DNA of 64,000 nt from Gautieria morchelliformis. Its lineage: Eukaryota > Basidiomycota > Agaricomycetes > Gomphales > Gomphaceae. Below, piece by piece: positions 1 to 64,000 of the stretch. A program made the position numbers and the translations under genes. Under the pieces are notes generated by a model. That model made no database searches. It saw only the letters and a program-made list of their open reading frames with translations, and had not been told where the DNA came from. How positions within the stretch are numbered: the stretch's first letter is position 1; each line of letters begins with the position of its first letter. The stretch covers positions 1 to 64,000 of the forward strand of contig WHVA01000143.1 in assembly GCA_015179125.1 (NCBI GenBank), in the 5' to 3' direction.

Positions 1-60
1 TAATTATTATTATATTTATTTTATTATTTAATTGATATTTTATTATTTGTAAATCCTATT

Positions 61-430
61 TATTTTCGCTTTTTTAGCATTTTTTAGGCTCTATTCAGGC
101 CTCTCTGCCCTGTCCATCCTTCCTGTGATTCCTCTATCCTGGTGTATCTTTTGATGTTTATTATGTTATTGTTGCTGATAACAATTTCCTTTTGTTAGCT
201 TTTTTTAGCTTTTTTAGGCTCTTTTCAGGCCTCTCTGCCCTGTCCATTCTTCCTGTGTGATTCCTCTATCCTGGTGTGTCTTTTGGTGTTTATTATGATA
301 TTGTTGCTGATAACAATTTCGCTTTTTTTAGCTTTTTTAGGCTCTTTTCAGGCCTCTCTGCCTGTCCAACCTTCCTATGTGATTCCTCTATCCTGGTGTG
401 TTTTGTGCTCCTGTTTCTGCTTTTTTAGGT
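61..430 (+). repeat. Tandem leader repeat of Helitron H1, about 3 copies
   Basis: The stretch starting AGGCCTCTCTGCC recurs at 97, 227 and 350, giving a unit of 123-130 bp. Each unit ends in a T-rich block (TTTCGCTTTTTTTAGC). H2 has a different tandem repeat at the same place with the same T-rich block, so this looks like a leader feature of the family. Confidence 0.8.
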
Positions 431-555
431 ATTGATATTAAGATCAGTTGCTCTGCTGTCCCTCTGGTAAATATTGTCATTTCATTTCACTTTGTTGGCC
501 TATTTTAAATAGAGGTCAATAGATTCCCCTGAGTTTGCCTTGGTCTGCTTGCAAT

Positions 556-612
556 GTAAGTCTGATATTGACAGCTTTATTCTCTCTCTACTCTTATGCC
601 TGCATTTATCAG
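556..612 (+). promoter_or_regulatory. 57-nt intron splitting the start codon of the H1 replication protein
   Basis: The donor GTAAGT follows GCAAT, and the acceptor TTTATCAG precedes GGATCCATCTACTCC. Splicing joins AAT to G and creates ATG GAT CCA TCT ACT CCA (MDPSTP). This matches MEPSTP made by the equivalent intron of H2, which is also 57 nt long. Without splicing the same position reads ATG TAA. The match in place, phase and length between two diverged copies is the main support. Confidence 0.75.
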
Positions 613-789
613 GGATCCATCTACTCCAGAGAGTAACTGTCAGTGGGAGCGTGCACAGGCGAGGGAGGCACAGTGGGTAATGACACCACACTGATCGGAG
701 AGCGCATATCAGAGCTCGGGACCAGTCACCCCCCCCACCCCCACCTTTTGCGATCCCTCATCCTCCTCCAGGAAGCAATGTTGCCGATC

Positions 790-1570
790 CTTTTCAACAA
801 CCTGTTGCTGGGCCGCCACACCCTCCCACACTTGCACCATCCTCACGTCAACAGCCACCACGCCCCCCCATGCTTGCACCATCATCACATCAACAACCTG
901 TTGCTGGGCCATCACACCCTCCCATGCTTGCACCATCATCATGTCAACAACCTGTTGCTGGGCTGTCATGCCCTCCCACACTTGCACCATCGTCACATCA
1001 ACAACCTGTTGCTGGGCCATCACGCCCTCCCACGCTTGCACATCGTCACGTCAACAACCTGTTGCTGGGCCATCACGCCCTCGCATGATTGCACCATCAT
1101 CATGTCAACAACCTGTTGCTGGGCCATCACGCCCTCCCACGCTTGCACATCATCACATCAACAACCTGTTGCTGGGCCGTCACACCCTCCCATGCTTGCA
1201 CCATCATCACGTCAACAACCTGTTGCTGGGCTGTCATGCCCTCCCACACTTGCACCATCGTCATGTCAACAACCTGTTGCTGGGCCATCACGCCCTCCCA
1301 CGCTTGCACATCGTCACGTCAACAACCTGTTGCTGGGCCATCACGCCCTCGCATGATTGCACCATCATCATGTCAACAACCTGTTGCTGGGCCATCACGC
1401 CCTCCCACGCTTGCACATCATCACATCAACAACCTGTTGCTGGGCCGTCACACCCTCCCATGCTTGCACCATCATCACGTCAACAACCTGTTGCTGGGCT
1501 GTCATGCCCTCCCACACTTGCACCACCGTCACGTCAACAACCTGTTGCTGGGCCATCACATCCTCCTGAT
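790..1570 (+). repeat. 54-bp minisatellite with a 268-bp higher-order repeat
   Basis: About 14 units of 53-54 bp; the CCTGTTGCTGGG core recurs at 897, 951, 1005 and so on. In the ancestral frame each unit encodes 18 residues of the type QQPVAGPSxPPxLAPSS. H2 has a single related segment (PPVAGPSNAIPPDLSP) at the corresponding place, so the array is a local expansion of Helitron coding sequence. Five-unit blocks repeat at 268 bp: CATGATTGCACC occurs at 1084 and 1352. The 53-bp units show that frame was no longer under constraint. Confidence 0.9.
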
Positions 1571-4375
1571 CCCAGTCTCAGAGTGCAGGTGGCAGCCCTC
1601 CTTGCTCAGAAAGCAGCTCTCCCTCCATTACAGCCTGTGAGAAGAAATCAGCCAGACCCTATACAGCCAGCACCTGTAGTAGGTTCTTCATTTATTGCAG
1701 ATTTGTGTGCTCAGGCAGATCAGCAGGCTGCTATATTGCAGCAATTTGAAAGATGTAGATGGGGGGGTAATCCTCCTGTTGTGGGTTCTGCAGGAGTGGC
1801 AGCATTGCAGGCCCAGGCTAATGCAATCAGGTAAGAGGAAGATGCAATTATCAGACTTCCATTGGTACCACCTCATCCACCACCACCTCCCAATCCTCAG
1901 CCACTCCCTGCACCTCCTCAGCCACCCCCTGCACCTCAGCTGCCTCCTCCACTCCCCATACCTCAGCAACATCCTCAGCGACCTTGGCGCGGTGCTCAGC
2001 GACCTCCTCCTATTACACTAGGTCACTCTCAACTAATTGAGGCAGATGTGCAGCCTTATGATCTGGGTCCCATGGAAGTGGCCTGTCCTAAATGTGGAGC
2101 ATTACACTGGTTTGCAGAGCGTCTGCAAAGCTCTACAAATGCGGAGGACCATTTTGGTGATTGCTGTACGAAAGGAAAGGTGCAGCTTCCAAAGCTGCCA
2201 GTGCCCCCTCAGCCTTTGAGATGGCTCTTAGAAGGCCAAGACCCTGAGGCAAAAGAGTTTTGCCAGAATATCAGGCAGTATAATGCTGCATTGGCATTCA
2301 CTTCCTTGGGGGCCAACTTTGATAAAGATTTGCTTCGGGCGGGTCGTGGTCCATATGTCCTCAAGTTACAGGGTGAACTGGAGACTTGCAGGAAATGCTC
2401 TTGGTCTGCAATCATCATGTCGCCATATATAAACAAGCAGCTGAGAGGCTCAGAGATCAGGGCCAGAATGGTGAGATCCAGGCAAGGCTCACATACAGGG
2501 AATACAGGGATCCTAGGAGGTATAATATCCCTACTGCAGATGAGATTGCAGTGGTTCTTCCTGGAGATGGCATCAATCCTGAACCTATGGATATTATTGT
2601 CCAGCTCAAAGGTGGACCTTTCAGAAGGGTATTGGATACCAATCCAAACTATGCCTCTCTTCACTATGTCTTGCTCTTTCCCAGGGCAGATTTGGGATGG
2701 AAACCAGGTATTCCTTATCGTGAGCCAGAGGCCAACCCAAACAGACGGGGGCAGGTGACCCAAATTCAGTACCATTCATATCGTCTCTTCCAAAGGAGAG
2801 AAGAACCTACAACACTCCTGCGTGCTGGCAAATTATTCCAGCAGTACATTGTAGACTGTTGGGCCTCTGTGGAGCAAAGCAGGCTGAGGTGGATCATGAC
2901 AAATCAACACACTCTGCATGCTGAGGTGTATAACCAGATGGTGGATGCGTTTAATCGCAATAACAATGGCAGTGATGAAAACAGCTTGGGCACAAAATCC
3001 ATTCTGCCTGCCACATTTCAAGGAGGGACACAGGACATGCAGCAAAACCTGCAGAACTCTCTGGCCATTTCAAGGAAGTTTGGTGTGGCCGATCTCTTTA
3101 TTACCATGACTGCCAATCCCAAGTGGCAGGAGATATTGGATGCATTGTTACCTGGACAAACACCTCAGGACAGACCTGACTTGGTGTCACGGGTGTTCCA
3201 GCTCAAAAAGAAATACCTCATCGACTTGATTGTCAAGGAAAAGATTTTTGGGCAAACCGTTGCTCGCGTCCACACCATTGAATTCCAGAAAAGGGGACTC
3301 CCACACATGCATATTCTTATCTGGTTTGCAAGAGATTCCAAGATCAGGCATCCACATGAGGTGGATTCTATGATTTCAGCAGAGTTCCCTGATCCAGAGA
3401 CACATCCCATCCTCTACCGCTTGGTCTGTGAGCTGATGACACATAGTCGGAAAAGCTGGGTAACAGCCTTGAGAGGCCAGAGATTGTGGCCGGAGAAATG
3501 GGCAGACGGAAATGCGGGACACACATCCTGCATGGAAAATGGCAATTGCAACAAAAACCTCCCAAAGCCCTTCTGTGAGGAAACCAGTCTGAACGAGGAT
3601 GGATATCCTCGATATCGTCATCGCAATGATGGAAGGCAGCACAATGTCAGGGGCAACATGCTGGACAACAGATGGGTTGTTCCATACTCTGCTCTGCTTT
3701 TGCTCAAATGCCTGTGTCACATCAACGCTGAACTTGCCATCAATGTGAGGTGTATCAAGTATATCCACAACTATCTCTACAAGGGCCATGATCGGACAAC
3801 GATTGAGTTAGGTCTCAGCAAGGATGAAATTAAGCAGTACCTGGACGCTCGCTATGTCAGTGCTCATGAGGCCTATTGGAGGTTGCTGGAGCGGGAAATT
3901 CACACCCAGGTGCCTGCAGTCATTGCACTGCCAGTCCATGAAAAGGACCACCACATGATCATCTTTGGTCCCAATGAGGATGTGGACAACATCCTCATTA
4001 GGGCTGAGGTGAAAAAGACACCGCTCATGGCTTACTTTGAGGCCAATGATATCTACCCTGAAGCATGTGATCTGCTCTATGTGGAGTTTCGCAGTTTACC
4101 TGGCAATCAGAGGAAAAGGTATGGACACCACGCCAAGGAGGTTATAGCATTGGTCGCCTTCACTTTGCAAGCCCCAAATCAGGAGAGAGATTTTTTGTGC
4201 GCACTCTCCTCACAGTGGTCAAGGGGGCTAGATCCTTTGAGGAGCTTAGGTCAGTGGATGGCATACACTATGCTACTTACAAGGAGGCCTGTTGTGCAAG
4301 GGGACTTCTGGATGACGATCAGGAGCTGAGGTTGTGTCTCCAGGAAGCCAGTGCCATGAAAACAGGTGCTCAGCT

Positions 4376-4880
4376 CTTTTGGATTAAGATGTTAATTAGT
4401 GCCTTTCAATGAATAGAATCTATTGCTCAGTTACTGGAACCACTATGTTCGCCCCTCTTCTGTGGGCTGACTAAGCCTTTCGAGGCACGTCCAGCACTGA
4501 TGAATGAGAGTCACGTGACCGTGTCGACAGAAGAATGGTGTCGATCCAAGGGATAACGAAATCAAAAGCGTTCGCTTTTAAGATAGTATAGTGTAAACAG
4601 TGATAGTAGACCCTCGACGAATATTTGGAATAAACTATCAAGATCTGAGTTCTGTAGCTATCAAACAAGACTACAGTAATTTCAGGAGGCAGAATAATTG
4701 ATTCTGGATGATTTCGTTCATACATTTGTACTAGCTATTTATACTATGTTGATAGTAACTACTAGTGTTCAAGATATTAGACAGATGGGTCGAAAAGCTG
4801 TTTGTAGCTAAGGAATGACTAATTTATAGTCATAAAGTCATGGGGTGATGGGGATGGTGTCAGGATTGTCTGGGCTTTGG
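4376..4880. mobile_element. LTR-like repeat, copy 1 (about 0.5 kb)
   Basis: A dispersed repeat also found at 41479-42050 and about 61990-62543. Shared landmarks are TGTTAAYTAGTGCC near the left end, CTGACTAAGC, GTCACGTGAC, TATTTATACTAT and GGGGTGATGGGGA. The third copy lies where a minus-strand Gypsy integrase should be followed by its 3' LTR, so a solo or partial Gypsy LTR is the best reading. Here it sits exactly between the truncated Helitron and the broken NLR gene. It is an old, diverged copy; exact ends and target duplication are unresolved. Confidence 0.55.
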
Positions 4881-7590
4881 AAATCATGGTACAACGTGTT
4901 GAAAGCGTTGTACAAAGTGTTGAAATCACTGGACTACATGTTCTGAATGTTGTCGGGGAAATCGGCGAGTTTTCTGATTTTGTGGCCTTTGCCCAGGCTA
5001 ATACACTTTGCAACCAGCCGGGGAAGTTCAACTTAATGACATGCCCTATGCAAATGGAGCTGGTTTCGATCCTAATAAAGGATGTCTACCGGGTACTCGG
5101 GAGAAGGTTATTGTGGAGATATGGGAGTGGGTCCACCAGGATAGTGACCATCCCCCCCGGATATTTTTATTGAATGACGTTGCGGGTGCCGGCAAGTCTG
5201 CAATAGCTCATGAGGTTGCTAAATGATTTGACATGCTCAAACATCTTGGATCGTCCTATTGTTTTGACCATGCTCGCCAGGCAGAATGCTTCCCGAGTAA
5301 TCTCTTTAGCACAATTGCTCACAGTCTGGCTGATCTGGATCCTGAACACAAGGCATCTTTATTGGAAGTGGTTCGTGACAATCCAGAACTTCGGACCACA
5401 TTTGTGCCTAGCAAGCAGTTCAAGAGGTTCATTCTCAATCCTGCCAAGGACTTAACCACCGTCGGACCGACGGTGATCGTCATTGATGCATTAGATGAGA
5501 GCGGAGATCTGGAGTCTCGCCGGGCTCTCTTGTCTGTTCTTGGCAACGAAGCTGCGGAACTGCCGTCCAATCTCCGTGTTCTAATCACTTCCTGCACCGA
5601 AGATGACATCCTGGAGGCCCTTCTGGGGAAGACGCATGTCCTTTCCAGGTCCTTAAAAGATATTGACCCGAACCCCGCCCAAGCCGTCACACACTTTGTG
5701 GAAGACCAATTATGTGACATTAAGGGCCTCGAGAAGAAATGGCCGAACAAAGATTGGTGTCGATTATTAGTCGAGAAATCCGAAGGTCACTTTCAATGGG
5801 CATCCACTGCTTGGTGTTTTGTCAAAGGAGATGGGAAGCATGGTCACAATCCTGTTAAGCAACTGGAGGAGGTTTTAGACAAGAACGTCTGTGGGATGGA
5901 TAACCTGTATCTCGGTATCCTCACACAGATATTCGGGGATAGCAGTGACTTGATGGACGATGTCAAGGATCGCTTTCGCTTAGTGATGGGCTGCATGTTG
6001 ACTGCCAAAGAACCCCTCTCAATGTCTGCCCTGCAGAAGCTATGCAACGAAGATGAGTCGGGTACTGAGGTTGATGATATAGTTGGACCCATGGGCGCTC
6101 TTTTGAGCCTTCCTACTCAAGAATGTGACCCGATCAGTCTGCTGCACATGCCGTTTTGTGACTTCTTGACAGATTGCAACCGGAGTGGATCATATTACAT
6201 CCACACATCTTTACACCATGACGGCCTTACGCGCTCATCCTTGCGCGTGATGAAGGATGAACTTTGTTTCAACATTTGTCAGCTTGAAACTTCACATCTG
6301 CGCAACGACAACATTGTCGACTTGGAGACACCGACCAAGAACAATATATCCTCCCAGCTTTCCTACTCTTGCCGTTTTTGGGCGGACCACATTCGTGCCA
6401 CCACCTTTACGCCGGAATTTGGTGCAAAGGCCATGGAGTTTTTCGAGACTAATCTACTCTACTGGCTAGAAGTTTTGAGTTTGATCAAGAAGTTATCCAA
6501 TGCATCAGCAGCGCTCTCGTCAATAATGGAGTGCCCGAGTTGTTATGAGCTCCGACGTGAGTCTAATGAACTTCAGGATAATGACATTAGGGCATTCGTA
6601 GCGGATACCTGCAATTTTTTACATGCATTTGGGAGTGTAATCTCTCAGAGTGCTCTCCATCTCTATTTGTCGGCACTCCCATTTTCACCTGAAAGGTCCA
6701 AACTATGTGAGACTTACCTACCACGATTTCCACGACTACTCCGCATCAAGACCAGGAAAGCGACGACGTGGCTACCTATTCAAACTGTTCTGGTAGGCCA
6801 CACCCACTGGGTCACGTCGGTGGTGTTCTCGCATGACGGCAAGCGCATCGTCTCCAGGTCTTGTGACAACACAATCCATGTGTGGAATGCAGACACTGGG
6901 GAGGTCATTTCAGCACCACTCGAAGGCCACACTGACTCCGTCACGTCGGTCGCGTTCTCACACGACGGCAAGCGCATCGTCTCCGGGTCTCATGACAAGA
7001 CGATCCGTGTGTGGGATGCAGACACCGGGGAGGTCATTTCAGCACCATTTGAAGGCCACACCAACTACGTCACGTCGGTGGCGTTCTCGCATGACAGCAT
7101 GCGCATCATCTCCAGGTCTGATGACAACACGATCCGTGTGTGGAATGCTGACACCGGGGAGGTCATTTTAGCACCATTAGAAGGCCACACCAACTACGTC
7201 ACGTCGGTGACATTGTTGCACGACGGCAAGCGCATTGTCTCCGGGTCTTATGACAAGACCATCCATGTGTGGAATGCAGACACCGGGGAGGTCATTTCAG
7301 CACCATTCGACGGCCACACCGCCACCGTCTTGTCGGTGGCATTCTCGCATGACGGCAAGTGCATTGTCTCCAGGTCTGTTGACAAGACAATCCGTGTGTG
7401 GAATGCAGACACCGGGGAGGTCATTTCAGAACCGTTCGAAGGCCACACCGCTGCCATCTTGTCGGTGGTGTTCTCGCACAACGGCCCGCGCATCATCTCC
7501 GGGTCTCTTGACAAGACAATCCATGTGTGGAATGCGGAAGCCCCCGCCATGGGATTGGGACCCCTTGTATGTCAAGAAGGTAGTCAGTAG
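4881..7590 (+). pseudogene. NLR1: NACHT-WD40 receptor-like gene, broken paralogue of NLR2
   Basis: STAND-type NTPase of the fungal NOD-like receptor class. The 5' exons (C2 region) are missing; homology to NLR2 begins at 4881, straight after the LTR-like repeat. Walker A DVAGAGKSAIAHEV is encoded near 5176. It is followed by TGA at 5224-5226, where NLR2 has CGA (33311-33313). After that stop the frame is open for 785 codons (5233-7590). Walker B VIVIDALDESGD lies near 5475, then helical linkers, then six 43-residue WD repeats from about 6799 to 7560. Near 6525 the copy has lost the donor of the intron that NLR2 has at 34628, and the former intron is translated in frame. The open part starts after the P-loop, so nucleotide binding would be lost even if it were expressed. 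Confidence 0.85.
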
Positions 7591-7840
7591 CTGTCACCTT
7601 GATTTGTCTGAACATGGCGGAATATACTGATATTCTTTGAACAGCCAAGTGGACTGGGTTTTGAAATGACTCACAGCTACAAAATGGCTGGTTACTCAAC
7701 TTCCCCTCAAAACCTTTATTCTGGGTTCCACCCTGGTCTCAGTTAGGTTTGTGGCGGCCGGCAAATACTGCTGTTATTGCGAAGGGGTCCACAAAACTTG
7801 ATCTCAGCCAATTTGAGCATGGGACTTCGTGGAAATGCAC
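7591..7840 (+). repeat. Duplicated 3' flank of NLR1
   Basis: Sequence after the stop codon matches the 3' flank of NLR2 (36472-36720) with scattered substitutions, starting CTGTCACCTTGATTTGTC. The paralogues therefore arose by a duplication that reached about 250 bp beyond the coding region. Confidence 0.85.
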
Positions 7841-10488
7841 AAAGGCCATGTGAGTTTCCCAGGGCAGGCACTCATTGACACATGGATCTTGCATCCCCTG
7901 CTATCATAGTGGTTTGAGTTCCCATAGCTTACACACAGCTACCCTCCAATAGTCTGTCTTGGACACTCTGTCCTGCCAGATCAGGAAAAGCATTAGGACA
8001 CTAAAATGGTAGATAGCTAGGCATAATTATGTGTGAACTATATACTATTCTCTGTGGATAGATACTGTCCGCACTGTACATGACACAGTATATAGGGTAT
8101 ATGCCACTTATGTAGGGCTGTCCAATTAAGATTAAATTAAATTTTGGGCTGTATTTTAATATAATTCTAATGATTATGGAGGTGTTGAAACCATAATTTA
8201 ATTTCACCCTTAATTTAATATAATGTAACCTTAATATAATCTTATGTAATAACAACTTCAGCTTCAAAGTACTGGACATTTTTTTGACATCTTTTGGAAC
8301 ATAGATAATCCTGACTTTGCTAAAATTAATGACAGCAGCTCCTTAAATATGGTTTCCTTTACTATTTTATTTATGTCTGTATATGTCACAAAATAGATAT
8401 TGATACATGTCCCTGAGTTTTCTAAAAGTTAATGATAAATAATAGCCTCTGCTTGCTTCACTTTGGGGCCCTTGGGGATATGCTACACATGGGTGACACA
8501 TTACAAACAAATTGTTGTAAGTCACGGCACGGCGCACATGCTACTGTGTACATATAGAGTGAGGGGTCAAGGGAAGGAAGGAGAAATATCTTCAAGCGCC
8601 AATTAAGGGCTGAAGTGAGTCTGGGGCTGATACGACGAGAACTGTGGCTTCAATACAGCCAGCTACAATAGCACAAATGGAGTTTCTTACTGCCTAATAT
8701 TCTGTTTCCTAGCTATTTAACTAGCTTGGAACGAAGCTATGCTATGAAAGATGCTGGTGGAGCAAGCAGGTGCCACCGGTGCATGATATGTGCACTGGTG
8801 CTGGGCTATGTACCTATCTGATCATTTAGGTACTAGTGCCTTGGAGCTTTCTATACTATTGTGGAGTGACTACATATATTCAGGAACGATGGAGCACCTC
8901 CTGCGCTCCATCTCGGATCAGTGCCTTGAGCAGCCCCGGAAACGGGCTCAGGGTTAAAGGGGCCAGCAAGATGCATGGTGCGGGCTTGATCCCCTGCCTC
9001 CTCCCCCGCACCCACCTCGGGGTGCCCCATGGGGTATACGGAGCAGGCGCCAGACGGCAGCACAGGTGCAGAGCGGAGCCGTTTTAGGCTGGGACTGCTG
9101 ACCATTGTGGGGAGGGCCCAGTCGAAATGACGGAGGCGGACCCAGGAGGCGCGGTGGTGATGGAGCGGTCGGTGAAGGAGAGACAGGGACGGGGTCTTTA
9201 AAAGTGGGTTCGGTGCCATTTTGTGGAACCAGCAGCGCTGTGGCAGTCTTTCTTTCGTTTTTTGGCGCTGATCCCGGGCTCGTTGTGTGAACGGTGCTGA
9301 GGGCATTGCTACTGTCCTGACCCCCCCGCAGAGCGCTTTTATACCCCACAAAGAGGAGCATGTGCTGCTGTCTGACATTGTCTCAGTCACAAGCGAATCT
9401 TTGGTATCGACGGTTAATGAGAATTTGCTGCGGTCGCTCTAGGATTAAATGACACCACCCATAGCCTTGCTTGAGCAGAGAGGGCCCAGCTACCTTGTTG
9501 GGCGGGGGTATCTAAGCAGAGAGCTGGATGGGTATGCAGGTTTGGGTGCGGGGACAGCGGGTGAGGAGGTGCAGAGCTTGATAAAGGCAATCTGCTCAGG
9601 GCAGGGATGGGTAATATGGGAGAGGTGGTAGGGGCGTGAGCGTCGTCAGCGGAAGGATGGGCTCAACGGAATGAGGCGGGCTGGAAGAGGCGGGGCTGGC
9701 AGAGGTGAGGCTGGGAACGTGTGTTGGCGGGGTCGTGAGCGACGAGACCAGCTGACGGAGAGTGGGCTGGTCGGTTGGCTTCGGTAACTCAACGGTAGAT
9801 TGCATTGTCCTGCCTTTCAAGGATGATTCTGTCTTGGACGTAGGTGTCGAGGCATTTTCTGGTTTTCCCCATCGTTCCTTCAGTCAATGCTTAGCCTACG
9901 TTGACCAGAACGGACCATGGACGAGGGTCAATTCAAGAATATGCAGGAGGGTGGAACACTTCAAACATAAGGCATTCGCCTCACCGAAGGCCTCCCTCCA
10001 AGCATGTGTCGAATGCAAGCTGTTTACGCTCAACACTAACCACGCCACGGCCGCATACCTCAGACTCATGCCGGGTGGGGTAGGATGAGTGTGGGCTGAA
10101 TTGGCTCAGGGTCGACTCATTGACCAGAGGTTTGTCCTCCTTCATTGTTCGTGCGTGGCATTGTCTTACCGTTCCATCGTCCCATGTCGTTATCTCATCC
10201 TTCCATCTCATTCTCATCCTGTTGTCCTCTCATCTCATTGTCCCACCCATTCTCTCTTGTATCAGAGTCCATGCAGGTACGAGCATGGGCGCTCGTCCAT
10301 CCGAGTCGTCCTGCTGCTCATTGCCTCATATTGTCCTAACCCCGTGTCGTTTCATTCTCTCACCGTGGCCTGCATCACATCCTCTAGCTCCACCGACACC
10401 CAGAAGCACCATTTAACTCCCCTCAACAACAAGCTGGGGCCTAGACTTTCATGCTGACAAAAGACAGGCGGACGTGAAGCAGCCGTTA
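7841..10488. other. No recognisable gene
   Basis: Short frames only. The 8.85-9.4 kb part is GC-richer with overlapping frames on both strands and no domain I recognise. A 108-codon plus-strand frame at 9762-10088 has moderate complexity and could be a remnant exon, but I cannot name it. Confidence 0.5.
8127..8233. repeat. AT-rich imperfect inverted repeat
   Basis: The left half TAAGATTAAATTAAATTTTG pairs imperfectly with the right half ending TTAATATAATGTAACCTTA. The inner arms are ATTATGG and CCATAAT around an 11-nt loop (AGGTGTTGAAA). It may be a palindromic MITE remnant. Confidence 0.45.
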
Positions 10489-10785
10489 CACCTGTTTGCA
10501 GTACGCAAGGCGCGCGTCAGGTTTGCCTCCGTTTTAGCGCGCAAGACTCGAACAACGATTTCTCGCTAGTTTCTGCTCGGATTGCCTTGAGATTTTGTAC
10601 CTGAACATAAGTTGACCATAGCTAGGGCACAGAAGTATGAAATCCAAGTAAAACAAACTTTTGAGTTTTGGATTTTTGGCCACTAGGCTGGGTGGTCAAA
10701 CACCCTTCTGTGAGCATCCAAAGGTTTGCATTACAATGAATAACTACATATTCTTCATGTACCTCTAGATAGAATAATGGATAGT
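10489..10785 (+). repeat. Left inverted arm of a mariner-type element
   Basis: About 300 bp starting CACCTGTTTGCAGTACG, directly preceded by TA at 10487-10488. Its reverse complement, with scattered differences, is at 17725-18025. It runs up to the start of the mariner transposase gene, as expected for a terminal inverted repeat plus 5' flank. Confidence 0.8.
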
Positions 10786-10866
10786 CATTGTTGTCGATAC
10801 TTAGCTAAGACTTTGAAGTCGAAGTCTTTGTTTCGGGAACTTCCGGAAACACTGTACGTCATCCGT

Positions 10867-12071
10867 ATGCCTCGCCCTCTCAACCCTCATCCTGTTCGCC
10901 GCCATTACAGCAAGGACTTGCGGGATCGGGTTATACACCAGAAATTCAAGCTTCAAAAGACATCAACTCAGATTGCCATTGATCTTGACATGTCATTGCG
11001 CGTTGTTCAGCGCACAATCAAGCTCTGGCGCGATATCGGAGATGTTGTAACAGAGCCAAGACGGCTCTCTCGTGGTTCAAAGATGTCGCCAACTCAGATT
11101 GAAGTAAGCTGTTTGTACCTGGGTTTAGCTATCACTTATTTTATAATAGTTTCTTCTCGCGCTTCTTGAACGCTCACCTGACCTTTACCTTGATGAACTC
11201 GTTGAAGAGCTAGAAGTACAGCATGGCGTTACAGTAAGTATTTCAACTGTATGGAGGACACTCCATAATCTTGGTTTGCAAAGAAAAAAGGTGAGTTGTT
11301 AAATCCTGCAGGAGCACACAATCCTTATTGCTTCCAATCCAGCTTTCCCGGGCAGCAGCAGAGCGCTGTGAAGGTTCACGGACAGCTTTCCAGTTATACA
11401 TCGGTGCTGAGCCACCCGAACGCCTAGTTTTTACAGACGAAAGTGCGATAGATCTTCGTACGACTTACAGGCTAATGGGATGGGCTTCTAAGGGCTGCAG
11501 ACCTCGTGTTCGGGCACGCTTCCAAAGAGGCGAGAGGTGACGGTCTGTATATAATTCTCTTTTATGTATCACTGACGTTGATTTAGGTTTTCAATCCTTC
11601 CGGCACTATCCCAAGATGGCATTATATATAGTGACATCAAGTTGGGCGCATACGATGGCGACGCGTTTCTTGCGTTTCTTGAAGGTCTGTTAGAGGTCAT
11701 GAACCCTTATCCGGCACCTCGAAGTGTTCTCGTCATGGATAATTGCGCCATACATCACGTACCTGAGGTCAAGGTTCTGTGTGCCAAAAGGTATCTTACC
11801 GACTGTCTGTTTGCGCAAGCAGTGTCTAATAATGTTGTATGTTTGCAGAGGAGTCAAACTAGTATATCTTCCGCCATACTCGCCCGATCTCAACCCCATA
11901 GAAGAATCATTTTCGTTTATCAAAGCTCACCTCAGACGTCACGGTGCTGAGTTCCGCGCCTGCGTTGCAAGTAAAGAGAAGGCCCGACCATTCATGTTTC
12001 TGTATGAGGCACTGGATCAGATTACATCGAGACATGCGCAAGGATGGATGAAGGACTCGGGTTATCTGTAG
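10867..12071 (+). CDS. Tc1/mariner-type transposase, five exons, apparently intact
   Basis: Cut-and-paste DDE transposase. Exons are 10867-11103, 11150-11290, 11343-11536, 11587-11790 and 11849-12071, separated by GT-AG introns of 46, 52, 50 and 58 nt. The spliced ORF is 999 nt (332 residues). The N-terminal helix-turn-helix part ([34 protein letters not shown]) precedes the catalytic DDE_3 domain with [17 protein letters not shown] and [14 protein letters not shown]. There are 34 residues between the second Asp and the Glu, so DD34E. I chose the ATG at 10867; an in-frame ATG at 10777 lies within the inverted arm. No stop or frame break was seen. The matching right end is not found just downstream; the nearest inverted arm is at 17725-18025. 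Confidence 0.88.
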
Positions 12072-12726
12072 GACTGGAGGATATGCTACTGTGGGAAGCA
12101 TGAGTCTGTAACTGCAGTGTACTTGATTTTTGTTGTAGCTCACGTTACCTGAGCAGTATATGACGAGTTTTGGTGTCATTAGTGTTTCACATCCTGTGAG
12201 GGATATGATCGTTCATATCCAAACTCCTCGAAACCTTGCATTTGCTATCCAACATAGTACATGGATATTCAAGAAACCTCAAATAACAGTATACAGTAAG
12301 CCATCAATCAAATTCCTCAAGGGGGACTACAGCGTTGTTAAATGGTTCATAGCACTCTGGAGAGCTACATGTTTTACTGCCTTCTGAGCTTTCAGCAATG
12401 CTATTGAGTCCATCATGTCCTCCTTGTCCCCAATTCTTCTTTGTTTGGAAAAGGCGACTGCAATTGGTGAGTGTTAGTGACGTTCATCTTGCAGAAATGG
12501 CATACCTATTCCACCAGTGCAGCAGTTCCTGTACCTCTTCCTCAAAATCCGGGTCTTCTAAAAACTTCACCAGTGCCAGAAAAACTGGGTGTTATCGAAT
12601 GAACAGCCGATATTTTTATTCGTCTCCTCCGAGGATAACGCGAATCGGGTCTGGGTGAGGTAGAGACCAGATCAATGGTAACCAGCGATTGTCAGGCCTT
12701 TTCTCACCTGTGTTGTGACATACGCC
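12072..12726. other. No recognisable gene
   Basis: Sequence between the transposase stop and the syntaxin remnant. Short frames without recognised domains, and no mariner terminus resembling CACCTGTTTGCAG. Confidence 0.5.
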
Positions 12727-13480
12727 AGAGATCGGCGAGTAACCTGTAGCATGTCAGCCAGTCATAGACAGACAGGCATCGACTCGTAGAAGCCAAGGAC
12801 GTACCCGACTTCCATGTCCTTCTCGACATTCATGGCTGCCATCTGGATAGTCTCGATGGTTTCATCTTGCTGCTCAACGAGAATCCTCATCTAATAGGGA
12901 TAAGATCACAGCACCCTGCGAAGGTCTGCTAAGGACTTACATCATTGAAGAGCTGCGCCAGCTCGCCCAGAGTACGCTCAATTCATTTAATGTCTTCGTG
13001 GCGCTCTTGGACCTCACGATAGGCCGCGCGCGACTCGCTGTAGCGATCGGAAGATTGAAGCTATTACGCAGGATGAGATAAACGAAGCACAAAAGGAATG
13101 AACCTTACAGCTTGAGCGAAGATCTGTTCGCCCTGGTCGTTGTTGACTACCACCTTGACTTCATTGGGGGTAGCATCAGGCTTGACTAGACAGAAATCAG
13201 CTTGAGGGCATCGACAGGTGACTATTGACTACCAATCTTGAATTGCTGCTCCATGCGTTGTTTGTACTTAGCCCGGTACTGCTGTTCCACCTGTTGATAG
13301 TTTTGAATGGCCTCGACGAACTTCTGCTTCACCGAGCCCATCTGCATTGTCCATCTACGGTGAAGCGAATATATTTGGTCTATCACAGGTGGTACGCACC
13401 TGTTGCTTGTGGATCTGTCCATCCCTTCCGCTGCCACCCTTCCTGTGAAGGTTCTTGATGCGAACCTTAAGCTCACTCAC
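12727..13480 (-). pseudogene. Syntaxin (plasma-membrane t-SNARE, Sso1-like) remnant
   Basis: Minus-strand exons encode the middle of a syntaxin: SELKVRIKNLHRKGGSG near 13470, then KQKFVEAIQNYQQVEQQYR, VKPDATPNEVKVVVNNDQG near 13180, EQIFAQA, SRAAYREVQERHEDIK, IERTLGELAQLFND and MRILVEQQDETIETIQMAAM near 12890, separated by short GT-AG introns. This is the Habc end, linker and first half of the SNARE helix. The rest of the SNARE helix and the C-terminal membrane anchor are absent, as is most of the N-terminus. A TGA at 12983-12985 replaces the Arg of the usual K-R-I-E stretch, consistent with CGA to TGA. It cannot make a working SNARE. Confidence 0.8.
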
Positions 13481-13499
13481 CTCTTTGAACCAGAGTCTG

Positions 13500-14700
13500 A
13501 CGAGTTCGAAGGCGTATCAGACAGCGAAGATGACGAGGATACGAGGAGGATGATGAGGATGAGGATGGAGATGGTGGCGAAGCATATAGCTGTGTGAGCT
13601 ACCACACCGTGATGGTGCTAACATGATATCGATGAGAGAGCTGGAATGGATACTTCAAGCTTGCCAGCCTGCCTGCACATTATAGGGCTCTGAGCGTGTA
13701 TCGGCTTACAAATTCCACAAGCGCTTATACGGTAGTAGCATCCGGTGCTCATATCCTTCATCACAGAATACCTATGCGCCCCGGGCTCACCTCCAATCAC
13801 TCCCACTCCTCCACCCAAAGACGTAGCGCCCTCTGTAAAACACCGTACGTCCAAAGAGTCACTGATATTCTTGGTAGTATCATGCTGACATTCTTTGGTT
13901 ACTGAATAGCTCCCGGAGATCGTAGTCACATACCAGAGTCGTCTAAGCCCGCGTATAGCGTCCTCTCAGAGGAGCTGAGATGTTTAAGGCAAATTTCCCC
14001 CGTACGCACGATTATTATGTTAGTTGCCCATTCCTGACCTGTTGATTTAGCCACAGCAAAAGTGTATGGTTGATGACACTGAATGACGACTGGATGCCCT
14101 TTTCGATGCTCTCAACTGTGAGACGCTCTCAAAACCCGTTGTTGAGCAGTTGGTGAATTTGACAAACGGTACGATATTATCTTGGGGTAACTTTGATGAT
14201 CTTCAATGGAGTTTTCTTTCGCAGCGTAGAAATCGAGATGCGGCCATGGCTTCGAGTCCGTGTATCACTCTGCATTGCCTCCGACCATTTCACAGACGCG
14301 ATTTTACTTGCAGTCAAAGGAGGCATGGAGCTCTTGCAAAATACGCAGGCCTATTTCGAATGCCAGACGACTACTCTACCATACCTTCGTCTATATCAGT
14401 CGATCATGACCAACGACCTCACGGACATCATTCAAAACGCAGACCTGCGCGAATGGCAGGAAATTTTCGTTGGCATTGGTGGCAAAAGCTCAAATTATTT
14501 TTAAATTTTATTATTGGCTTTTACAATATTGTTCTGAGTAGGATTAAAAATATTGAAAAAAAATAATTTTTTTTAACGACTCAAGCTCCATATAACGAAG
14601 AACATTATATTTAGACTGATGTTCGTCAACAATGCATGCGCTAAATCTATAGCAATGACTCGTGTTCTACTGATCCTCATAATGATCCATGACCGTCTCC
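13500..14700. other. No recognised gene; one orphan frame
   Basis: Contains an acidic GAGGATGAG-type low-complexity stretch near 13520-13580. A 103-codon plus-strand frame at 14193-14504 (with segments such as LLQNTQAYFECQTTTLPYLR and LREWQEIFVG) reads like ordinary protein, but I do not recognise it. It may be an exon of a captured or broken host gene. Confidence 0.4.
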
Positions 14701-14703
14701 CAC

Positions 14704-16346
14704 CTATTCCCTGACAAGATTCCTAATAGCTTTCCTGACAGCCCGTGTGATAAAGTTAGCATCACCCCATGACAATCCAATGTTTGCCATGATAGTATCT
14801 ACCGCTATGTCCTTTAGTTCGTTTAGAAAATACACCTGCTTCGTTTCAAATCTTTCTTTGAGGGAATCGATGTTTTGGCCTCTGGCTTCGGGCCAGGTAC
14901 GAACCTCTTCAAGAAAGTCATTGATGCTAGGAAAATCAATGTTCGCAGGTGTTGTAGGAATGGGCTCACTCTTTCGAGAGTTGGGTGGAGTGGCGGGATG
15001 GATGGGATGAATGTTTTGAGCAAATGCTCGATAGTCGTATTGTGGGAAGAAGCCAGGAAACTGCATGACGGGAAAAGAGCCTTGAACGCCGAGTGGGGCA
15101 TGACCGGGTATGTTCTGCATCGGCACCTCTTCAGACTTTTCTTTTGGAACCACATTTTCTTCTTTACGGTAATGGAAGTCTCGGAAATGTGAATTGTTTG
15201 GTGGAGTTTTCAGAGTGACACCATGCATCTCAGAAACCTATTTGTGCATTATTAGCAGTGAGTAGCATGGATATAGTGTATGTACATACCAAGGCCACCA
15301 CCCAGGATTGCAGTTGGTTCCAGGACAAATGTGCATGCTCTCCATTCTTGGTTAGCTTGCAAACTTTTGCAATGCAAGTGCTCTTGCCACAGTTAGAATA
15401 TTCCGCCTTCAACGCCTCCATGTAATCCTTTTCCTGTTTTGTCAACTGGCCACGCTCTTTGATGTCAGACCCTGAATTGGCATCAGAATCAGTGTTCAAA
15501 TCGTGGATCCGAGCTTCTCTCTTCTTTCTGCCCCTGCCACCATTATTTGCCACCGTTTTTCCTTTTTTGCCAGAAAGTGCGTGCCGAAGCGACGCCATGT
15601 ACTATAATACTACAATATCAGATACGGCTACCATGGTGATCCATATGATCACTTACATCTTCATCCAGGACAATTTCTACTTCTACCCCACTCGCATCAC
15701 CCTTTTTCTTCTTTACCTGAGCGCTCTTCACATCATCCTTGAGAGTGGCCCAGTCATCTTCCTTGGCAAGCTTCGAGAGATGCTTGTCGCGCACTCCTTT
15801 GAGGCGGTAAGCTAGCTGGGGCATTTTTTTCACATTTTTGTAGCACCCAATGGCTTTGAAAACATGCTCCTCCACGTCATTGAAGTGCGCACTAGCTGGG
15901 ATTTTGACACATTCAATAAATCCTTCCGGTTCGGTACAATCCGGAACACGCAAGACAATGTCTAGATAAAGCATGAGCATATATATAATAAAAATATTAA
16001 AATACATACTAGGCTCATCCTTTACCTGTTTGTGAACGACATCTACTGGCTCCTCAGATTCTGAGCCGTCCGGTAGCTCATTGGACTCAGCCTCGGATAC
16101 GGTTTCCGGTCAAAACTCTTCTTGATCTGAGGCCGGTTCCATCATGTCAGCGAATTGGACCTTTTTCGCTGCCTGACACTTCGGTCGAGAAGTGCCGGTT
16201 TCATCAGCTGGCAGATCATTTTGTCAGTTCTTGATGAAATTCCATTATTATAACATACTGACCAGGTAATGTTCTTTCCAATGATTCATTGACCATATTA
16301 TCTCTACCAGACTTAGAAGGCTTCCTTTTGTTCTTACCATTCCCCA
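14704..16346 (-). pseudogene. Multi-exon gene of a basidiomycete family of unknown function, probably broken
   Basis: Reading leftwards: MGNGKNKRKPSKSGRDN from 16346, an acidic exon (SEAESNELPDGSESEEPVD), KIPASAHFNDVEEHVFKAIG near 15890, basic MASLRHALSGKKGKTV near 15598, LTKQEKDYMEALKAEYSNCG, LSWNQLQSWVVALV, then a last exon ending WGDANFITRAVRKAIRNLV near 14710. GT-AG introns separate the exons. Similar proteins with an H-x-D-V-E-x-H-x-F-K-A-x-G segment recur in agaricomycete genomes without known role; that is from memory. An in-frame TGA at 16110-16112 in the acidic exon suggests a pseudogene unless that stretch is spliced out. Confidence 0.55.
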
Positions 16347-17724
16347 TCGTTTCAGCGGCTACAGCAAGTCAAATCGGGTCGGATAACACCGACTCATTTT
16401 TACGTGTGAGTAACGTACTTCACGCTCGCTTGTTCCTTCTACTCTGACATTATATCTTAGCGCACCTGCAGACACAGTGGAGGTAAGTTTTCCTTCTTTG
16501 AATCTACATTCATGATGCTGACTGGATCTGTGCTTTGTTGCATTGTGCTCTCTGGAGTGCTTGTCGCAGGCTTGTTTCTATCTTTTTTTTCAAGTAAAAT
16601 AGCAAGTCCTGTGCAAAATAATGGAAGGCCCCCTGCGCCAGTCAGAGCGTTTGGGCCAGCTTAGGTCTATTGGCAATTCCCGGCCCAAAGCTAAGGTGCG
16701 CATTCTTTACGATGTGACACGCATTGCCAGCAATCATATTATAATCTTAGATTTCACCTATACCTGTTTGCCCGCATTATGATCACCAAGATCATCATTC
16801 GCAAGGATACAATCATCCTGAAGAATTGTCTAATACATCATATGGTCTTCCATGCCGACCCCTTAATTCCCGCGACACCCGCCTGGGCGGTCGTTCCTCT
16901 GCGACCGCACTGGGCGCCGCCGCCTCTTCCTCCTCTCCTGCGCGGGGATGTCCCTCTTCTTCACACTGCAGACCATGTGCAGTGCGCAGTTCACAATCAC
17001 CGGCTCGACGGTGGCGCACGCGAGCTCGCGCTGGGGAGGACGGCATCGACGCAGCAGAGCGCGCGGCGTGCGGCCTGACGCTGACGCGGAGGAGGCGCAC
17101 GTGGGGCCGACGGTGAGCGTGCTGAGGCGTGGCAGGAGGCGCGCGGCGAGGGCGGGCCAGTGCGCGGGGGGCACGTTGACAAGGGCGAGGCGGGGCGCGA
17201 GCACGAGGACGTGGTGCACGGCGGCAAGGCACGCGGGGGGCCACGCGAAGGTGTCGAAGGGTGCGGCGGAGGTGTCGAAGGGCGCGGCGGAGGCGGCGTC
17301 GTCCAGGGCGAGGGCGGGACAGCCCGGGGCGCCGATGGGCACTCTAACAAAAGGTGAGTTGCTTCTAAGGCACACTGTTACGATCGATATACTGCGTGGT
17401 CCAGGCCCACTCGGGGAATATTTGTGCATTTGATCCACGAGTTTACCCGGGCCGCGAGGATTGAAGACCTCCCAGCGAGCCAGTCGAGCGGTCGTAGTAC
17501 GAGTACGAGTACTGCCTAGAGTAAGGAGTATTATATATGTGACATCTGGTAGCGCGGAGCGCATTACTAGTTACTGGTGTAGTGTCACCTTAAACCCGGT
17601 ATTTATCATGCAGGAGAGGCACATTCGAGCATGAGGCGGCGGATGTGCGTCTGCTATCCTTGGTAGTAGGTCGAACAGTCTTCTCTTGGGGCTTATGGAC
17701 GTGGCGGTAGCGGGTCAACAACTA
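16347..17724. other. GC-rich island, coding status unclear
   Basis: From about 16863 to 17564 the sequence is far richer in G and C than its surroundings and has overlapping long frames on both strands. The minus-strand frame (233 codons) includes APRLALVNVPPAHWPALAAR and LLPRLSTLTVGPTCA, reminiscent of leucine-rich or F-box proteins. GC-rich DNA opens many frames by chance, so I make no call. A short start MEGPLRQSERLGQLRSIG at 16621 is followed by a possible donor. Nothing else was recognised. Confidence 0.35.
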
Positions 17725-18025
17725 GCCATTATTCTATCTAGACTGGTACCTATGAAGAATATGTAGTTATTTATTACAGTGATGCAAACCTTTGGATACT
17801 CACAAAAGGGTGTTTGACCACCCAGCCTAGTGGCCAAAAATGCAAAAACTCAAAAGTTTGTCTTACTTGGATTTCATACATCTGTGCCCTAGCTATGATC
17901 AACATATGTTCATGTACAAAATCTCAAGGCAATCCGAGCAGAAGCTAGTGAGAAATCCTTGTTCGAGTTTTGCGCGCTAAAATGGAGTCAAATTTGACGC
18001 GCGCCTTACGTACTGCAAACAGGTG
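17725..18025 (-). repeat. Right inverted arm of a mariner-type element
   Basis: Reverse complement of the left arm (10489-10785) with scattered differences. Its outer end reads CGTACTGCAAACAGGTG followed by TA at 18026-18027. That outer end falls inside the coding sequence of the neighbouring DDE transposase remnant. Confidence 0.8.
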
Positions 18026-18029
18026 TAAT

Positions 18030-19316
18030 GAACATGGGCCAGAGCCACTGAACCAGCTCACTGAACAAATAAGCACGCATTGGATAAAACTAGCAAACTA
18101 CGCACTATTGGTGTGCGTTATTGCTATCATAGTTATACGACTCTGCACCCTTCCTCCATATCTCCTTGATATTATCACCCCATTGAAGGCGGACACGAAG
18201 CCACCCTCTTTCTATTGTTGTATTGTGGATACTCTTGAGGAATTGATGAGCCGAGAGCTCTGCCACCGGCAGGTCGGGTGAGAATGCCTCACTGGTAAAT
18301 GTATTGATTAAGACAGATAAATATAATCTGTTTAGTGACATACCAAAGTGCATTGGCAAAGCCATACATCTTTGTAGTCTCCGAACCACAATCAGTGGTT
18401 GACTGAATTGGCATCCCTGTATATAGATGATTCTTGTCATTTATTCAACGAATAACAAACATACCTCCAAGTTCCTCAATGAGACTAAGATAGAGGTACG
18501 CAATAGCTTCCCCCAGGCGATTATTTGGTACGACCCACAGCCCTAGCCACTTACCTGACCATACGTCATGTAACGCCCAGATGGGAAAGCCGATTGCAGT
18601 TAGCTTGTCATGACCATCACCGCTCCATTCATAGTGAGGACCTAGGACAACGAGTGGGACCCGATGCACCTTCTTTGCTGTAGGATCTCGGTATGAGAAC
18701 CCTTCGGGATCTTGCAGGCGCATCTCCATTTCTACATAGTCTCTGGTCAAAGATTGAGATGGTCATCTAATATAAAGCAGAAATAGAACTGACTGTGTTA
18801 AGTGAATGCCAGTTTGCCTGGAAATGTCCTCTTTGATGAGGCGTGGGCCGTGCCACCTCGTCGGATCCTTCACCATTTGGTCCATAACAAGCTGTCGCTT
18901 GACAACCTCTGGTATCTCAATGGTAGTAAGTTTACTTCCTTTGAGTCCCATCTTGGAACGTCATCTCGCCACCGAGGTTGGACTAAAGCACGTGCATGTG
19001 CGCAGAGTCACTTCTAAAGTAAAGTACAAGTGAATAGCGGACAAACGAACCTGATGGTAATGTCATGTTCCACCTTGAGCAATTTGCTCAGAGTTATGCG
19101 GTTAGTTATACCACACCGATGTTATTCTGTGAGGAAGGCTTGAAGGTGAGGGTCGTTGGCCAACGCTAGGCTCGTAACAAATGTTATCGTGACCTACAGT
19201 TCTAAGTGGAGAAACTTACGGCAGCTTTTGTGCTGGTTTTTACCAGTGGGGTTGCGATTGTGCAAGCCTGAACTACTGTCGAGGACAGGCTCGTGGCGGT
19301 CATCCTCGTCGTACAT
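18030..19316 (-). pseudogene. Integrase-core DDE transposase-like gene, copy A (IS3EU-like?)
   Basis: Minus-strand spliced gene starting MYDEDDRHEPVLD near 19316. It continues with HNRNPTGKNQ, ITLSKLLKVEHDITIR, VKRQLVMDQMVKDPTRWHGP, then the catalytic core DGHDKLTAIGFPIW, DVWSGKWLGLWVVPNNR, LYLSLIEELGG, TTDCGSETTKMYGFANAL and RLQWGDNIKEIWRKG. It ends with SELVQWLWPMFI, where the mariner arm begins. Two catalytic Asp positions (DGHD, TTDCG) are visible. The family resembles the rve-fold integrase-core proteins common in basidiomycetes; IS3EU is my tentative placement. The frame is broken near 18105 and the C-terminus is cut off by the mariner arm. Confidence 0.65.
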
Positions 19317-19621
19317 CGCGTCAACAAGCACGTGATAAGGAGTACTATCAATAGTATAAAGATGGGTGTGTGGGTGGTTGTGGGGGTGTTTGCGTTTTGC
19401 GTTTTACGTAATCCTGACTAAGACGCAAACAGACCACGCATACTGACTAAGATGCTGCGCACGACGCGCGTTCTCTCCCTCTGCCATCATCCTCCCACCG
19501 TCCTCCCAGCGTGCTTCTTTCACATCTATTTCTGTCTCAAGTATGTTCTCACCTCCTGGATCAATTGACTGACCCTGATGAGGCATGCAGAAGCTTTTAA
19601 TTCACTGGTGTGTCTCTCATT

Positions 19622-20200
19622 TAATTTTCGCTTTTTTAGCTCATTTTTGGCCCCTTTTTAAGCCAGATTACACCTCTCAGCTCCTCTTCACTCTACCTGT
19701 GGGTCTCTGCCTGCATTCTGGTGAGCATCCTGGCCCAATTTTCGCTTTTTTGGATGGTTTGCTCATGCCAACAGCTCTGCAGTGCCTTGGGTATGTTTTT
19801 CTCTTTTATTTTCGCTTTTTAAGGCTTATTTTGGCCTATCATATGCCAGATCTACCCTCTCAGCCTCATATCTCTTAGGTATGATCTCATGCTCAGAGCA
19901 ATTTCCTTTTCTGTGTTAATTTTCGCTTTTTTGCCCCATTTTCCCCCCTTTTCAGGCCAGATTACACCTCTCACCTCCTCTTCACTCTACCTGTGGGTGT
20001 CTGTCTGCATTCTGGTGAGCATCCTGCCCTTATTTTCGCTTTTTTGGGTGGTTTGCTCATGCTAGCAGCTCTGCAGTGCCTTGGGTATGTTTTTTCTCTT
20101 TTGATTTTGCTTTTTAAAGTTTATTTGGCTTTTTTTCAAGCTTACTTAGGTATGTTCCTATTCTCATAGCAATTTTCCTTTTTGGCACCAATTTTGGGTT
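19622..20200 (+). repeat. Tandem leader repeat of H2, 294-bp period, 2 copies
   Basis: AGATTACACCTCTCA recurs at 19665 and 19959, and the surrounding blocks match: ATTCTGGTGAGCATCCTG, TTTGCTCATGC, CAGCTCTGCAGTGCCTTGGG. Both units start with the block TTTTCGCTTTTTT that is also seen in the H1 leader. Confidence 0.85.
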
Positions 20201-20384
20201 TGACCTTAACTGATCAGTTTGCTATTTCTTTCGGTCCCAGCTATTCAGTATGGTTTTGCCATTTGTATGTTGTATTTTCAAGCTAATGTTGACTTGGCCA
20301 TTAGTTTCCCTCCTTGGTTTTTGCTGGGCTTTGTGCCGTGCTAATCTCTCTGTCCTGCCTAGAGTGATTGAGGTGGTTGGTTGG

Positions 20385-20715
20385 TTGGATTGTGCACTGG
20401 AAGCTTGCATTGCAGTTTGATTCTGGCCAGAGTTACAACTCCAGTGTGGTCTGTGGACTAGGATTGGTTTGGTGGTGCACATTGGATTTAGGCGGATTGA
20501 CCACCTCACTGGTATCTGTGGTGGATTTGTTTGGTTGGGTGGTCGGTTGGTTGGATTGTGCACTGGGAGCTTGCATTGCAGTTTGATTCTGGCCAGAGTT
20601 CTAACTCTGTTAGCCAGTGTGGTCTGTGAACTGGGATTGGTTTGGTGGCACACATTGGGTTTAGACGGTTTAGGTGGACATTGACTGCCTCCCTGGTATC
20701 CCCTATTGTTGGTCG
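20385..20715 (+). repeat. 166-bp tandem repeat, 2 copies, before the H2 start
   Basis: GATTGTGCACTGG begins at 20388 and 20554. Shared content includes AGCTTGCATTGCAGTTTGAT, TCTGGCCAGAGTT and GGGATTGGTTTGGTGG. It lies just upstream of the intron-split start codon and is probably 5' untranslated or promoter sequence. Confidence 0.8.
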
Positions 20716-20736
20716 TGAGCTACAGTCATTGTGAAA

Positions 20737-23700
20737 ATGTGAGTATCCTTTATTTATATATATATGGCTTGATTTGAAACTGACTGTAATTCAAGGGAGC
20801 CCTCTACACCAGAGCGTGATAGGCAGGAGGAGCGTGCTCTGGAGCGTCAGCAGCGGTTGCCAATGACGTCCCCTTCTGTGCGTCGTCGGGATAGGGCTCT
20901 CGCTGCAGCTCAAGAACGTCTTCGAAATCCTGACCCTCCACCTCCTCAGCCATTTCCTCGACCTCTACTCCCTCAGAACAATGCAATTCCTTGGCCTCCT
21001 GTGGCTGGACCTTCAAATGCCATTCCACCTGATCTAAGTCCTCGGGATGCTGTACGTGCCATACAGGAACAGTTAGCTGATATGCCTCTGGCACCTGTGC
21101 GTCAGAGACATCCCCTGTTAGCACCGCCACCTGTTCCTGTAGGCTCTGCAGCAGTAGCGGCATTGCAGGCCCAGGCTGCTAATGCCCAGATAGCACCTCC
21201 TCCTCCTGTCCCTGTAGGCTCTGCAGCGGTAGCTGCGTTGCGGGCCCAGGCTGCTAATATCAATCCTAGACCTCTGGCACAACAGAGACAGGGACGATGG
21301 CGTGCATGACACCCTGAACCTCTCCCAGATCAAAGGCCACTCCAGCAGCAGCCTGCACCACAACAACTGGTGCCTCTGCCTCCAGGGCCCCCTGTGCCTC
21401 CACAGCCTCTGCATCCACCTGCTCCTCCTCAGCCCCCTCCACTTCCACTGCCTCCACCAATGCCTTTAAGAAACCTTCCACTAGCACGTCGCCCTTTGAT
21501 TGAACAACAGATTGCACCTCATGACCTTGGTGCTATGGATAACAAATGCCCAAAATGTAAAGCATGGCATTGGAAGGCAGAGCGTCTGACCAAGTCTACT
21601 ATTGCCGAGCCCAAATTTGGTATATGTTGTTCAAAGGGCCAGATACACCTTGAATTGTTGATGGAACCTCCAGAACCATTAAAGACTCTTTTGGCCAGCC
21701 AAGACAGGCGTGGCAAACAGTTTAGGGAAAAGATTCGGAACTATAATGCTGCACTGGCATTTGTCTCTGTGGGAGTGAACATAGATCACAAGGTCGTGAA
21801 TAGACCTGGGCCATATGTCTTCAAAATTCAGGGAGGCCTCTATCATATTCATGGCGCTCTTCTTCCTGCTGAGGGTCAGGATAGGAAACCCAGCTATGCG
21901 CAGCTCTACTTTTATGATCCAGCAGAGGCTTTGCGGCGTAGGGAGGTCAATAACAGATTTGATCCTTTGGATTCAGATGTTTTAAGTGACCTCCAGGAAA
22001 TGATGCAGGCTCACAATCCATTGGTTCCCATCTATCAGCAGGCGATGGAAAGGCTTAGGAACCAGCCAGATAGGTTGAATGTGGAGGCCAGACTCACCTA
22101 TAGAGCACATACAGACCAGAGAAGATATAATATTCCTACAGCGGATGAGATTGCCATTGTGCTCCCTGGAGAAGGTGTGCCTGGAGGCACTAGAGACATT
22201 GTCATTCAGCTTAGAGGTGGAGAACTGCAACGAATTCAGGCTGAGCATGCATTGTATGCGCCACTACACTATGTCCTTCTCTTTCCCAGAGGTGAATCAG
22301 GCTGGGATTGGGACATTCCACGGATAGGCCAAGCTCTTCCACAACAAGGCCAGGAGGAGGAGGGGGAGGGGGAGGACCCTTCAAGTGACAGGCGTGTGAC
22401 CATGTCAAAATACTATCGTTATCGTCTTTTTCCGAGGGAGGGTGAAGCTGAAACTCTCTTCCTGGCTGGCAAGCTCTTTCAGCAATACATTGTGGATGCT
22501 TGGGCAGCGACTGAACAGCAGAAGCTAAATTGGATCAAATACCATCAACATGAGCTGCGGGCTGAGGTCTACAATCAGATGATTGATACATTTGGACCTG
22601 AGGACAATCAGCCCAATCCAGCTAACTTGGGAAAAAAGGTCATCTTGCCTGCTACATTTACTGGGAGCGCCAGGGATATGAATGAGAATTTTCAAAATTC
22701 AATGGCGATCACTAGGAAGCATGGTCCAGCAGATATCTTTGTGACAATGACAGCAAACCCCCAGTGGAAGGAAATCAAAGATGCTCTCAAGCCAGGCCAG
22801 ACTCCCAGTGATCGTCCTGACTTGGTTGCAAGGGTTTTTCATCTCAAGAAGGAGCAATTGATCAAACGTATCATGAAGGATGGTATCCTTGGTCGCGCAG
22901 TCGCACGTGTCCATGTGATCGAATTCCAGAAGCGGGGGCTCCCTCATATGCACCTTCTTATATGGTTTAAAGAGGAGGATAAGATCAGGACACCGGAAGC
23001 TGTGGATGCTTTGGTTTGGGCTGTCTTTCCTGATCAGCAAGAGCATCCAAGGCTCTACAAATTAGTTTGTGATCTAATGACTCATGGCCCCTGTGGACAA
23101 GCGCGTCCTCGGGCTTCTTGCATGACAGAGGGCAAGTGTTCTAAACATTTCCCAAAGGAATTTCGTGAGGTGACATCTGTCACTGAAGATGGCTATCCAC
23201 AGTATCGCCGTCCTAATGATGGCAGACAGCATAATGTCAGAGGCAACATCATGGACAACCGCGACGTGGTTCCCTATTGTCCCACCCTCCTCTTGGAATT
23301 TGAATGCCATATTAATGTGGAACCCACTTTCAATGTGCGCTCTATCAAGTACATTCACAAGTATATGTACAAGGGGCCCGACAGGACCACAATGGCCATT
23401 AATAAGGAGAGGGATGAGGTTAAACAGTACCTCGATGCACGCTATGTCAGCTCACATGAAGGTGCTTGGAGACTGCTGGAATATAAAATGCATGTTCAGG
23501 TCCCTGCTGTTATGGCACTTCCAGTCCATTTGCCAGGCCAGCACAATGTGATATTTGATCCTCATATGGATCCAGGCATGGTTTTGCAAAGGGCAGATGG
23601 TGCTAAGACCATGCTCATGGCCTATTTTGAAGCCAATCACAGATATCCTGAGGCATGTGAATGGCTCTATGTGGAATTTCCTGAGCACTATGTCTGGGAG

Positions 23701-24201
23701 AAGTCACCCAAGCGGTGGAAACCTCGCCAGCAGGGTTTCAGTCTCGGTCGCCTTCATTTTGCAAGTCCAGCCTCTGGAGAGCGCTTTTACTTGCGAACCC
23801 TCCTTACAGTTGTCAGAGGAGCAATGTCATTTGAGGAGCTTAGATCATTTGATGGTGTCATTTGTCCTACTTACAAGGCTGCATGCCTGGCAAGGGGCCT
23901 CTTAGAAGATGATTCGGAGTGGACACAGTGTCTTCAGGAGGCTGCACATATACAAACAGGTTTCCAGCTCAGGAGGTTATTTGTCACTATTCTCCTTCGG
24001 TGTAACCCTGCTCAGCCTGCTCAAATCTGGGAGGAGTTTCGGGAGTGTATTTGTGATGACCTGGAGCATCAGCTTCAAAATAGGCATGGCATTCACCATC
24101 CTACCAATGATCAAATCTATGACTTTGGTCTCTTTCTCATTGACAAGATCATACGTCAGGGGGGAAGTCTCTGGATGAGTTCCCAGATATGCCACAGATA
24201 A
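20737..24201 (+). pseudogene. Helitron Rep (HUH) part of the H2 Rep-helicase
   Basis: Starts across the splice (MEPSTPERDRQEER), with a proline-rich N-terminus carrying two copies of a VPVGSAAVAALQAQAAN segment (21130-21260). An in-frame TGA at 21307-21309 interrupts an otherwise open frame to 24201. Then CPKCKAWHWKAERL with CCSKG (zinc motif), ITMTANPQWKEI region near 22745, HUH motif GLPHMHLLIWF near 22938, and YIHKYMYKGPDRTT near 23350 with the paired tyrosines. The HUH histidines and Tyr pair are intact, so the nickase domain looks well preserved. The ORF stops at 24201 through a frame change in a run of six G at about 24159-24164, after which the helicase continues in another frame. Confidence 0.88.
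20739..20795 (+). promoter_or_regulatory. 57-nt intron splitting the start codon of the H2 Rep-helicase
   Basis: The donor GTGAGTATCC follows GAAAAT and the acceptor ATTCAAG precedes GGAGCCCTC. Splicing yields ATG GAG CCC TCT ACA CCA, in frame with the rest of the protein. Unspliced RNA reads ATG TGA at that point. H1 has the same arrangement at 556-612. Confidence 0.78.
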
Positions 24202-26112
24202 TGGGGCACTGGGAGGGATTGGTAGGGAACCGTTGGATAGCTGAGCAGCGGGACTATGACCCAGCTACAGAGCTGGAAAAAGCTGCCACCAATATTGACA
24301 AGCTTAATGCAGAACAGAGGCGTGTCCATGATGAGATCCTCCATTCAGCCATAAATGGAGAGGGTCTTCTGTTCTTTGTCAATGGCCCCGGTGGTACAGG
24401 CAAAACCTTTACCTGGAATACCCTGGCTCATTCTATCAGAGGAAGGGGCCTTATTGTCCTATGCATTGCATCTTCAGGAATTGCAGCATTGCTTCTGATT
24501 GGGGGCAGAACATCACATGCTATGCTCAAGATACCAATTCTGATTCATGAGGGTTCTCTATGTGACATCAAAAGAGGCTCACCACTGGCAGAACTTCTCA
24601 AGCAGGTCCATTTGATCATATGGGATGAGGTGCCTATGCAGCATCGTCATGTAGTTGAAGCTGTCGACAGAACCTGCAGGGATGTCCTAGAGCGTCCAGA
24701 TCGTCCATTCGGTGGTATTACTGTGGCTTGGGGTGGAGATTTCCAGCAAACTCTGCCTGTTGTTCCTCGAGGTAACAAGGAGGAGATCGTGGGTGCTTCG
24801 ATCCAAAGATCCCCTTTGTGGCATCATGTCAAGGTCCTCCATCTTACTCAAAATATGCGGGTCGACCCTCATGATCCCCAGAGTGAACAATTTGCTCAGT
24901 GGCTCTCTGATGTTGGTCAGGGAAAGGATCTCCCTTTGGACAATTCATTCACACTTCCTCACACATGATCTGTGGACCACAGGTGTCAGATCTCATTGCA
25001 GCTATCTATCCTAACATTGGTACTGGGGAGGCACTCCAAGACAAATACTTTTTGGAACGTGCCATCCTTTGCCCTCGCAATATGGAAATGGATGAGATTA
25101 ATGCTGAGGTGCTCAATGTATTCCCTGGGGATGAGCGTCTCTATCCCAGTGCAGACTCGGTCAAAGGAAATGAAGATGGCAATGTGTATCCTGTGGAGTA
25201 TCTTAACTCACTCAACATGGGTGGGCTTCTTCCATCTCAACTCAGGCTTAAACCTGGAGTGGTACTCATGCTTCTTCAGAATATTGACCTTGGTCGTGGA
25301 CTCTGCAATGGTACAAGGTTGCGTCTCATCAATATGACCAACAGGGTACTCTTTGTGAGGATCATTTCTGGATCATTTGCAGGAGAGACTGCATTTATCC
25401 CTAGGATGACAGTGACACCCACCTCAGACCAATTGCCATTTGAGCTCCAGCGTCGCCAGTTTCCTGTCAGGCTGGCCTTTGCCATGACTGTCAGGGTTCA
25501 CGCATTTCCTTCCACAAGTTTCTATTTCCTTCCATGAGTTTCCATAACCTTCCGTCACATTCTGTCACATGTCACATTCTGTCACATTCTGTCACCTTCT
25601 GTCACCTTCTGTCACATGTCACATTCTGTCACATTCTGTCACATGTCACATTCCGTCACATTCTGTAACCTTCTACAAGTTTCCATCTCCCCTATTATGT
25701 AAGCCTTGCCAGCGCTATAAGACTGTAGCCCGTGTGGTGGCGTTTCCTCAGCTTGATCTCTGAGGATACCCACTACACAGGCAAGTCCCCATGTATCTAT
25801 CGTTGGTAGAGTTATAAACTGAGGATACCCACTACACAGTTGGTCATTGTCCTAGTATCGGCTCTTATCTCCTTGAGTATCTTTGGTTGTGGCTTCGTCA
25901 TTAGTGTTGCCCTCACAATGACTATCAACAAGTCTCAAGGGCAGTCTCTTGGCACGGTAGGCATAGACTTGCGATACGTGGTATTTTCACATGGACAGTT
26001 GTATGTTGCAGTGTCAAGGGGCACTAATTGGAACAGAGTCCATATTCTTTTAGGGGAGGGGAACAAAACTTCTAATATTGTATACAAAGAAGTGTTGCTG
26101 AAGCCTGATTAA
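24165..26112 (+). pseudogene. PIF1-type helicase part of the H2 Rep-helicase
   Basis: 5'-3' DNA helicase domain that unwinds DNA during rolling-circle transposition. Walker A is VNGPGGTGKTFTWNTL near 24380, Walker B IIWDEVPMQHR near 24617, and the third motif AWGGDFQQTLPVV near 24728. A change of frame near 24960 joins to HMICGPQVSDLIAAIYPNI and LKPGVVLMLLQNIDLGRG. The last motif [14 protein letters not shown] and [11 protein letters not shown] lie at 25925-26030, after an insertion of roughly 410 bp. All main SF1B motifs can still be read. It would follow the Rep domain as one polyprotein, as in other Helitrons. Confidence 0.87.
25485..25910 (+). repeat. Insertion with a TCTGTCACAT minisatellite inside the helicase
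   Basis: Between the segments ending LAFAMTV and starting [10 protein letters not shown] lies about 410 bp unrelated to helicases. It holds some dozen short units of the type TTCTGTCACAT (25545-25670). It also has a 21-bp direct repeat beginning CTGAGGATACCC at 25760 and 25819. The insert has no recognised coding content. Its edges are not flanked by an obvious target duplication. Confidence 0.75.
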
Positions 26113-26210
26113 ATATGTATTTCCATTTGTATTTAATGTATGTAGTTGCATTTCACCAAATAATTCTTTGATTCTATTAACTACCCATGTGCAATGTTAA
26201 CCCTAAATAA

Positions 26211-26240
26211 CCCGGTGCGAAGCACGGGTCTATTGGCTAG
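26211..26240 (+). other. Helitron 3' terminus: hairpin plus CTAG
   Basis: CCCGGTGC-GAA-GCACGGG forms a 7-bp stem with one bulged G, then TCTATTGG and CTAG (26237-26240), with T as the next base. This is the standard fungal and plant Helitron terminator, and the insertion is before T as expected. Confidence 0.93.
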
Positions 26241-26318
26241 TACGTACAGATATACAGATCGAAGCCCGCCAATTGCATCCATATTGTATGACTAAAGTTA
26301 CTCGTTTGCCTCTGGCGT

Positions 26319-27284
26319 TTACGTTTCGCCATTTGAAACAGACCTGGTACTGCTCGGGCACCGTACGGTGCGAGAAAAATAATCAGATAGAAAAGGATCT
26401 GAACAGCGAAGGATGGACAAGTTATGAGGCAATCGCCCATAAGGATGCACTGTAATCGAATGAATCCGTTGGCCGTCACGTGCACGAGCGCAGCATGCAC
26501 AAGGGGACGGCAAGACATAACAAGTTTCTGTTCTATATGACCTTAAACATTCTCGAATGACAGAAGTCGAAACCGTCTGTGGCCAAGAAGCGATAACATC
26601 CAACTTTTGATTGAAAACTTCTTCGTCTACGTCGTCACGATTACGTGCAGGCAAGAGTTTTCGATCGCTTGCCTGATACGAAGGGTTACTGTCATGAGTC
26701 ATAACGCGACAGACATCATTCCCATATTCATGACACAAAATAGAAGTAATTAACAGTCTTCGTTTTAATGCACATCGCGTCTGAAAGGCTCATAACACAA
26801 TAAGACTTGTACGAGTGAAGGGCGATCGTACTTCTGAAGGCCACGACAACGATCTCGAAAGGCATTTATTACATTATCTGCCAAGGATGGAAAACGATCG
26901 CCGATGTTAGGCCTTCTTGACACGTGCAATCCGTGAAGACAGGTTTTCATGCGAGAGTTATTTAACACTTGACTAGAAAAGGAAAAGGTGTCCGAAAATA
27001 AGTCATTATACGGCAACTTAACCGGATCATCGTCGCCCCCACGGGGAAACTCCGTAGGAGGCAGTCGTAACAGGGAAAATATACAGGGACCATAAATCCG
27101 TTCAAAAATCATGAGGCATGTCGCCGTTACATTTCACATCCAGCGACCTAAGATGAGAGATTATTTCTCTCATAGAACAATTTGCAAAATATTGACAGTG
27201 ATCGTAATAAAAGTCCACGATAATGACATGTAGCTCCCGGATAGAATATTGAACATAGGAACGACGAGGCCTAACTATACGCAT
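26319..27284 (-). pseudogene. N-terminal fragment of another Helitron-type protein (DUF6570-like)
   Basis: Minus-strand pieces: SIRELHVIIVDFYYDHC near 27240, a middle frame at 26765-27112, and VIRECLRSYRTETCYVLPSP followed by CACCARARDGQR and LPHNLSILRCSDPFL near 26430-26560. The C-x2-C zinc-like motif followed by a P-L-x-x-L segment is what I remember from the region that precedes the Rep domain in fungal Helitron proteins. The Rep domain itself is absent; the sequence runs into the 3' end of H2. The frames are disjointed, so this is a remnant. Confidence 0.5.
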
Positions 27285-30200
27285 GCACGCTAGTAAGTCT
27301 TTCTAACGGGTTGAGTCAAGCGACAGAAGACGATGACGATTGCCGAATATCATCCACGATGGGTTAACATCGCAACAACGTTCGACGTTGGACATGTTTG
27401 ACAACTTTAAGTCATTTAAAATATGAAATTTCAATTATTATGATATTGATCATAAGCAACGCAATCGCAATGGCACGGTCAGTCACGAACCGGCGAAGGG
27501 AAGGCAATTTTTTCGACTCACATGGGTAGGACAAGACATTTGGAGGAAGTCACGAAAATGGGTGAGTTCAACGAAACTTATGTAAATACAGCGAACAGTG
27601 GACATTGGATAAGACAGGGGCGTACAGGGTAAATTATGGACAGGGGGTGGACGTCATGCCGCAGGAAACGGAGGAACGGATTGGACAGCAGACAAGGCTA
27701 ACAAAGCCGACGACAACCCCGGCCAAGCAATCCATGGAACAAGAAGCACAGGACATCACAAGTAAGTAGAACGACGAATGGACAACGAGGAAGGCAGGGA
27801 CGTATGGGATAAAGAATGAACACGCATTCGTCATGGACGGACGGTAAACCGCCTCCAAGAAACGCCGCCGAGGACAGCAGCCGGGACCAATGTGGAAGGG
27901 AACGGGAGATGTGACAGCATCGACAACGAATAAAAAAAAAAAAGGGAAGGGAGGGAGCGGACACTGGCAAGGAAAGGGAAAACCCAAACGCGTGACGGGG
28001 ACGTGTCGGCATGGTCCGGCAAAGGACAGCGATTACCCTAGGCATGAAAGCGGCACCTGTCGGAACAGAACGGCTAACACGAGGGAATGACTCACAGGGA
28101 GGAAAAACAAATAGCATGCGGCGGCCAATAAAATCAATACAAATTGTTCCGCGTAAGCGGGAAGCTTGGACATTTGAGTCGACAGGTCCCTCCCTCTCCT
28201 TCGGAGAGAGTCGGGGAAGACCACCTGTTGAGGTAAGACGCGCGTCAGCGCTAACGTTGTAGCGGGGTGCCTGAAAATCGGCGTATTCCACATATTCCAC
28301 ATGCGCGTGAGCAATCAGCGGAAATACCGTACACCGCCCCACCCTCTACACCACATCCAGATCTTCTGTCATAATAAAAAAAAAAAAGAATAAATAAAAT
28401 ATTCCATATATCTTCCCCTTCGCCCTTTCGTGTCTGGCCCAGATCCTGACTCCTTCCGTGATATCACCATCCCCAGGCTCCCAGCCTGCGGGAGATTATC
28501 TGCTTTGCTGAGCCATCATTGCACACCCGCGAGACGGACATACATATAACATTAGCGGCCATTACCATCCACGTCCCGTCACACCACATTCCCCACCATA
28601 CGGACGTCTATAAGTGTAGCCAGCCACACCAGCAGTAGTTACTTCCATCGCGTGTCACCCGATCCCACGTCCGAGCCAATTCCGAATAATCACGGCGACT
28701 GACGGCAAGCCTGCGACTCAAATGTCCGCGAGAAGTCTCCCTGGCACCACTCCATGACCTCAACGTCCCACCCTACGTGTCACTATCTAACAGCCCGGAG
28801 CACAAGTCAAAATCACAACACCCGTACCACGCGTGATGTTCGCCTGCAATAATATGTCCGAAATCATAGGGGAGTGTAAGCAACGACGCAGCACTAACTC
28901 TGTTTCGGAAGCGGGGCAAAATAATACTCTCATGTCTGAGCTTGGGGGACGAGATGAAAGAGTTTTGAGAGCAAAGCTTGTCTGTGCTCTCGAACCTTCC
29001 AGATCAACATCTCCTTCGACGCCAACGTCTACTCCCACGTTCCCCTTGCGCGTGCCAGGCATCATAGTACGGGGTCACAAGCATATTCACAGTCCATGGA
29101 GCCGTCGCCGCTGATGCTTGATTTTCTCCCTTTCCAGAGCCCTCGCCCTCGCCAGCCGAGTTCCCTGTAGGGAGAACAGCCTGGCCACTCTGCATACCCA
29201 GTCCAGCCCCCCACACTCACCTTCCGCGCTGTCCCACGACGGCGCCAACAAAGCCGACGTCGACGAGCCGAACCACGCTTTCTCAGGTTCTGTCGCTCGA
29301 CCTCACTCTGAGAACGACATGAAGGGTCGCTTTGAGTTCGCGGGCGAGCTGCGCAGGCTGAGCGCGTCCGGTGCCGCGCACCGCTGCAGCTTTGAGAGGA
29401 GCTGGAGCACGCGTTAACACGCCGTCGAAGATAGGCGCAGAGGCGCTTGGGTTTGATTTAGAAGTCTTACAGAAAAGATATCAGTTTCTATCTGTCATTT
29501 CCTGCGCTCGATTCAATGCGCACCGCGAGTCGAGTCGAGTCTGCCTCTGTGCTCGAGTTAATGCGGCTTCTCCGATTACTTCTGACATCATTCTAACAGT
29601 GTCTATCACGCTTCGCATGGATGACGGTCTCGGGAATGGCGCGACAGGTAGAGGGCCAGGGGAGGGCGGCAGCCTCTGCCGAGCAAGGGGAGTGTGCACC
29701 GCAGTGCAGGGGGCTGTACCACAGCGGGCGCGGGACTATACTTGCAGGAACAGCACCACACGAGCTTCGCGGAAAATCAACGGGTCACGGTGGTAATGCC
29801 TTCGACATGGGTCGCGACCCCGGACCGACAGGGCGATCCTACGCCACATTGACAGCATGTGCCGTTACGTGTCGTCCTGGAGCAGCTGCACGCTGGGTGG
29901 GGGCGGCGGCAGATGTTGCTGCAGGAAGGGGTCTACAGAACCGAAAAGCGGCAACCGCGTGGGTGAAATCCTGGATCTTCCTTGCGGTGATGTGTGTTGT
30001 GGGCGCGACAACGGATCCACGAAACTTGCCCAGGCCGTGAGTTCACTCACTGCAAGGCACGACATGATATGTAACTAGTATTCCGCCGAATCTGATCTAC
30101 TGTGAGCGACGCGGGCGGTGGAGAGAAATCTGCATGGTCGTGGTCGATGGTCACGTCACGTTCCCTTGTCGAGGACAAGGGCTTCTAACCCCGGGAGATA

Positions 30201-31500
30201 TAGATCCGGCATGATATACTGTACGACAACGTATTTGAAAATAAAACATTCTATTTGTCCGACCGCCTCGACCAATGGGGCAGGTCATACCAAAGTATGT
30301 GGGATGGGATGAAGCCTGACATCCTAGTGACAAGTGTTTTTACTTAAAAAGCTGAATAGCTTGATCCTGGAGTTTCTGAGCAACGGCTCCGTACGGAAGA
30401 CGAGAAATAAAGACAAGAGCATGCCCGAGTAGTGAACCCGAGGTCAATTGTTGATACAGATATTACGTAAAAGCTGAAGCGAGACGGACGAGCATATTTC
30501 TGATGTGTGATAAGGGATACACCTATCCTCATACCATATACTGAGGCGATTGAAGAATAACCAGCATAGGCCAATATTCTCTGCATGCCTTTGGATACGG
30601 AGAGCAATGGCGCCGGTACCTGCGCAGGGCCGCTACCCGGCCCGTCCATCTGTTACAGACACGAGTGAGTGAGTCCTGATCACTTGACGTGGTCGACGGT
30701 TCATTCAGTTGTTACTGTAACCCCTTGGACTCACCACGAATATGCTTCTCATTCATGTCTTCTGTTTTTAGCTCCTCTCCGATAGTTCTCGCCCGCCGTC
30801 CTCTTCATGCCTGCAGGAAATACGGTAGCACCGGGCAATCCAGTGCTCTGCCGTACAAACGGCACACTTTCGCATCACCACCACACGCACTCTTTGAAAC
30901 ATTTTCATGCCTTTCACGATGACGCACCCATTGTCTTTCCGGATCCAAACCCATCATGTATCCCGAGCATGTGCCGTTCACACCTCCGCTTGAAATTCGT
31001 AGACCCCAGCCGATTTTATGCTAGTAGTGGGTCGGATGGGAAGGGTTATGCACCCGAGGAGTTGTCACAGTGATAGAACTAAGCAGGTTTAGCAGTTCCC
31101 TAAGTTCCGTACCCGGCAAAGAGGATACTTCTCGTTCGAACAGTAAGCAGATATACTTTTATCCACATCTGACTCTCACTGTTGGATGTACCGGTTGACG
31201 AGTGCAATACGAGGCTCTCCGAGCTATGATTCAGTATATCATTCATTTGGTCTGAAATGGGTCTGCAACTTGCCTATCGGCTTTGGTGCCTGCGCTTGTT
31301 AAATTTGTTTTACTTTCCGGGGCGTATACAGCTTTTGGTTCTGTGTCAGACATGCTCTGCGCCATATGCAAGGTGGGTTTTGAGATCAAGAACAATCACC
31401 GCGTGGGAAAATGTGACTAATGCATCAGTACAGTTTCCCACGACTCTTTTCCGCTGTACACATATCATCAAGTTCTCACATCTTGATATCAGGAACACAT
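27285..31500. other. No recognisable gene
   Basis: Many short frames on both strands, none with recognised domains. A poly-A stretch lies at 28374-28390. The 214-codon minus-strand frame at 27698-28342 and the plus-strand frames at 28833-29417 have biased composition and no motif. Part of 31.1-31.5 kb is presumably the promoter and leader of NLR2. Confidence 0.5.
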
Positions 31501-31778
31501 GGCACACACATCGAAGCCTGCTCCCACGGCAAGTACGGAGTGCCATGCGGCGCCTCTCAGTCTCGTCCTTGTTTTTTCTGCCTACCACCTACCACCCACC
31601 ACACTGCGAACAATGCACAACGTTAAGGGCAACGATAAGGGCACAGTAGTCCACGATCACTTTTCTAGTGAGCCAAGTGTTCACTCTCCACCCCGAAGTA
31701 TTGCTTCAGCAATCAAAGTTGCAGGAAAGGCTCTTTCGTTTGCGCTATGCATGGTATACTGACTCTTGGCCATCGACA

Positions 31779-34700
31779 ACAGACTTGAAATGTTCCCATA
31801 TTCCCAACGTCGAACTGTTCGGCAAGCGTCCTAGTCGCTGCTTCGTGAAACTCTTCGTCGATAAGGATATCCAGAAAACTGCGTCAGCTGCTAGAGGCAA
31901 TACTGCCTCGTGGAATGAGCCATTCTATTTGTGCGTTTAATTCCGGTGACATTGTCTCAATATGATCTTAAATCCATACATAGCTACCACTTGAATGGGT
32001 CTTCTGTGTTGGAAATTGAAGTATATGGGCGTCATACTATCGGACGTGATGATTACATAGGCGGTACGAAGGAAAGGATTCAGTTGCTGCTTGCGGAAGG
32101 AGCAACCGGAGGTCAGTCCTTTTCGCTCATCGGCGGAATACACGTGTAATCATCGAACACGGCAGCCGTTGCTCGCAAACTGCAAAAACCCGATAAGGCA
32201 GGGAAGATGCATGAGGTTCAAACTGTCCTAGAGTTCACCATTTCGTCTTTCGCGACGTCCGACGAGGCGCAGGAGGCCGAGTTGAGCGAAGCAGTCAGCG
32301 CAACGAAAGAGGTCGATAATATGAACCCGGTGCAGTCCCTAATCGTTGATGCAGGGGTTGGGGTCGATGTCGACACTTCCGCCATCGATACCTTCAATAC
32401 AATATCGGCGTCTTGGGCTCTCCTCCTGAACAATATCAGGCTGTTTACCGAGATCGTGGATAAAGCCTCAGAGGTATAGTTCAAATGCCCGGGGTCTCCC
32501 AGGTCATCTCATGGACACGGTTTGCTTTATTCTAGGCCCATCCTTATGCAAACATGGCATGGTCTATCCTGTCTCTTGCACACAAGGTACGTCTATGACA
32601 TGCACCAACCAGATAGATATAGCTGACATCTGGGGTTGAATCTATTTAGGTTATCATTGCTCAGATGGACCGCGACGATAGCATCCATCGTCTGGCGAAA
32701 ATTATTGGAGACACGTATGCATTCGTCCATCTGGCAGAGCCGTTGAAGAAAATTGAATCGCAGAGCCAATTATCTTAGCCTTGGCGCAACAGACGTTAGA
32801 GTGCAGCTACTTTGTCCGCGTCTACGCAAAAACAGAGGGTTTTTGTACGTTGGACCCACTGCCAGGGGGCCATAGCTGATGACCATCATTCAGGGAAAAG
32901 AACTGCCCAAAAATTAGTGTCGGATGTCGACAGCAAAGTCAAACAATATCAGGAATCTTTCAGCAAACTCAAGTTGGAGTTACAACAGCATGCCATGATT
33001 CATACTGAAATCACTGTACTACGTGTTCTGAATGTTGTCGAGGAAATCGGCGAGTTTTCTGATTTGGGACCTTTCCCCAGGCTAATACACCTTGCAACCA
33101 GCCGGGCAAGTTCAACTTAATGACATGCCCCACGCACAGGGAGCTCGTTTCAATCCTACTAAGAGATGTCTACCGGGTACTCGGGAGAAAGTTATCGCGG
33201 AGATATGTGAGTGGGTCAACCAGGAGGATAGCGACGACACACCCCGGATATTCTTCTTGCACGATGTCGCGGGTGCCGGCAAGTCTGCAATTGCTCACGA
33301 GGTCGCTAAACGATTTGACTCGCTCAAACGTCTCGGATCGTCATATTGTTTTGACCGCGATCATCAGGCAGAACGCTCCCCCAAAAATTTCTTCAGTACA
33401 ATTGCTCGTGGTCTGGCTGATCTAGATCCAGAACGCAAAGCATCGTTATTGAATGTGGTTCGGGATAATCGAGAACTTCGGACCACAATCGTGCCTAGTG
33501 AGCAGTTCAAGAGGTTCATTCTAGATCCCGCCCAGGGCCTAACCACCGTTGGACCGACGGTGATCGTCATTGATGCATTAGATGAGAGCGGAGACCAGGT
33601 ATCTCGCCAGGCTCTCTTGTCTGTCCTTGGCAACGAAGCTGCGGAACTGCCGCCTAACTTCCGCGTTCTTATCACCGCCCGTGCCGAACAAGACATCCAG
33701 GGCGCCCTTCTTGGGAAGAAGCACGTGCTTTCCAGGTCCCTAAGGGATATTGACCCGAACCCTGCCGATGCCGTCACCGACTTTGTGAAAGACCAATTGG
33801 GAAACATTATGGACCTCGAGCGTAAATGGCCCAACGAGGGCTGGTGTCAATTATTAGTCGATAAATCTGAAGGTCACTTTCAATGGGCGTCCACGGCTTG
33901 TCTATTTGTTAAAGGAGGTGGGAAGAGTGGTCACCTTCCTGTTAAGCAACTGGAGGAAATTTTAGTCAAGAAACTTGGTGGGATGGATAATCTGTATCTC
34001 GGTATTCTCGAGCAGATATTCGGGGATAGCAAAGACTTGACGCACGATGTCAAGTGTCGCTTTCGCTTGGTGATGGGCTGCCTGCTGACTGCCAGAGAAC
34101 CGCTCTCGATGTCTGCCCTGCAGAAGCTGTGCCATGGAGTCGAGTCGGGTACCGAGGTTGATGCTATTGTTGGGCCCATGGGCGCTCTCTTGAGCCTTCC
34201 TATTCGAGAATCTGACCCAATCAGTCTGGTGCACACGTCTTTTCGTGACTTCTTGACAGATCGCGACCGCAGTGAAGCATTCTACATCGACACAGATTTA
34301 CACCACGACGGCCTTGCGCTCTCATCCTTACGCGTGATGAAAGATGAACTCTGTTTCAACATTTGCTACCTTGAAACTTCACATGTGTGTAACGATGATG
34401 TTGTCGACTTGGCGACACGGACCAAGAGGTGTATATCCTCACAACTTTCTTACTCTTGCCGTTTTTGGGTAGACCACGTTCGCGCCACCACCTTTACGCC
34501 AGGAGCAGGTGAAAAGGTCAAGGAGTTCTTCGAGACTATGCTACTCTACTGGCTTGAAGTTTTGAGTCTGATCAAGAAGGTGCCCGATGCTTCAGCAACG
34601 CTCTCCTCAATAATGGACTGGAGTCAGGTGAGTGCCCAAGTTGTTATGAGATCCGACGTGAGTCTAATGAACTTCAGGATAACGATAATGACATTGCATC

Positions 34701-36471
34701 ATTCGTAACGGATACCCGCCATTTTGTACGTGCGTTTGGGAGTGTGATCTCTCAGAGTGCTCCCCATCTCTATTTGTGGGCACTCCCGTTTGCACCTGAA
34801 AGGTCGAAACTGTGCGAGATTTACCTCCCACGATTTCCACGACTACTCCGCATCGAGGCCGGGAAAGCGACGATGTGGCCACCTATTCAAACCGTACTAG
34901 TGGGCCACACTAACACCGTCACATCGGTGGCATTCTCGCAGGATGGCAACCGCATCGTCTCCGGGTCTCGTGACAACACGGTCCGTGTGTGGAATACAGA
35001 CACCGGGGATGTCATTTCAGCACCATTCGAAGGCCACACCCACTGGGTCATGTCGGTGGCGTTCTCGCACGACGGCAAGTGCATCGTCTCTGGGTCTCGT
35101 GACAAGACGATCCGTGTGTGGAATGCAGACACCGGGGAGGTCATTTCAGCACCATTCGAAGGCCATACCCACTGGGTCACGTCGGTGCCGTTCTCGCAGG
35201 ACGGCGAGCGCATCGTCTCTGGGTCTCGTGACAAGACGATCCGTGTGTGGAATACAGACACCGGGGAGGTCATTTCAGCACCATTCGAAGGCCACACCCA
35301 GGTGGTCACGTCGGTGTCTTTCTCGCAGGATGGCAGGCGCATAGTCTCCGGGTTTGTAGACAACACAATCCGTGTGTGGAATGCAGACACCGGGGAGGTC
35401 ATTTCAGCACCATCCGAAGGCCACACCCAGATGGTCACGTCGGTGTCATTCTCACAGGATGGCAAGCGCATAGTCTCCGGGTCTGCAGACAAGACGAACC
35501 GTGTGTGGAATGCAGACAGCGGGGAGGTCATTTCAGCACCATTCAAAGGCCACCCCCAGGTGGTCACGTCGGTGGCGTTCTCGCACGACGGCAAGCGCAT
35601 CGTCTCCGGCTCTTTTGACAACACGATCCGTGTGTGGAATGCAGACACCGGGGAGGTCATTTCAGCACCATTCGAAGGCCACACCCACTGGGTCATGTCA
35701 GTGGCGTTCTCGCATGACGGCAAGCGCATAGTCTCCGGCTCTTTTGACAACACGATCCGTGTGTGGAATGCAGACACCGGGGAGGCGATTTCAGCACCAT
35801 TCGTAGGCCATACCCACTGGGTCACGTCGGTGGCGTTCTCGCAGGACAGCAAGCGCCTCGTCTCCGGGTCTTTTGACAAGACGATCCGTGTGTGGAATGC
35901 AGACACCGGGGAGGTCATTTCAGCACCATTAGAAGGCCACACTGAGTGGGTCACGTCGGTGGCGTTCTCGCAGGACGGTGAGCGCATTGTCTCCGGGTCT
36001 CGTGACAAGACGATCCGTGTGTGGAATGCAGACACCGGGGAGGTCATTTCAGCACCATTCGAAGGCCACACCCACTGGGTCATGTCGGTGGCGTTCTCGC
36101 ATGACGGCAAGCGCATAGTCTCCGGCTCTTTTGACAACACGATCCGTGTGTGGAATGCAGACACCGGGGAGGCGATTTCAGCACCATTCGTAGGCCATAC
36201 CCACTGGGTCATGTCGGTGGCGTTCTCGCTGGACGGCGAGCGCATCGTCTCCGGGTCTCGTGACAAGACGATCCGTGTGTGGAATACAGACACCGGGGAG
36301 GTCATTTTAGCACCATTCGAAGGCCACACCCAAGGGGTCACGTCGGTGTCATTCTCGCAGGATGGCAAGTGCATAGTCTCCGGGTCTGTAGACAAGACGA
36401 TCCGTGTGTGGAATGCAGACACCCCTATCGTGTGTTCGGGACCACTCGCAGGTCAAGAAGATAGTCAGTAG
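31779..36471 (+). CDS. NLR2: C2-NACHT-WD40 NOD-like receptor protein
   Basis: Cytosolic STAND NTPase of the class that mediates non-self recognition and programmed cell death in fungi. An N-terminal C2-like domain is encoded from about 31779 (LKCSHIPNVELFGKRPSR, FVKLFVDKD, NTASWNEPF; after an intron at 31932-31981, SSVLEIEVYGRHTIGRDDYI). Helical exons follow at 32160-32780 and 32820-33060. Walker A DVAGAGKSAIAHEV is near 33266 and Walker B VIVIDALDESGD near 33561. The main exons run from about 33100 to 34627 and 34678 to 36471, joined by a 50-nt intron. The C-terminus has 12 WD repeats. The first exon and start codon were not resolved; candidates lie at 31498-31620. No break was seen in the main exons. 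Confidence 0.8.
34628..34677 (+). other. 50-nt intron of NLR2 between NACHT and WD40 regions
   Basis: GTGAGTGCCC to GAACTTCAG. Removing it joins SIMDWSQ to DNDNDIASFVTDTRHF and links the NACHT and WD40 reading frames. NLR1 has lost the donor at this place. Confidence 0.88.
34899..36440 (+). repeat. Twelve 129-bp WD40 repeats of NLR2
   Basis: Each 43-residue unit follows the pattern GHTxxVxSVxFSxDGxxIVSG, then SxDxTIRVWNADTGEVISAP. Units 7 and 10 encode identical peptides. Variation concentrates at the two residues after GHT (HW, NT, QV, QM, EW, QG) and at the residue after the second GS (R, F, A, V). Near identity at DNA level indicates recent unequal exchange or gene conversion. A long minus-strand open frame across this region is a side effect of the repeat. 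Confidence 0.93.
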
Positions 36472-36720
36472 CTGTCACCTTGATTTGTCTGAACATGGTG
36501 GAATATGCTGATACTCTTTGAACAGCCGAGTGTACTGGGTTTCGAAATGATTCCCGGCTAGAAAATGGCTGGTTACTCAACTCACCCTCAGAACTTTTAT
36601 TCTGGGTACCCCCCTGGTCTCAGTCAGGTTTGTGGCGCCCTGCAAATACCACTGTCATTGTGAAGGGGTCCACAAAGCTTGATCTCAGCCAGTTTGAGCA
36701 TGGGACTTAGTGGACACAAT
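36472..36720 (+). repeat. Duplicated 3' flank of NLR2
   Basis: Matches 7591-7840 after NLR1, including TTTGAGCATGGGACTT near its end, then diverges. Confidence 0.85.
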
Positions 36721-38057
36721 GCAGAGGCACTGTGGATAGTGAATCTATTGAAACCTAGTGGGTTTACCCATGGGGTTTCTGTTTTCAGTGGGTACCTCAT
36801 TGAAACAGCCCCCATTGAAACAAACCAATGACATTATTTAAGTGGTTGGATCAGTAGAATTTTCAGTGGCTTTGTCAATTAGTTTCCATTCCATAGGAAT
36901 TACATATTCAGCATAATTATCATGAGAATTTCAGTGCTCGAGGGCCTTGATTCCCATTGTTCACACACCAGAAATTCTTAAGATAGCTCATGGAACACTC
37001 ACTGAAATCCAGTGGATTAATATGTATGTTTCTGCGAAATATTCAAGAAATTTCTGGATATCTATACAACCACACCTTGAACAGATTAAGAAACAACAAC
37101 ACCTAAATGTTGTATGGCTCTTTGGATGGCCTTGAGAAGGTGTTTGAGAACACACCAAGAAACAGAAAGCCTGCAGCATCATCAGAACTTCCTGATGGTT
37201 GACACACAGAGCTCCTCTGCAATCTTTGTGGCACAGACATGCCTGAGAGAGAGTACTGCTCAAATGTTGACACCTGCTTGGTTTGCCTCTCAATGACATG
37301 GTCCATGTAGCACCCACTCCTTGAACTACACTGTTGCGTGCAGCATATCTTCTGACATGAAACAGCAGATGTCTGAGTGCTCTCATGTACTCCACTGGAA
37401 TGCACTCTTCGTATGTGATGATGGACACTATGTGTCACATGCAGCATTGCTGTGGGATGATCTGCAAATGCTGTGGTTCAACCCTCATGAACACTCAAAG
37501 GCAGTACAGAGCTGCAGACGAGGCTCCTTGAGTGAAGCAGATCTGCAGAAGCTGTCCTATTGAAGCAGAGAGGATAAGCCAATCTTCGCACTGTGCACTA
37601 CTGAGGGTGCTATCTATTTGAAACTGATGCATGCAGCATGAAAGTCAGAGGCTGTCATAGGATCATATTTGTGCAAGCCAACACTGTCACGTGTGAATTC
37701 CTGTCCCCCATTTTGGAGTATCTATTGTCTGAGCTGAATGCTCAACTTCCTGCCCCCAAGAGTATGCAGTACGACGGAGTTGCTACCATATCCAACAAGG
37801 CTTGCAACATGTTCAAAGTGAAAGTGCCACAAGTCCATAGAACTTCAATTGTCACCTGGAGGTGTGCTGAGGAGGAGCAATGGAGTCAATGTCACCAAAG
37901 TCCACTTTTCAAGCTGAAGCTGGGCTTGATAGTAGAGCTGAGATTCAAAGGTGGCACTGCCAGAAGTCTCATGGTGACATCCAGACATCCGTATTCACAA
38001 GGAAGGATAAGGTAAAAGCCAACGACTATGCAGCATGGCTGCAAGAGATCTGAGGTT
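36721..38057 (+). other. Remnant of an unknown repeated gene
   Basis: Plus-strand frames at 37190-37310 read HTELLCNLCGTDMPEREY and CSNVDTCLVC, a pattern of paired cysteines like a zinc finger. A frame at 37638-38015 has ordinary amino-acid composition. I do not recognise the family. The sequence is split by the solo LTR at 38063. Confidence 0.35.
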
Positions 38058-38062
38058 GTAGC

Positions 38063-39307
38063 TGTCATGACACGTTTATTTCCCATACTCAGATGCTCGG
38101 TTCTCCCATTCCCCACTCCACCTCCATGTTCGCTCCGATTGCCCTTGCCCTGTTCGGTGACCGATCTTCACTGTTCACGCCATTCACTATAGCCACGCCG
38201 TCAAAGCACGATCGACGTCTTTGGACCGACTTGGTAGTAGTCATCACTGGGCCTATCACCTCCTCTGCTCAACCCTCTTTCGATGGTGTTCCTATGATCA
38301 GATTGTCATGACTTGTGTATTTCCTGCACCTTGTTATCCCGATTTCCCCTTTCACCACTCCTCCCCCATGTTCGCTCGGCTTCGCCCCCCACTTCGACCA
38401 CTCCTCCCCTATGTCATCTCTGTTCGCCCTTCCTCACATTTCGCTGAATGACTATTTGCTGCTCGCATCATTCGCCAACAGGCATGCCATCAAAACACGA
38501 TTGACGCCCCCTCCCCGGTATGATGGTTCGTCACTACTCCCATCAGCTTCTCGATCCAACCCCTTTGGGTGTTCATATGGCCAGGATGTGTTCACGGGAC
38601 GTCCCATCCGTAGGCCATGTGGGATCAACCCAGTAGACGAAGAGTCCATGCAGGGTAGCATATATGCAGGTCCCAAGACATAGTTCCATACATAGGTGCC
38701 TTCGCCACCTTTACTCTCCGTCGTTTCATGTTCGCACTCCTCCTTCACTCTATTGTATGTTTATTCCATCTATGTTGTATCATGGCTGTGCACCCCTATC
38801 CAACCCTGACTCACGACGGCCTCTTTCCTATTCACTGATACCTTACGAGCATTCGATATAAGTAGTTTACATTCGCATGTATATCCCCTAGTTCAATTAT
38901 CATACGTCGTCCATCTTGTGCAAACTTGACCTTGCTGTGATCATTCTCTTGAGCCTTCTCCTGGAGATTTCTATCTTCGACCAGAAGAGGACTTAGGCAT
39001 CACTGGTGAGTTCTCATACTTCATCTTCGTTACCTTAGCCTTCGAACTATTTGCTGTGCTGTCGGCGAAGGGATTGTCGCTACTTAGACAGCCCTTCCAT
39101 GACACCTTGCACATTACATCGTCAAGTGCCATGGGCTATTTCACTACGACTGTAGATAGGGCGAGCTCCGTTCGGGCAACCCTCTTATCTTGTGAACATT
39201 TATTGGTTCACCTATTCGCCGAATGGCATACTTATTCGCACAAGTTATTCGGGCATTCACTGTGTTCACTAATACATGATATTAACGCCTAAAAACCAAT
39301 CTTGACA
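38063..39307 (+). mobile_element. Solo LTR, Gypsy-type family A, copy 1
   Basis: 1245 bp, starts TGTCATGACACG and ends CAATCTTGACA, flanked by a perfect 5-bp duplication GTAGC (38058-38062 and 39308-39312). A promoter-like CGATATAAGTAG lies near 38855. Related copies are at 47727-48987 and 60518-61543. No internal region of its own is attached, so it is a recombined solo LTR. The perfect duplication suggests moderate age. Confidence 0.9.
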
Positions 39308-39399
39308 GTAGCATAGCTCACTTCTGGAACCAGAGATAGAGGCTCGGTCGCCATTTCATGTCACAGCAACTGCTGGAAAGCAGTGGATTTCAGCTGAAC

Positions 39400-41478
39400 T
39401 AAAGTGGAGCTGCAAAGCTATACTTCTTCCAGATCTATCTTCAAGTCATAAGGTCGATGATCAGCAGGTCTGTCAGCTTTGGCCTTGTTAAACACGTCTG
39501 GGAAGTCATGGTATTCCTTCGGAACTAAGCTCATGTCGACCTGATCAGAAGTCAAGGTGGAATGAGGCTTGACTGAAGTTGAATCAGAGAGGTGAAGCTG
39601 AAAAACAGTTGAATCTTCTTGTTGTTGTAGCACGTGAAAAGCATTGGTGGAAACGAGGGAAATTTGAGGAGCTTCAAGTGGAGGGGGGGATGGAGTTGCT
39701 AGCGAGGGACCAGAGTGCGGAACTGAGTCCACGAGCAGAGTTGCAGAAGAGGCTTTGGCCATCTTTGTGGATGACATTGGAATAGATGGAAGTTGATCTG
39801 GGGTATGGAACTGTATTGACCCAATGCCCAGTTAATTGACGGATTATATCGGGTGAGCCAATTGTGTCCTAGTACAACGGAACAGCTAGCATCTAGTGGA
39901 GTAATGTAAAACATAACTTCATAGTTGTCCCAAGTAGTGAAACGGATGGACAGGTCCATGACTTGCAAGATTGCCATGTTGGATGACCCATCAAAAAGGC
40001 AGAGTGGAATGGTCAGAATGTTGCAGGTTGGAAGCTTGTGTTTGAGAAAAAAGTTGGAGTCGAGGAAACAATGAGTTGAACCAGAGTTGATCAATGCAGT
40101 CAATGGAGGTGTGGAAATTGTGTCGGAGGTGAGTGGAATTGAGAGGGAGTCGGAGGATGAAAGAGTGGACATGTTGAGTTGAACCTCGTTAGTTGCATGA
40201 ATGGGGTCAACACAGCCCTCAGCTCATGTGGAGGCCGGAGGACTGCTGACTATTTTTTTGCATCCATAGTGGGAGTCGCTTTGCATTTTTCTTCTGGATT
40301 TGCTGCACGGCCTTTGGCTTTTGCAGCGGAAGAGGTTGCTTGGGTGCATTTGCAGGTGATGTGACCTCCTTTGCCGCAGAAGAGGCCAAGGTTGTTGTCC
40401 ATGTGACGCTGACCTTCTGCAGGAGTTAGCTTTCCATCCTTCCCAAGTTTACTGGAAAGGTGGCTGGCTCGAAATAGTCGAGAGCCGTGCCACAGAGGTA
40501 GGAAAGGGTGTAATTGACCTTCTTCTTGTCATGGGAAAAGGTGTCAGGACAGTCGTGGAAGTTGAGCTGAAGCTGAGCCAGAAAAGGCTGAAGCTTCTTT
40601 GGATCAGAACTGTCAAATTGGTTGGGTTCATGAACTTTTGTCTTGGGACACGGTGCTTGAGCTGGGCATTGGAGGTGTCCTGCCAGCATGGCGATAGCCT
40701 GTGTGAGGTCTGGAGCTTGAGCAGGTGGAACTGGTTTGGTGGGATTCAGAGGTGGAGGACCACCTGGGGGACCGCTGGGATGAGGTCCTGGAGGTGGTTG
40801 TGGGTGTTAGATGATGTGGCTGTTTGTTTGCTACTGCTACTACTTGAGGAGTTTCCATCATAGTCGGGATTGCTGGGGTTGATGTTGGTAACATCTTTGA
40901 TGTGGCTTGGAGGAAGATCATCGATAAATGGATCTGCACATCTTGGTGATGCTGCAGACCTAAGTGTCCAAAATAAGAGAGAGCTTCAACAGCTCCTGTG
41001 TAAGTTGAGGTAGCTGTAGTATGAGGAGGCATAGTGATAGTTATTGGGTGGGAATCAGATAATACTGTGACATATCATGATTTCTGGATATTGGAACTAT
41101 AAAGGACAGTGGCTTCAACTTATGCGTTGTGCCCCCAATAAATTATTGTCCTAAGTAGTTTGGATTGTAAGTTGGAAGTCGGAAAGTATTGAAGTAAATT
41201 GAGGTTGGAAGTTGGGTTGGAAGGTGGAAGGCGGAGAGACAGAGATTCTGCAAAACTCACTGTGCTAAGAACAGGAGATAGAGCAAAGGAAATCATGTAT
41301 TGAAGGTGATTATCTGATTGCAGAATAAGGAGCAAACATGAGAGGTTTTATACAAAGAGCTGGTGGAATTGGCCGGTTACTTACTGGTACAACCTTTTTC
41401 CAAGCCCAAGCCTTGTGATACTTGTGCCCTAGTACTGTGGTTCTAAGCCCAAGCCCGAGCTCATATCCGACCTTGATC
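39400..41478 (-). mobile_element. Gypsy element 1: 5' LTR, gag and protease region, broken
   Basis: Minus-strand order: part of a 5' LTR (41066 to about 41478, with a TATA-like TTTGTATAAAAC on the minus strand near 41350), gag (about 41032-40430), a zinc-knuckle region near 40370, a retropepsin-like domain with VVLGHNWLTRYNPSINW near 39860, and the linker before reverse transcriptase (VPKEYHDFPDVFNKAKADR) near 39500. The element stops there; reverse transcriptase, RNase H, integrase and 3' LTR are absent. Its LTR is the same family as the solo LTR at 59765-60467. It is an old fossil with multiple breaks. Confidence 0.82.
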
Positions 41479-42050
41479 CTTTTGGATTAAGATGTTAACT
41501 AGTGCCTTTAGCAAATAAAATCTATTGCTTAGCGGTTGGAACCGCAATGTTCGTCCTTCCTCTGTGTGCTGACTAAGCCCCTCGAGACGCGTCCAGCACT
41601 GATGGGTGAAGGTCACGTGACTGTGTCGACAGGAAAATGGTGTCGATCTAAGGGATAACCAAGTCAAAAGCATTCGCTTTTGAGGTAGTACAGAGTAAAC
41701 AGTGATAGTGAACCCTCAACAAAGATCTGAAGTAAACTATCAAGATTTAAGTCCTGTAGCCATCAAACAAGACTACAGTGGTTTCAGGGGGTGAAAAATT
41801 GATTCTGGATGATTCTGTTCATACATTTGTAGTAGCTATTTATACTATATTAGTGGTAACTACTGGTGTTCAAGATAGTGAGCAGATGGGTCGAAAAACT
41901 ACTTGTAACTAAGGGGTGACTAATTATAGTCATAAAATCATGGGGTGATGGGGATAGTATCAGGGTTATTTAGGCTTTGGAATAGAGTTCTGTACTTAAC
42001 ATACAAAGCCCCTGTCCACATAGTGTCAAGATAATAATCAGCTGGTCGTG
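41479..42050. mobile_element. LTR-like repeat, copy 2
   Basis: Same repeat as 4376-4880 and 61990-62543. This copy is nearly complete, from CTTTTGGATTAAGATGTTAA to ATAATAATCAGCTGG. It lies between the Gypsy 1 LTR and the Copia element. Confidence 0.6.
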
Positions 42051-42059
42051 TCATGGAGT

Positions 42060-44340
42060 TCAATAGAAAAAAAGAAATCAAATTTGCCCTGCCTAGTATA
42101 AATGCTAGGCTTGGTGATGGGGCCGCTGTCTCTGTGCCTTTTCTGTGGGGCAGCTAATTGAGTACATGTATTGTGGATGACATTCTCAAGTCACTCCACA
42201 ATACCCGGTGCTCTTGCGCAGTCTGTACCTCTCTGCGGCGTTTGGTGCCCGCACCTCCTCGGTGCCTGTGGCCTGGCACCTGTCGACGTCATGGCTGATG
42301 CCATCACTCGATAGGTGCGCTGTCTCTGATCGACCGCACGTGGTCAACGCCCGTATCCCTGTATCTTATCTAATCTGTAGATAAGATAGCAATCATGATT
42401 TTGTGTGTCTGTCATCTGTGCCGACGTCCGTTGTAAGTGTCATTTCTATCTCCTTTGATCTTTTTCTTTGTTTCCTTTTATTAGTTTCTTTTGTATATGG
42501 ATAACTTGAAATGAAAATAATTGCATCTATCATAACACACACCCTCAAACATGTGTGATCCCAAGGTAATTGAGGGTAGAAACATGTTTGCGTGGTGATA
42601 GAGCTTTCGTTAAGATATCAGCGAGGTTACTGAGTGTGGAAATATAATGGAGCTTAATGTTTCCATTAGCGATCTGATCTCGTGTGTAGTGATAGTGGAC
42701 ATCGATATGTTTCATTCGAGTGTTGCTGACATCATTCTCCGAGTGCGCGATGAAGGATTGGTTGTCGGTGAATAAAGGAATTGGGATGAGATTGATTTTG
42801 AAGTCTTTGGCAAGTCGTATCAACCAGATCCCTTCGGCTGATGCAAAGGAACCGGCAACTAGTTCTGATTCCATCGATGATCAGGTGACAAGCCCCTGCT
42901 TCTTGCAAGCCCATGAGATAGGTGATCCGTTGAAGGTAAAGATCCACCCTGATGTTGACTTCCTGTCATTTGAATCTCCTGCAAAATCTGCGTCCGTGAA
43001 GCCGGTCAGGTTGTGTGCATACCCTTCTACTCCCTTACCCTCCTGTTTGAAAAGGATTCTGTGGTCTTGGGTTTGTAGAAGGTATTGTACGACTCGTTTA
43101 GCTGCTTCCCAGTGCTGGAGTGATGGTTTCGACGTGAACTGAGCACATTTGTTTGTAGCATAAGAAATGTCTGGTCAAGTGGCGATGGCACAGTAGTTGA
43201 TGCTTCCTATGAGGGAGGCATATGGTATATCAATATATGTGTCACTGATGGATGATTTTTGGAATTTAGCGGCGTTATCCATTGGTGATTTGGTGGGTTT
43301 ACCAATCACTATATTGAATTGTTTCGCAACCGTGTTGATGAATGCAGGTTATGTTATGTGTATCGTGCCTGCCTCTCGATCTTGTTTGATCTTAACTCCT
43401 AGCAATCGTTCTGGGGTTCCAAGGTCTTGGATATCAAGTGATCCACCTATATCTCGGATTATTTGATCCATCGACTCTGTGGAATTAGCGGTGAGGAGAC
43501 CGTCATCGACATACCATCCGGCCAGTTCGATCGAGTGCTGGTCCCTGAACCAGAAGAATATGGTGGAGTCGGCGTGTCCTGCTGTAAAACCTAGTGCCTC
43601 TAATCCTCTCTTTAGAGTCTGATGCCAGACTCGTCCTGACTGTTTGAGCCCATATATCCCTTTGTGTAATTTACACACAAGGTGTTCCTGCCCCTTGACG
43701 ATGAAACCCTCGGGTTGGCGCATGTATATGTCGTCCTCGAGTTTCCCGTTAAGGTATGTACCTTTGATGTCGATATGTCATAGTTCGAGATCATATCTAC
43801 AAGTGAGGGCCAGGATGAGTCTGATAGTCGTGAACCCAATAGTAGGTGAGAATGTCTCATTGAAATCAAGCCCTTCAATCTGTGTGAATCCTTGTGCGAC
43901 GAGTCTCAATTTGAATTTGTCGACTGCTCCTAGATTGTCTCGCTTGATTCTGAAGACCCATCTGTTTCCAACAATGTTGGTGTTGGGAGGTCTCTCTACT
44001 AGTGTCCAGGTGTGGTATCCCATGAGGGTATCGTACTCCGCCTGGCACGAGGGCCTCCAGTATTCTGCTTGATGGTATGGGTTCGGGGTATCCACACTTT
44101 GTACGCCTTCAAGTTGTCATAGTATCCTATGAAGATGCCTTCCACTGACTTGAATTGATTTTTCAGTTGTGTCGCTTTTGGTATGAGTGCCCAACATTTC
44201 GATCCATAGATCCTGAACCAGTCGATCTTGGGTTTCATACCCCAGAATGCTTCGTGAGGTGAGATTCCAAGTTGTGAGTGTAGGATTTGATTTCTGACAA
44301 AATTGATCGTATGCATGGCCGACACCCAAAACCTCCCCAT
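42060..44340 (-). mobile_element. Copia element, 3' part, broken
   Basis: Minus-strand pol. Integrase C-terminal part near 44000-44340 (INFVRNQILHSQLGISPHEA), reverse transcriptase near 43350-44095 (LVAQGFTQIEGLDFNETFSP and the active-site stretch GWYVDDGLL), and RNase H near 42545-42874 (FTDNQSF, TKALSPRKHV). A purine-rich tract precedes the 3' LTR, which starts on the minus strand with TGTTATGATAGATGC at 42537 and runs left; its far end is unresolved. The 5' half (gag, protease, integrase start, 5' LTR) is missing. It is a fossil with several breaks. Confidence 0.85.
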
Positions 44341-44584
44341 AAGGCCAGCATCATGTCTGATCGTGAGTATGAGGCATGTACTTCATGATGTTCGGGCTTC
44401 AACTAGCAGTCCGAGCGTACTCTATGAAAACAACTGACCACATTCCGCAACAATTTCACATGCCACCCATCTTCTTCAATGATTTCATTGGTTGAGCATC
44501 GAGGATGCTGCCTTGGTTGGGATACATTCCTCTGGGATTGCAAGGAAGATGTCTTTGATAGGAGCATTCCCTTTTTGTGAGTCC

Positions 44585-44720
44585 TCCTTTCTAGTGCCTT
44601 CCGGGCTCGGGCCGGGCTCAAAAGCCCGGGCTTGGGCTCGTCAAATTCCAAGCCCGGCCCTGAGCCCAAGCCCGACCAGGGCTCGAGCCAGGCTCGGGCT
44701 AAAGCCCGGGCCTGCGGGTG
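44585..44720. repeat. GC-rich CCCGGGCTCGAGCC-type repeat cluster
   Basis: Repeated, partly palindromic words such as GGGCTCGGGCC, GGGCTCAAAAGCCCGGGC and GCCCAAGCCCGA. Related words recur at 41440-41465, 51918-52015 and 52208-52270. This composition is common in non-autonomous DNA transposon ends. No element boundaries could be drawn. Confidence 0.6.
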
Positions 44721-44802
44721 TGGGGTCCGGGAAGTCATCGAAGGGGATGCCGCACATGCATGTATTTATTACTTGAACTTAGTATCATATTAAATTCAAC
44801 TA

Positions 44803-44835
44803 CTAGACAACCTCCTCATCCAGGAGGTTGTCTAG
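44803..44835. repeat. Perfect 14-bp hairpin
   Basis: CTAGACAACCTCCT, the loop CATCC, then AGGAGGTTGTCTAG, a perfect inverted repeat. It may be two abutting transposon ends or a structural element. Confidence 0.9.
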
Positions 44836-44989
44836 TTCTCTCACAGTCACTGTCCAAAATGCATAGTCAGTACGCTGTTCTGCACAAGCTTGGCTTGCTT
44901 AATTGCATTTGGCAGTTTGTATAGTAAACCCAGTCTTAGAACACTACTCCTCATATTGTGTAGTTAAATATCTAATGAGAATGTGTGAT

Positions 44990-45180
44990 TGACTAAAAAA
45001 TCACCTCATGCATCGACTGGAGGTGGTGTCGCAAGGTACTGACATTGTTCACAAAACTGACCTTATACCATTCACGTTTTCTAGGTTCGGACAAATCAGC
45101 AATGATGAAATTCCTGGAGGCTGCCACACGCACCGACACAGCTTGCAGTCCATGATTTTCTTGGCTTCTTCCTGGCACCT
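44990..45180 (-). pseudogene. Possible hAT transposase BED-finger fragment
   Basis: The minus-strand frame contains VNNVSTLRHHLQSMHEVIF, similar to the end of a BED zinc finger (S-L-R-x-H-L-x-x-x-H) in fungal hAT transposases. The cysteine pair expected upstream is not clear in this frame. Weak call. Confidence 0.3.
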
Positions 45181-45886
45181 GTTCTCAAAAAAGAACTATA
45201 TATCTAATTTTTGAATTGGTGAGACCTCAATACCATCCTAGATCTCTGAGCCACCCTTCTGGGTGGGTGACATCATGAGTGATAGTTGCACAGGCTAAGG
45301 GTATTAATAAAACCAATATAATGATAATATCAAATCACACACCGGGGACAGGCACTGGAACCTCCTTGTCCTTTTGCTTACCGGTAGGTTTTGCAATGGT
45401 ATGTTTGGGTTTCTTCCTTTTAGGCTCCTCTGCTTCCCCAGCCTCCTAGTGCCGTGAGGCCGCCCTGGGACTTTCACGGCATTATATACAGTAATATTAT
45501 TCTAATTATTAGGAGAACCTTTGTCTGGCAAAGTACAAGGATCCCCTTGTACTTTGCAGCCCTCCTTGTCTTTTATCTCCTTTACACCGGTACATGTCAC
45601 CTGCATACATTAGCGGGCCAAAGTGCCATTATGCCTCTAGATCTCAACAATTAGACTGTGGGGAATAGGTGGAGGGACGAAGGAACAGGTGAGTAATTCT
45701 ACTTCAAAACCTTTTTGTAACTACAGTTAGTAACTCGTTTGGACTTCGCAAATGATCCACAAGGTAAACTATACTATCAAAGCTCAGAGTAATGGAATTT
45801 CCTGGTAATATTATTGCCTTGGAGTGTGACTTTTGTTATTTGGATTGGGAGGATTTTTGGAATCTAACTACTAAGGGTCATGGGGG
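45181..45886. other. No recognisable gene
   Basis: Short frames only between the possible hAT fragment and Gypsy element 2. Confidence 0.5.
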
Positions 45887-48800
45887 TTAAACATGGAAAT
45901 CATAGAGGGGACAAAGGTCCTGGCTTGCCAGGGTAAGACTTGTGAAATTCTTTGACCAGTTCTGAGGTGTGATCATGCTTGGAGGCAAGGTTTCACAAGG
46001 TTTCTTCGTCGGTACCCTCGTAACCAGTCCACCTAATGAGGTAGAGCAATGTGCAGCTCTTCCACCTATTATTAATTTTGGAGTTGAGTATTTCTGAGAC
46101 TTCAAACTCAGGCTTGCCATTGATAATGACTGGAGGTGGAGGAGGCTGGACTCGGTTTGGAATGATGTTGGGTGAGACTGGCTTGAGCATTGATACATGG
46201 AATACTGGGTGGACTGAGCGCATGTGATCGGGGAGTCAAAAGATGACTGAGTGAGTACTCGCTTGGGATATGATATCAAAAGGACCCAAAAACTTCTTGG
46301 CGAGCTTCTTGGTGGGCCAGGTTGTATTGAAGTACTATGCCTTGACAAAGGCAAGGGAGCCTACTTGGAAATCAGGGGCTGGCTTGTGTCATACATCGGC
46401 CAAGGCTTGGTAATCCTTCTGAGATTTGAGGACAGCTTGGTGAAGTTCTTGGTGAAGCTCATCCAGGTCAACCGTGAAGTCTCAAGCTCAGGTTGAGGTG
46501 AGGGTGTGCTCAGGATGAACAGCAAGGTTCAGGTGGTAACCCTTATTAGCAAAGAACAGGGATATGCTGGTGGTTGCACTAGGTGCATTGTTACAAGCAA
46601 ACTTGGTGAGGGGAAGGAGCGAGGCCCAATTGGACTGTAATGGATACTGATCTTTTTTTTGAGATCTTGTTTAAACCTTGGAAGTCCCATCTTTTGTGCA
46701 GACAAACAATACTGGTCCACCATGGGGAAAGCATGAAGGTCATATGAAACCAATGTTCAGGTGCTCATCAATGAACTTGTGGAGTGCCTTGAGCTCAGAG
46801 GCTGAGAGGGAGTAGATGGGACCAATGAGTGGTGAGGTCCCTTCTTTGAGGTTGATCTTGATATCATGGGGTCAGTGTGGAGCTAGAGTGTCAGCATGAG
46901 GTTTGCTGAACACATCTGCAAACTCATGGTATACTTCAGGGACATGTTTTTTAATGTCCTTGGAAAGCTCATGCGAAGCGAGGTTGAGCTGACACACTTC
47001 AGATCCTTCCAATCAAGCTGCGCGTATAAATACAGGAGCATTGATCAGGGAAATGAGAGGCTCTAACTCTGAAGGTGAGGTCGGAGGTGGTGGTGAGGAT
47101 GCTGTAGGTGAGGTCATGGTTGTAGCCGAGGCTGAGTGAGCCAAGGTTGCCATAGTCACAGCAGTCAGAGTCAAAACGATGGTCTTGAAAGTAATGCTGC
47201 CCATTACCCAGTCAATTGATGGCTTGTAGGGGGTGAGCCAGTTGTGGCCAAGTACCACTGAGCAACTCGAGTCCAGTGAGATTTTGTAGAAGGTAACCCA
47301 TTGTTGTTTGCCGGTCAGAAAACTGATGCAGAGGTCGGTAATGTCAGGGGTATAGGAGAGCCAGGATAAGTAGGCATCGAGAATATTTCTGGACAAACAT
47401 GGATTCAATGAAACAATCAGAAGACCTGCAGTCAACCAATGCAACAAAAGAGACATGGGGAAGTGAAGGCGAGGTCAGATGTACATTAAGGGAATCTTTG
47501 GACAATGAATGAAAAGCGGCACTGAGTCTGAGCACACAGGTGAGGTTACTGTAATCCTCAGATTGTGTGGTTCTGAGGTTGTTACCTATTTTTTGACATC
47601 CATAATGGAGGCCAAAGTTCCCTTGTTAGAAGTCTTCACTGCCCAACCTTTGGAACCGCTACCACTAGCAGTCCTATTAGTGGCCTTGGGGCAATCCTTG
47701 ACTATGTGACCATTGGCACTGCAAAGTGTCAAGATTCGTTTTTAGGCATTAATATCGTGTAGTAGTGAATGCCCAAATAGCTTGTGCGAAGAAGTGTGCC
47801 ATTCGACGAATAGGGTGAACCAATAAATTTTCAAAAGATAAGAGGGCTGCCCAAACAGAGCTCGCCCAATATACAGTTGTAGCGAAGTAGCCCATGACAC
47901 TTGACGATGTAAGGTGCAAGGTGTCATGGAAAGGTTGTTCAGAAGCAACAATCCTTTCGCTGGCAAAGGCGCTCCTTTGGAGCCCTTCGCCGACAGTGCA
48001 GATAACAATACAAAGACTAAGGTAACGAAGGTAAAGTACGAACACTCACCAGTGGTGCTTAAGTCTTCCTCTGGTCGAAGATAGAAATATATAGGAGAGG
48101 GCTCAAGATGATGGTCACAGTGAGGTCAAGTTTGCACAAGATAGGTGTATGATAATTGAACTGGGGAATATACATGTGAATGTAAACTACTTATATCGAA
48201 TGCTCATATGATATCAGCGAATAGGAAAGAGGCCGTCATGAGTCAGGGTTGGATCGGGGTGCGCAGTCAGGATACAAAATAGGTGAAACACATATACAAT
48301 AGACAGAAGGAGGAGTGCGAATGTGAAACAATAGGGAGGAAAGAGGGCGAAGGTATCTATGTACGAAAACACGCCTTGAGACCTGCATACACATTACCCT
48401 GCATGGACTCTTCGTCTGCTGGGTTGATCCCACATGATCTACGGGTAGGACGTCCCACGAATGCATTCCAGCCATACAAACACCTAAAGGGGTTGCATTG
48501 GGAAGATGATGGGGCCAGTGATGAACCATCACGCCGGGTAGAGGATGTCGATTGTGTTTGATGGCATGCCAGCTGGTGAATGATGCAAGCAGCGAATGGT
48601 CGTTCAGCGAATATGGCGGAGGGCCAATGGAGCGAAGGGTCAATGGAGGAGGTGTGGTCGAAGGGAAGGGCGAAGCCGAGCAAACACAGAGGAGGAGTGT
48701 TGAAAGGGAAATTAGTGATAGCTGGGTACAAGAAATAAACGAGTCGTGACAATCCGGCCATAGGAACATCCAAAGGAGGTTGAGCCAAGGAGATGATAGG

Positions 48801-49110
48801 ACCAGTGATGAACCATCAAGCCGGTCAAAGGACGTCGATTGTGTTTTGATGGTGTGGCTATGGCAATGACACAAGTAGCGAATAATCATTTGGTGCATTC
48901 AGCGAAGAGCAATTGGAGCAAACATAGAGGTGGAGTGATGAAAGGAGGATAGAGTTACTGGGTATGAGACATAAATGAGTCATGACACAAAACAGGCAAA
49001 GGCCTTGGTTGACCCGGTGTTGACGTTCCTTGGGAAGGAGCTTGCTGTTTTTCCTGAGCTTGCTCGAGATGTCAGGCTGGCTCTTGGTGTTGGCTGAGGT
49101 GTGGTTGTTT
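45887..49110 (-). mobile_element. Gypsy element 2 (chromovirus type), broken and nested
   Basis: Minus-strand order: gag C-terminal part to the right of 48988, continuing at 47500-47720 after an inserted solo LTR; a retropepsin-like region near 47013-47456 (VVLGHNWLTPYKPSIDW); short reverse-transcriptase-like pieces near 46530-46900; and an integrase C-terminus with chromodomain near 45993-46223 (FEVSEILNSKI, YLIRWTGYEGTDEETL). Much of reverse transcriptase and integrase is gone and no own LTR was identified. The chromodomain marks it as a chromovirus. Old fossil with many breaks. Confidence 0.82.
47727..48987 (-). mobile_element. Solo LTR, Gypsy-type family A, copy 2
   Basis: 1261 bp in minus orientation, from TGTCAAGATTCG to AGTCATGACA, flanked by CAAAG and CAAAA (one mismatch in the 5-bp duplication). 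It is inserted into the gag zinc-knuckle region of Gypsy element 2, so it is younger than that element. Confidence 0.88.
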
Positions 49111-49655
49111 GTAAATCACCTATGTATCTATCTGTACACTAGTTATTACATAATCCCAGTGGGCCCCTTAGGGACCCACTGTATAGTTTATGCATGGGAA
49201 CCGGTCAGCCGTTCCCATCGCATCTTACCCTTACACTGTCACTACGTAGCATTTAGAATACCACTCCTTGGTCAAGTTCTGTTGTGCCCTTGTGACACAA
49301 GGCATAAGATCGTCATCTTTACATTATTGGAGTTCTTGCCGTTGTTGTTATTGGTCTTGTTGTCGTCCTTGTTGTTATTAGAACCATTGGAAGACTCATT
49401 ATTGTTAGCAGCATATACTCGAAAGTACTACAGACACCTCAGAATTTTCCATGAACCAGACCAGGGTTCAAACCTGGGACCCCACCAGTATATAGGGTGC
49501 TTGTCAGGGGAACCCCAATCACACACTGCTTTATTGCAGTGTGCATTATCACAATGTGCTTTACCACTGTTGTGCATTATTGCTGGTGTGGATTATCACA
49601 ATGTGCATCATCGCAATGTGCATTATCACAACTTGCATATTACCACAGTATGCAC
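49111..49655. other. No gene; short tandem repeats
   Basis: Between 49535 and 49665 words such as CAATGTGCATTATCAC recur about every 15-25 bp (degenerate microsatellite). A B-box-like GGTTCAAACCTGG at 49472 lacks a convincing tRNA fold. Confidence 0.6.
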
Positions 49656-50690
49656 TTTATTATGACATGTGATTAGGGGACCCTGAGATGCAAGAAGTAC
49701 AAACTTACCACCAAGCTCTTCGACCAACGAAAGATACAGGTAAGCGATCGCCACTCCGATGCGATTGTTTGGAACTACCCATAGGCCAAGCCATTTTCCT
49801 GACCATACGTCCCGAATGCCCCAGACTGGGAAGCCGATTGAACTTAACTTATCATGCCCATCTCCACTCCACTCATAGTGGGGTCCCGGGACCAGCAATG
49901 AGCCACGAGGGACTTTCTTCATGGTGGGATCACGTAATGAAAATCCCTCGGGGTCTTGGAGGTGCATCTCAGTTTCAACATGGTCTCTGCAAAATCTTCA
50001 TGAGTATCTTCAAAATATTAAGATATATAGTGCATCTTACCTGGTAAGATGCACCCCTTGACTCCTTGCAATGTTTTCTTTGACGATTCGTGGACCGCGT
50101 CGCTTCATGGGATCTTTCGCCATCTCGTCCAATACAAGCTGCCGTTTAACCGAATCTGGCAATGCCGCAGTTGTTCGTCCGCTGGCTTTGAGTCCCAATT
50201 TGGCTCGGCATCTGACAATAGATGCCGGACTATAGCATGATAAAAATCAGTTTATTCAACACAATAAAATAAAACCACACCTTATTGACAACTGGTGCTC
50301 AGCCTTAAGGAGTTGGCTGAGGGTGTGCTTGTTGATGACACCACGGCGGTCGTATTCCCGAAGTAGTGTCTGTAGTTGAGGGTCATCACTTGAAGCTAAG
50401 CAAAAGGTTAGGGTGAACTTCGCCTGGAAACGCGTTCAGAACTCACGGCAGTCCTTGTATTGATTTTTCCCGGTTGGGTTTCGGTTATAAGAGCTGGAAC
50501 TGGGGCCGGGATGTGGCAGATCGCCAATCCTAGGCTCCTCGTCGATCCCAGCCTCCTCTCGGCTCATCGCTGGACAAGAAAGGAGAGTAGTAGTACAACT
50601 TACTGCGCCGAAACTGAGTGCAGGAAGCGGCCGCGACGAATTTGAAGAGTGCGCGCCTGTACAGCTGTTAGTGGCTGTGTTTGCTGCCAC
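49656..50690 (-). pseudogene. Integrase-core DDE transposase-like gene, copy B (5' half)
   Basis: Same family as 18030-19316. Minus-strand exons: PRIGDLPHPGPSSSSYNRNP and NPTGKNQYKDC near 50450-50580; DDPQLQTLLREYDRRG and VINKHTLSQLLKAEHQLSIR near 50290-50390; TAALPDSVKRQLVLDEMAKD near 50130; then DGHDKLSSIGFPVW, DVWSGKWLGLWVVPNNR and LYLSLVEELGG near 49710-49860. After LVEELGG comes a consensus donor GTAAGTTTG, but the next exon (with the TTDCGSETT motif in copy A) is missing. The 5' half looks better preserved than copy A. Confidence 0.65.
50030..50054. repeat. 12-bp perfect inverted repeat at a splice donor
   Basis: GTGCATCTTACC, then T, then GGTAAGATGCAC. On the minus strand the right half of this hairpin is the end of the exon plus the GTAAGA donor of transposase copy B, so the donor would be base-paired in RNA. 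Confidence 0.75.
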
Positions 50691-52580
50691 AGCGATTCGC
50701 GCAGACAGAGGCCAAAAAAGTCAGAGAGCAACGGGTCGCACGGCACGCACCGTGCCGCTATCACGTGAGACACCAACTCGCAGCGTGCTGGTGTCACGTG
50801 TACGGTGCCCGACTCATGTGAGGCACCCCTGATCAAAACCGATCGTCGTAAGTAATTTTCAATACCTTAATATCACATAGCTAAAGTGAAATAGACCTGA
50901 GCCCAGTCGGGCACCATACGCAAGCTAATTCCTGCCTGTGTACACAGCCAGAGGTTTGTTTGCCTGTTTGGCACCCTCCTGCGGCTTGCCCTTCAGGTAG
51001 TGACTAGACTGTGCTCAGGCCGCGATAATCTCTCCATAAATTTCAAGTTTTTCTGCTTGTGTTAAATGCACCCTCTGATTGCAACCTATTGGCAAGCCTT
51101 CGGTCTGCAATATATCGCCCGCTGCTTTTCAATAAAACACAACCCTGCTTGCAAACTGCCCGCAAACTCTGCTTAGTCAACGTTGCCAAACAATCCAAAC
51201 ATACTTAGCTGACAAAGAATTGTTTGGAACCATTTCGATGCCCGAGTCCGAGGCAAAAGTCGCGTCTTCTCTTGTCCTTCCCCTTCACCCATGGCCCATC
51301 CATCCGCCAATGCGGGCCTCTCTGCACGAAGCCTGCGACTTTCAAGCTGGCCCCGGCTGCACTATCTGACGCTGGTCTCGCTATAGCGCTGGTCTCACTA
51401 TGGCGCTGGTCTCGCTCTGATGCTGGAAGCTGGTCTCGCTCTGAAGCTGGTCTCACTCTGACGCTTCTGCAGCGGCTCTGTCTGGCTCAGGCAACCTGCT
51501 CTGTGTTGCTACTGCTCCAAGCTAACTGTGGGACTATTAGGGAGGACAATTGGACCGGTAGTATTAGTCGGCAGTCTGTAGTCTGCGCTTGCAGGATAAC
51601 TTGTACATAATTGGTTTTGTAGTCAGGAATTGGGATGGGAAAAAGGTTTTACCATTTTTTTAGCAGCAAGGAAAAGGAGTACTAAAAATATTTATCGTTG
51701 CTGCGTATGACCGAGGTACGCCGAAATCGCGCTAAGCTCTGGATTTTTTTGAGAGCGGAGGCTGTATATCGACGCATCAAGAGTTCATGGCTATACAAGG
51801 TGCGCGATTTTGTGGATTAAGCGTGTCTGCGCTCACATATAGGTTGGCCGGCCGAAATCAAGTTTTTAAGCAGTCTAAGTCCCACCTGTGTAGCGAAACA
51901 CCTGGGCACCGTACCGTAGCCGAGCCCTTGAAAGCCCGAGCCGACCCTCGGAAAGCCCGCTGCAAGGCTTGAGATCTAGGAAGCCCGAGCCGGACCCTGA
52001 CATAAGCCCGAGGCCCGCCATCAAGGATCGCAGTCCAAATATAGATATATATGTATACCGATAATTGAATCGAAAGTCAGGGTCAAATCTGTAGGTACCG
52101 GTGACGTACAGGCGCGTTTTGCAAAACTTAGTTGCTTCCGGTTCAGATCCGCCCCCAACCGATACCGGTATGTCCTTCGCTCGGGTTATGTATGGACGCA
52201 CTTGCATGAGGAGCCCAAGCCCTTTAGAGCCGAGCACTGACGCGGGCTTTTGAGCCCGGCCAAAGCCAGGAAGGCACAATGAATCCCCGAGAATATTTTC
52301 TGCGCAGCTGCGGCGTCTGCCAGTAACTCAAGGCCTGGAGGATAGTGAGGATACGAGATCCACAAACAAATTAGAGAAAAAAGCGTCTCCATGCAATTTG
52401 TTCTCATCAGATTGGTACTCACGGCAAGATACAGTAGGTTCCATTTCTTCCTGCCATGTTCATTGCTAACCGAGCCTAAAGTTAATTATGTCAGTTCCGT
52501 CAGACAGCCATATAAGTATAACCGCACCGCGACACTGTTGAGGCGGAATACCCCACTCAGGACAGCACACCGACAGCGAC
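50691..52580. other. No gene; minisatellite and GC-rich repeat words; P450 promoter
   Basis: Words of the type GCTGGTCTCGCTATAGC recur at 51370-51465 in 15-22-bp units. CCCGAGCC-type words occur at 51918-52015 and 52208-52270. TATAAGTATAACC at 52511, 70 bp before the P450 start codon, is a likely TATA box. Otherwise nothing recognised. Confidence 0.5.
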
Positions 52581-54973
52581 ATGATTCTCTCCATCGGCCT
52601 GCCGCTGCTCCTACTTAGTTTCCTGTTGCGTGCCATTATTCGCCGATCCCTCAGTCGCTCGATCTCAAACCTTCCCGGACCAGCTCCTGGCCCTTGGCTC
52701 GTCGGTGATGTCATCATATATCTACAACTAATGGAACCTTCACTTACTTATATAAACAGGAAATCTCCCTGAGCTACTTCGACCCGACAACGTAGCAGAG
52801 GCCGAATTTGGATGGACCAAGAAATATGGGACTGCTATGAAGATCAAGGGGGCATTTGGGGTGTGTCCTTGTGTTGTTGGCAATAGGCGGTATTTGCTCA
52901 TAGTGGCGAGTGCAGGTCGATGTACTTTTTACAGCGGACCCAAAGGTACTAGAAAACCATGCATATTCCATATCTAGTCATCCTGAGAACGATGGCAGGC
53001 TATGCAGTACATCCTCAACATCGCCGGGTACAACTTTCCTGGAAACCCGCAATCAATCGCTGGATTAAAGCTGATTGTGGGCCCAGGCATTCTATTTGCT
53101 CAAGGTCTTCTTCTACTTGCCGTTCGCGACCAACCGCTTATACCCAGCTTTTACGTAGGTGCTGAACACGCCCGGCACAGAAAGATCATGAATCCTGCTT
53201 TCTCTTACAGCTCCTTGCGGCTCTTTCTACCCATATTCCATAATATCTCGGAAAAGGTTCCCGAATGGATATTTACCGGTAATCTGTACTCAACGTGTGT
53301 CTCTAGACTGTAGCCAAATGGAAGGACGCTGTGGCACAGAACGGCGGCCTATCAGCAGTGATCGATATCCCGTCGTGGTTAGCTCGCACTACTTTAGACG
53401 CCATTGGACGAGGTTATTCCTTTCCGGTCCAACGGTATTGAGTTTTGCTGACTTATTACAGCCGCTTTCGATCACGATTTTGGAGCCATAGATGCAAAGG
53501 AAGACGAGCTCTCGGTTGTCTACAAAAATCTTTTGTAAACAGACCCTATCCTTGGAAATTTCTCCATTAATTTCTGTGGTCTAGTGCCGACTCGTTCTTC
53601 AAGCGCTCTGACTTCGCGATCGCGTTTGAGAATCTCTGGGGTTATTTGCCTCTATGGGTGGTGTCGGCCATGCGACTGCTACCGATCAAGCAGCTCAGGA
53701 GGTTGCGGAGGTATACAAAGGTTGCACACCGCGTAGCCAATGACATCGTGCAGACACAAACAGAATCATATTCAAGGGGCAAGGAATGCGGAAAGGATAT
53801 TATGAGCATTCTCAGTACGTGTCAAGTGCACTTGTTAATGCTATTGAGATCAGAACAAGTCCTAGTCAGAGCCAATCTGTCAGAAGATCCGAAATCGAAG
53901 TTGAGCGAGACCGAGGTAATGGCGCAATTGAAGTCGGTTTGCATCGCATTGCTAGAGAACGCATTCCCTGACGATTTGACTAGGACACTGATGATTGCAG
54001 GCCAGGAAACTACTGCGTCGACGCTAAGTTGGGCGTTCTATGAGCTCTCACGGAACCCCGGGTTTCAGAGTCGTGTACGGGAGGAGATTAAGACCACTCG
54101 TGCTCAGGCAGCACAAAGGGGCAACGGGGAACTCACCATCGCTGACCTGGACTCTATGCAATGCCTGCTCTCTGTCATGAAGGTGGATGGTTTACATGTC
54201 ATCTGAGCTAATACTAATCCCTCATGCAAAAGGAAACACTGAGATATCACCCAATTTTGACAATATTGTCGCGTGTGGCGGGTCGCGAGGATATCATTCC
54301 GCTTTCGTCCCCACAGACAACGAAGACGGGTGAGGTCGTGACCAGCTTCCCTGTGAGTAAGGGACAACGGGTATTGATTTCCATCGCGGCTTATAACAGG
54401 CGAGTTCAATGTCTGCATATGCAGTGTCGTAATAATAATAGCACATAGACTGTCATCAGTCTGGGGTGATGACGCCGATGTGTGGAGGCCTGAGCGTTTC
54501 CTGGAAGGTGTCCATGCCAAGCAGCAGACAGGGCTTGGCGTGATTGCTAACCTGTGCGAGGTACCTATTCCGTGCACGGATAGCGGCTAACTCTACTCAT
54601 GCAGTGCGACGTTCGGCAGCGGAATACGTAATTGTATAGGGTGCGTGAGGCCCTTTGGATTGTGTACCATTCCATGACATAATGACGCGCTCCAGGTGGC
54701 GCTTTGCGTATGATTATTATTCTATGAAGGTTCTTCGTTCTCAACGTTTTACAGATTGCTTGAGATGCAGACAATACTCATTGACATTCTCGAAAACTTT
54801 GAGTTCTCCCCTCCACCGGGAAATCCCGAGATAATTAGGAGTGCTACGGCGGTTATGAGTCCCATGTGCGTTTTTTTCGACATTTGTCAAGCAATGCGAA
54901 TGACTTTATATTTAGGGTCAAGGGAAAACCTGGCTGCGCTCAGCTGCCGCTCACCATAACAGCACTGAGGTGA
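52581..54973 (+). CDS. Cytochrome P450 monooxygenase, multi-intron, apparently intact
   Basis: Membrane-anchored haem monooxygenase; substrate unknown. The N-terminal anchor MILSIGLPLLLLSFLLRAII is followed by the proline hinge NLPGPAPGPW. Exons then read through GNLPELLRPDN, FGWTKKYGTAMKIKGAFG, VLFTADPKAMQYILNIAGYN, AAFDHDFGAIDAKEDELSVV, the I-helix AGQETTASTLSWAFYEL near 54000, the ExxR motif KETLR near 54233, WRPERF near 54485, the haem-binding FGSGIRNCIG near 54610, and the end MSPMVKGKPGCAQLPLTITAL. Introns are about 45-60 nt with GT-AG ends (first 52705-52759). The junctions I checked keep frame, but one donor near 53250 is unclear. Clan assignment was not attempted. It is flanked by decayed repeats. 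Confidence 0.85.
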
Positions 54974-55369
54974 GAAGCTCGGAGTCACACTTGCCTCGAT
55001 GGAGTGCTCCATGGCATGACGAATCGCCTTTCTCATTACCCGTATTCTTTCTGTGATTTGCGATGTGACTTATTCTATGAAATACTTCTCTGAACGACGT
55101 ACCGACAATTTTTTTTAACACTGCAGCCCCATGCTGTACTTCAACTGAGGATAACGTGTCTGCTACATGTTCATTGGGTGAAATGATCCTTAGCAACCGC
55201 GGGCTAATATGCGCAAAGTATAGGAACGCAAAAGACATCCTTCAAGATCTTAAAAGAGGTGATTCTTCCAAAACCTGATAATTTGTCTAACCCATCGCAC
55301 CAACTTGTAGCCCCATTCAGGCTCACAGACTCGGCGAAGAAGTCGGCTGTGGCTCACGGAAATGACCCC

Positions 55370-56060
55370 AATCCTCGATAAATGTGTCTGGAAGACCTGC
55401 CCAAACGATCATACATTTCATATCCAGAGTGGCGCAGGAAACTGCAGTTGCTCTTCCGTCAACTCGGACGCCAATCTTTCCAAGAACTCAAGGGCTCGAC
55501 TAGCAGTAAATCGGCGACTGATATCACGCGTCGTCATTTGATCCATCAGGGGAGCAGACATTGGAACAATGCGGGTAAATTACTGTAGCACAGCACATGG
55601 GTTAGTCACTTCCCTTCGGACTGCACCGCACAGTGAATGGAAATGGACTTGAAAGTGTTTGCAGAAGCTAACACAAAACCCTACATCAAACGTGAACCGG
55701 TCATAATCGGGTTCGCCTTGCATAGTGTCGTAAGGTTGGTCCTGTCCACCAATCCAAGACATGTAACTGGGAAGCCGACATTCTTCACGTGTCGCAGTAG
55801 GAGGGAATATCATGGAGATGGCGAAGTCCATGATCAACGGCATACACTAAGTGGTTATCACGGCGAGTTTTCTTCGCAAGTCGTTCAAAGAGTTATTGTG
55901 GAAAGCCCCAAAATGTATATCCTCTCTCGGACAGCCAGGACCTGGTCGAGTCCCAAAATTCGTACCATGTATAGTGGGTGACATCGCGGTCGTCGCCATA
56001 GAAATCAACCTGCGGACGTTTCTCAGGAATTGTACTTGACACGCGCAGTAACAGAACGCG
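55370..56060 (-). pseudogene. Protein-kinase-like gene remnant
   Basis: Minus-strand pieces resemble the C-lobe of the divergent kinase-like proteins common in agaricomycetes: PLIMDFAISMIFPPTATREE near 55840, ECRLPSYMSWIGGQDQPYDT, EPDYDRFTFDVGFCV, and downstream PMSAPLMDQMTTRDISRRFT and ASRALEFLERLASELTEEQL near 55400-55560. The metal-binding DFG is DFA here. No N-lobe or HRD loop was found. Probably a broken gene with lost exons; family assignment is from memory. Confidence 0.5.
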
Positions 56061-56328
56061 ACTACGCAACTAACGCAAACCTGTGGGTGCTGGTATACGC
56101 GTCTCGGTCACGGTAAGCGTATTAAACGCACAAATAGAGGGACTCATTCCACGAGGAAGTATTGCCCCTTGCAGCTACCCCAGTTCTGGATATCCTTATC
56201 GAATGTGGTGGCTTTTCAGGTCTGTTGTCGATCTGCAAGAGTCAGTATGCAATACGCAGCGCAAACGAAAGAGTTTTTTTTTGATTCATGCGGGAATACT
56301 TCAGGGTGGAGAGTGAACAGTTGGCTCA

Positions 56329-57033
56329 TTAGAGAAGTGATCGTGGGCTTACGGTGCTGTCATAGTGCCTCCAACATTTGCTTTGGTGGCGATACACCGG
56401 CTCGGCCGCCTTGTCTGGCGTGACCGACGTGCGTGCCGCCATGACTTTCATGGCGGTGTCATCTTCCGGCGCGAATCTGATCGTGCTGGACCTGTAGGTG
56501 GTGTCCTCCGCCTCTTTGTCCCATTCGTAATATTGGGACGGCTCGGGATCCCACTCTTCCGCGGGCGCGTCTCCGTTGTCCGGAGTGTTGTTGGGTTGAG
56601 GATCACCCTCCCCCTCTTCATCAATTTGATGGAGAGAATTTTGACCGAGATCCGTCTCTGGATCTTCAGTCTCTTCTTCGTGCCTCACGGCTGCTGTCCT
56701 GATACCGGACTTAAGCTGGGGGCATTCTGCTCTCTTGTGGCCAGGTTGGCCGCATTCAAAGCATGTGGCGCTGCTTTGGTTGCCGCTGGGCCGATCGTTA
56801 GGTCGGCCCAATGCTTTCGTTGGTGGGGCAGGTCGCTGGGACGATCCTGACGCTTGGGGCTGTTTAGTCTCAGGCGGGCGTCCAGCTTGTGCTGGGCATG
56901 GAGGCGGCGGCCGCTGTTCCGCTCCACTCCTCGAGAACAGGCTGGGCTGGGTCAGGCCTGTCTGTGTCAAGGGCTTGCTCCCTGTGAGCCGGGCAGCGCT
57001 TGCCGTTGCCGCTGCCCTCTCTGCGCGGCGCAT
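56329..57033 (-). mobile_element. Gypsy gag fragment with zinc knuckle
   Basis: Minus-strand open frame of 234 codons, Pro/Gln-rich, with a CCHC knuckle CFECGQPGHKRAEC near 56745 and an acidic tail. It is a different lineage from Gypsy 1 and 2. The upstream part of gag is cut where the MITE at 57041 begins, and no pol follows. Fossil fragment. Confidence 0.7.
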
Positions 57034-57040
57034 CCCTATA

Positions 57041-57687
57041 GGAGGATGTCTATAAATGTCATATATATGTATATATAGCTTAGCTCATCTATATTTCATA
57101 AAATATATCACAATTGAGGCAGTTGCCAGCATCTGTAAGACATGCTTAATCCTAGCCCTAAAGTTCTTTCTCACAGTCTGCTGCTCCCCCAGGAAAGGGT
57201 GTATACCCCATTGTCTAAATATCAATAGTTACATATCTTTGTACTATACATACATATTATTTTAAACATACCTTTTAATCAGATCTCTCAACCATATATA
57301 ATAATATAGTACAGGTATTGTCCATACTTGCTTCTATATTCTGTGATTGTACATCTAAAATGTTTCATATATACTTCTAACATGTACTCATATGGTCCAT
57401 ACTTGCCTCTACATTCTATCATCATACATGTAACAAGCTTTATATATACTTTTAATATATAGTCATCCAAATCCTCTCTGAAATTGCTCTGTTATCTGAA
57501 TACACACCATGCTTTAGCACATAAAACCATATTTTTAAAATATCAGAACATTCAAAAAAATTTAGGATATCCACAATATACAAGTTGCTCAAAATGATGG
57601 ACTATGAATTTGGTTAGGGTTGATATTTTAAAAGATATCTAATATATCCTAGAAGAATGTACATTGTTGTCAATGTGAACATCCTCC
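57041..57687. mobile_element. MITE-like element with GGAGGATGT ends and TA flanks
   Basis: AT-rich, 647 bp, beginning GGAGGATGT and ending ACATCCTCC, with TA directly outside both ends (57039-57040 and 57688-57689). It contains a tandem repeat of about 85-90 bp (57311-57480; TTGTCCATACTTGCTTCTA and TGGTCCATACTTGCCTCTA). A partial second copy is at 60468-61805. The transposase gene at 57731 lies just outside the right end. Confidence 0.6.
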
Positions 57688-57730
57688 TAGTAGCGTCTAC
57701 CCTTCTTCTTTTGTTGTTTAATATAGTCCT

Positions 57731-58770
57731 CTATGCACTGTGTTGTATCAAATCTCCCTCCCTTACCCAAGTGTGATCTTCATAGTTTTTCCATTGAACT
57801 AAGTATTCTTTTCTCTTTCCTTTTGTCCTATGATCTAGTATTTTGTTCACTTCATATGTATCTTCTATATCTTGGTCAGATTCATTTGTATCTGTACCTG
57901 CTAATAATCGTGCTTGATACTTAGACATTTTCTTTACATCTTCTGTAATATCCTTTAGGGTTGAGATTCTCAGTGACTCAAAGTCAAGGGTATCAGTTGA
58001 TGGATAGTCAAAACGGCTCTCCATCCATGACATATGATTAGGTTGTGCTTGGAGCTCTCCTAATTTAACAAACCGTTGATATTAAGCAGCAAGCATGCTA
58101 ATCTAAACTGCAAAGAGAATATCTTAGGATTTGATGTTTGGACAGGCTTCTGATTATTTAACTTCTTAAATGTCATTCCTAACTCTCCAAATAAGCTTTC
58201 TATCTTTGATCTGAAACTACCAAATCTTTCATTGTAGCACTTCTCCATATCTGATAGTTCAGCATTCTTCTGCTTCCGAATTGGATGGCAGAAATTCATT
58301 TCTTTCAATCTACCTTGCTTTACTACTTGTTTCACAAATAGTGTATAGCCTCCATCAAGAGCCGTACTATCTGCCTTATCCATCTTATCTCTTAAGTTCA
58401 TTTCTGTGAACATTGCTCCATCAGAGTGGCTACATGGCAATGAATCAGAAACAAACAAAGCCATGTCATGAAAATCCATAATTACTTGAGTTCTCATTCC
58501 AGAATTTCTGTGTTTATGTGACCATTGTACTTTAGATGATCTTCCTATTTCTGTTCCTCTTGTGTCATGACCATCAAGGAATAAAGTTATTGTGTTGATT
58601 AGTTCTTCCTTATTATTATCCTTTGCAGATAATATTCTAACAACGGCTATGTGCCGCTCCCCCCATTCCACCTCTCCTTTGTTACTATTCCATGAACTTC
58701 TTGACTGCCAAGTACTATCAATGACTGATAAATAGTTAGCCTCATGTATAAATAAGTAGCGAAATCCCAC
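57731..58770 (-). pseudogene. DDE superfamily transposase followed by a chromodomain
   Basis: Minus strand. The frame at 58770-58060 (236 codons) reads like the Harbinger/ISL2EU-type DDE_4 nuclease: STWQSRSSWNSNKGEVEWGE, TQVIMDFHDMALFVSDSLPC, SDGAMFTEMNL, KADSTALDGGYTLF, HPIRKQKNAELSDMEKCYNE and FGSFRSKIESLFGEL. It ends NINGLLN and stop. One frame away, overlapping this end, an open stretch continues FVKLGELQAQPNHMSWMESR and holds a chromodomain, YEVNKILDHRTKGKRKEYLV and QWKNYEDHTWVREGDL (57731-57870). A single one-base frame difference would make this one protein, nuclease then chromodomain. The N-terminal part is missing or unrecognised. Confidence 0.65.
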
Positions 58771-58799
58771 TATATTTTGCTCTACACTGTCTTACTTAC

Positions 58800-59764
58800 A
58801 TTCTGAAGTAGCATATATCATAAGACACACATATATTGTGTGTGCAGATATATTTGCTAACATTGATTTCTACTCGATTTATCTCACATTAAGAGATTAA
58901 AATCATATTGTTTTCGCCACTAACAAGACATGATGGATCAGGATTAGACCTTCTTTGTGAAAGACTAAGAGATAATGATGGTAGGGTGAGTAGTGAGTTA
59001 GATTCAGACGTCTATTCGAAGTCGAATTGAGTGGGGTTGTAAAAGCAGAAATATAGAGAAAGCACAGTATGTGGATTCTCTCCAGTGATAACTATGCAAG
59101 ACTATGCGTCGCAAAATACCAAGGTAATTGGAAAGGTGAGTTCTGATTGACTAGCGACTTGGGATGTACAAGCTGAGGTATTTACCTAGCTACGGGATGT
59201 GCTGTGGTGTGAAGAGCGGAGAAGTGATGTATGGGTCGACTCAAACGATTGGACTCGGGGGAACGGTGGTGCAGATGCAGCGGTAACTAAGAGGCTCATC
59301 TATCGAATGAGAGGGAATGTATATATTCATGTGTATCAGAAATGTGGAGTGTGGTCAGGAAAAGATAGAGAGGAATATGAAAGGGGTGCAAATGAGTGGC
59401 TAAATGTCTAGTCTCTCTGTGGATCAGCACGCCTCGGGCTTGGGCTTCATCTCGGAGTGGGGTGAGTCCGTGGGTACTGGGTCAGGGTCGAGTCGGCAGG
59501 GTGATGGAGATGTCAGGGTGTGTCGTGTGGACATGTGTGGGCTCAGATGGGTTTGGCTGTTTGTGAGTAGAGGTGTGTAGGCGACGTGGGGTAGCATATA
59601 TGCAGCAGTGGGATGTTTGGGCTGTGTTGTAGTGGTAGTGATGGGCTTACTAGCATCTTTTATGACACTTTCTCCCACCTATCTTTCGAACTCTGATGCG
59701 TTTGTTCACAGGTCATGTGATCCGACTTGTGGTCTCGCAGGGCTTGACCTTGAAGGGGAGATAC
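58800..59764. other. No recognisable gene
   Basis: Flank of the DDE-chromodomain gene. Short frames only, and no copy of the GGAGGATGT end was found here. Confidence 0.5.
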
Positions 59765-60467
59765 TGTTACGACCATTCTGCTCAACCATCTCTGCCACCT
59801 CCGGAACACCTCTGCAGCACCTCCGACTCTATTCCGCATCATCCGCAACCCACGACCTCGACCCCTTGTTCTTCAGTACCCCTGGTCGACACTACTTACC
59901 GGCCTCCGTATTCAACCGTGAACACAGCAAGATACCATTTCCATATTTCCATTTGTTCCGATGCCCATTGTACTTATGCACCTTTGTTCTTTGCCATTGT
60001 TCTTAGTCTACCCTGCACCCCCTTGTTATCCCCTTGTTCTGCATTAGTTACTTACCCTGTATGTCTATCCTATTCTCGCTCCTTCTGGATTTTTCTTAGT
60101 ACTACACTATTACTTGTTGCTTCAGCTCTTTGTATAAAACCCCAACATGTATGTCTCCATTTTTGCAATCAGATAATCGACTTCGATATGTGAATCTTTT
60201 CGCACTATCTCCTGTTATTAGCACAGCGATTCTTGCAAGCTTTGTCTCTTTCTCCACCCTCGACACTCTGTCTTCCACCTCTTCTGCCTCTTCCGACCCT
60301 TGACCTCTGACTTTCGACTCTCAGTACTATCCTCCCAACTTCCACCTTCTCCGACATCCGGAAGACAAATCCGAAATACTTAGGACAATAGTTCATCAGG
60401 GTGCAACATATAAGTTGAAGCCGTTGTCCTTTCTAGTTCCGACCTCCGGGATTTCCGATACGTAACA
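59765..60467 (+). mobile_element. Solo LTR, Gypsy-type family B
   Basis: 703 bp, beginning TGTTACG and ending CGTAACA (7-bp terminal inversion). A TATA-like TTTGTATAAAACCCC lies near 60129. The segment ATAAGTTGAAGCCGTTGTCC near 60409 matches the 5' LTR of Gypsy element 1. The flanking 5-bp words (GATAC and TAATA) differ, so a rearrangement after insertion is likely. Confidence 0.75.
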
Positions 60468-61805
60468 TAATATGTACTCATATGGTCCATGCTTGCCTCT
60501 ACATTCTATCATCATACTGTCAAGATTGGTTTTTAGGCGTTAACATCGTGTATTAGTGAACACAGTGAGTGCCCGAATGACTTGTGCGAATAAGTATGCC
60601 GTTTGGCGAATAGGTGAACCAATGAATGTTCACAAAGTAAGAGGGCTACCCGAATGGGGCTCGCACTATCTACAGTTGTAGCGAAATAGCCCATGGCACT
60701 CGACAATGTAACGTGCAAGGTGTCACGGAAGGGTTGTCTAAGTAGCGACAATCCCTTTTCCGGCAAAGGTGCTCCTTCGGAGCCCTTCGCCGACAGCACG
60801 GAAAATAGTTCAAAGGCTAAGGTAACGAAGGTGAAGTAAGAACTCACCAGTGATTCCTGAGTCTTCTTCTGGTCAAAGATAGAAATCTACAGGAGAAGGC
60901 TCAAGATGATGATTACAGCGAGGTCAAGTTTGCACAAGATGGATGTATGATAATTGAACTGAGGAATATACATGTGAATGTAAACTACTTATATCGAATG
61001 CTCGTAAGGTATTAGTGAATAGGAAAGAGGCCATCATGAGTCAGGGTTGGATAGGGGTGTGCAGTTGTGATACGAAATAGATGAAATAAACATACAATAG
61101 AGTGAGGGAAGAGTGCAAACATGAAATGACGGAGAGTAAAGGTAGCGAAGGCACTTATGTATGAAACCATCTCTTGGGACCTGCATGCATGCTATCCTGC
61201 ACGGACTCTTCGTCTACTGGGTTGATCCCACACGACTTACAGACGGGACGTCCCGCGAACACATTCTGGCCATATGAACATCCAAAGGGGTTGGATTGAG
61301 AAGATGATGGGGCTAGTGATGAACCATCATGCCGGGTAAATGGTATCGATCATATTTCATGGCGTGCCTGCTGGTGAAATGTACGAGCAGCGAACAGCGG
61401 TTCGGAGAATGGGGCAAACAGTGAATAGAGTGGACGTAGGGGAAGAGTGGTTGAAGGGTGAGGTGAACGCTGGCGAAGATGCTAGGGAGTGACGAGGGGG
61501 AACATAGAGGCAGCAGGGTAAGGAAAATAGACAGGTCATGACACATACATGTAACAAACTTCATATATACTTTTAACATATAGTCATCCAAATCCTATCT
61601 GAAATTGCTCTGTTATCTCAATACACACTGTGCTTTAGCACATACAACCATATTTTTAAAATATCAGAACATTCAAAAAATTTAGGATATCCAAAATATA
61701 CAAGTTGCTCAAAATGATGGACTATGAATTTGGTTAGGGTTGATATTTTAAAAGATATCTAATATATCCTAGAAGAATGTACCTTGTTTTCAATCTGAAC
61801 ATCCT
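60468..61805. mobile_element. Partial MITE copy split by a solo LTR
   Basis: 60468-60517 and 61544-61805 match 57385-57687 of the MITE, ending in the same ACATCCTCC. The two parts are separated by the family A solo LTR. The left half of the MITE is missing; family B LTR sequence begins there. Confidence 0.75.
60518..61543 (-). mobile_element. Solo LTR, Gypsy-type family A, copy 3
   Basis: 1026 bp in minus orientation, from TGTCAAGATTGG to GGTCATGACA, flanked by a perfect CATAC duplication (60513-60517 and 61544-61548). It is shorter than the other copies. It is inserted in the MITE copy and so is younger than it. Confidence 0.9.
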
Positions 61806-61989
61806 CCAATGTGGGGTCAACGACAACATGGCTCTGAGATGGGGAGGCGTATTTGAAAAGATGAGGGCTGAGATGAGATAGGTGACATGCTGTCAATGAG
61901 ACAAGATGCACAGACAGCTGGATGCCACCACAGCAGGCAAATGATTGCTGCCCTGTGTAACTTATAATCAATGTTTTAGAATATATGTC

Positions 61990-62543
61990 AGATTAAAATG
62001 ATTTGATAAATGATCTCTATTGCTCAATGGCTGGCACTGCTATGCTTGTCCCATCGCTGTGTGCTGACTAAGCTCTGCGAGGCGCGTCCGTCACTGATGG
62101 ATGCTGGTCACATGACCATGTCAATGGCAGAGTGGGTTCGATCTAGAGAACGAGTATCTCAAAAGGCTTCACTTTTGAGATAGTTTAGAGTAGGCAATGA
62201 TAATAGACTCTCAATGAAGATTTAGAGAAAACTATCAAGGATTAAGTTCTGTAGTTATCAAAAAAGTCTACAGTTACTTCAGGGGGTGAAACAGTAATTT
62301 CTGGATGATCAGTTTGTACATTTGTGGTAGCTATTTATACTATAATAGTGATGACTACCAGTGTTCAGAATAATGAGTGGATGGGTTGAAAAACTGTGTG
62401 TAAATAAAGGGGTGACTATATGTAGTCATAAAGCCATAAAAAAAGATGGGGATAATAACAGGGGTGATAGACTTTGGAATAGAGTCTTGTATCTACTATA
62501 CAAAGCTCTGGTCTACATGGTGTTAGGATAATAGTCAGTTGGA
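61990..62543 (-). mobile_element. LTR-like repeat, copy 3, next to Gypsy element 3
   Basis: Same repeat as 4376-4880 and 41479-42050. It lies downstream (minus strand) of the Gypsy 3 integrase, the position of a 3' LTR, which gives the best clue to the nature of this repeat family. Confidence 0.6.
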
Positions 62544-62671
62544 CGTTGGGGAAGTATGGCCTGTAATGAGGAATGGGAAGCCCTCCAGCATATCCAGTGT
62601 GATGATAGTTGCTATCTACTGTGTGACATGTGTTGGTATCCACTCCCATGCCCCTCTGTATCCCGCTGGGT

Positions 62672-63545
62672 CTACATGGACCCACAACCCTTCGCCTCTC
62701 GTGCTCCAGGTGCCCCCTCCTGAAAGGGATGCTCATTCCTGAGAATCTGCACCTCCTCTCCCAGCATCTCTCCTATGTCTCCCGCCATGTCCTCTTCTGC
62801 TTCCTCTATTGCTCTATCCATCTCTCCTCTTCCACTCTGGGCGGTTGGGTATGCTTGTGCGACCTGGCCTTCTGCATAGGGGACATATCGCCTCATCCGT
62901 CTCATGTGGACTGTTCCTTCGACTTCCATTCCATATAGTCTTGCCACTCTGTACGAGCTCATGATGTGTTCGATGACTGTTCTGGGTGGGGACCATCTTG
63001 GTAGTAGTTTGTTCCTCGTGTCATAGTTGCCCTCCCTTCATGAGATGTACACATGTATGAGTTCTCCCGGCTTGAACTCTACCGGGTGTACCTTGTCATC
63101 GTATGCTGCCTTCCTCCTCGCCACTCCGTCATGTGTGTGTGTCCCTGCGATCTCATGGTGTCTGTAAGAGTGAGGTGGTGTTCCACCTCCGTCCCTGTTG
63201 TATCTGTCAGGCTGTCCTCATTGGTGTGTTGTGTCCACCTCCTGCCCCATAGCAGTTCTCTGGGTGTCAGTGTCCACACTGGTATGATGCGGCATTGATG
63301 GTCCTGATGGCTTCATCCAGGTGGTCTGGCCAGTCATTTGGTGTCCTGTCTGGGTCTGCATCGTTGGTGTCTATGTCGTCTATGTCTAGTGTGCATAACC
63401 TTCTGAGTCAGCCCAGTAGTATTTTGTTAGCGTTCTCAACTAGCCTGTTCGTCCAAGGTGCATACACTGGTGTTGTGATCTGGCATATCCCATGGGCATT
63501 GCAGTACATTCTGACTTCCTCATTTCTGAACTGGGACCCTCCGAG
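62672..63545 (-). mobile_element. Gypsy element 3: integrase C-terminal part, broken
   Basis: Minus-strand pieces of a retroelement integrase: ICQITTPVYAPWTNRLVENA near 63460, PNDWPDHLDEAIRTINAASY near 63310, HPVEFKPGELIHVYISREGN and LLPRWSPPRTVIEHI near 62970-63090, and YGMEVEGTVHMRRMRRYVPY near 62900. Protease, reverse transcriptase and gag are absent. The piece directly adjoins a Helitron helicase fragment at 63546. Old fossil with several breaks. Confidence 0.7.
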
Positions 63546-63720
63546 ATGATCCTGACCTCCAACACTCTAATGTTCATCCTCACCAACCGCAGCCTTGTCC
63601 CATTGCATAGTCCTTGCCTCTGATCCAAATTGCGCAACAGCATCAGAGGCACTCCAGGCTTGACTTCCAAGCGAGCAGGAGGAAGACTGCCCATCTCTAT
63701 GGAATTCAGATACTCGCTAT
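63546..63720 (-). pseudogene. Helitron PIF1-type helicase fragment
   Basis: Minus strand: SEYLNSIEMGSLPPARLEVK, then PGVPLMLLRNLDQRQGLCNG and TRLRLVRMNIRVLEVRIISE. It aligns with YLNSLNMGGLLPSQLRLKPG and its continuation in the H2 helicase (25190-25370). Only this stretch of about 60 codons remains before the Gypsy integrase sequence. It represents a third Helitron insertion in the window. Confidence 0.8.
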
Positions 63721-64000
63721 CACACGATCGTACAAAATATCTACACTACGAAGAAGCACCCCCGCGTTACGCAGGCCTCGCTGTAACATGCGCAGGCAAA
63801 TCCTATTATTCATAAATACTTAAATCACGCATAGCTACCCAGCACGCCGGCGTACGGTCGGTTTGTGGATATTTGGCGCATACGCGTCCACGCGCATAGA
63901 GCTCTCTGCTGATTCACTCCACCTGAAGCTCGCAGAATTACCGTGTGCATCCCAGTATGCAGGACTGAACTTAACCACATCCCATCCACGTATCCTCGAC

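What the first reader, a model, noticed from the sequence alone, without database searches (positions are those of the whole stretch)
554..20797. Helitron start codons split by a conserved 57-nt intron, with a start-stop codon pair when unspliced
In H1 (556-612) and H2 (20739-20795) a 57-nt GT-AG intron separates AT from G of the Rep start codon. Splicing gives MDPSTP or MEPSTP. Unspliced RNA gives ATG-TAA or ATG-TGA, because AT followed by GTAAG or GTGAG always makes ATG-stop. The copies are otherwise diverged, with different leader repeats and many indels, yet intron phase, place and length agree. This suggests splice-gated translation of the transposase: only properly spliced transcripts would express it, and read-through or mis-initiated RNA would be silent. 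I know of no description of this in Helitrons, but I could not search.
Basis: partly seen in the sequence, partly recalled or inferred. Interest (0 to 1): 0.85.

Follow-up and report, generated by a model that had tools for sequence, protein, structure and literature searches.

The report
Helitron start codon split by intron
Two old, decayed copies of a fungal rolling-circle transposon share what looks like a small intron cutting the start codon of the transposase gene in two; the intron is probably real, but the idea that it is a strict on-off switch is not borne out by the sequence.

Summary
Both Helitron copies carry a 57-nt GT-AG intron with strong donors (GTAAGT, GTGAGT) between AT and G of the start codon, and protein similarity begins at residue 2. 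The copies are so diverged that synonymous sites look saturated and the intron interiors look unrelated, yet donor, acceptor, phase and length agree. The arrangement AT|GTRAG...AG|G occurs at 8 of 127,780 positions of the window, two of them these. H2 has no ATG in the 440 nt before the split one. An inherited, functional start-codon intron is the best reading.

The strict gate is not supported. H1's retained intron contains an in-frame ATG (596) that reads into Rep, and both copies have an in-frame ATG at residue 24. Unspliced RNA would be attenuated or given another N-terminus, not necessarily silent. The ATG-stop follows automatically from AT plus GTRAG. Neither copy is intact.

Start-codon introns are known in fungal genes, and introns in fungal Helitron RepHel genes are known from RNA-seq. 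I found no report of the combination in the listings seen. No RNA and no close relative were available.

The parts
554..555 (+). H1: A and T of the split start codon
   Evidence: sequence
556..612 (+). H1: 57-nt intron GTAAGT...TATCAG; possible weak branch site CTTAT
   Evidence: branch site judged by eye
596..598 (+). H1: ATG inside the intron, in frame with exon 2, open into MPAFIRDPSTPES...
613..690 (+). H1: start of exon 2 (G of ATG, then DPSTPES...); frame stops after residue 27
680..682 (+). H1: in-frame ATG at residue 24
1835..4376 (+). H1: decayed Rep region (Helitron_like_N, PF14214, in the 2377-4326 frame)
20289..20736 (+). H2: leader stretch with no ATG on the sense strand
20737..20738 (+). 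H2: A and T of the split start codon
   Evidence: sequence
20739..20795 (+). H2: 57-nt intron GTGAGT...TTCAAG; branch-like CTGAC near the 3' end
   Evidence: branch site judged by eye
20796..21309 (+). H2: exon 2, Pro-rich Rep N-terminus MEPSTPER..., up to the TGA at codon 172
20863..20865 (+). H2: in-frame ATG at residue 24
21310..24201 (+). H2: Rep, open frame of 963 aa (Helitron_like_N, PF14214)
24144..26112 (+). H2: PIF1-like helicase in two overlapping frames up to about 25.5 kb, then an insert of about 425 nt and the C-terminal part
   Evidence: insert and end by eye
26211..26240 (+). H2: Helitron 3' end, hairpin CCCGGTGCGAAGCACGGG then TCTATTGGCTAG, followed by T

Best explanation
A Helitron lineage in this fungus carries a spliceosomal intron in its Rep-helicase gene, placed between AT and G of the start codon. 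Shown from sequence: splice signals, phase and length are kept in two copies whose synonymous sites and intron interiors no longer resemble each other. Inferred: splicing builds AUGG behind an ATG-poor leader, and ribosomes start there. If the intron is retained, that AUG becomes an AUG-stop, so the normal N-terminus is not made; output is lowered or moved to a later in-frame AUG rather than switched off. The intron is most likely kept as an ordinary promoter-proximal intron, not as a dedicated gate.
For: Exact match to the described anatomy. The arrangement is rare: 8 of 127,780 positions including these two. Rep is 59% identical over 557 aligned codons, dN 0.34 by NG86, dS not computable by NG86 and no value from YN00, four-fold sites identical in 48 of 125, while intron interiors match at 12 of 48 sites and align no better than shuffles (P 0.47); kept ends with a randomised interior is what selection on splicing predicts. 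The 440 nt before H2's split ATG hold 0 ATG against a shuffled mean of 9.1, none of 1,000 shuffles as low, with 7 CAT for comparison; H1 is weaker (4 against 8.0, P 0.059; over 200 nt 1 against 4.2, P 0.03). RNA-seq shows introns in RepHel genes of Pleurotus HELPO1.1 and HELPO1.2 (PMC4289320, passages).
Against: No RNA evidence. Only two copies, both decayed. The 100 nt upstream of the two sites do not align better than shuffles (P 0.78), so exon 1 homology rests on position and splice sites. H1's branch site is weak by eye. Part of H2's leader is duplicated (by eye), so its ATG count is not fully independent. If transcription starts further upstream, other ATGs come first (295 and 377 in H1, 20286 and earlier in H2). 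In H1 a plain start at ATG596 is possible.
Confidence: 0.72

Rival explanations
1. Splice-gated transposase: the split start codon and the AUG-stop are selected so that only spliced RNA yields transposase and unspliced RNA is silent.
For: In H2 the AUG-stop follows 448 nt without ATG and no usable in-frame ATG lies between it and PSTPE; AUGUAA is reported to stall ribosomes and trigger mRNA decay in Arabidopsis NIP5;1 (PMC11915504, passages).
Against: H1's retained intron supplies an in-frame AUG into Rep (596), and both copies have an in-frame AUG at residue 24. AUG-stop arises automatically from AT plus GTRAG. Most coding introns would block full-length protein when retained.
Confidence: 0.13
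2. No intron: Rep starts at a plain downstream ATG (residue 24, or ATG596 in H1) and the GT-AG pattern is coincidence.
For: In-frame ATG at residue 24 in both copies; fungal RepHel genes are often described as intronless (PMC4289320, passage); two distant Helitron-like genes have a plain first ATG.
Against: Residues 2-25 (all but the last two upstream of that ATG) are similar between the copies (50%, E 0.002) and would be untranslated; the arrangement occurs at about 6e-5 per position.
Confidence: 0.12
3. The intron is real but the true start lies further upstream through another intron, and the AT|G is incidental.
For: The leader is long and its transcription start is unknown.
Against: H2 lacks any ATG for 448 nt upstream; the spliced frame meets stops just upstream in both copies (open only from 533 in H1 and 20719 in H2).
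Confidence: 0.03

Closest known systems
Start-codon introns of Yarrowia lipolytica (PMC13309789, passages read)
   Same: Fungal introns whose donor lies directly after A, T or G of the start codon: 42 of 2421 introns; [quoted passage not shown]
   Different: Host genes, with RNA evidence; the class also counts donors after the whole ATG; longer introns (median 196 nt over all introns); not transposons.
Ribosomal protein L19 gene of Nosema ceranae (PMC2685015, passages read)
   Same: Start codon interrupted by a predicted intron (figure legend).
   Different: Microsporidian host gene.
Pleurotus ostreatus Helitrons HELPO1/HELPO2 (PMC4289320, passages read)
   Same: Basidiomycete Helitrons with a RepHel protein of about 1400 aa; RNA-seq introns in HELPO1.1 and HELPO1.2.
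   Different: The one passage on introns gives no positions; 'start codon' occurs 0 times in the main text. Whether these introns split the ATG is unknown to me.
AUG-stop (AUGUAA) element of Arabidopsis NIP5;1 (PMC11915504, passages read)
   Same: Unspliced H1 RNA would show AUGUAA, H2 AUGUGA, upstream of the main frame.
   Different: There it lies in the 5' UTR and answers boron; here it appears only if the intron is kept, and no function was tested.

Membership tests
Helitron (rolling-circle transposon) | Rep domain with HUH motif and tyrosines | tested here: met
   PF14214 at E 1.1e-61 (H2) and 2.8e-58 (H1); GLPHMH and YLDARYVS shared in the alignment, (motif names recalled)
Helitron (rolling-circle transposon) | PIF1-like helicase joined to Rep | tested here: met
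   H2 only: PF05970 at E 2.2e-76 and PF21530 at E 4.3e-14, now in other frames than Rep. H1 is cut off before the helicase.
Helitron (rolling-circle transposon) | 3' hairpin followed by CTRR and T | tested here: met
   H2 only: hairpin and CTAG|T at 26211-26240. Not found for truncated H1.
Helitron (rolling-circle transposon) | 5' TC end inserted between A and T | tested here: inconclusive
   the 5' region was printed but the 5' ends were not located; H1 may begin before the window
Start-codon intron | Donor inside the ATG with matching acceptor | tested here: met
Start-codon intron | Removed from RNA | not testable with these tools
   no RNA data held
AUG-stop regulatory element | AUG followed at once by a stop, upstream of the main frame | tested here: met
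   in unspliced RNA only: ATG-TAA at 554, ATG-TGA at 20737
AUG-stop regulatory element | Stalls ribosomes or triggers decay | not testable with these tools
   needs experiment

The most novel reading that the evidence does not exclude
In this Helitron lineage the split start codon is a self-limiting device: intron-retained transposase RNA shows ribosomes an AUG-stop, which stalls them and marks the RNA for decay or small-RNA silencing, so that splicing efficiency sets transposition rate, with a minor truncated or alternative-N-terminus Rep made from later AUGs.
Probability: 0.1. Interest if true: 0.7.

Novelty: new variant of a known kind. Interest (0 to 1): 0.36.

Why it matters
If RNA confirms it, this is an old intron position held at the start codon of a rolling-circle transposase. 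It would give a natural test of whether transposons tie translation to splicing, and it warns that gene finders may miss or mis-start such proteins. As it stands it is a sound gene-structure point, not a new mechanism.

Tried and rejected
Viral contigs: the H2 Rep protein, two H1-H2 alignments and two DNA motifs were scanned. The three protein scans confirmed no relative; one motif found nothing; the other gave L006-L009, none of which matched the H1/H2 pieces by tblastn at E 0.1. Prokaryote genome contigs: one scan confirmed nothing, one motif scan gave L001, a 7.3-kb contig in a Bacteroidetes MAG that is probably a eukaryotic contaminant (inference). A PF14214 search of its bin found 4 places, one of them L001 itself; among 395 genomes of its class only that bin matched. 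L001 (Rep 35.5% identical to H1, 38.4% to H2) has a plain ATG at 3363 of the minus strand, one codon after a stop (the coordinate printed is wrong because my script joined several records of one file). L012 has an open frame whose first Met is plain, but the frame is open for 21 codons before it, so its start is not fixed. Upstream introns were not excluded for either. They say only that plain starts may exist in distant Helitrons.

Considered and rejected: the roughly 425-nt insert in H2's helicase as a second intron (no AG at the needed place; ATGACTGT/ATGACTAT flank it; by eye); ATGTAAGT at 58801(-) as another split start (it lies by a decayed DDE_Tnp_4 transposase and I saw no sign of a start). 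The equal 57-nt length and the ATG-stop were rejected as separate evidence. I did not test systematically for further introns; H1's stretch 690-1835 is mostly tandem repeat.

Listed of found: 25 of 92, 20 of 20, 13 of 13, none found, 10 of 11, 4 of 4, 15 of 52, 2 of 3, 12 of 12, 3 of 3. No title or abstract opening listed named a Helitron with a split start codon; unlisted papers and most full texts were not seen. Five papers were opened by passages only (PMC2685015, PMC4289320, PMC13309789, PMC10182648, PMC11915504); PMC10182648 proved irrelevant.

Full report
Observation. The two sites are as described. H1 reads CAAT|GTAAGT...TATCAG|GGATCC with intron 556-612, H2 reads AAAT|GTGAGT...TTCAAG|GGAGCC with intron 20739-20795, both 57 nt; the spliced frames begin MDPSTPES and MEPSTPER. 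Similarity between the copies starts at residue 2: H1 residues 2-25 match 20797-20868 at 50%, E 0.002. The arrangement AT|GTRAG...AG|G with 45-75 nt between is found at 8 of 127,780 positions over both strands, including these two; allowing the donor after A, AT or ATG gives 21.

What the copies are. Both are Helitron Rep-helicase genes. H2 has Helitron_like_N, PIF1 and the PIF1 2B domain, and a 3' hairpin with CTAG|T. H1 has Helitron_like_N; its similarity to H2 ends at 4376, before the helicase, and a repeat with three copies in the window begins at 4412. Neither is intact. A further helicase piece lies at 63715-63524 on the minus strand; its 5' end would be outside the window.

Why the intron is probably real. 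Over 557 aligned Rep codons the copies are 59% identical in protein; identity by codon position is 69, 76 and 41%; dN is 0.34 by NG86, which could not give dS, and YN00 gave no value; shared four-fold sites are identical in 48 of 125. So the lineages separated long ago while Rep stayed under selection (inference). Over the same time the intron interior became unrelated (12 of 48 sites; global alignment no better than shuffles, P 0.47), and so did the 100 nt upstream (P 0.78), yet GTRAGT, AG, phase, place and length agree. In H2 the 440 nt before the split ATG hold no ATG (shuffled mean 9.1, none of 1,000 shuffles as low; 7 CAT), though part of that leader is duplicated (by eye); H1 shows a weaker deficit (4 against 8.0, P 0.059 for 440 nt; 1 against 4.2, P 0.03 for 200 nt). 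Each intron holds one further ATG (596; 20764), which fits its removal. In H2 I saw no second intron: Rep is open for 963 aa, residues 69-949 of it align to L001 in one piece, the later frame changes are overlapping frames, and the helicase insert lacks intron ends (by eye). H1 was not tested for this.

Why the strict gate fails. In unspliced H1 RNA the AUGs from 377 on are 377 (AUG-UGA), 554 (AUG-UAA), 596 (in frame, reading MPAFIRDPSTPES...) and 680 (residue 24). In unspliced H2 RNA from 20289 on they are 20737 (AUG-UGA), 20764 (AUG-GCU-UGA) and 20863 (residue 24, 148 codons open before the TGA). So H1 RNA that keeps its intron can start just after the AUG-stop and read into Rep with a slightly different N-terminus, and both copies offer residue 24. 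One-codon frames often permit leaky scanning or reinitiation (recalled). Earlier AUGs (295 in H1, 20286 and before in H2) would matter if transcription starts further upstream, which is unknown. The sequence supports attenuation or a changed N-terminus. Splicing also replaces U by G at +4, giving GCAAUGG and AAAAUGG, a usual strong context (recalled).

Limits of the comparison. No genome is held for the window and the reachable collections are viral or prokaryotic. The one relative with a readable Rep 5' end, L001, has a plain first ATG in another N-terminal sequence; L012 also shows a plain first ATG but is more distant (the H1 and H2 Rep queries match its shorter cut L005 only over 35 and 51 residues, E 0.007 and 0.003) and its start is not fixed. 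This neither confirms nor refutes conservation in close relatives. The host as an agaricomycete is an inference, not tested; four hand-placed P450 introns of 44-55 nt would fit a basidiomycete.

Against what is known. In Yarrowia lipolytica 42 of 2421 introns have the donor right after A, T or G of the start codon (PMC13309789, passages). The Nosema ceranae L19 gene has a start codon interrupted by a predicted intron (PMC2685015, passages). Fungal RepHel genes are often described as intronless, but RNA-seq showed introns in HELPO1.1 and HELPO1.2 (PMC4289320, passages). AUG-stop sequences can stall ribosomes and cause decay and transcriptional downregulation in Arabidopsis NIP5;1 (PMC11915504, passages). 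I found no report of a split start codon in a Helitron among the papers listed by the ten searches, of which searches listed only 25 of 92 and 15 of 52. It is therefore filed as a new variant of a known kind, of moderate interest.

Noticed in passing
window 63524-63715, minus strand: Fragment of a third Helitron helicase, 62.5% identical to H2 over 64 residues; its 5' end would lie beyond the window.
   Followed up: no
window 25490-25920: Insert of about 425 nt with TTCTGTCACA-type repeats inside the H2 helicase, flanked by ATGACTGT / ATGACTAT, so perhaps a small DNA transposon with an 8-bp target duplication (by eye).
   Followed up: partly
window 5227-7590 and 33086-36471: Two WD40-repeat genes with 129-nt units, mostly 83-90% alike and less at the ends of the arrays; NPHP3_N (NTPase) was seen in the second. 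They resemble fast-evolving fungal NLR-like genes (recalled).
   Followed up: no
window 4412-4824, 41514-41925, 62009-62420: Three-copy repeat; the first copy begins 36 nt after the last H1-H2 similarity.
   Followed up: no
window 794-1542: Tandem array with a 53/54-nt period in H1's N-terminal region; the mixed lengths shift the reading frame.
   Followed up: no
window 377-379: A second ATG-TGA pair in H1's leader repeat, in frame with exon 2.
   Followed up: no
L001 (VBAU01000223.1): Helitron Rep-helicase on a contig filed under a Bacteroidetes MAG, with a second helicase C-terminus and a further open frame upstream; probably a eukaryotic contaminant of the bin, which holds 4 Helitron_like_N places.
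   Followed up: partly
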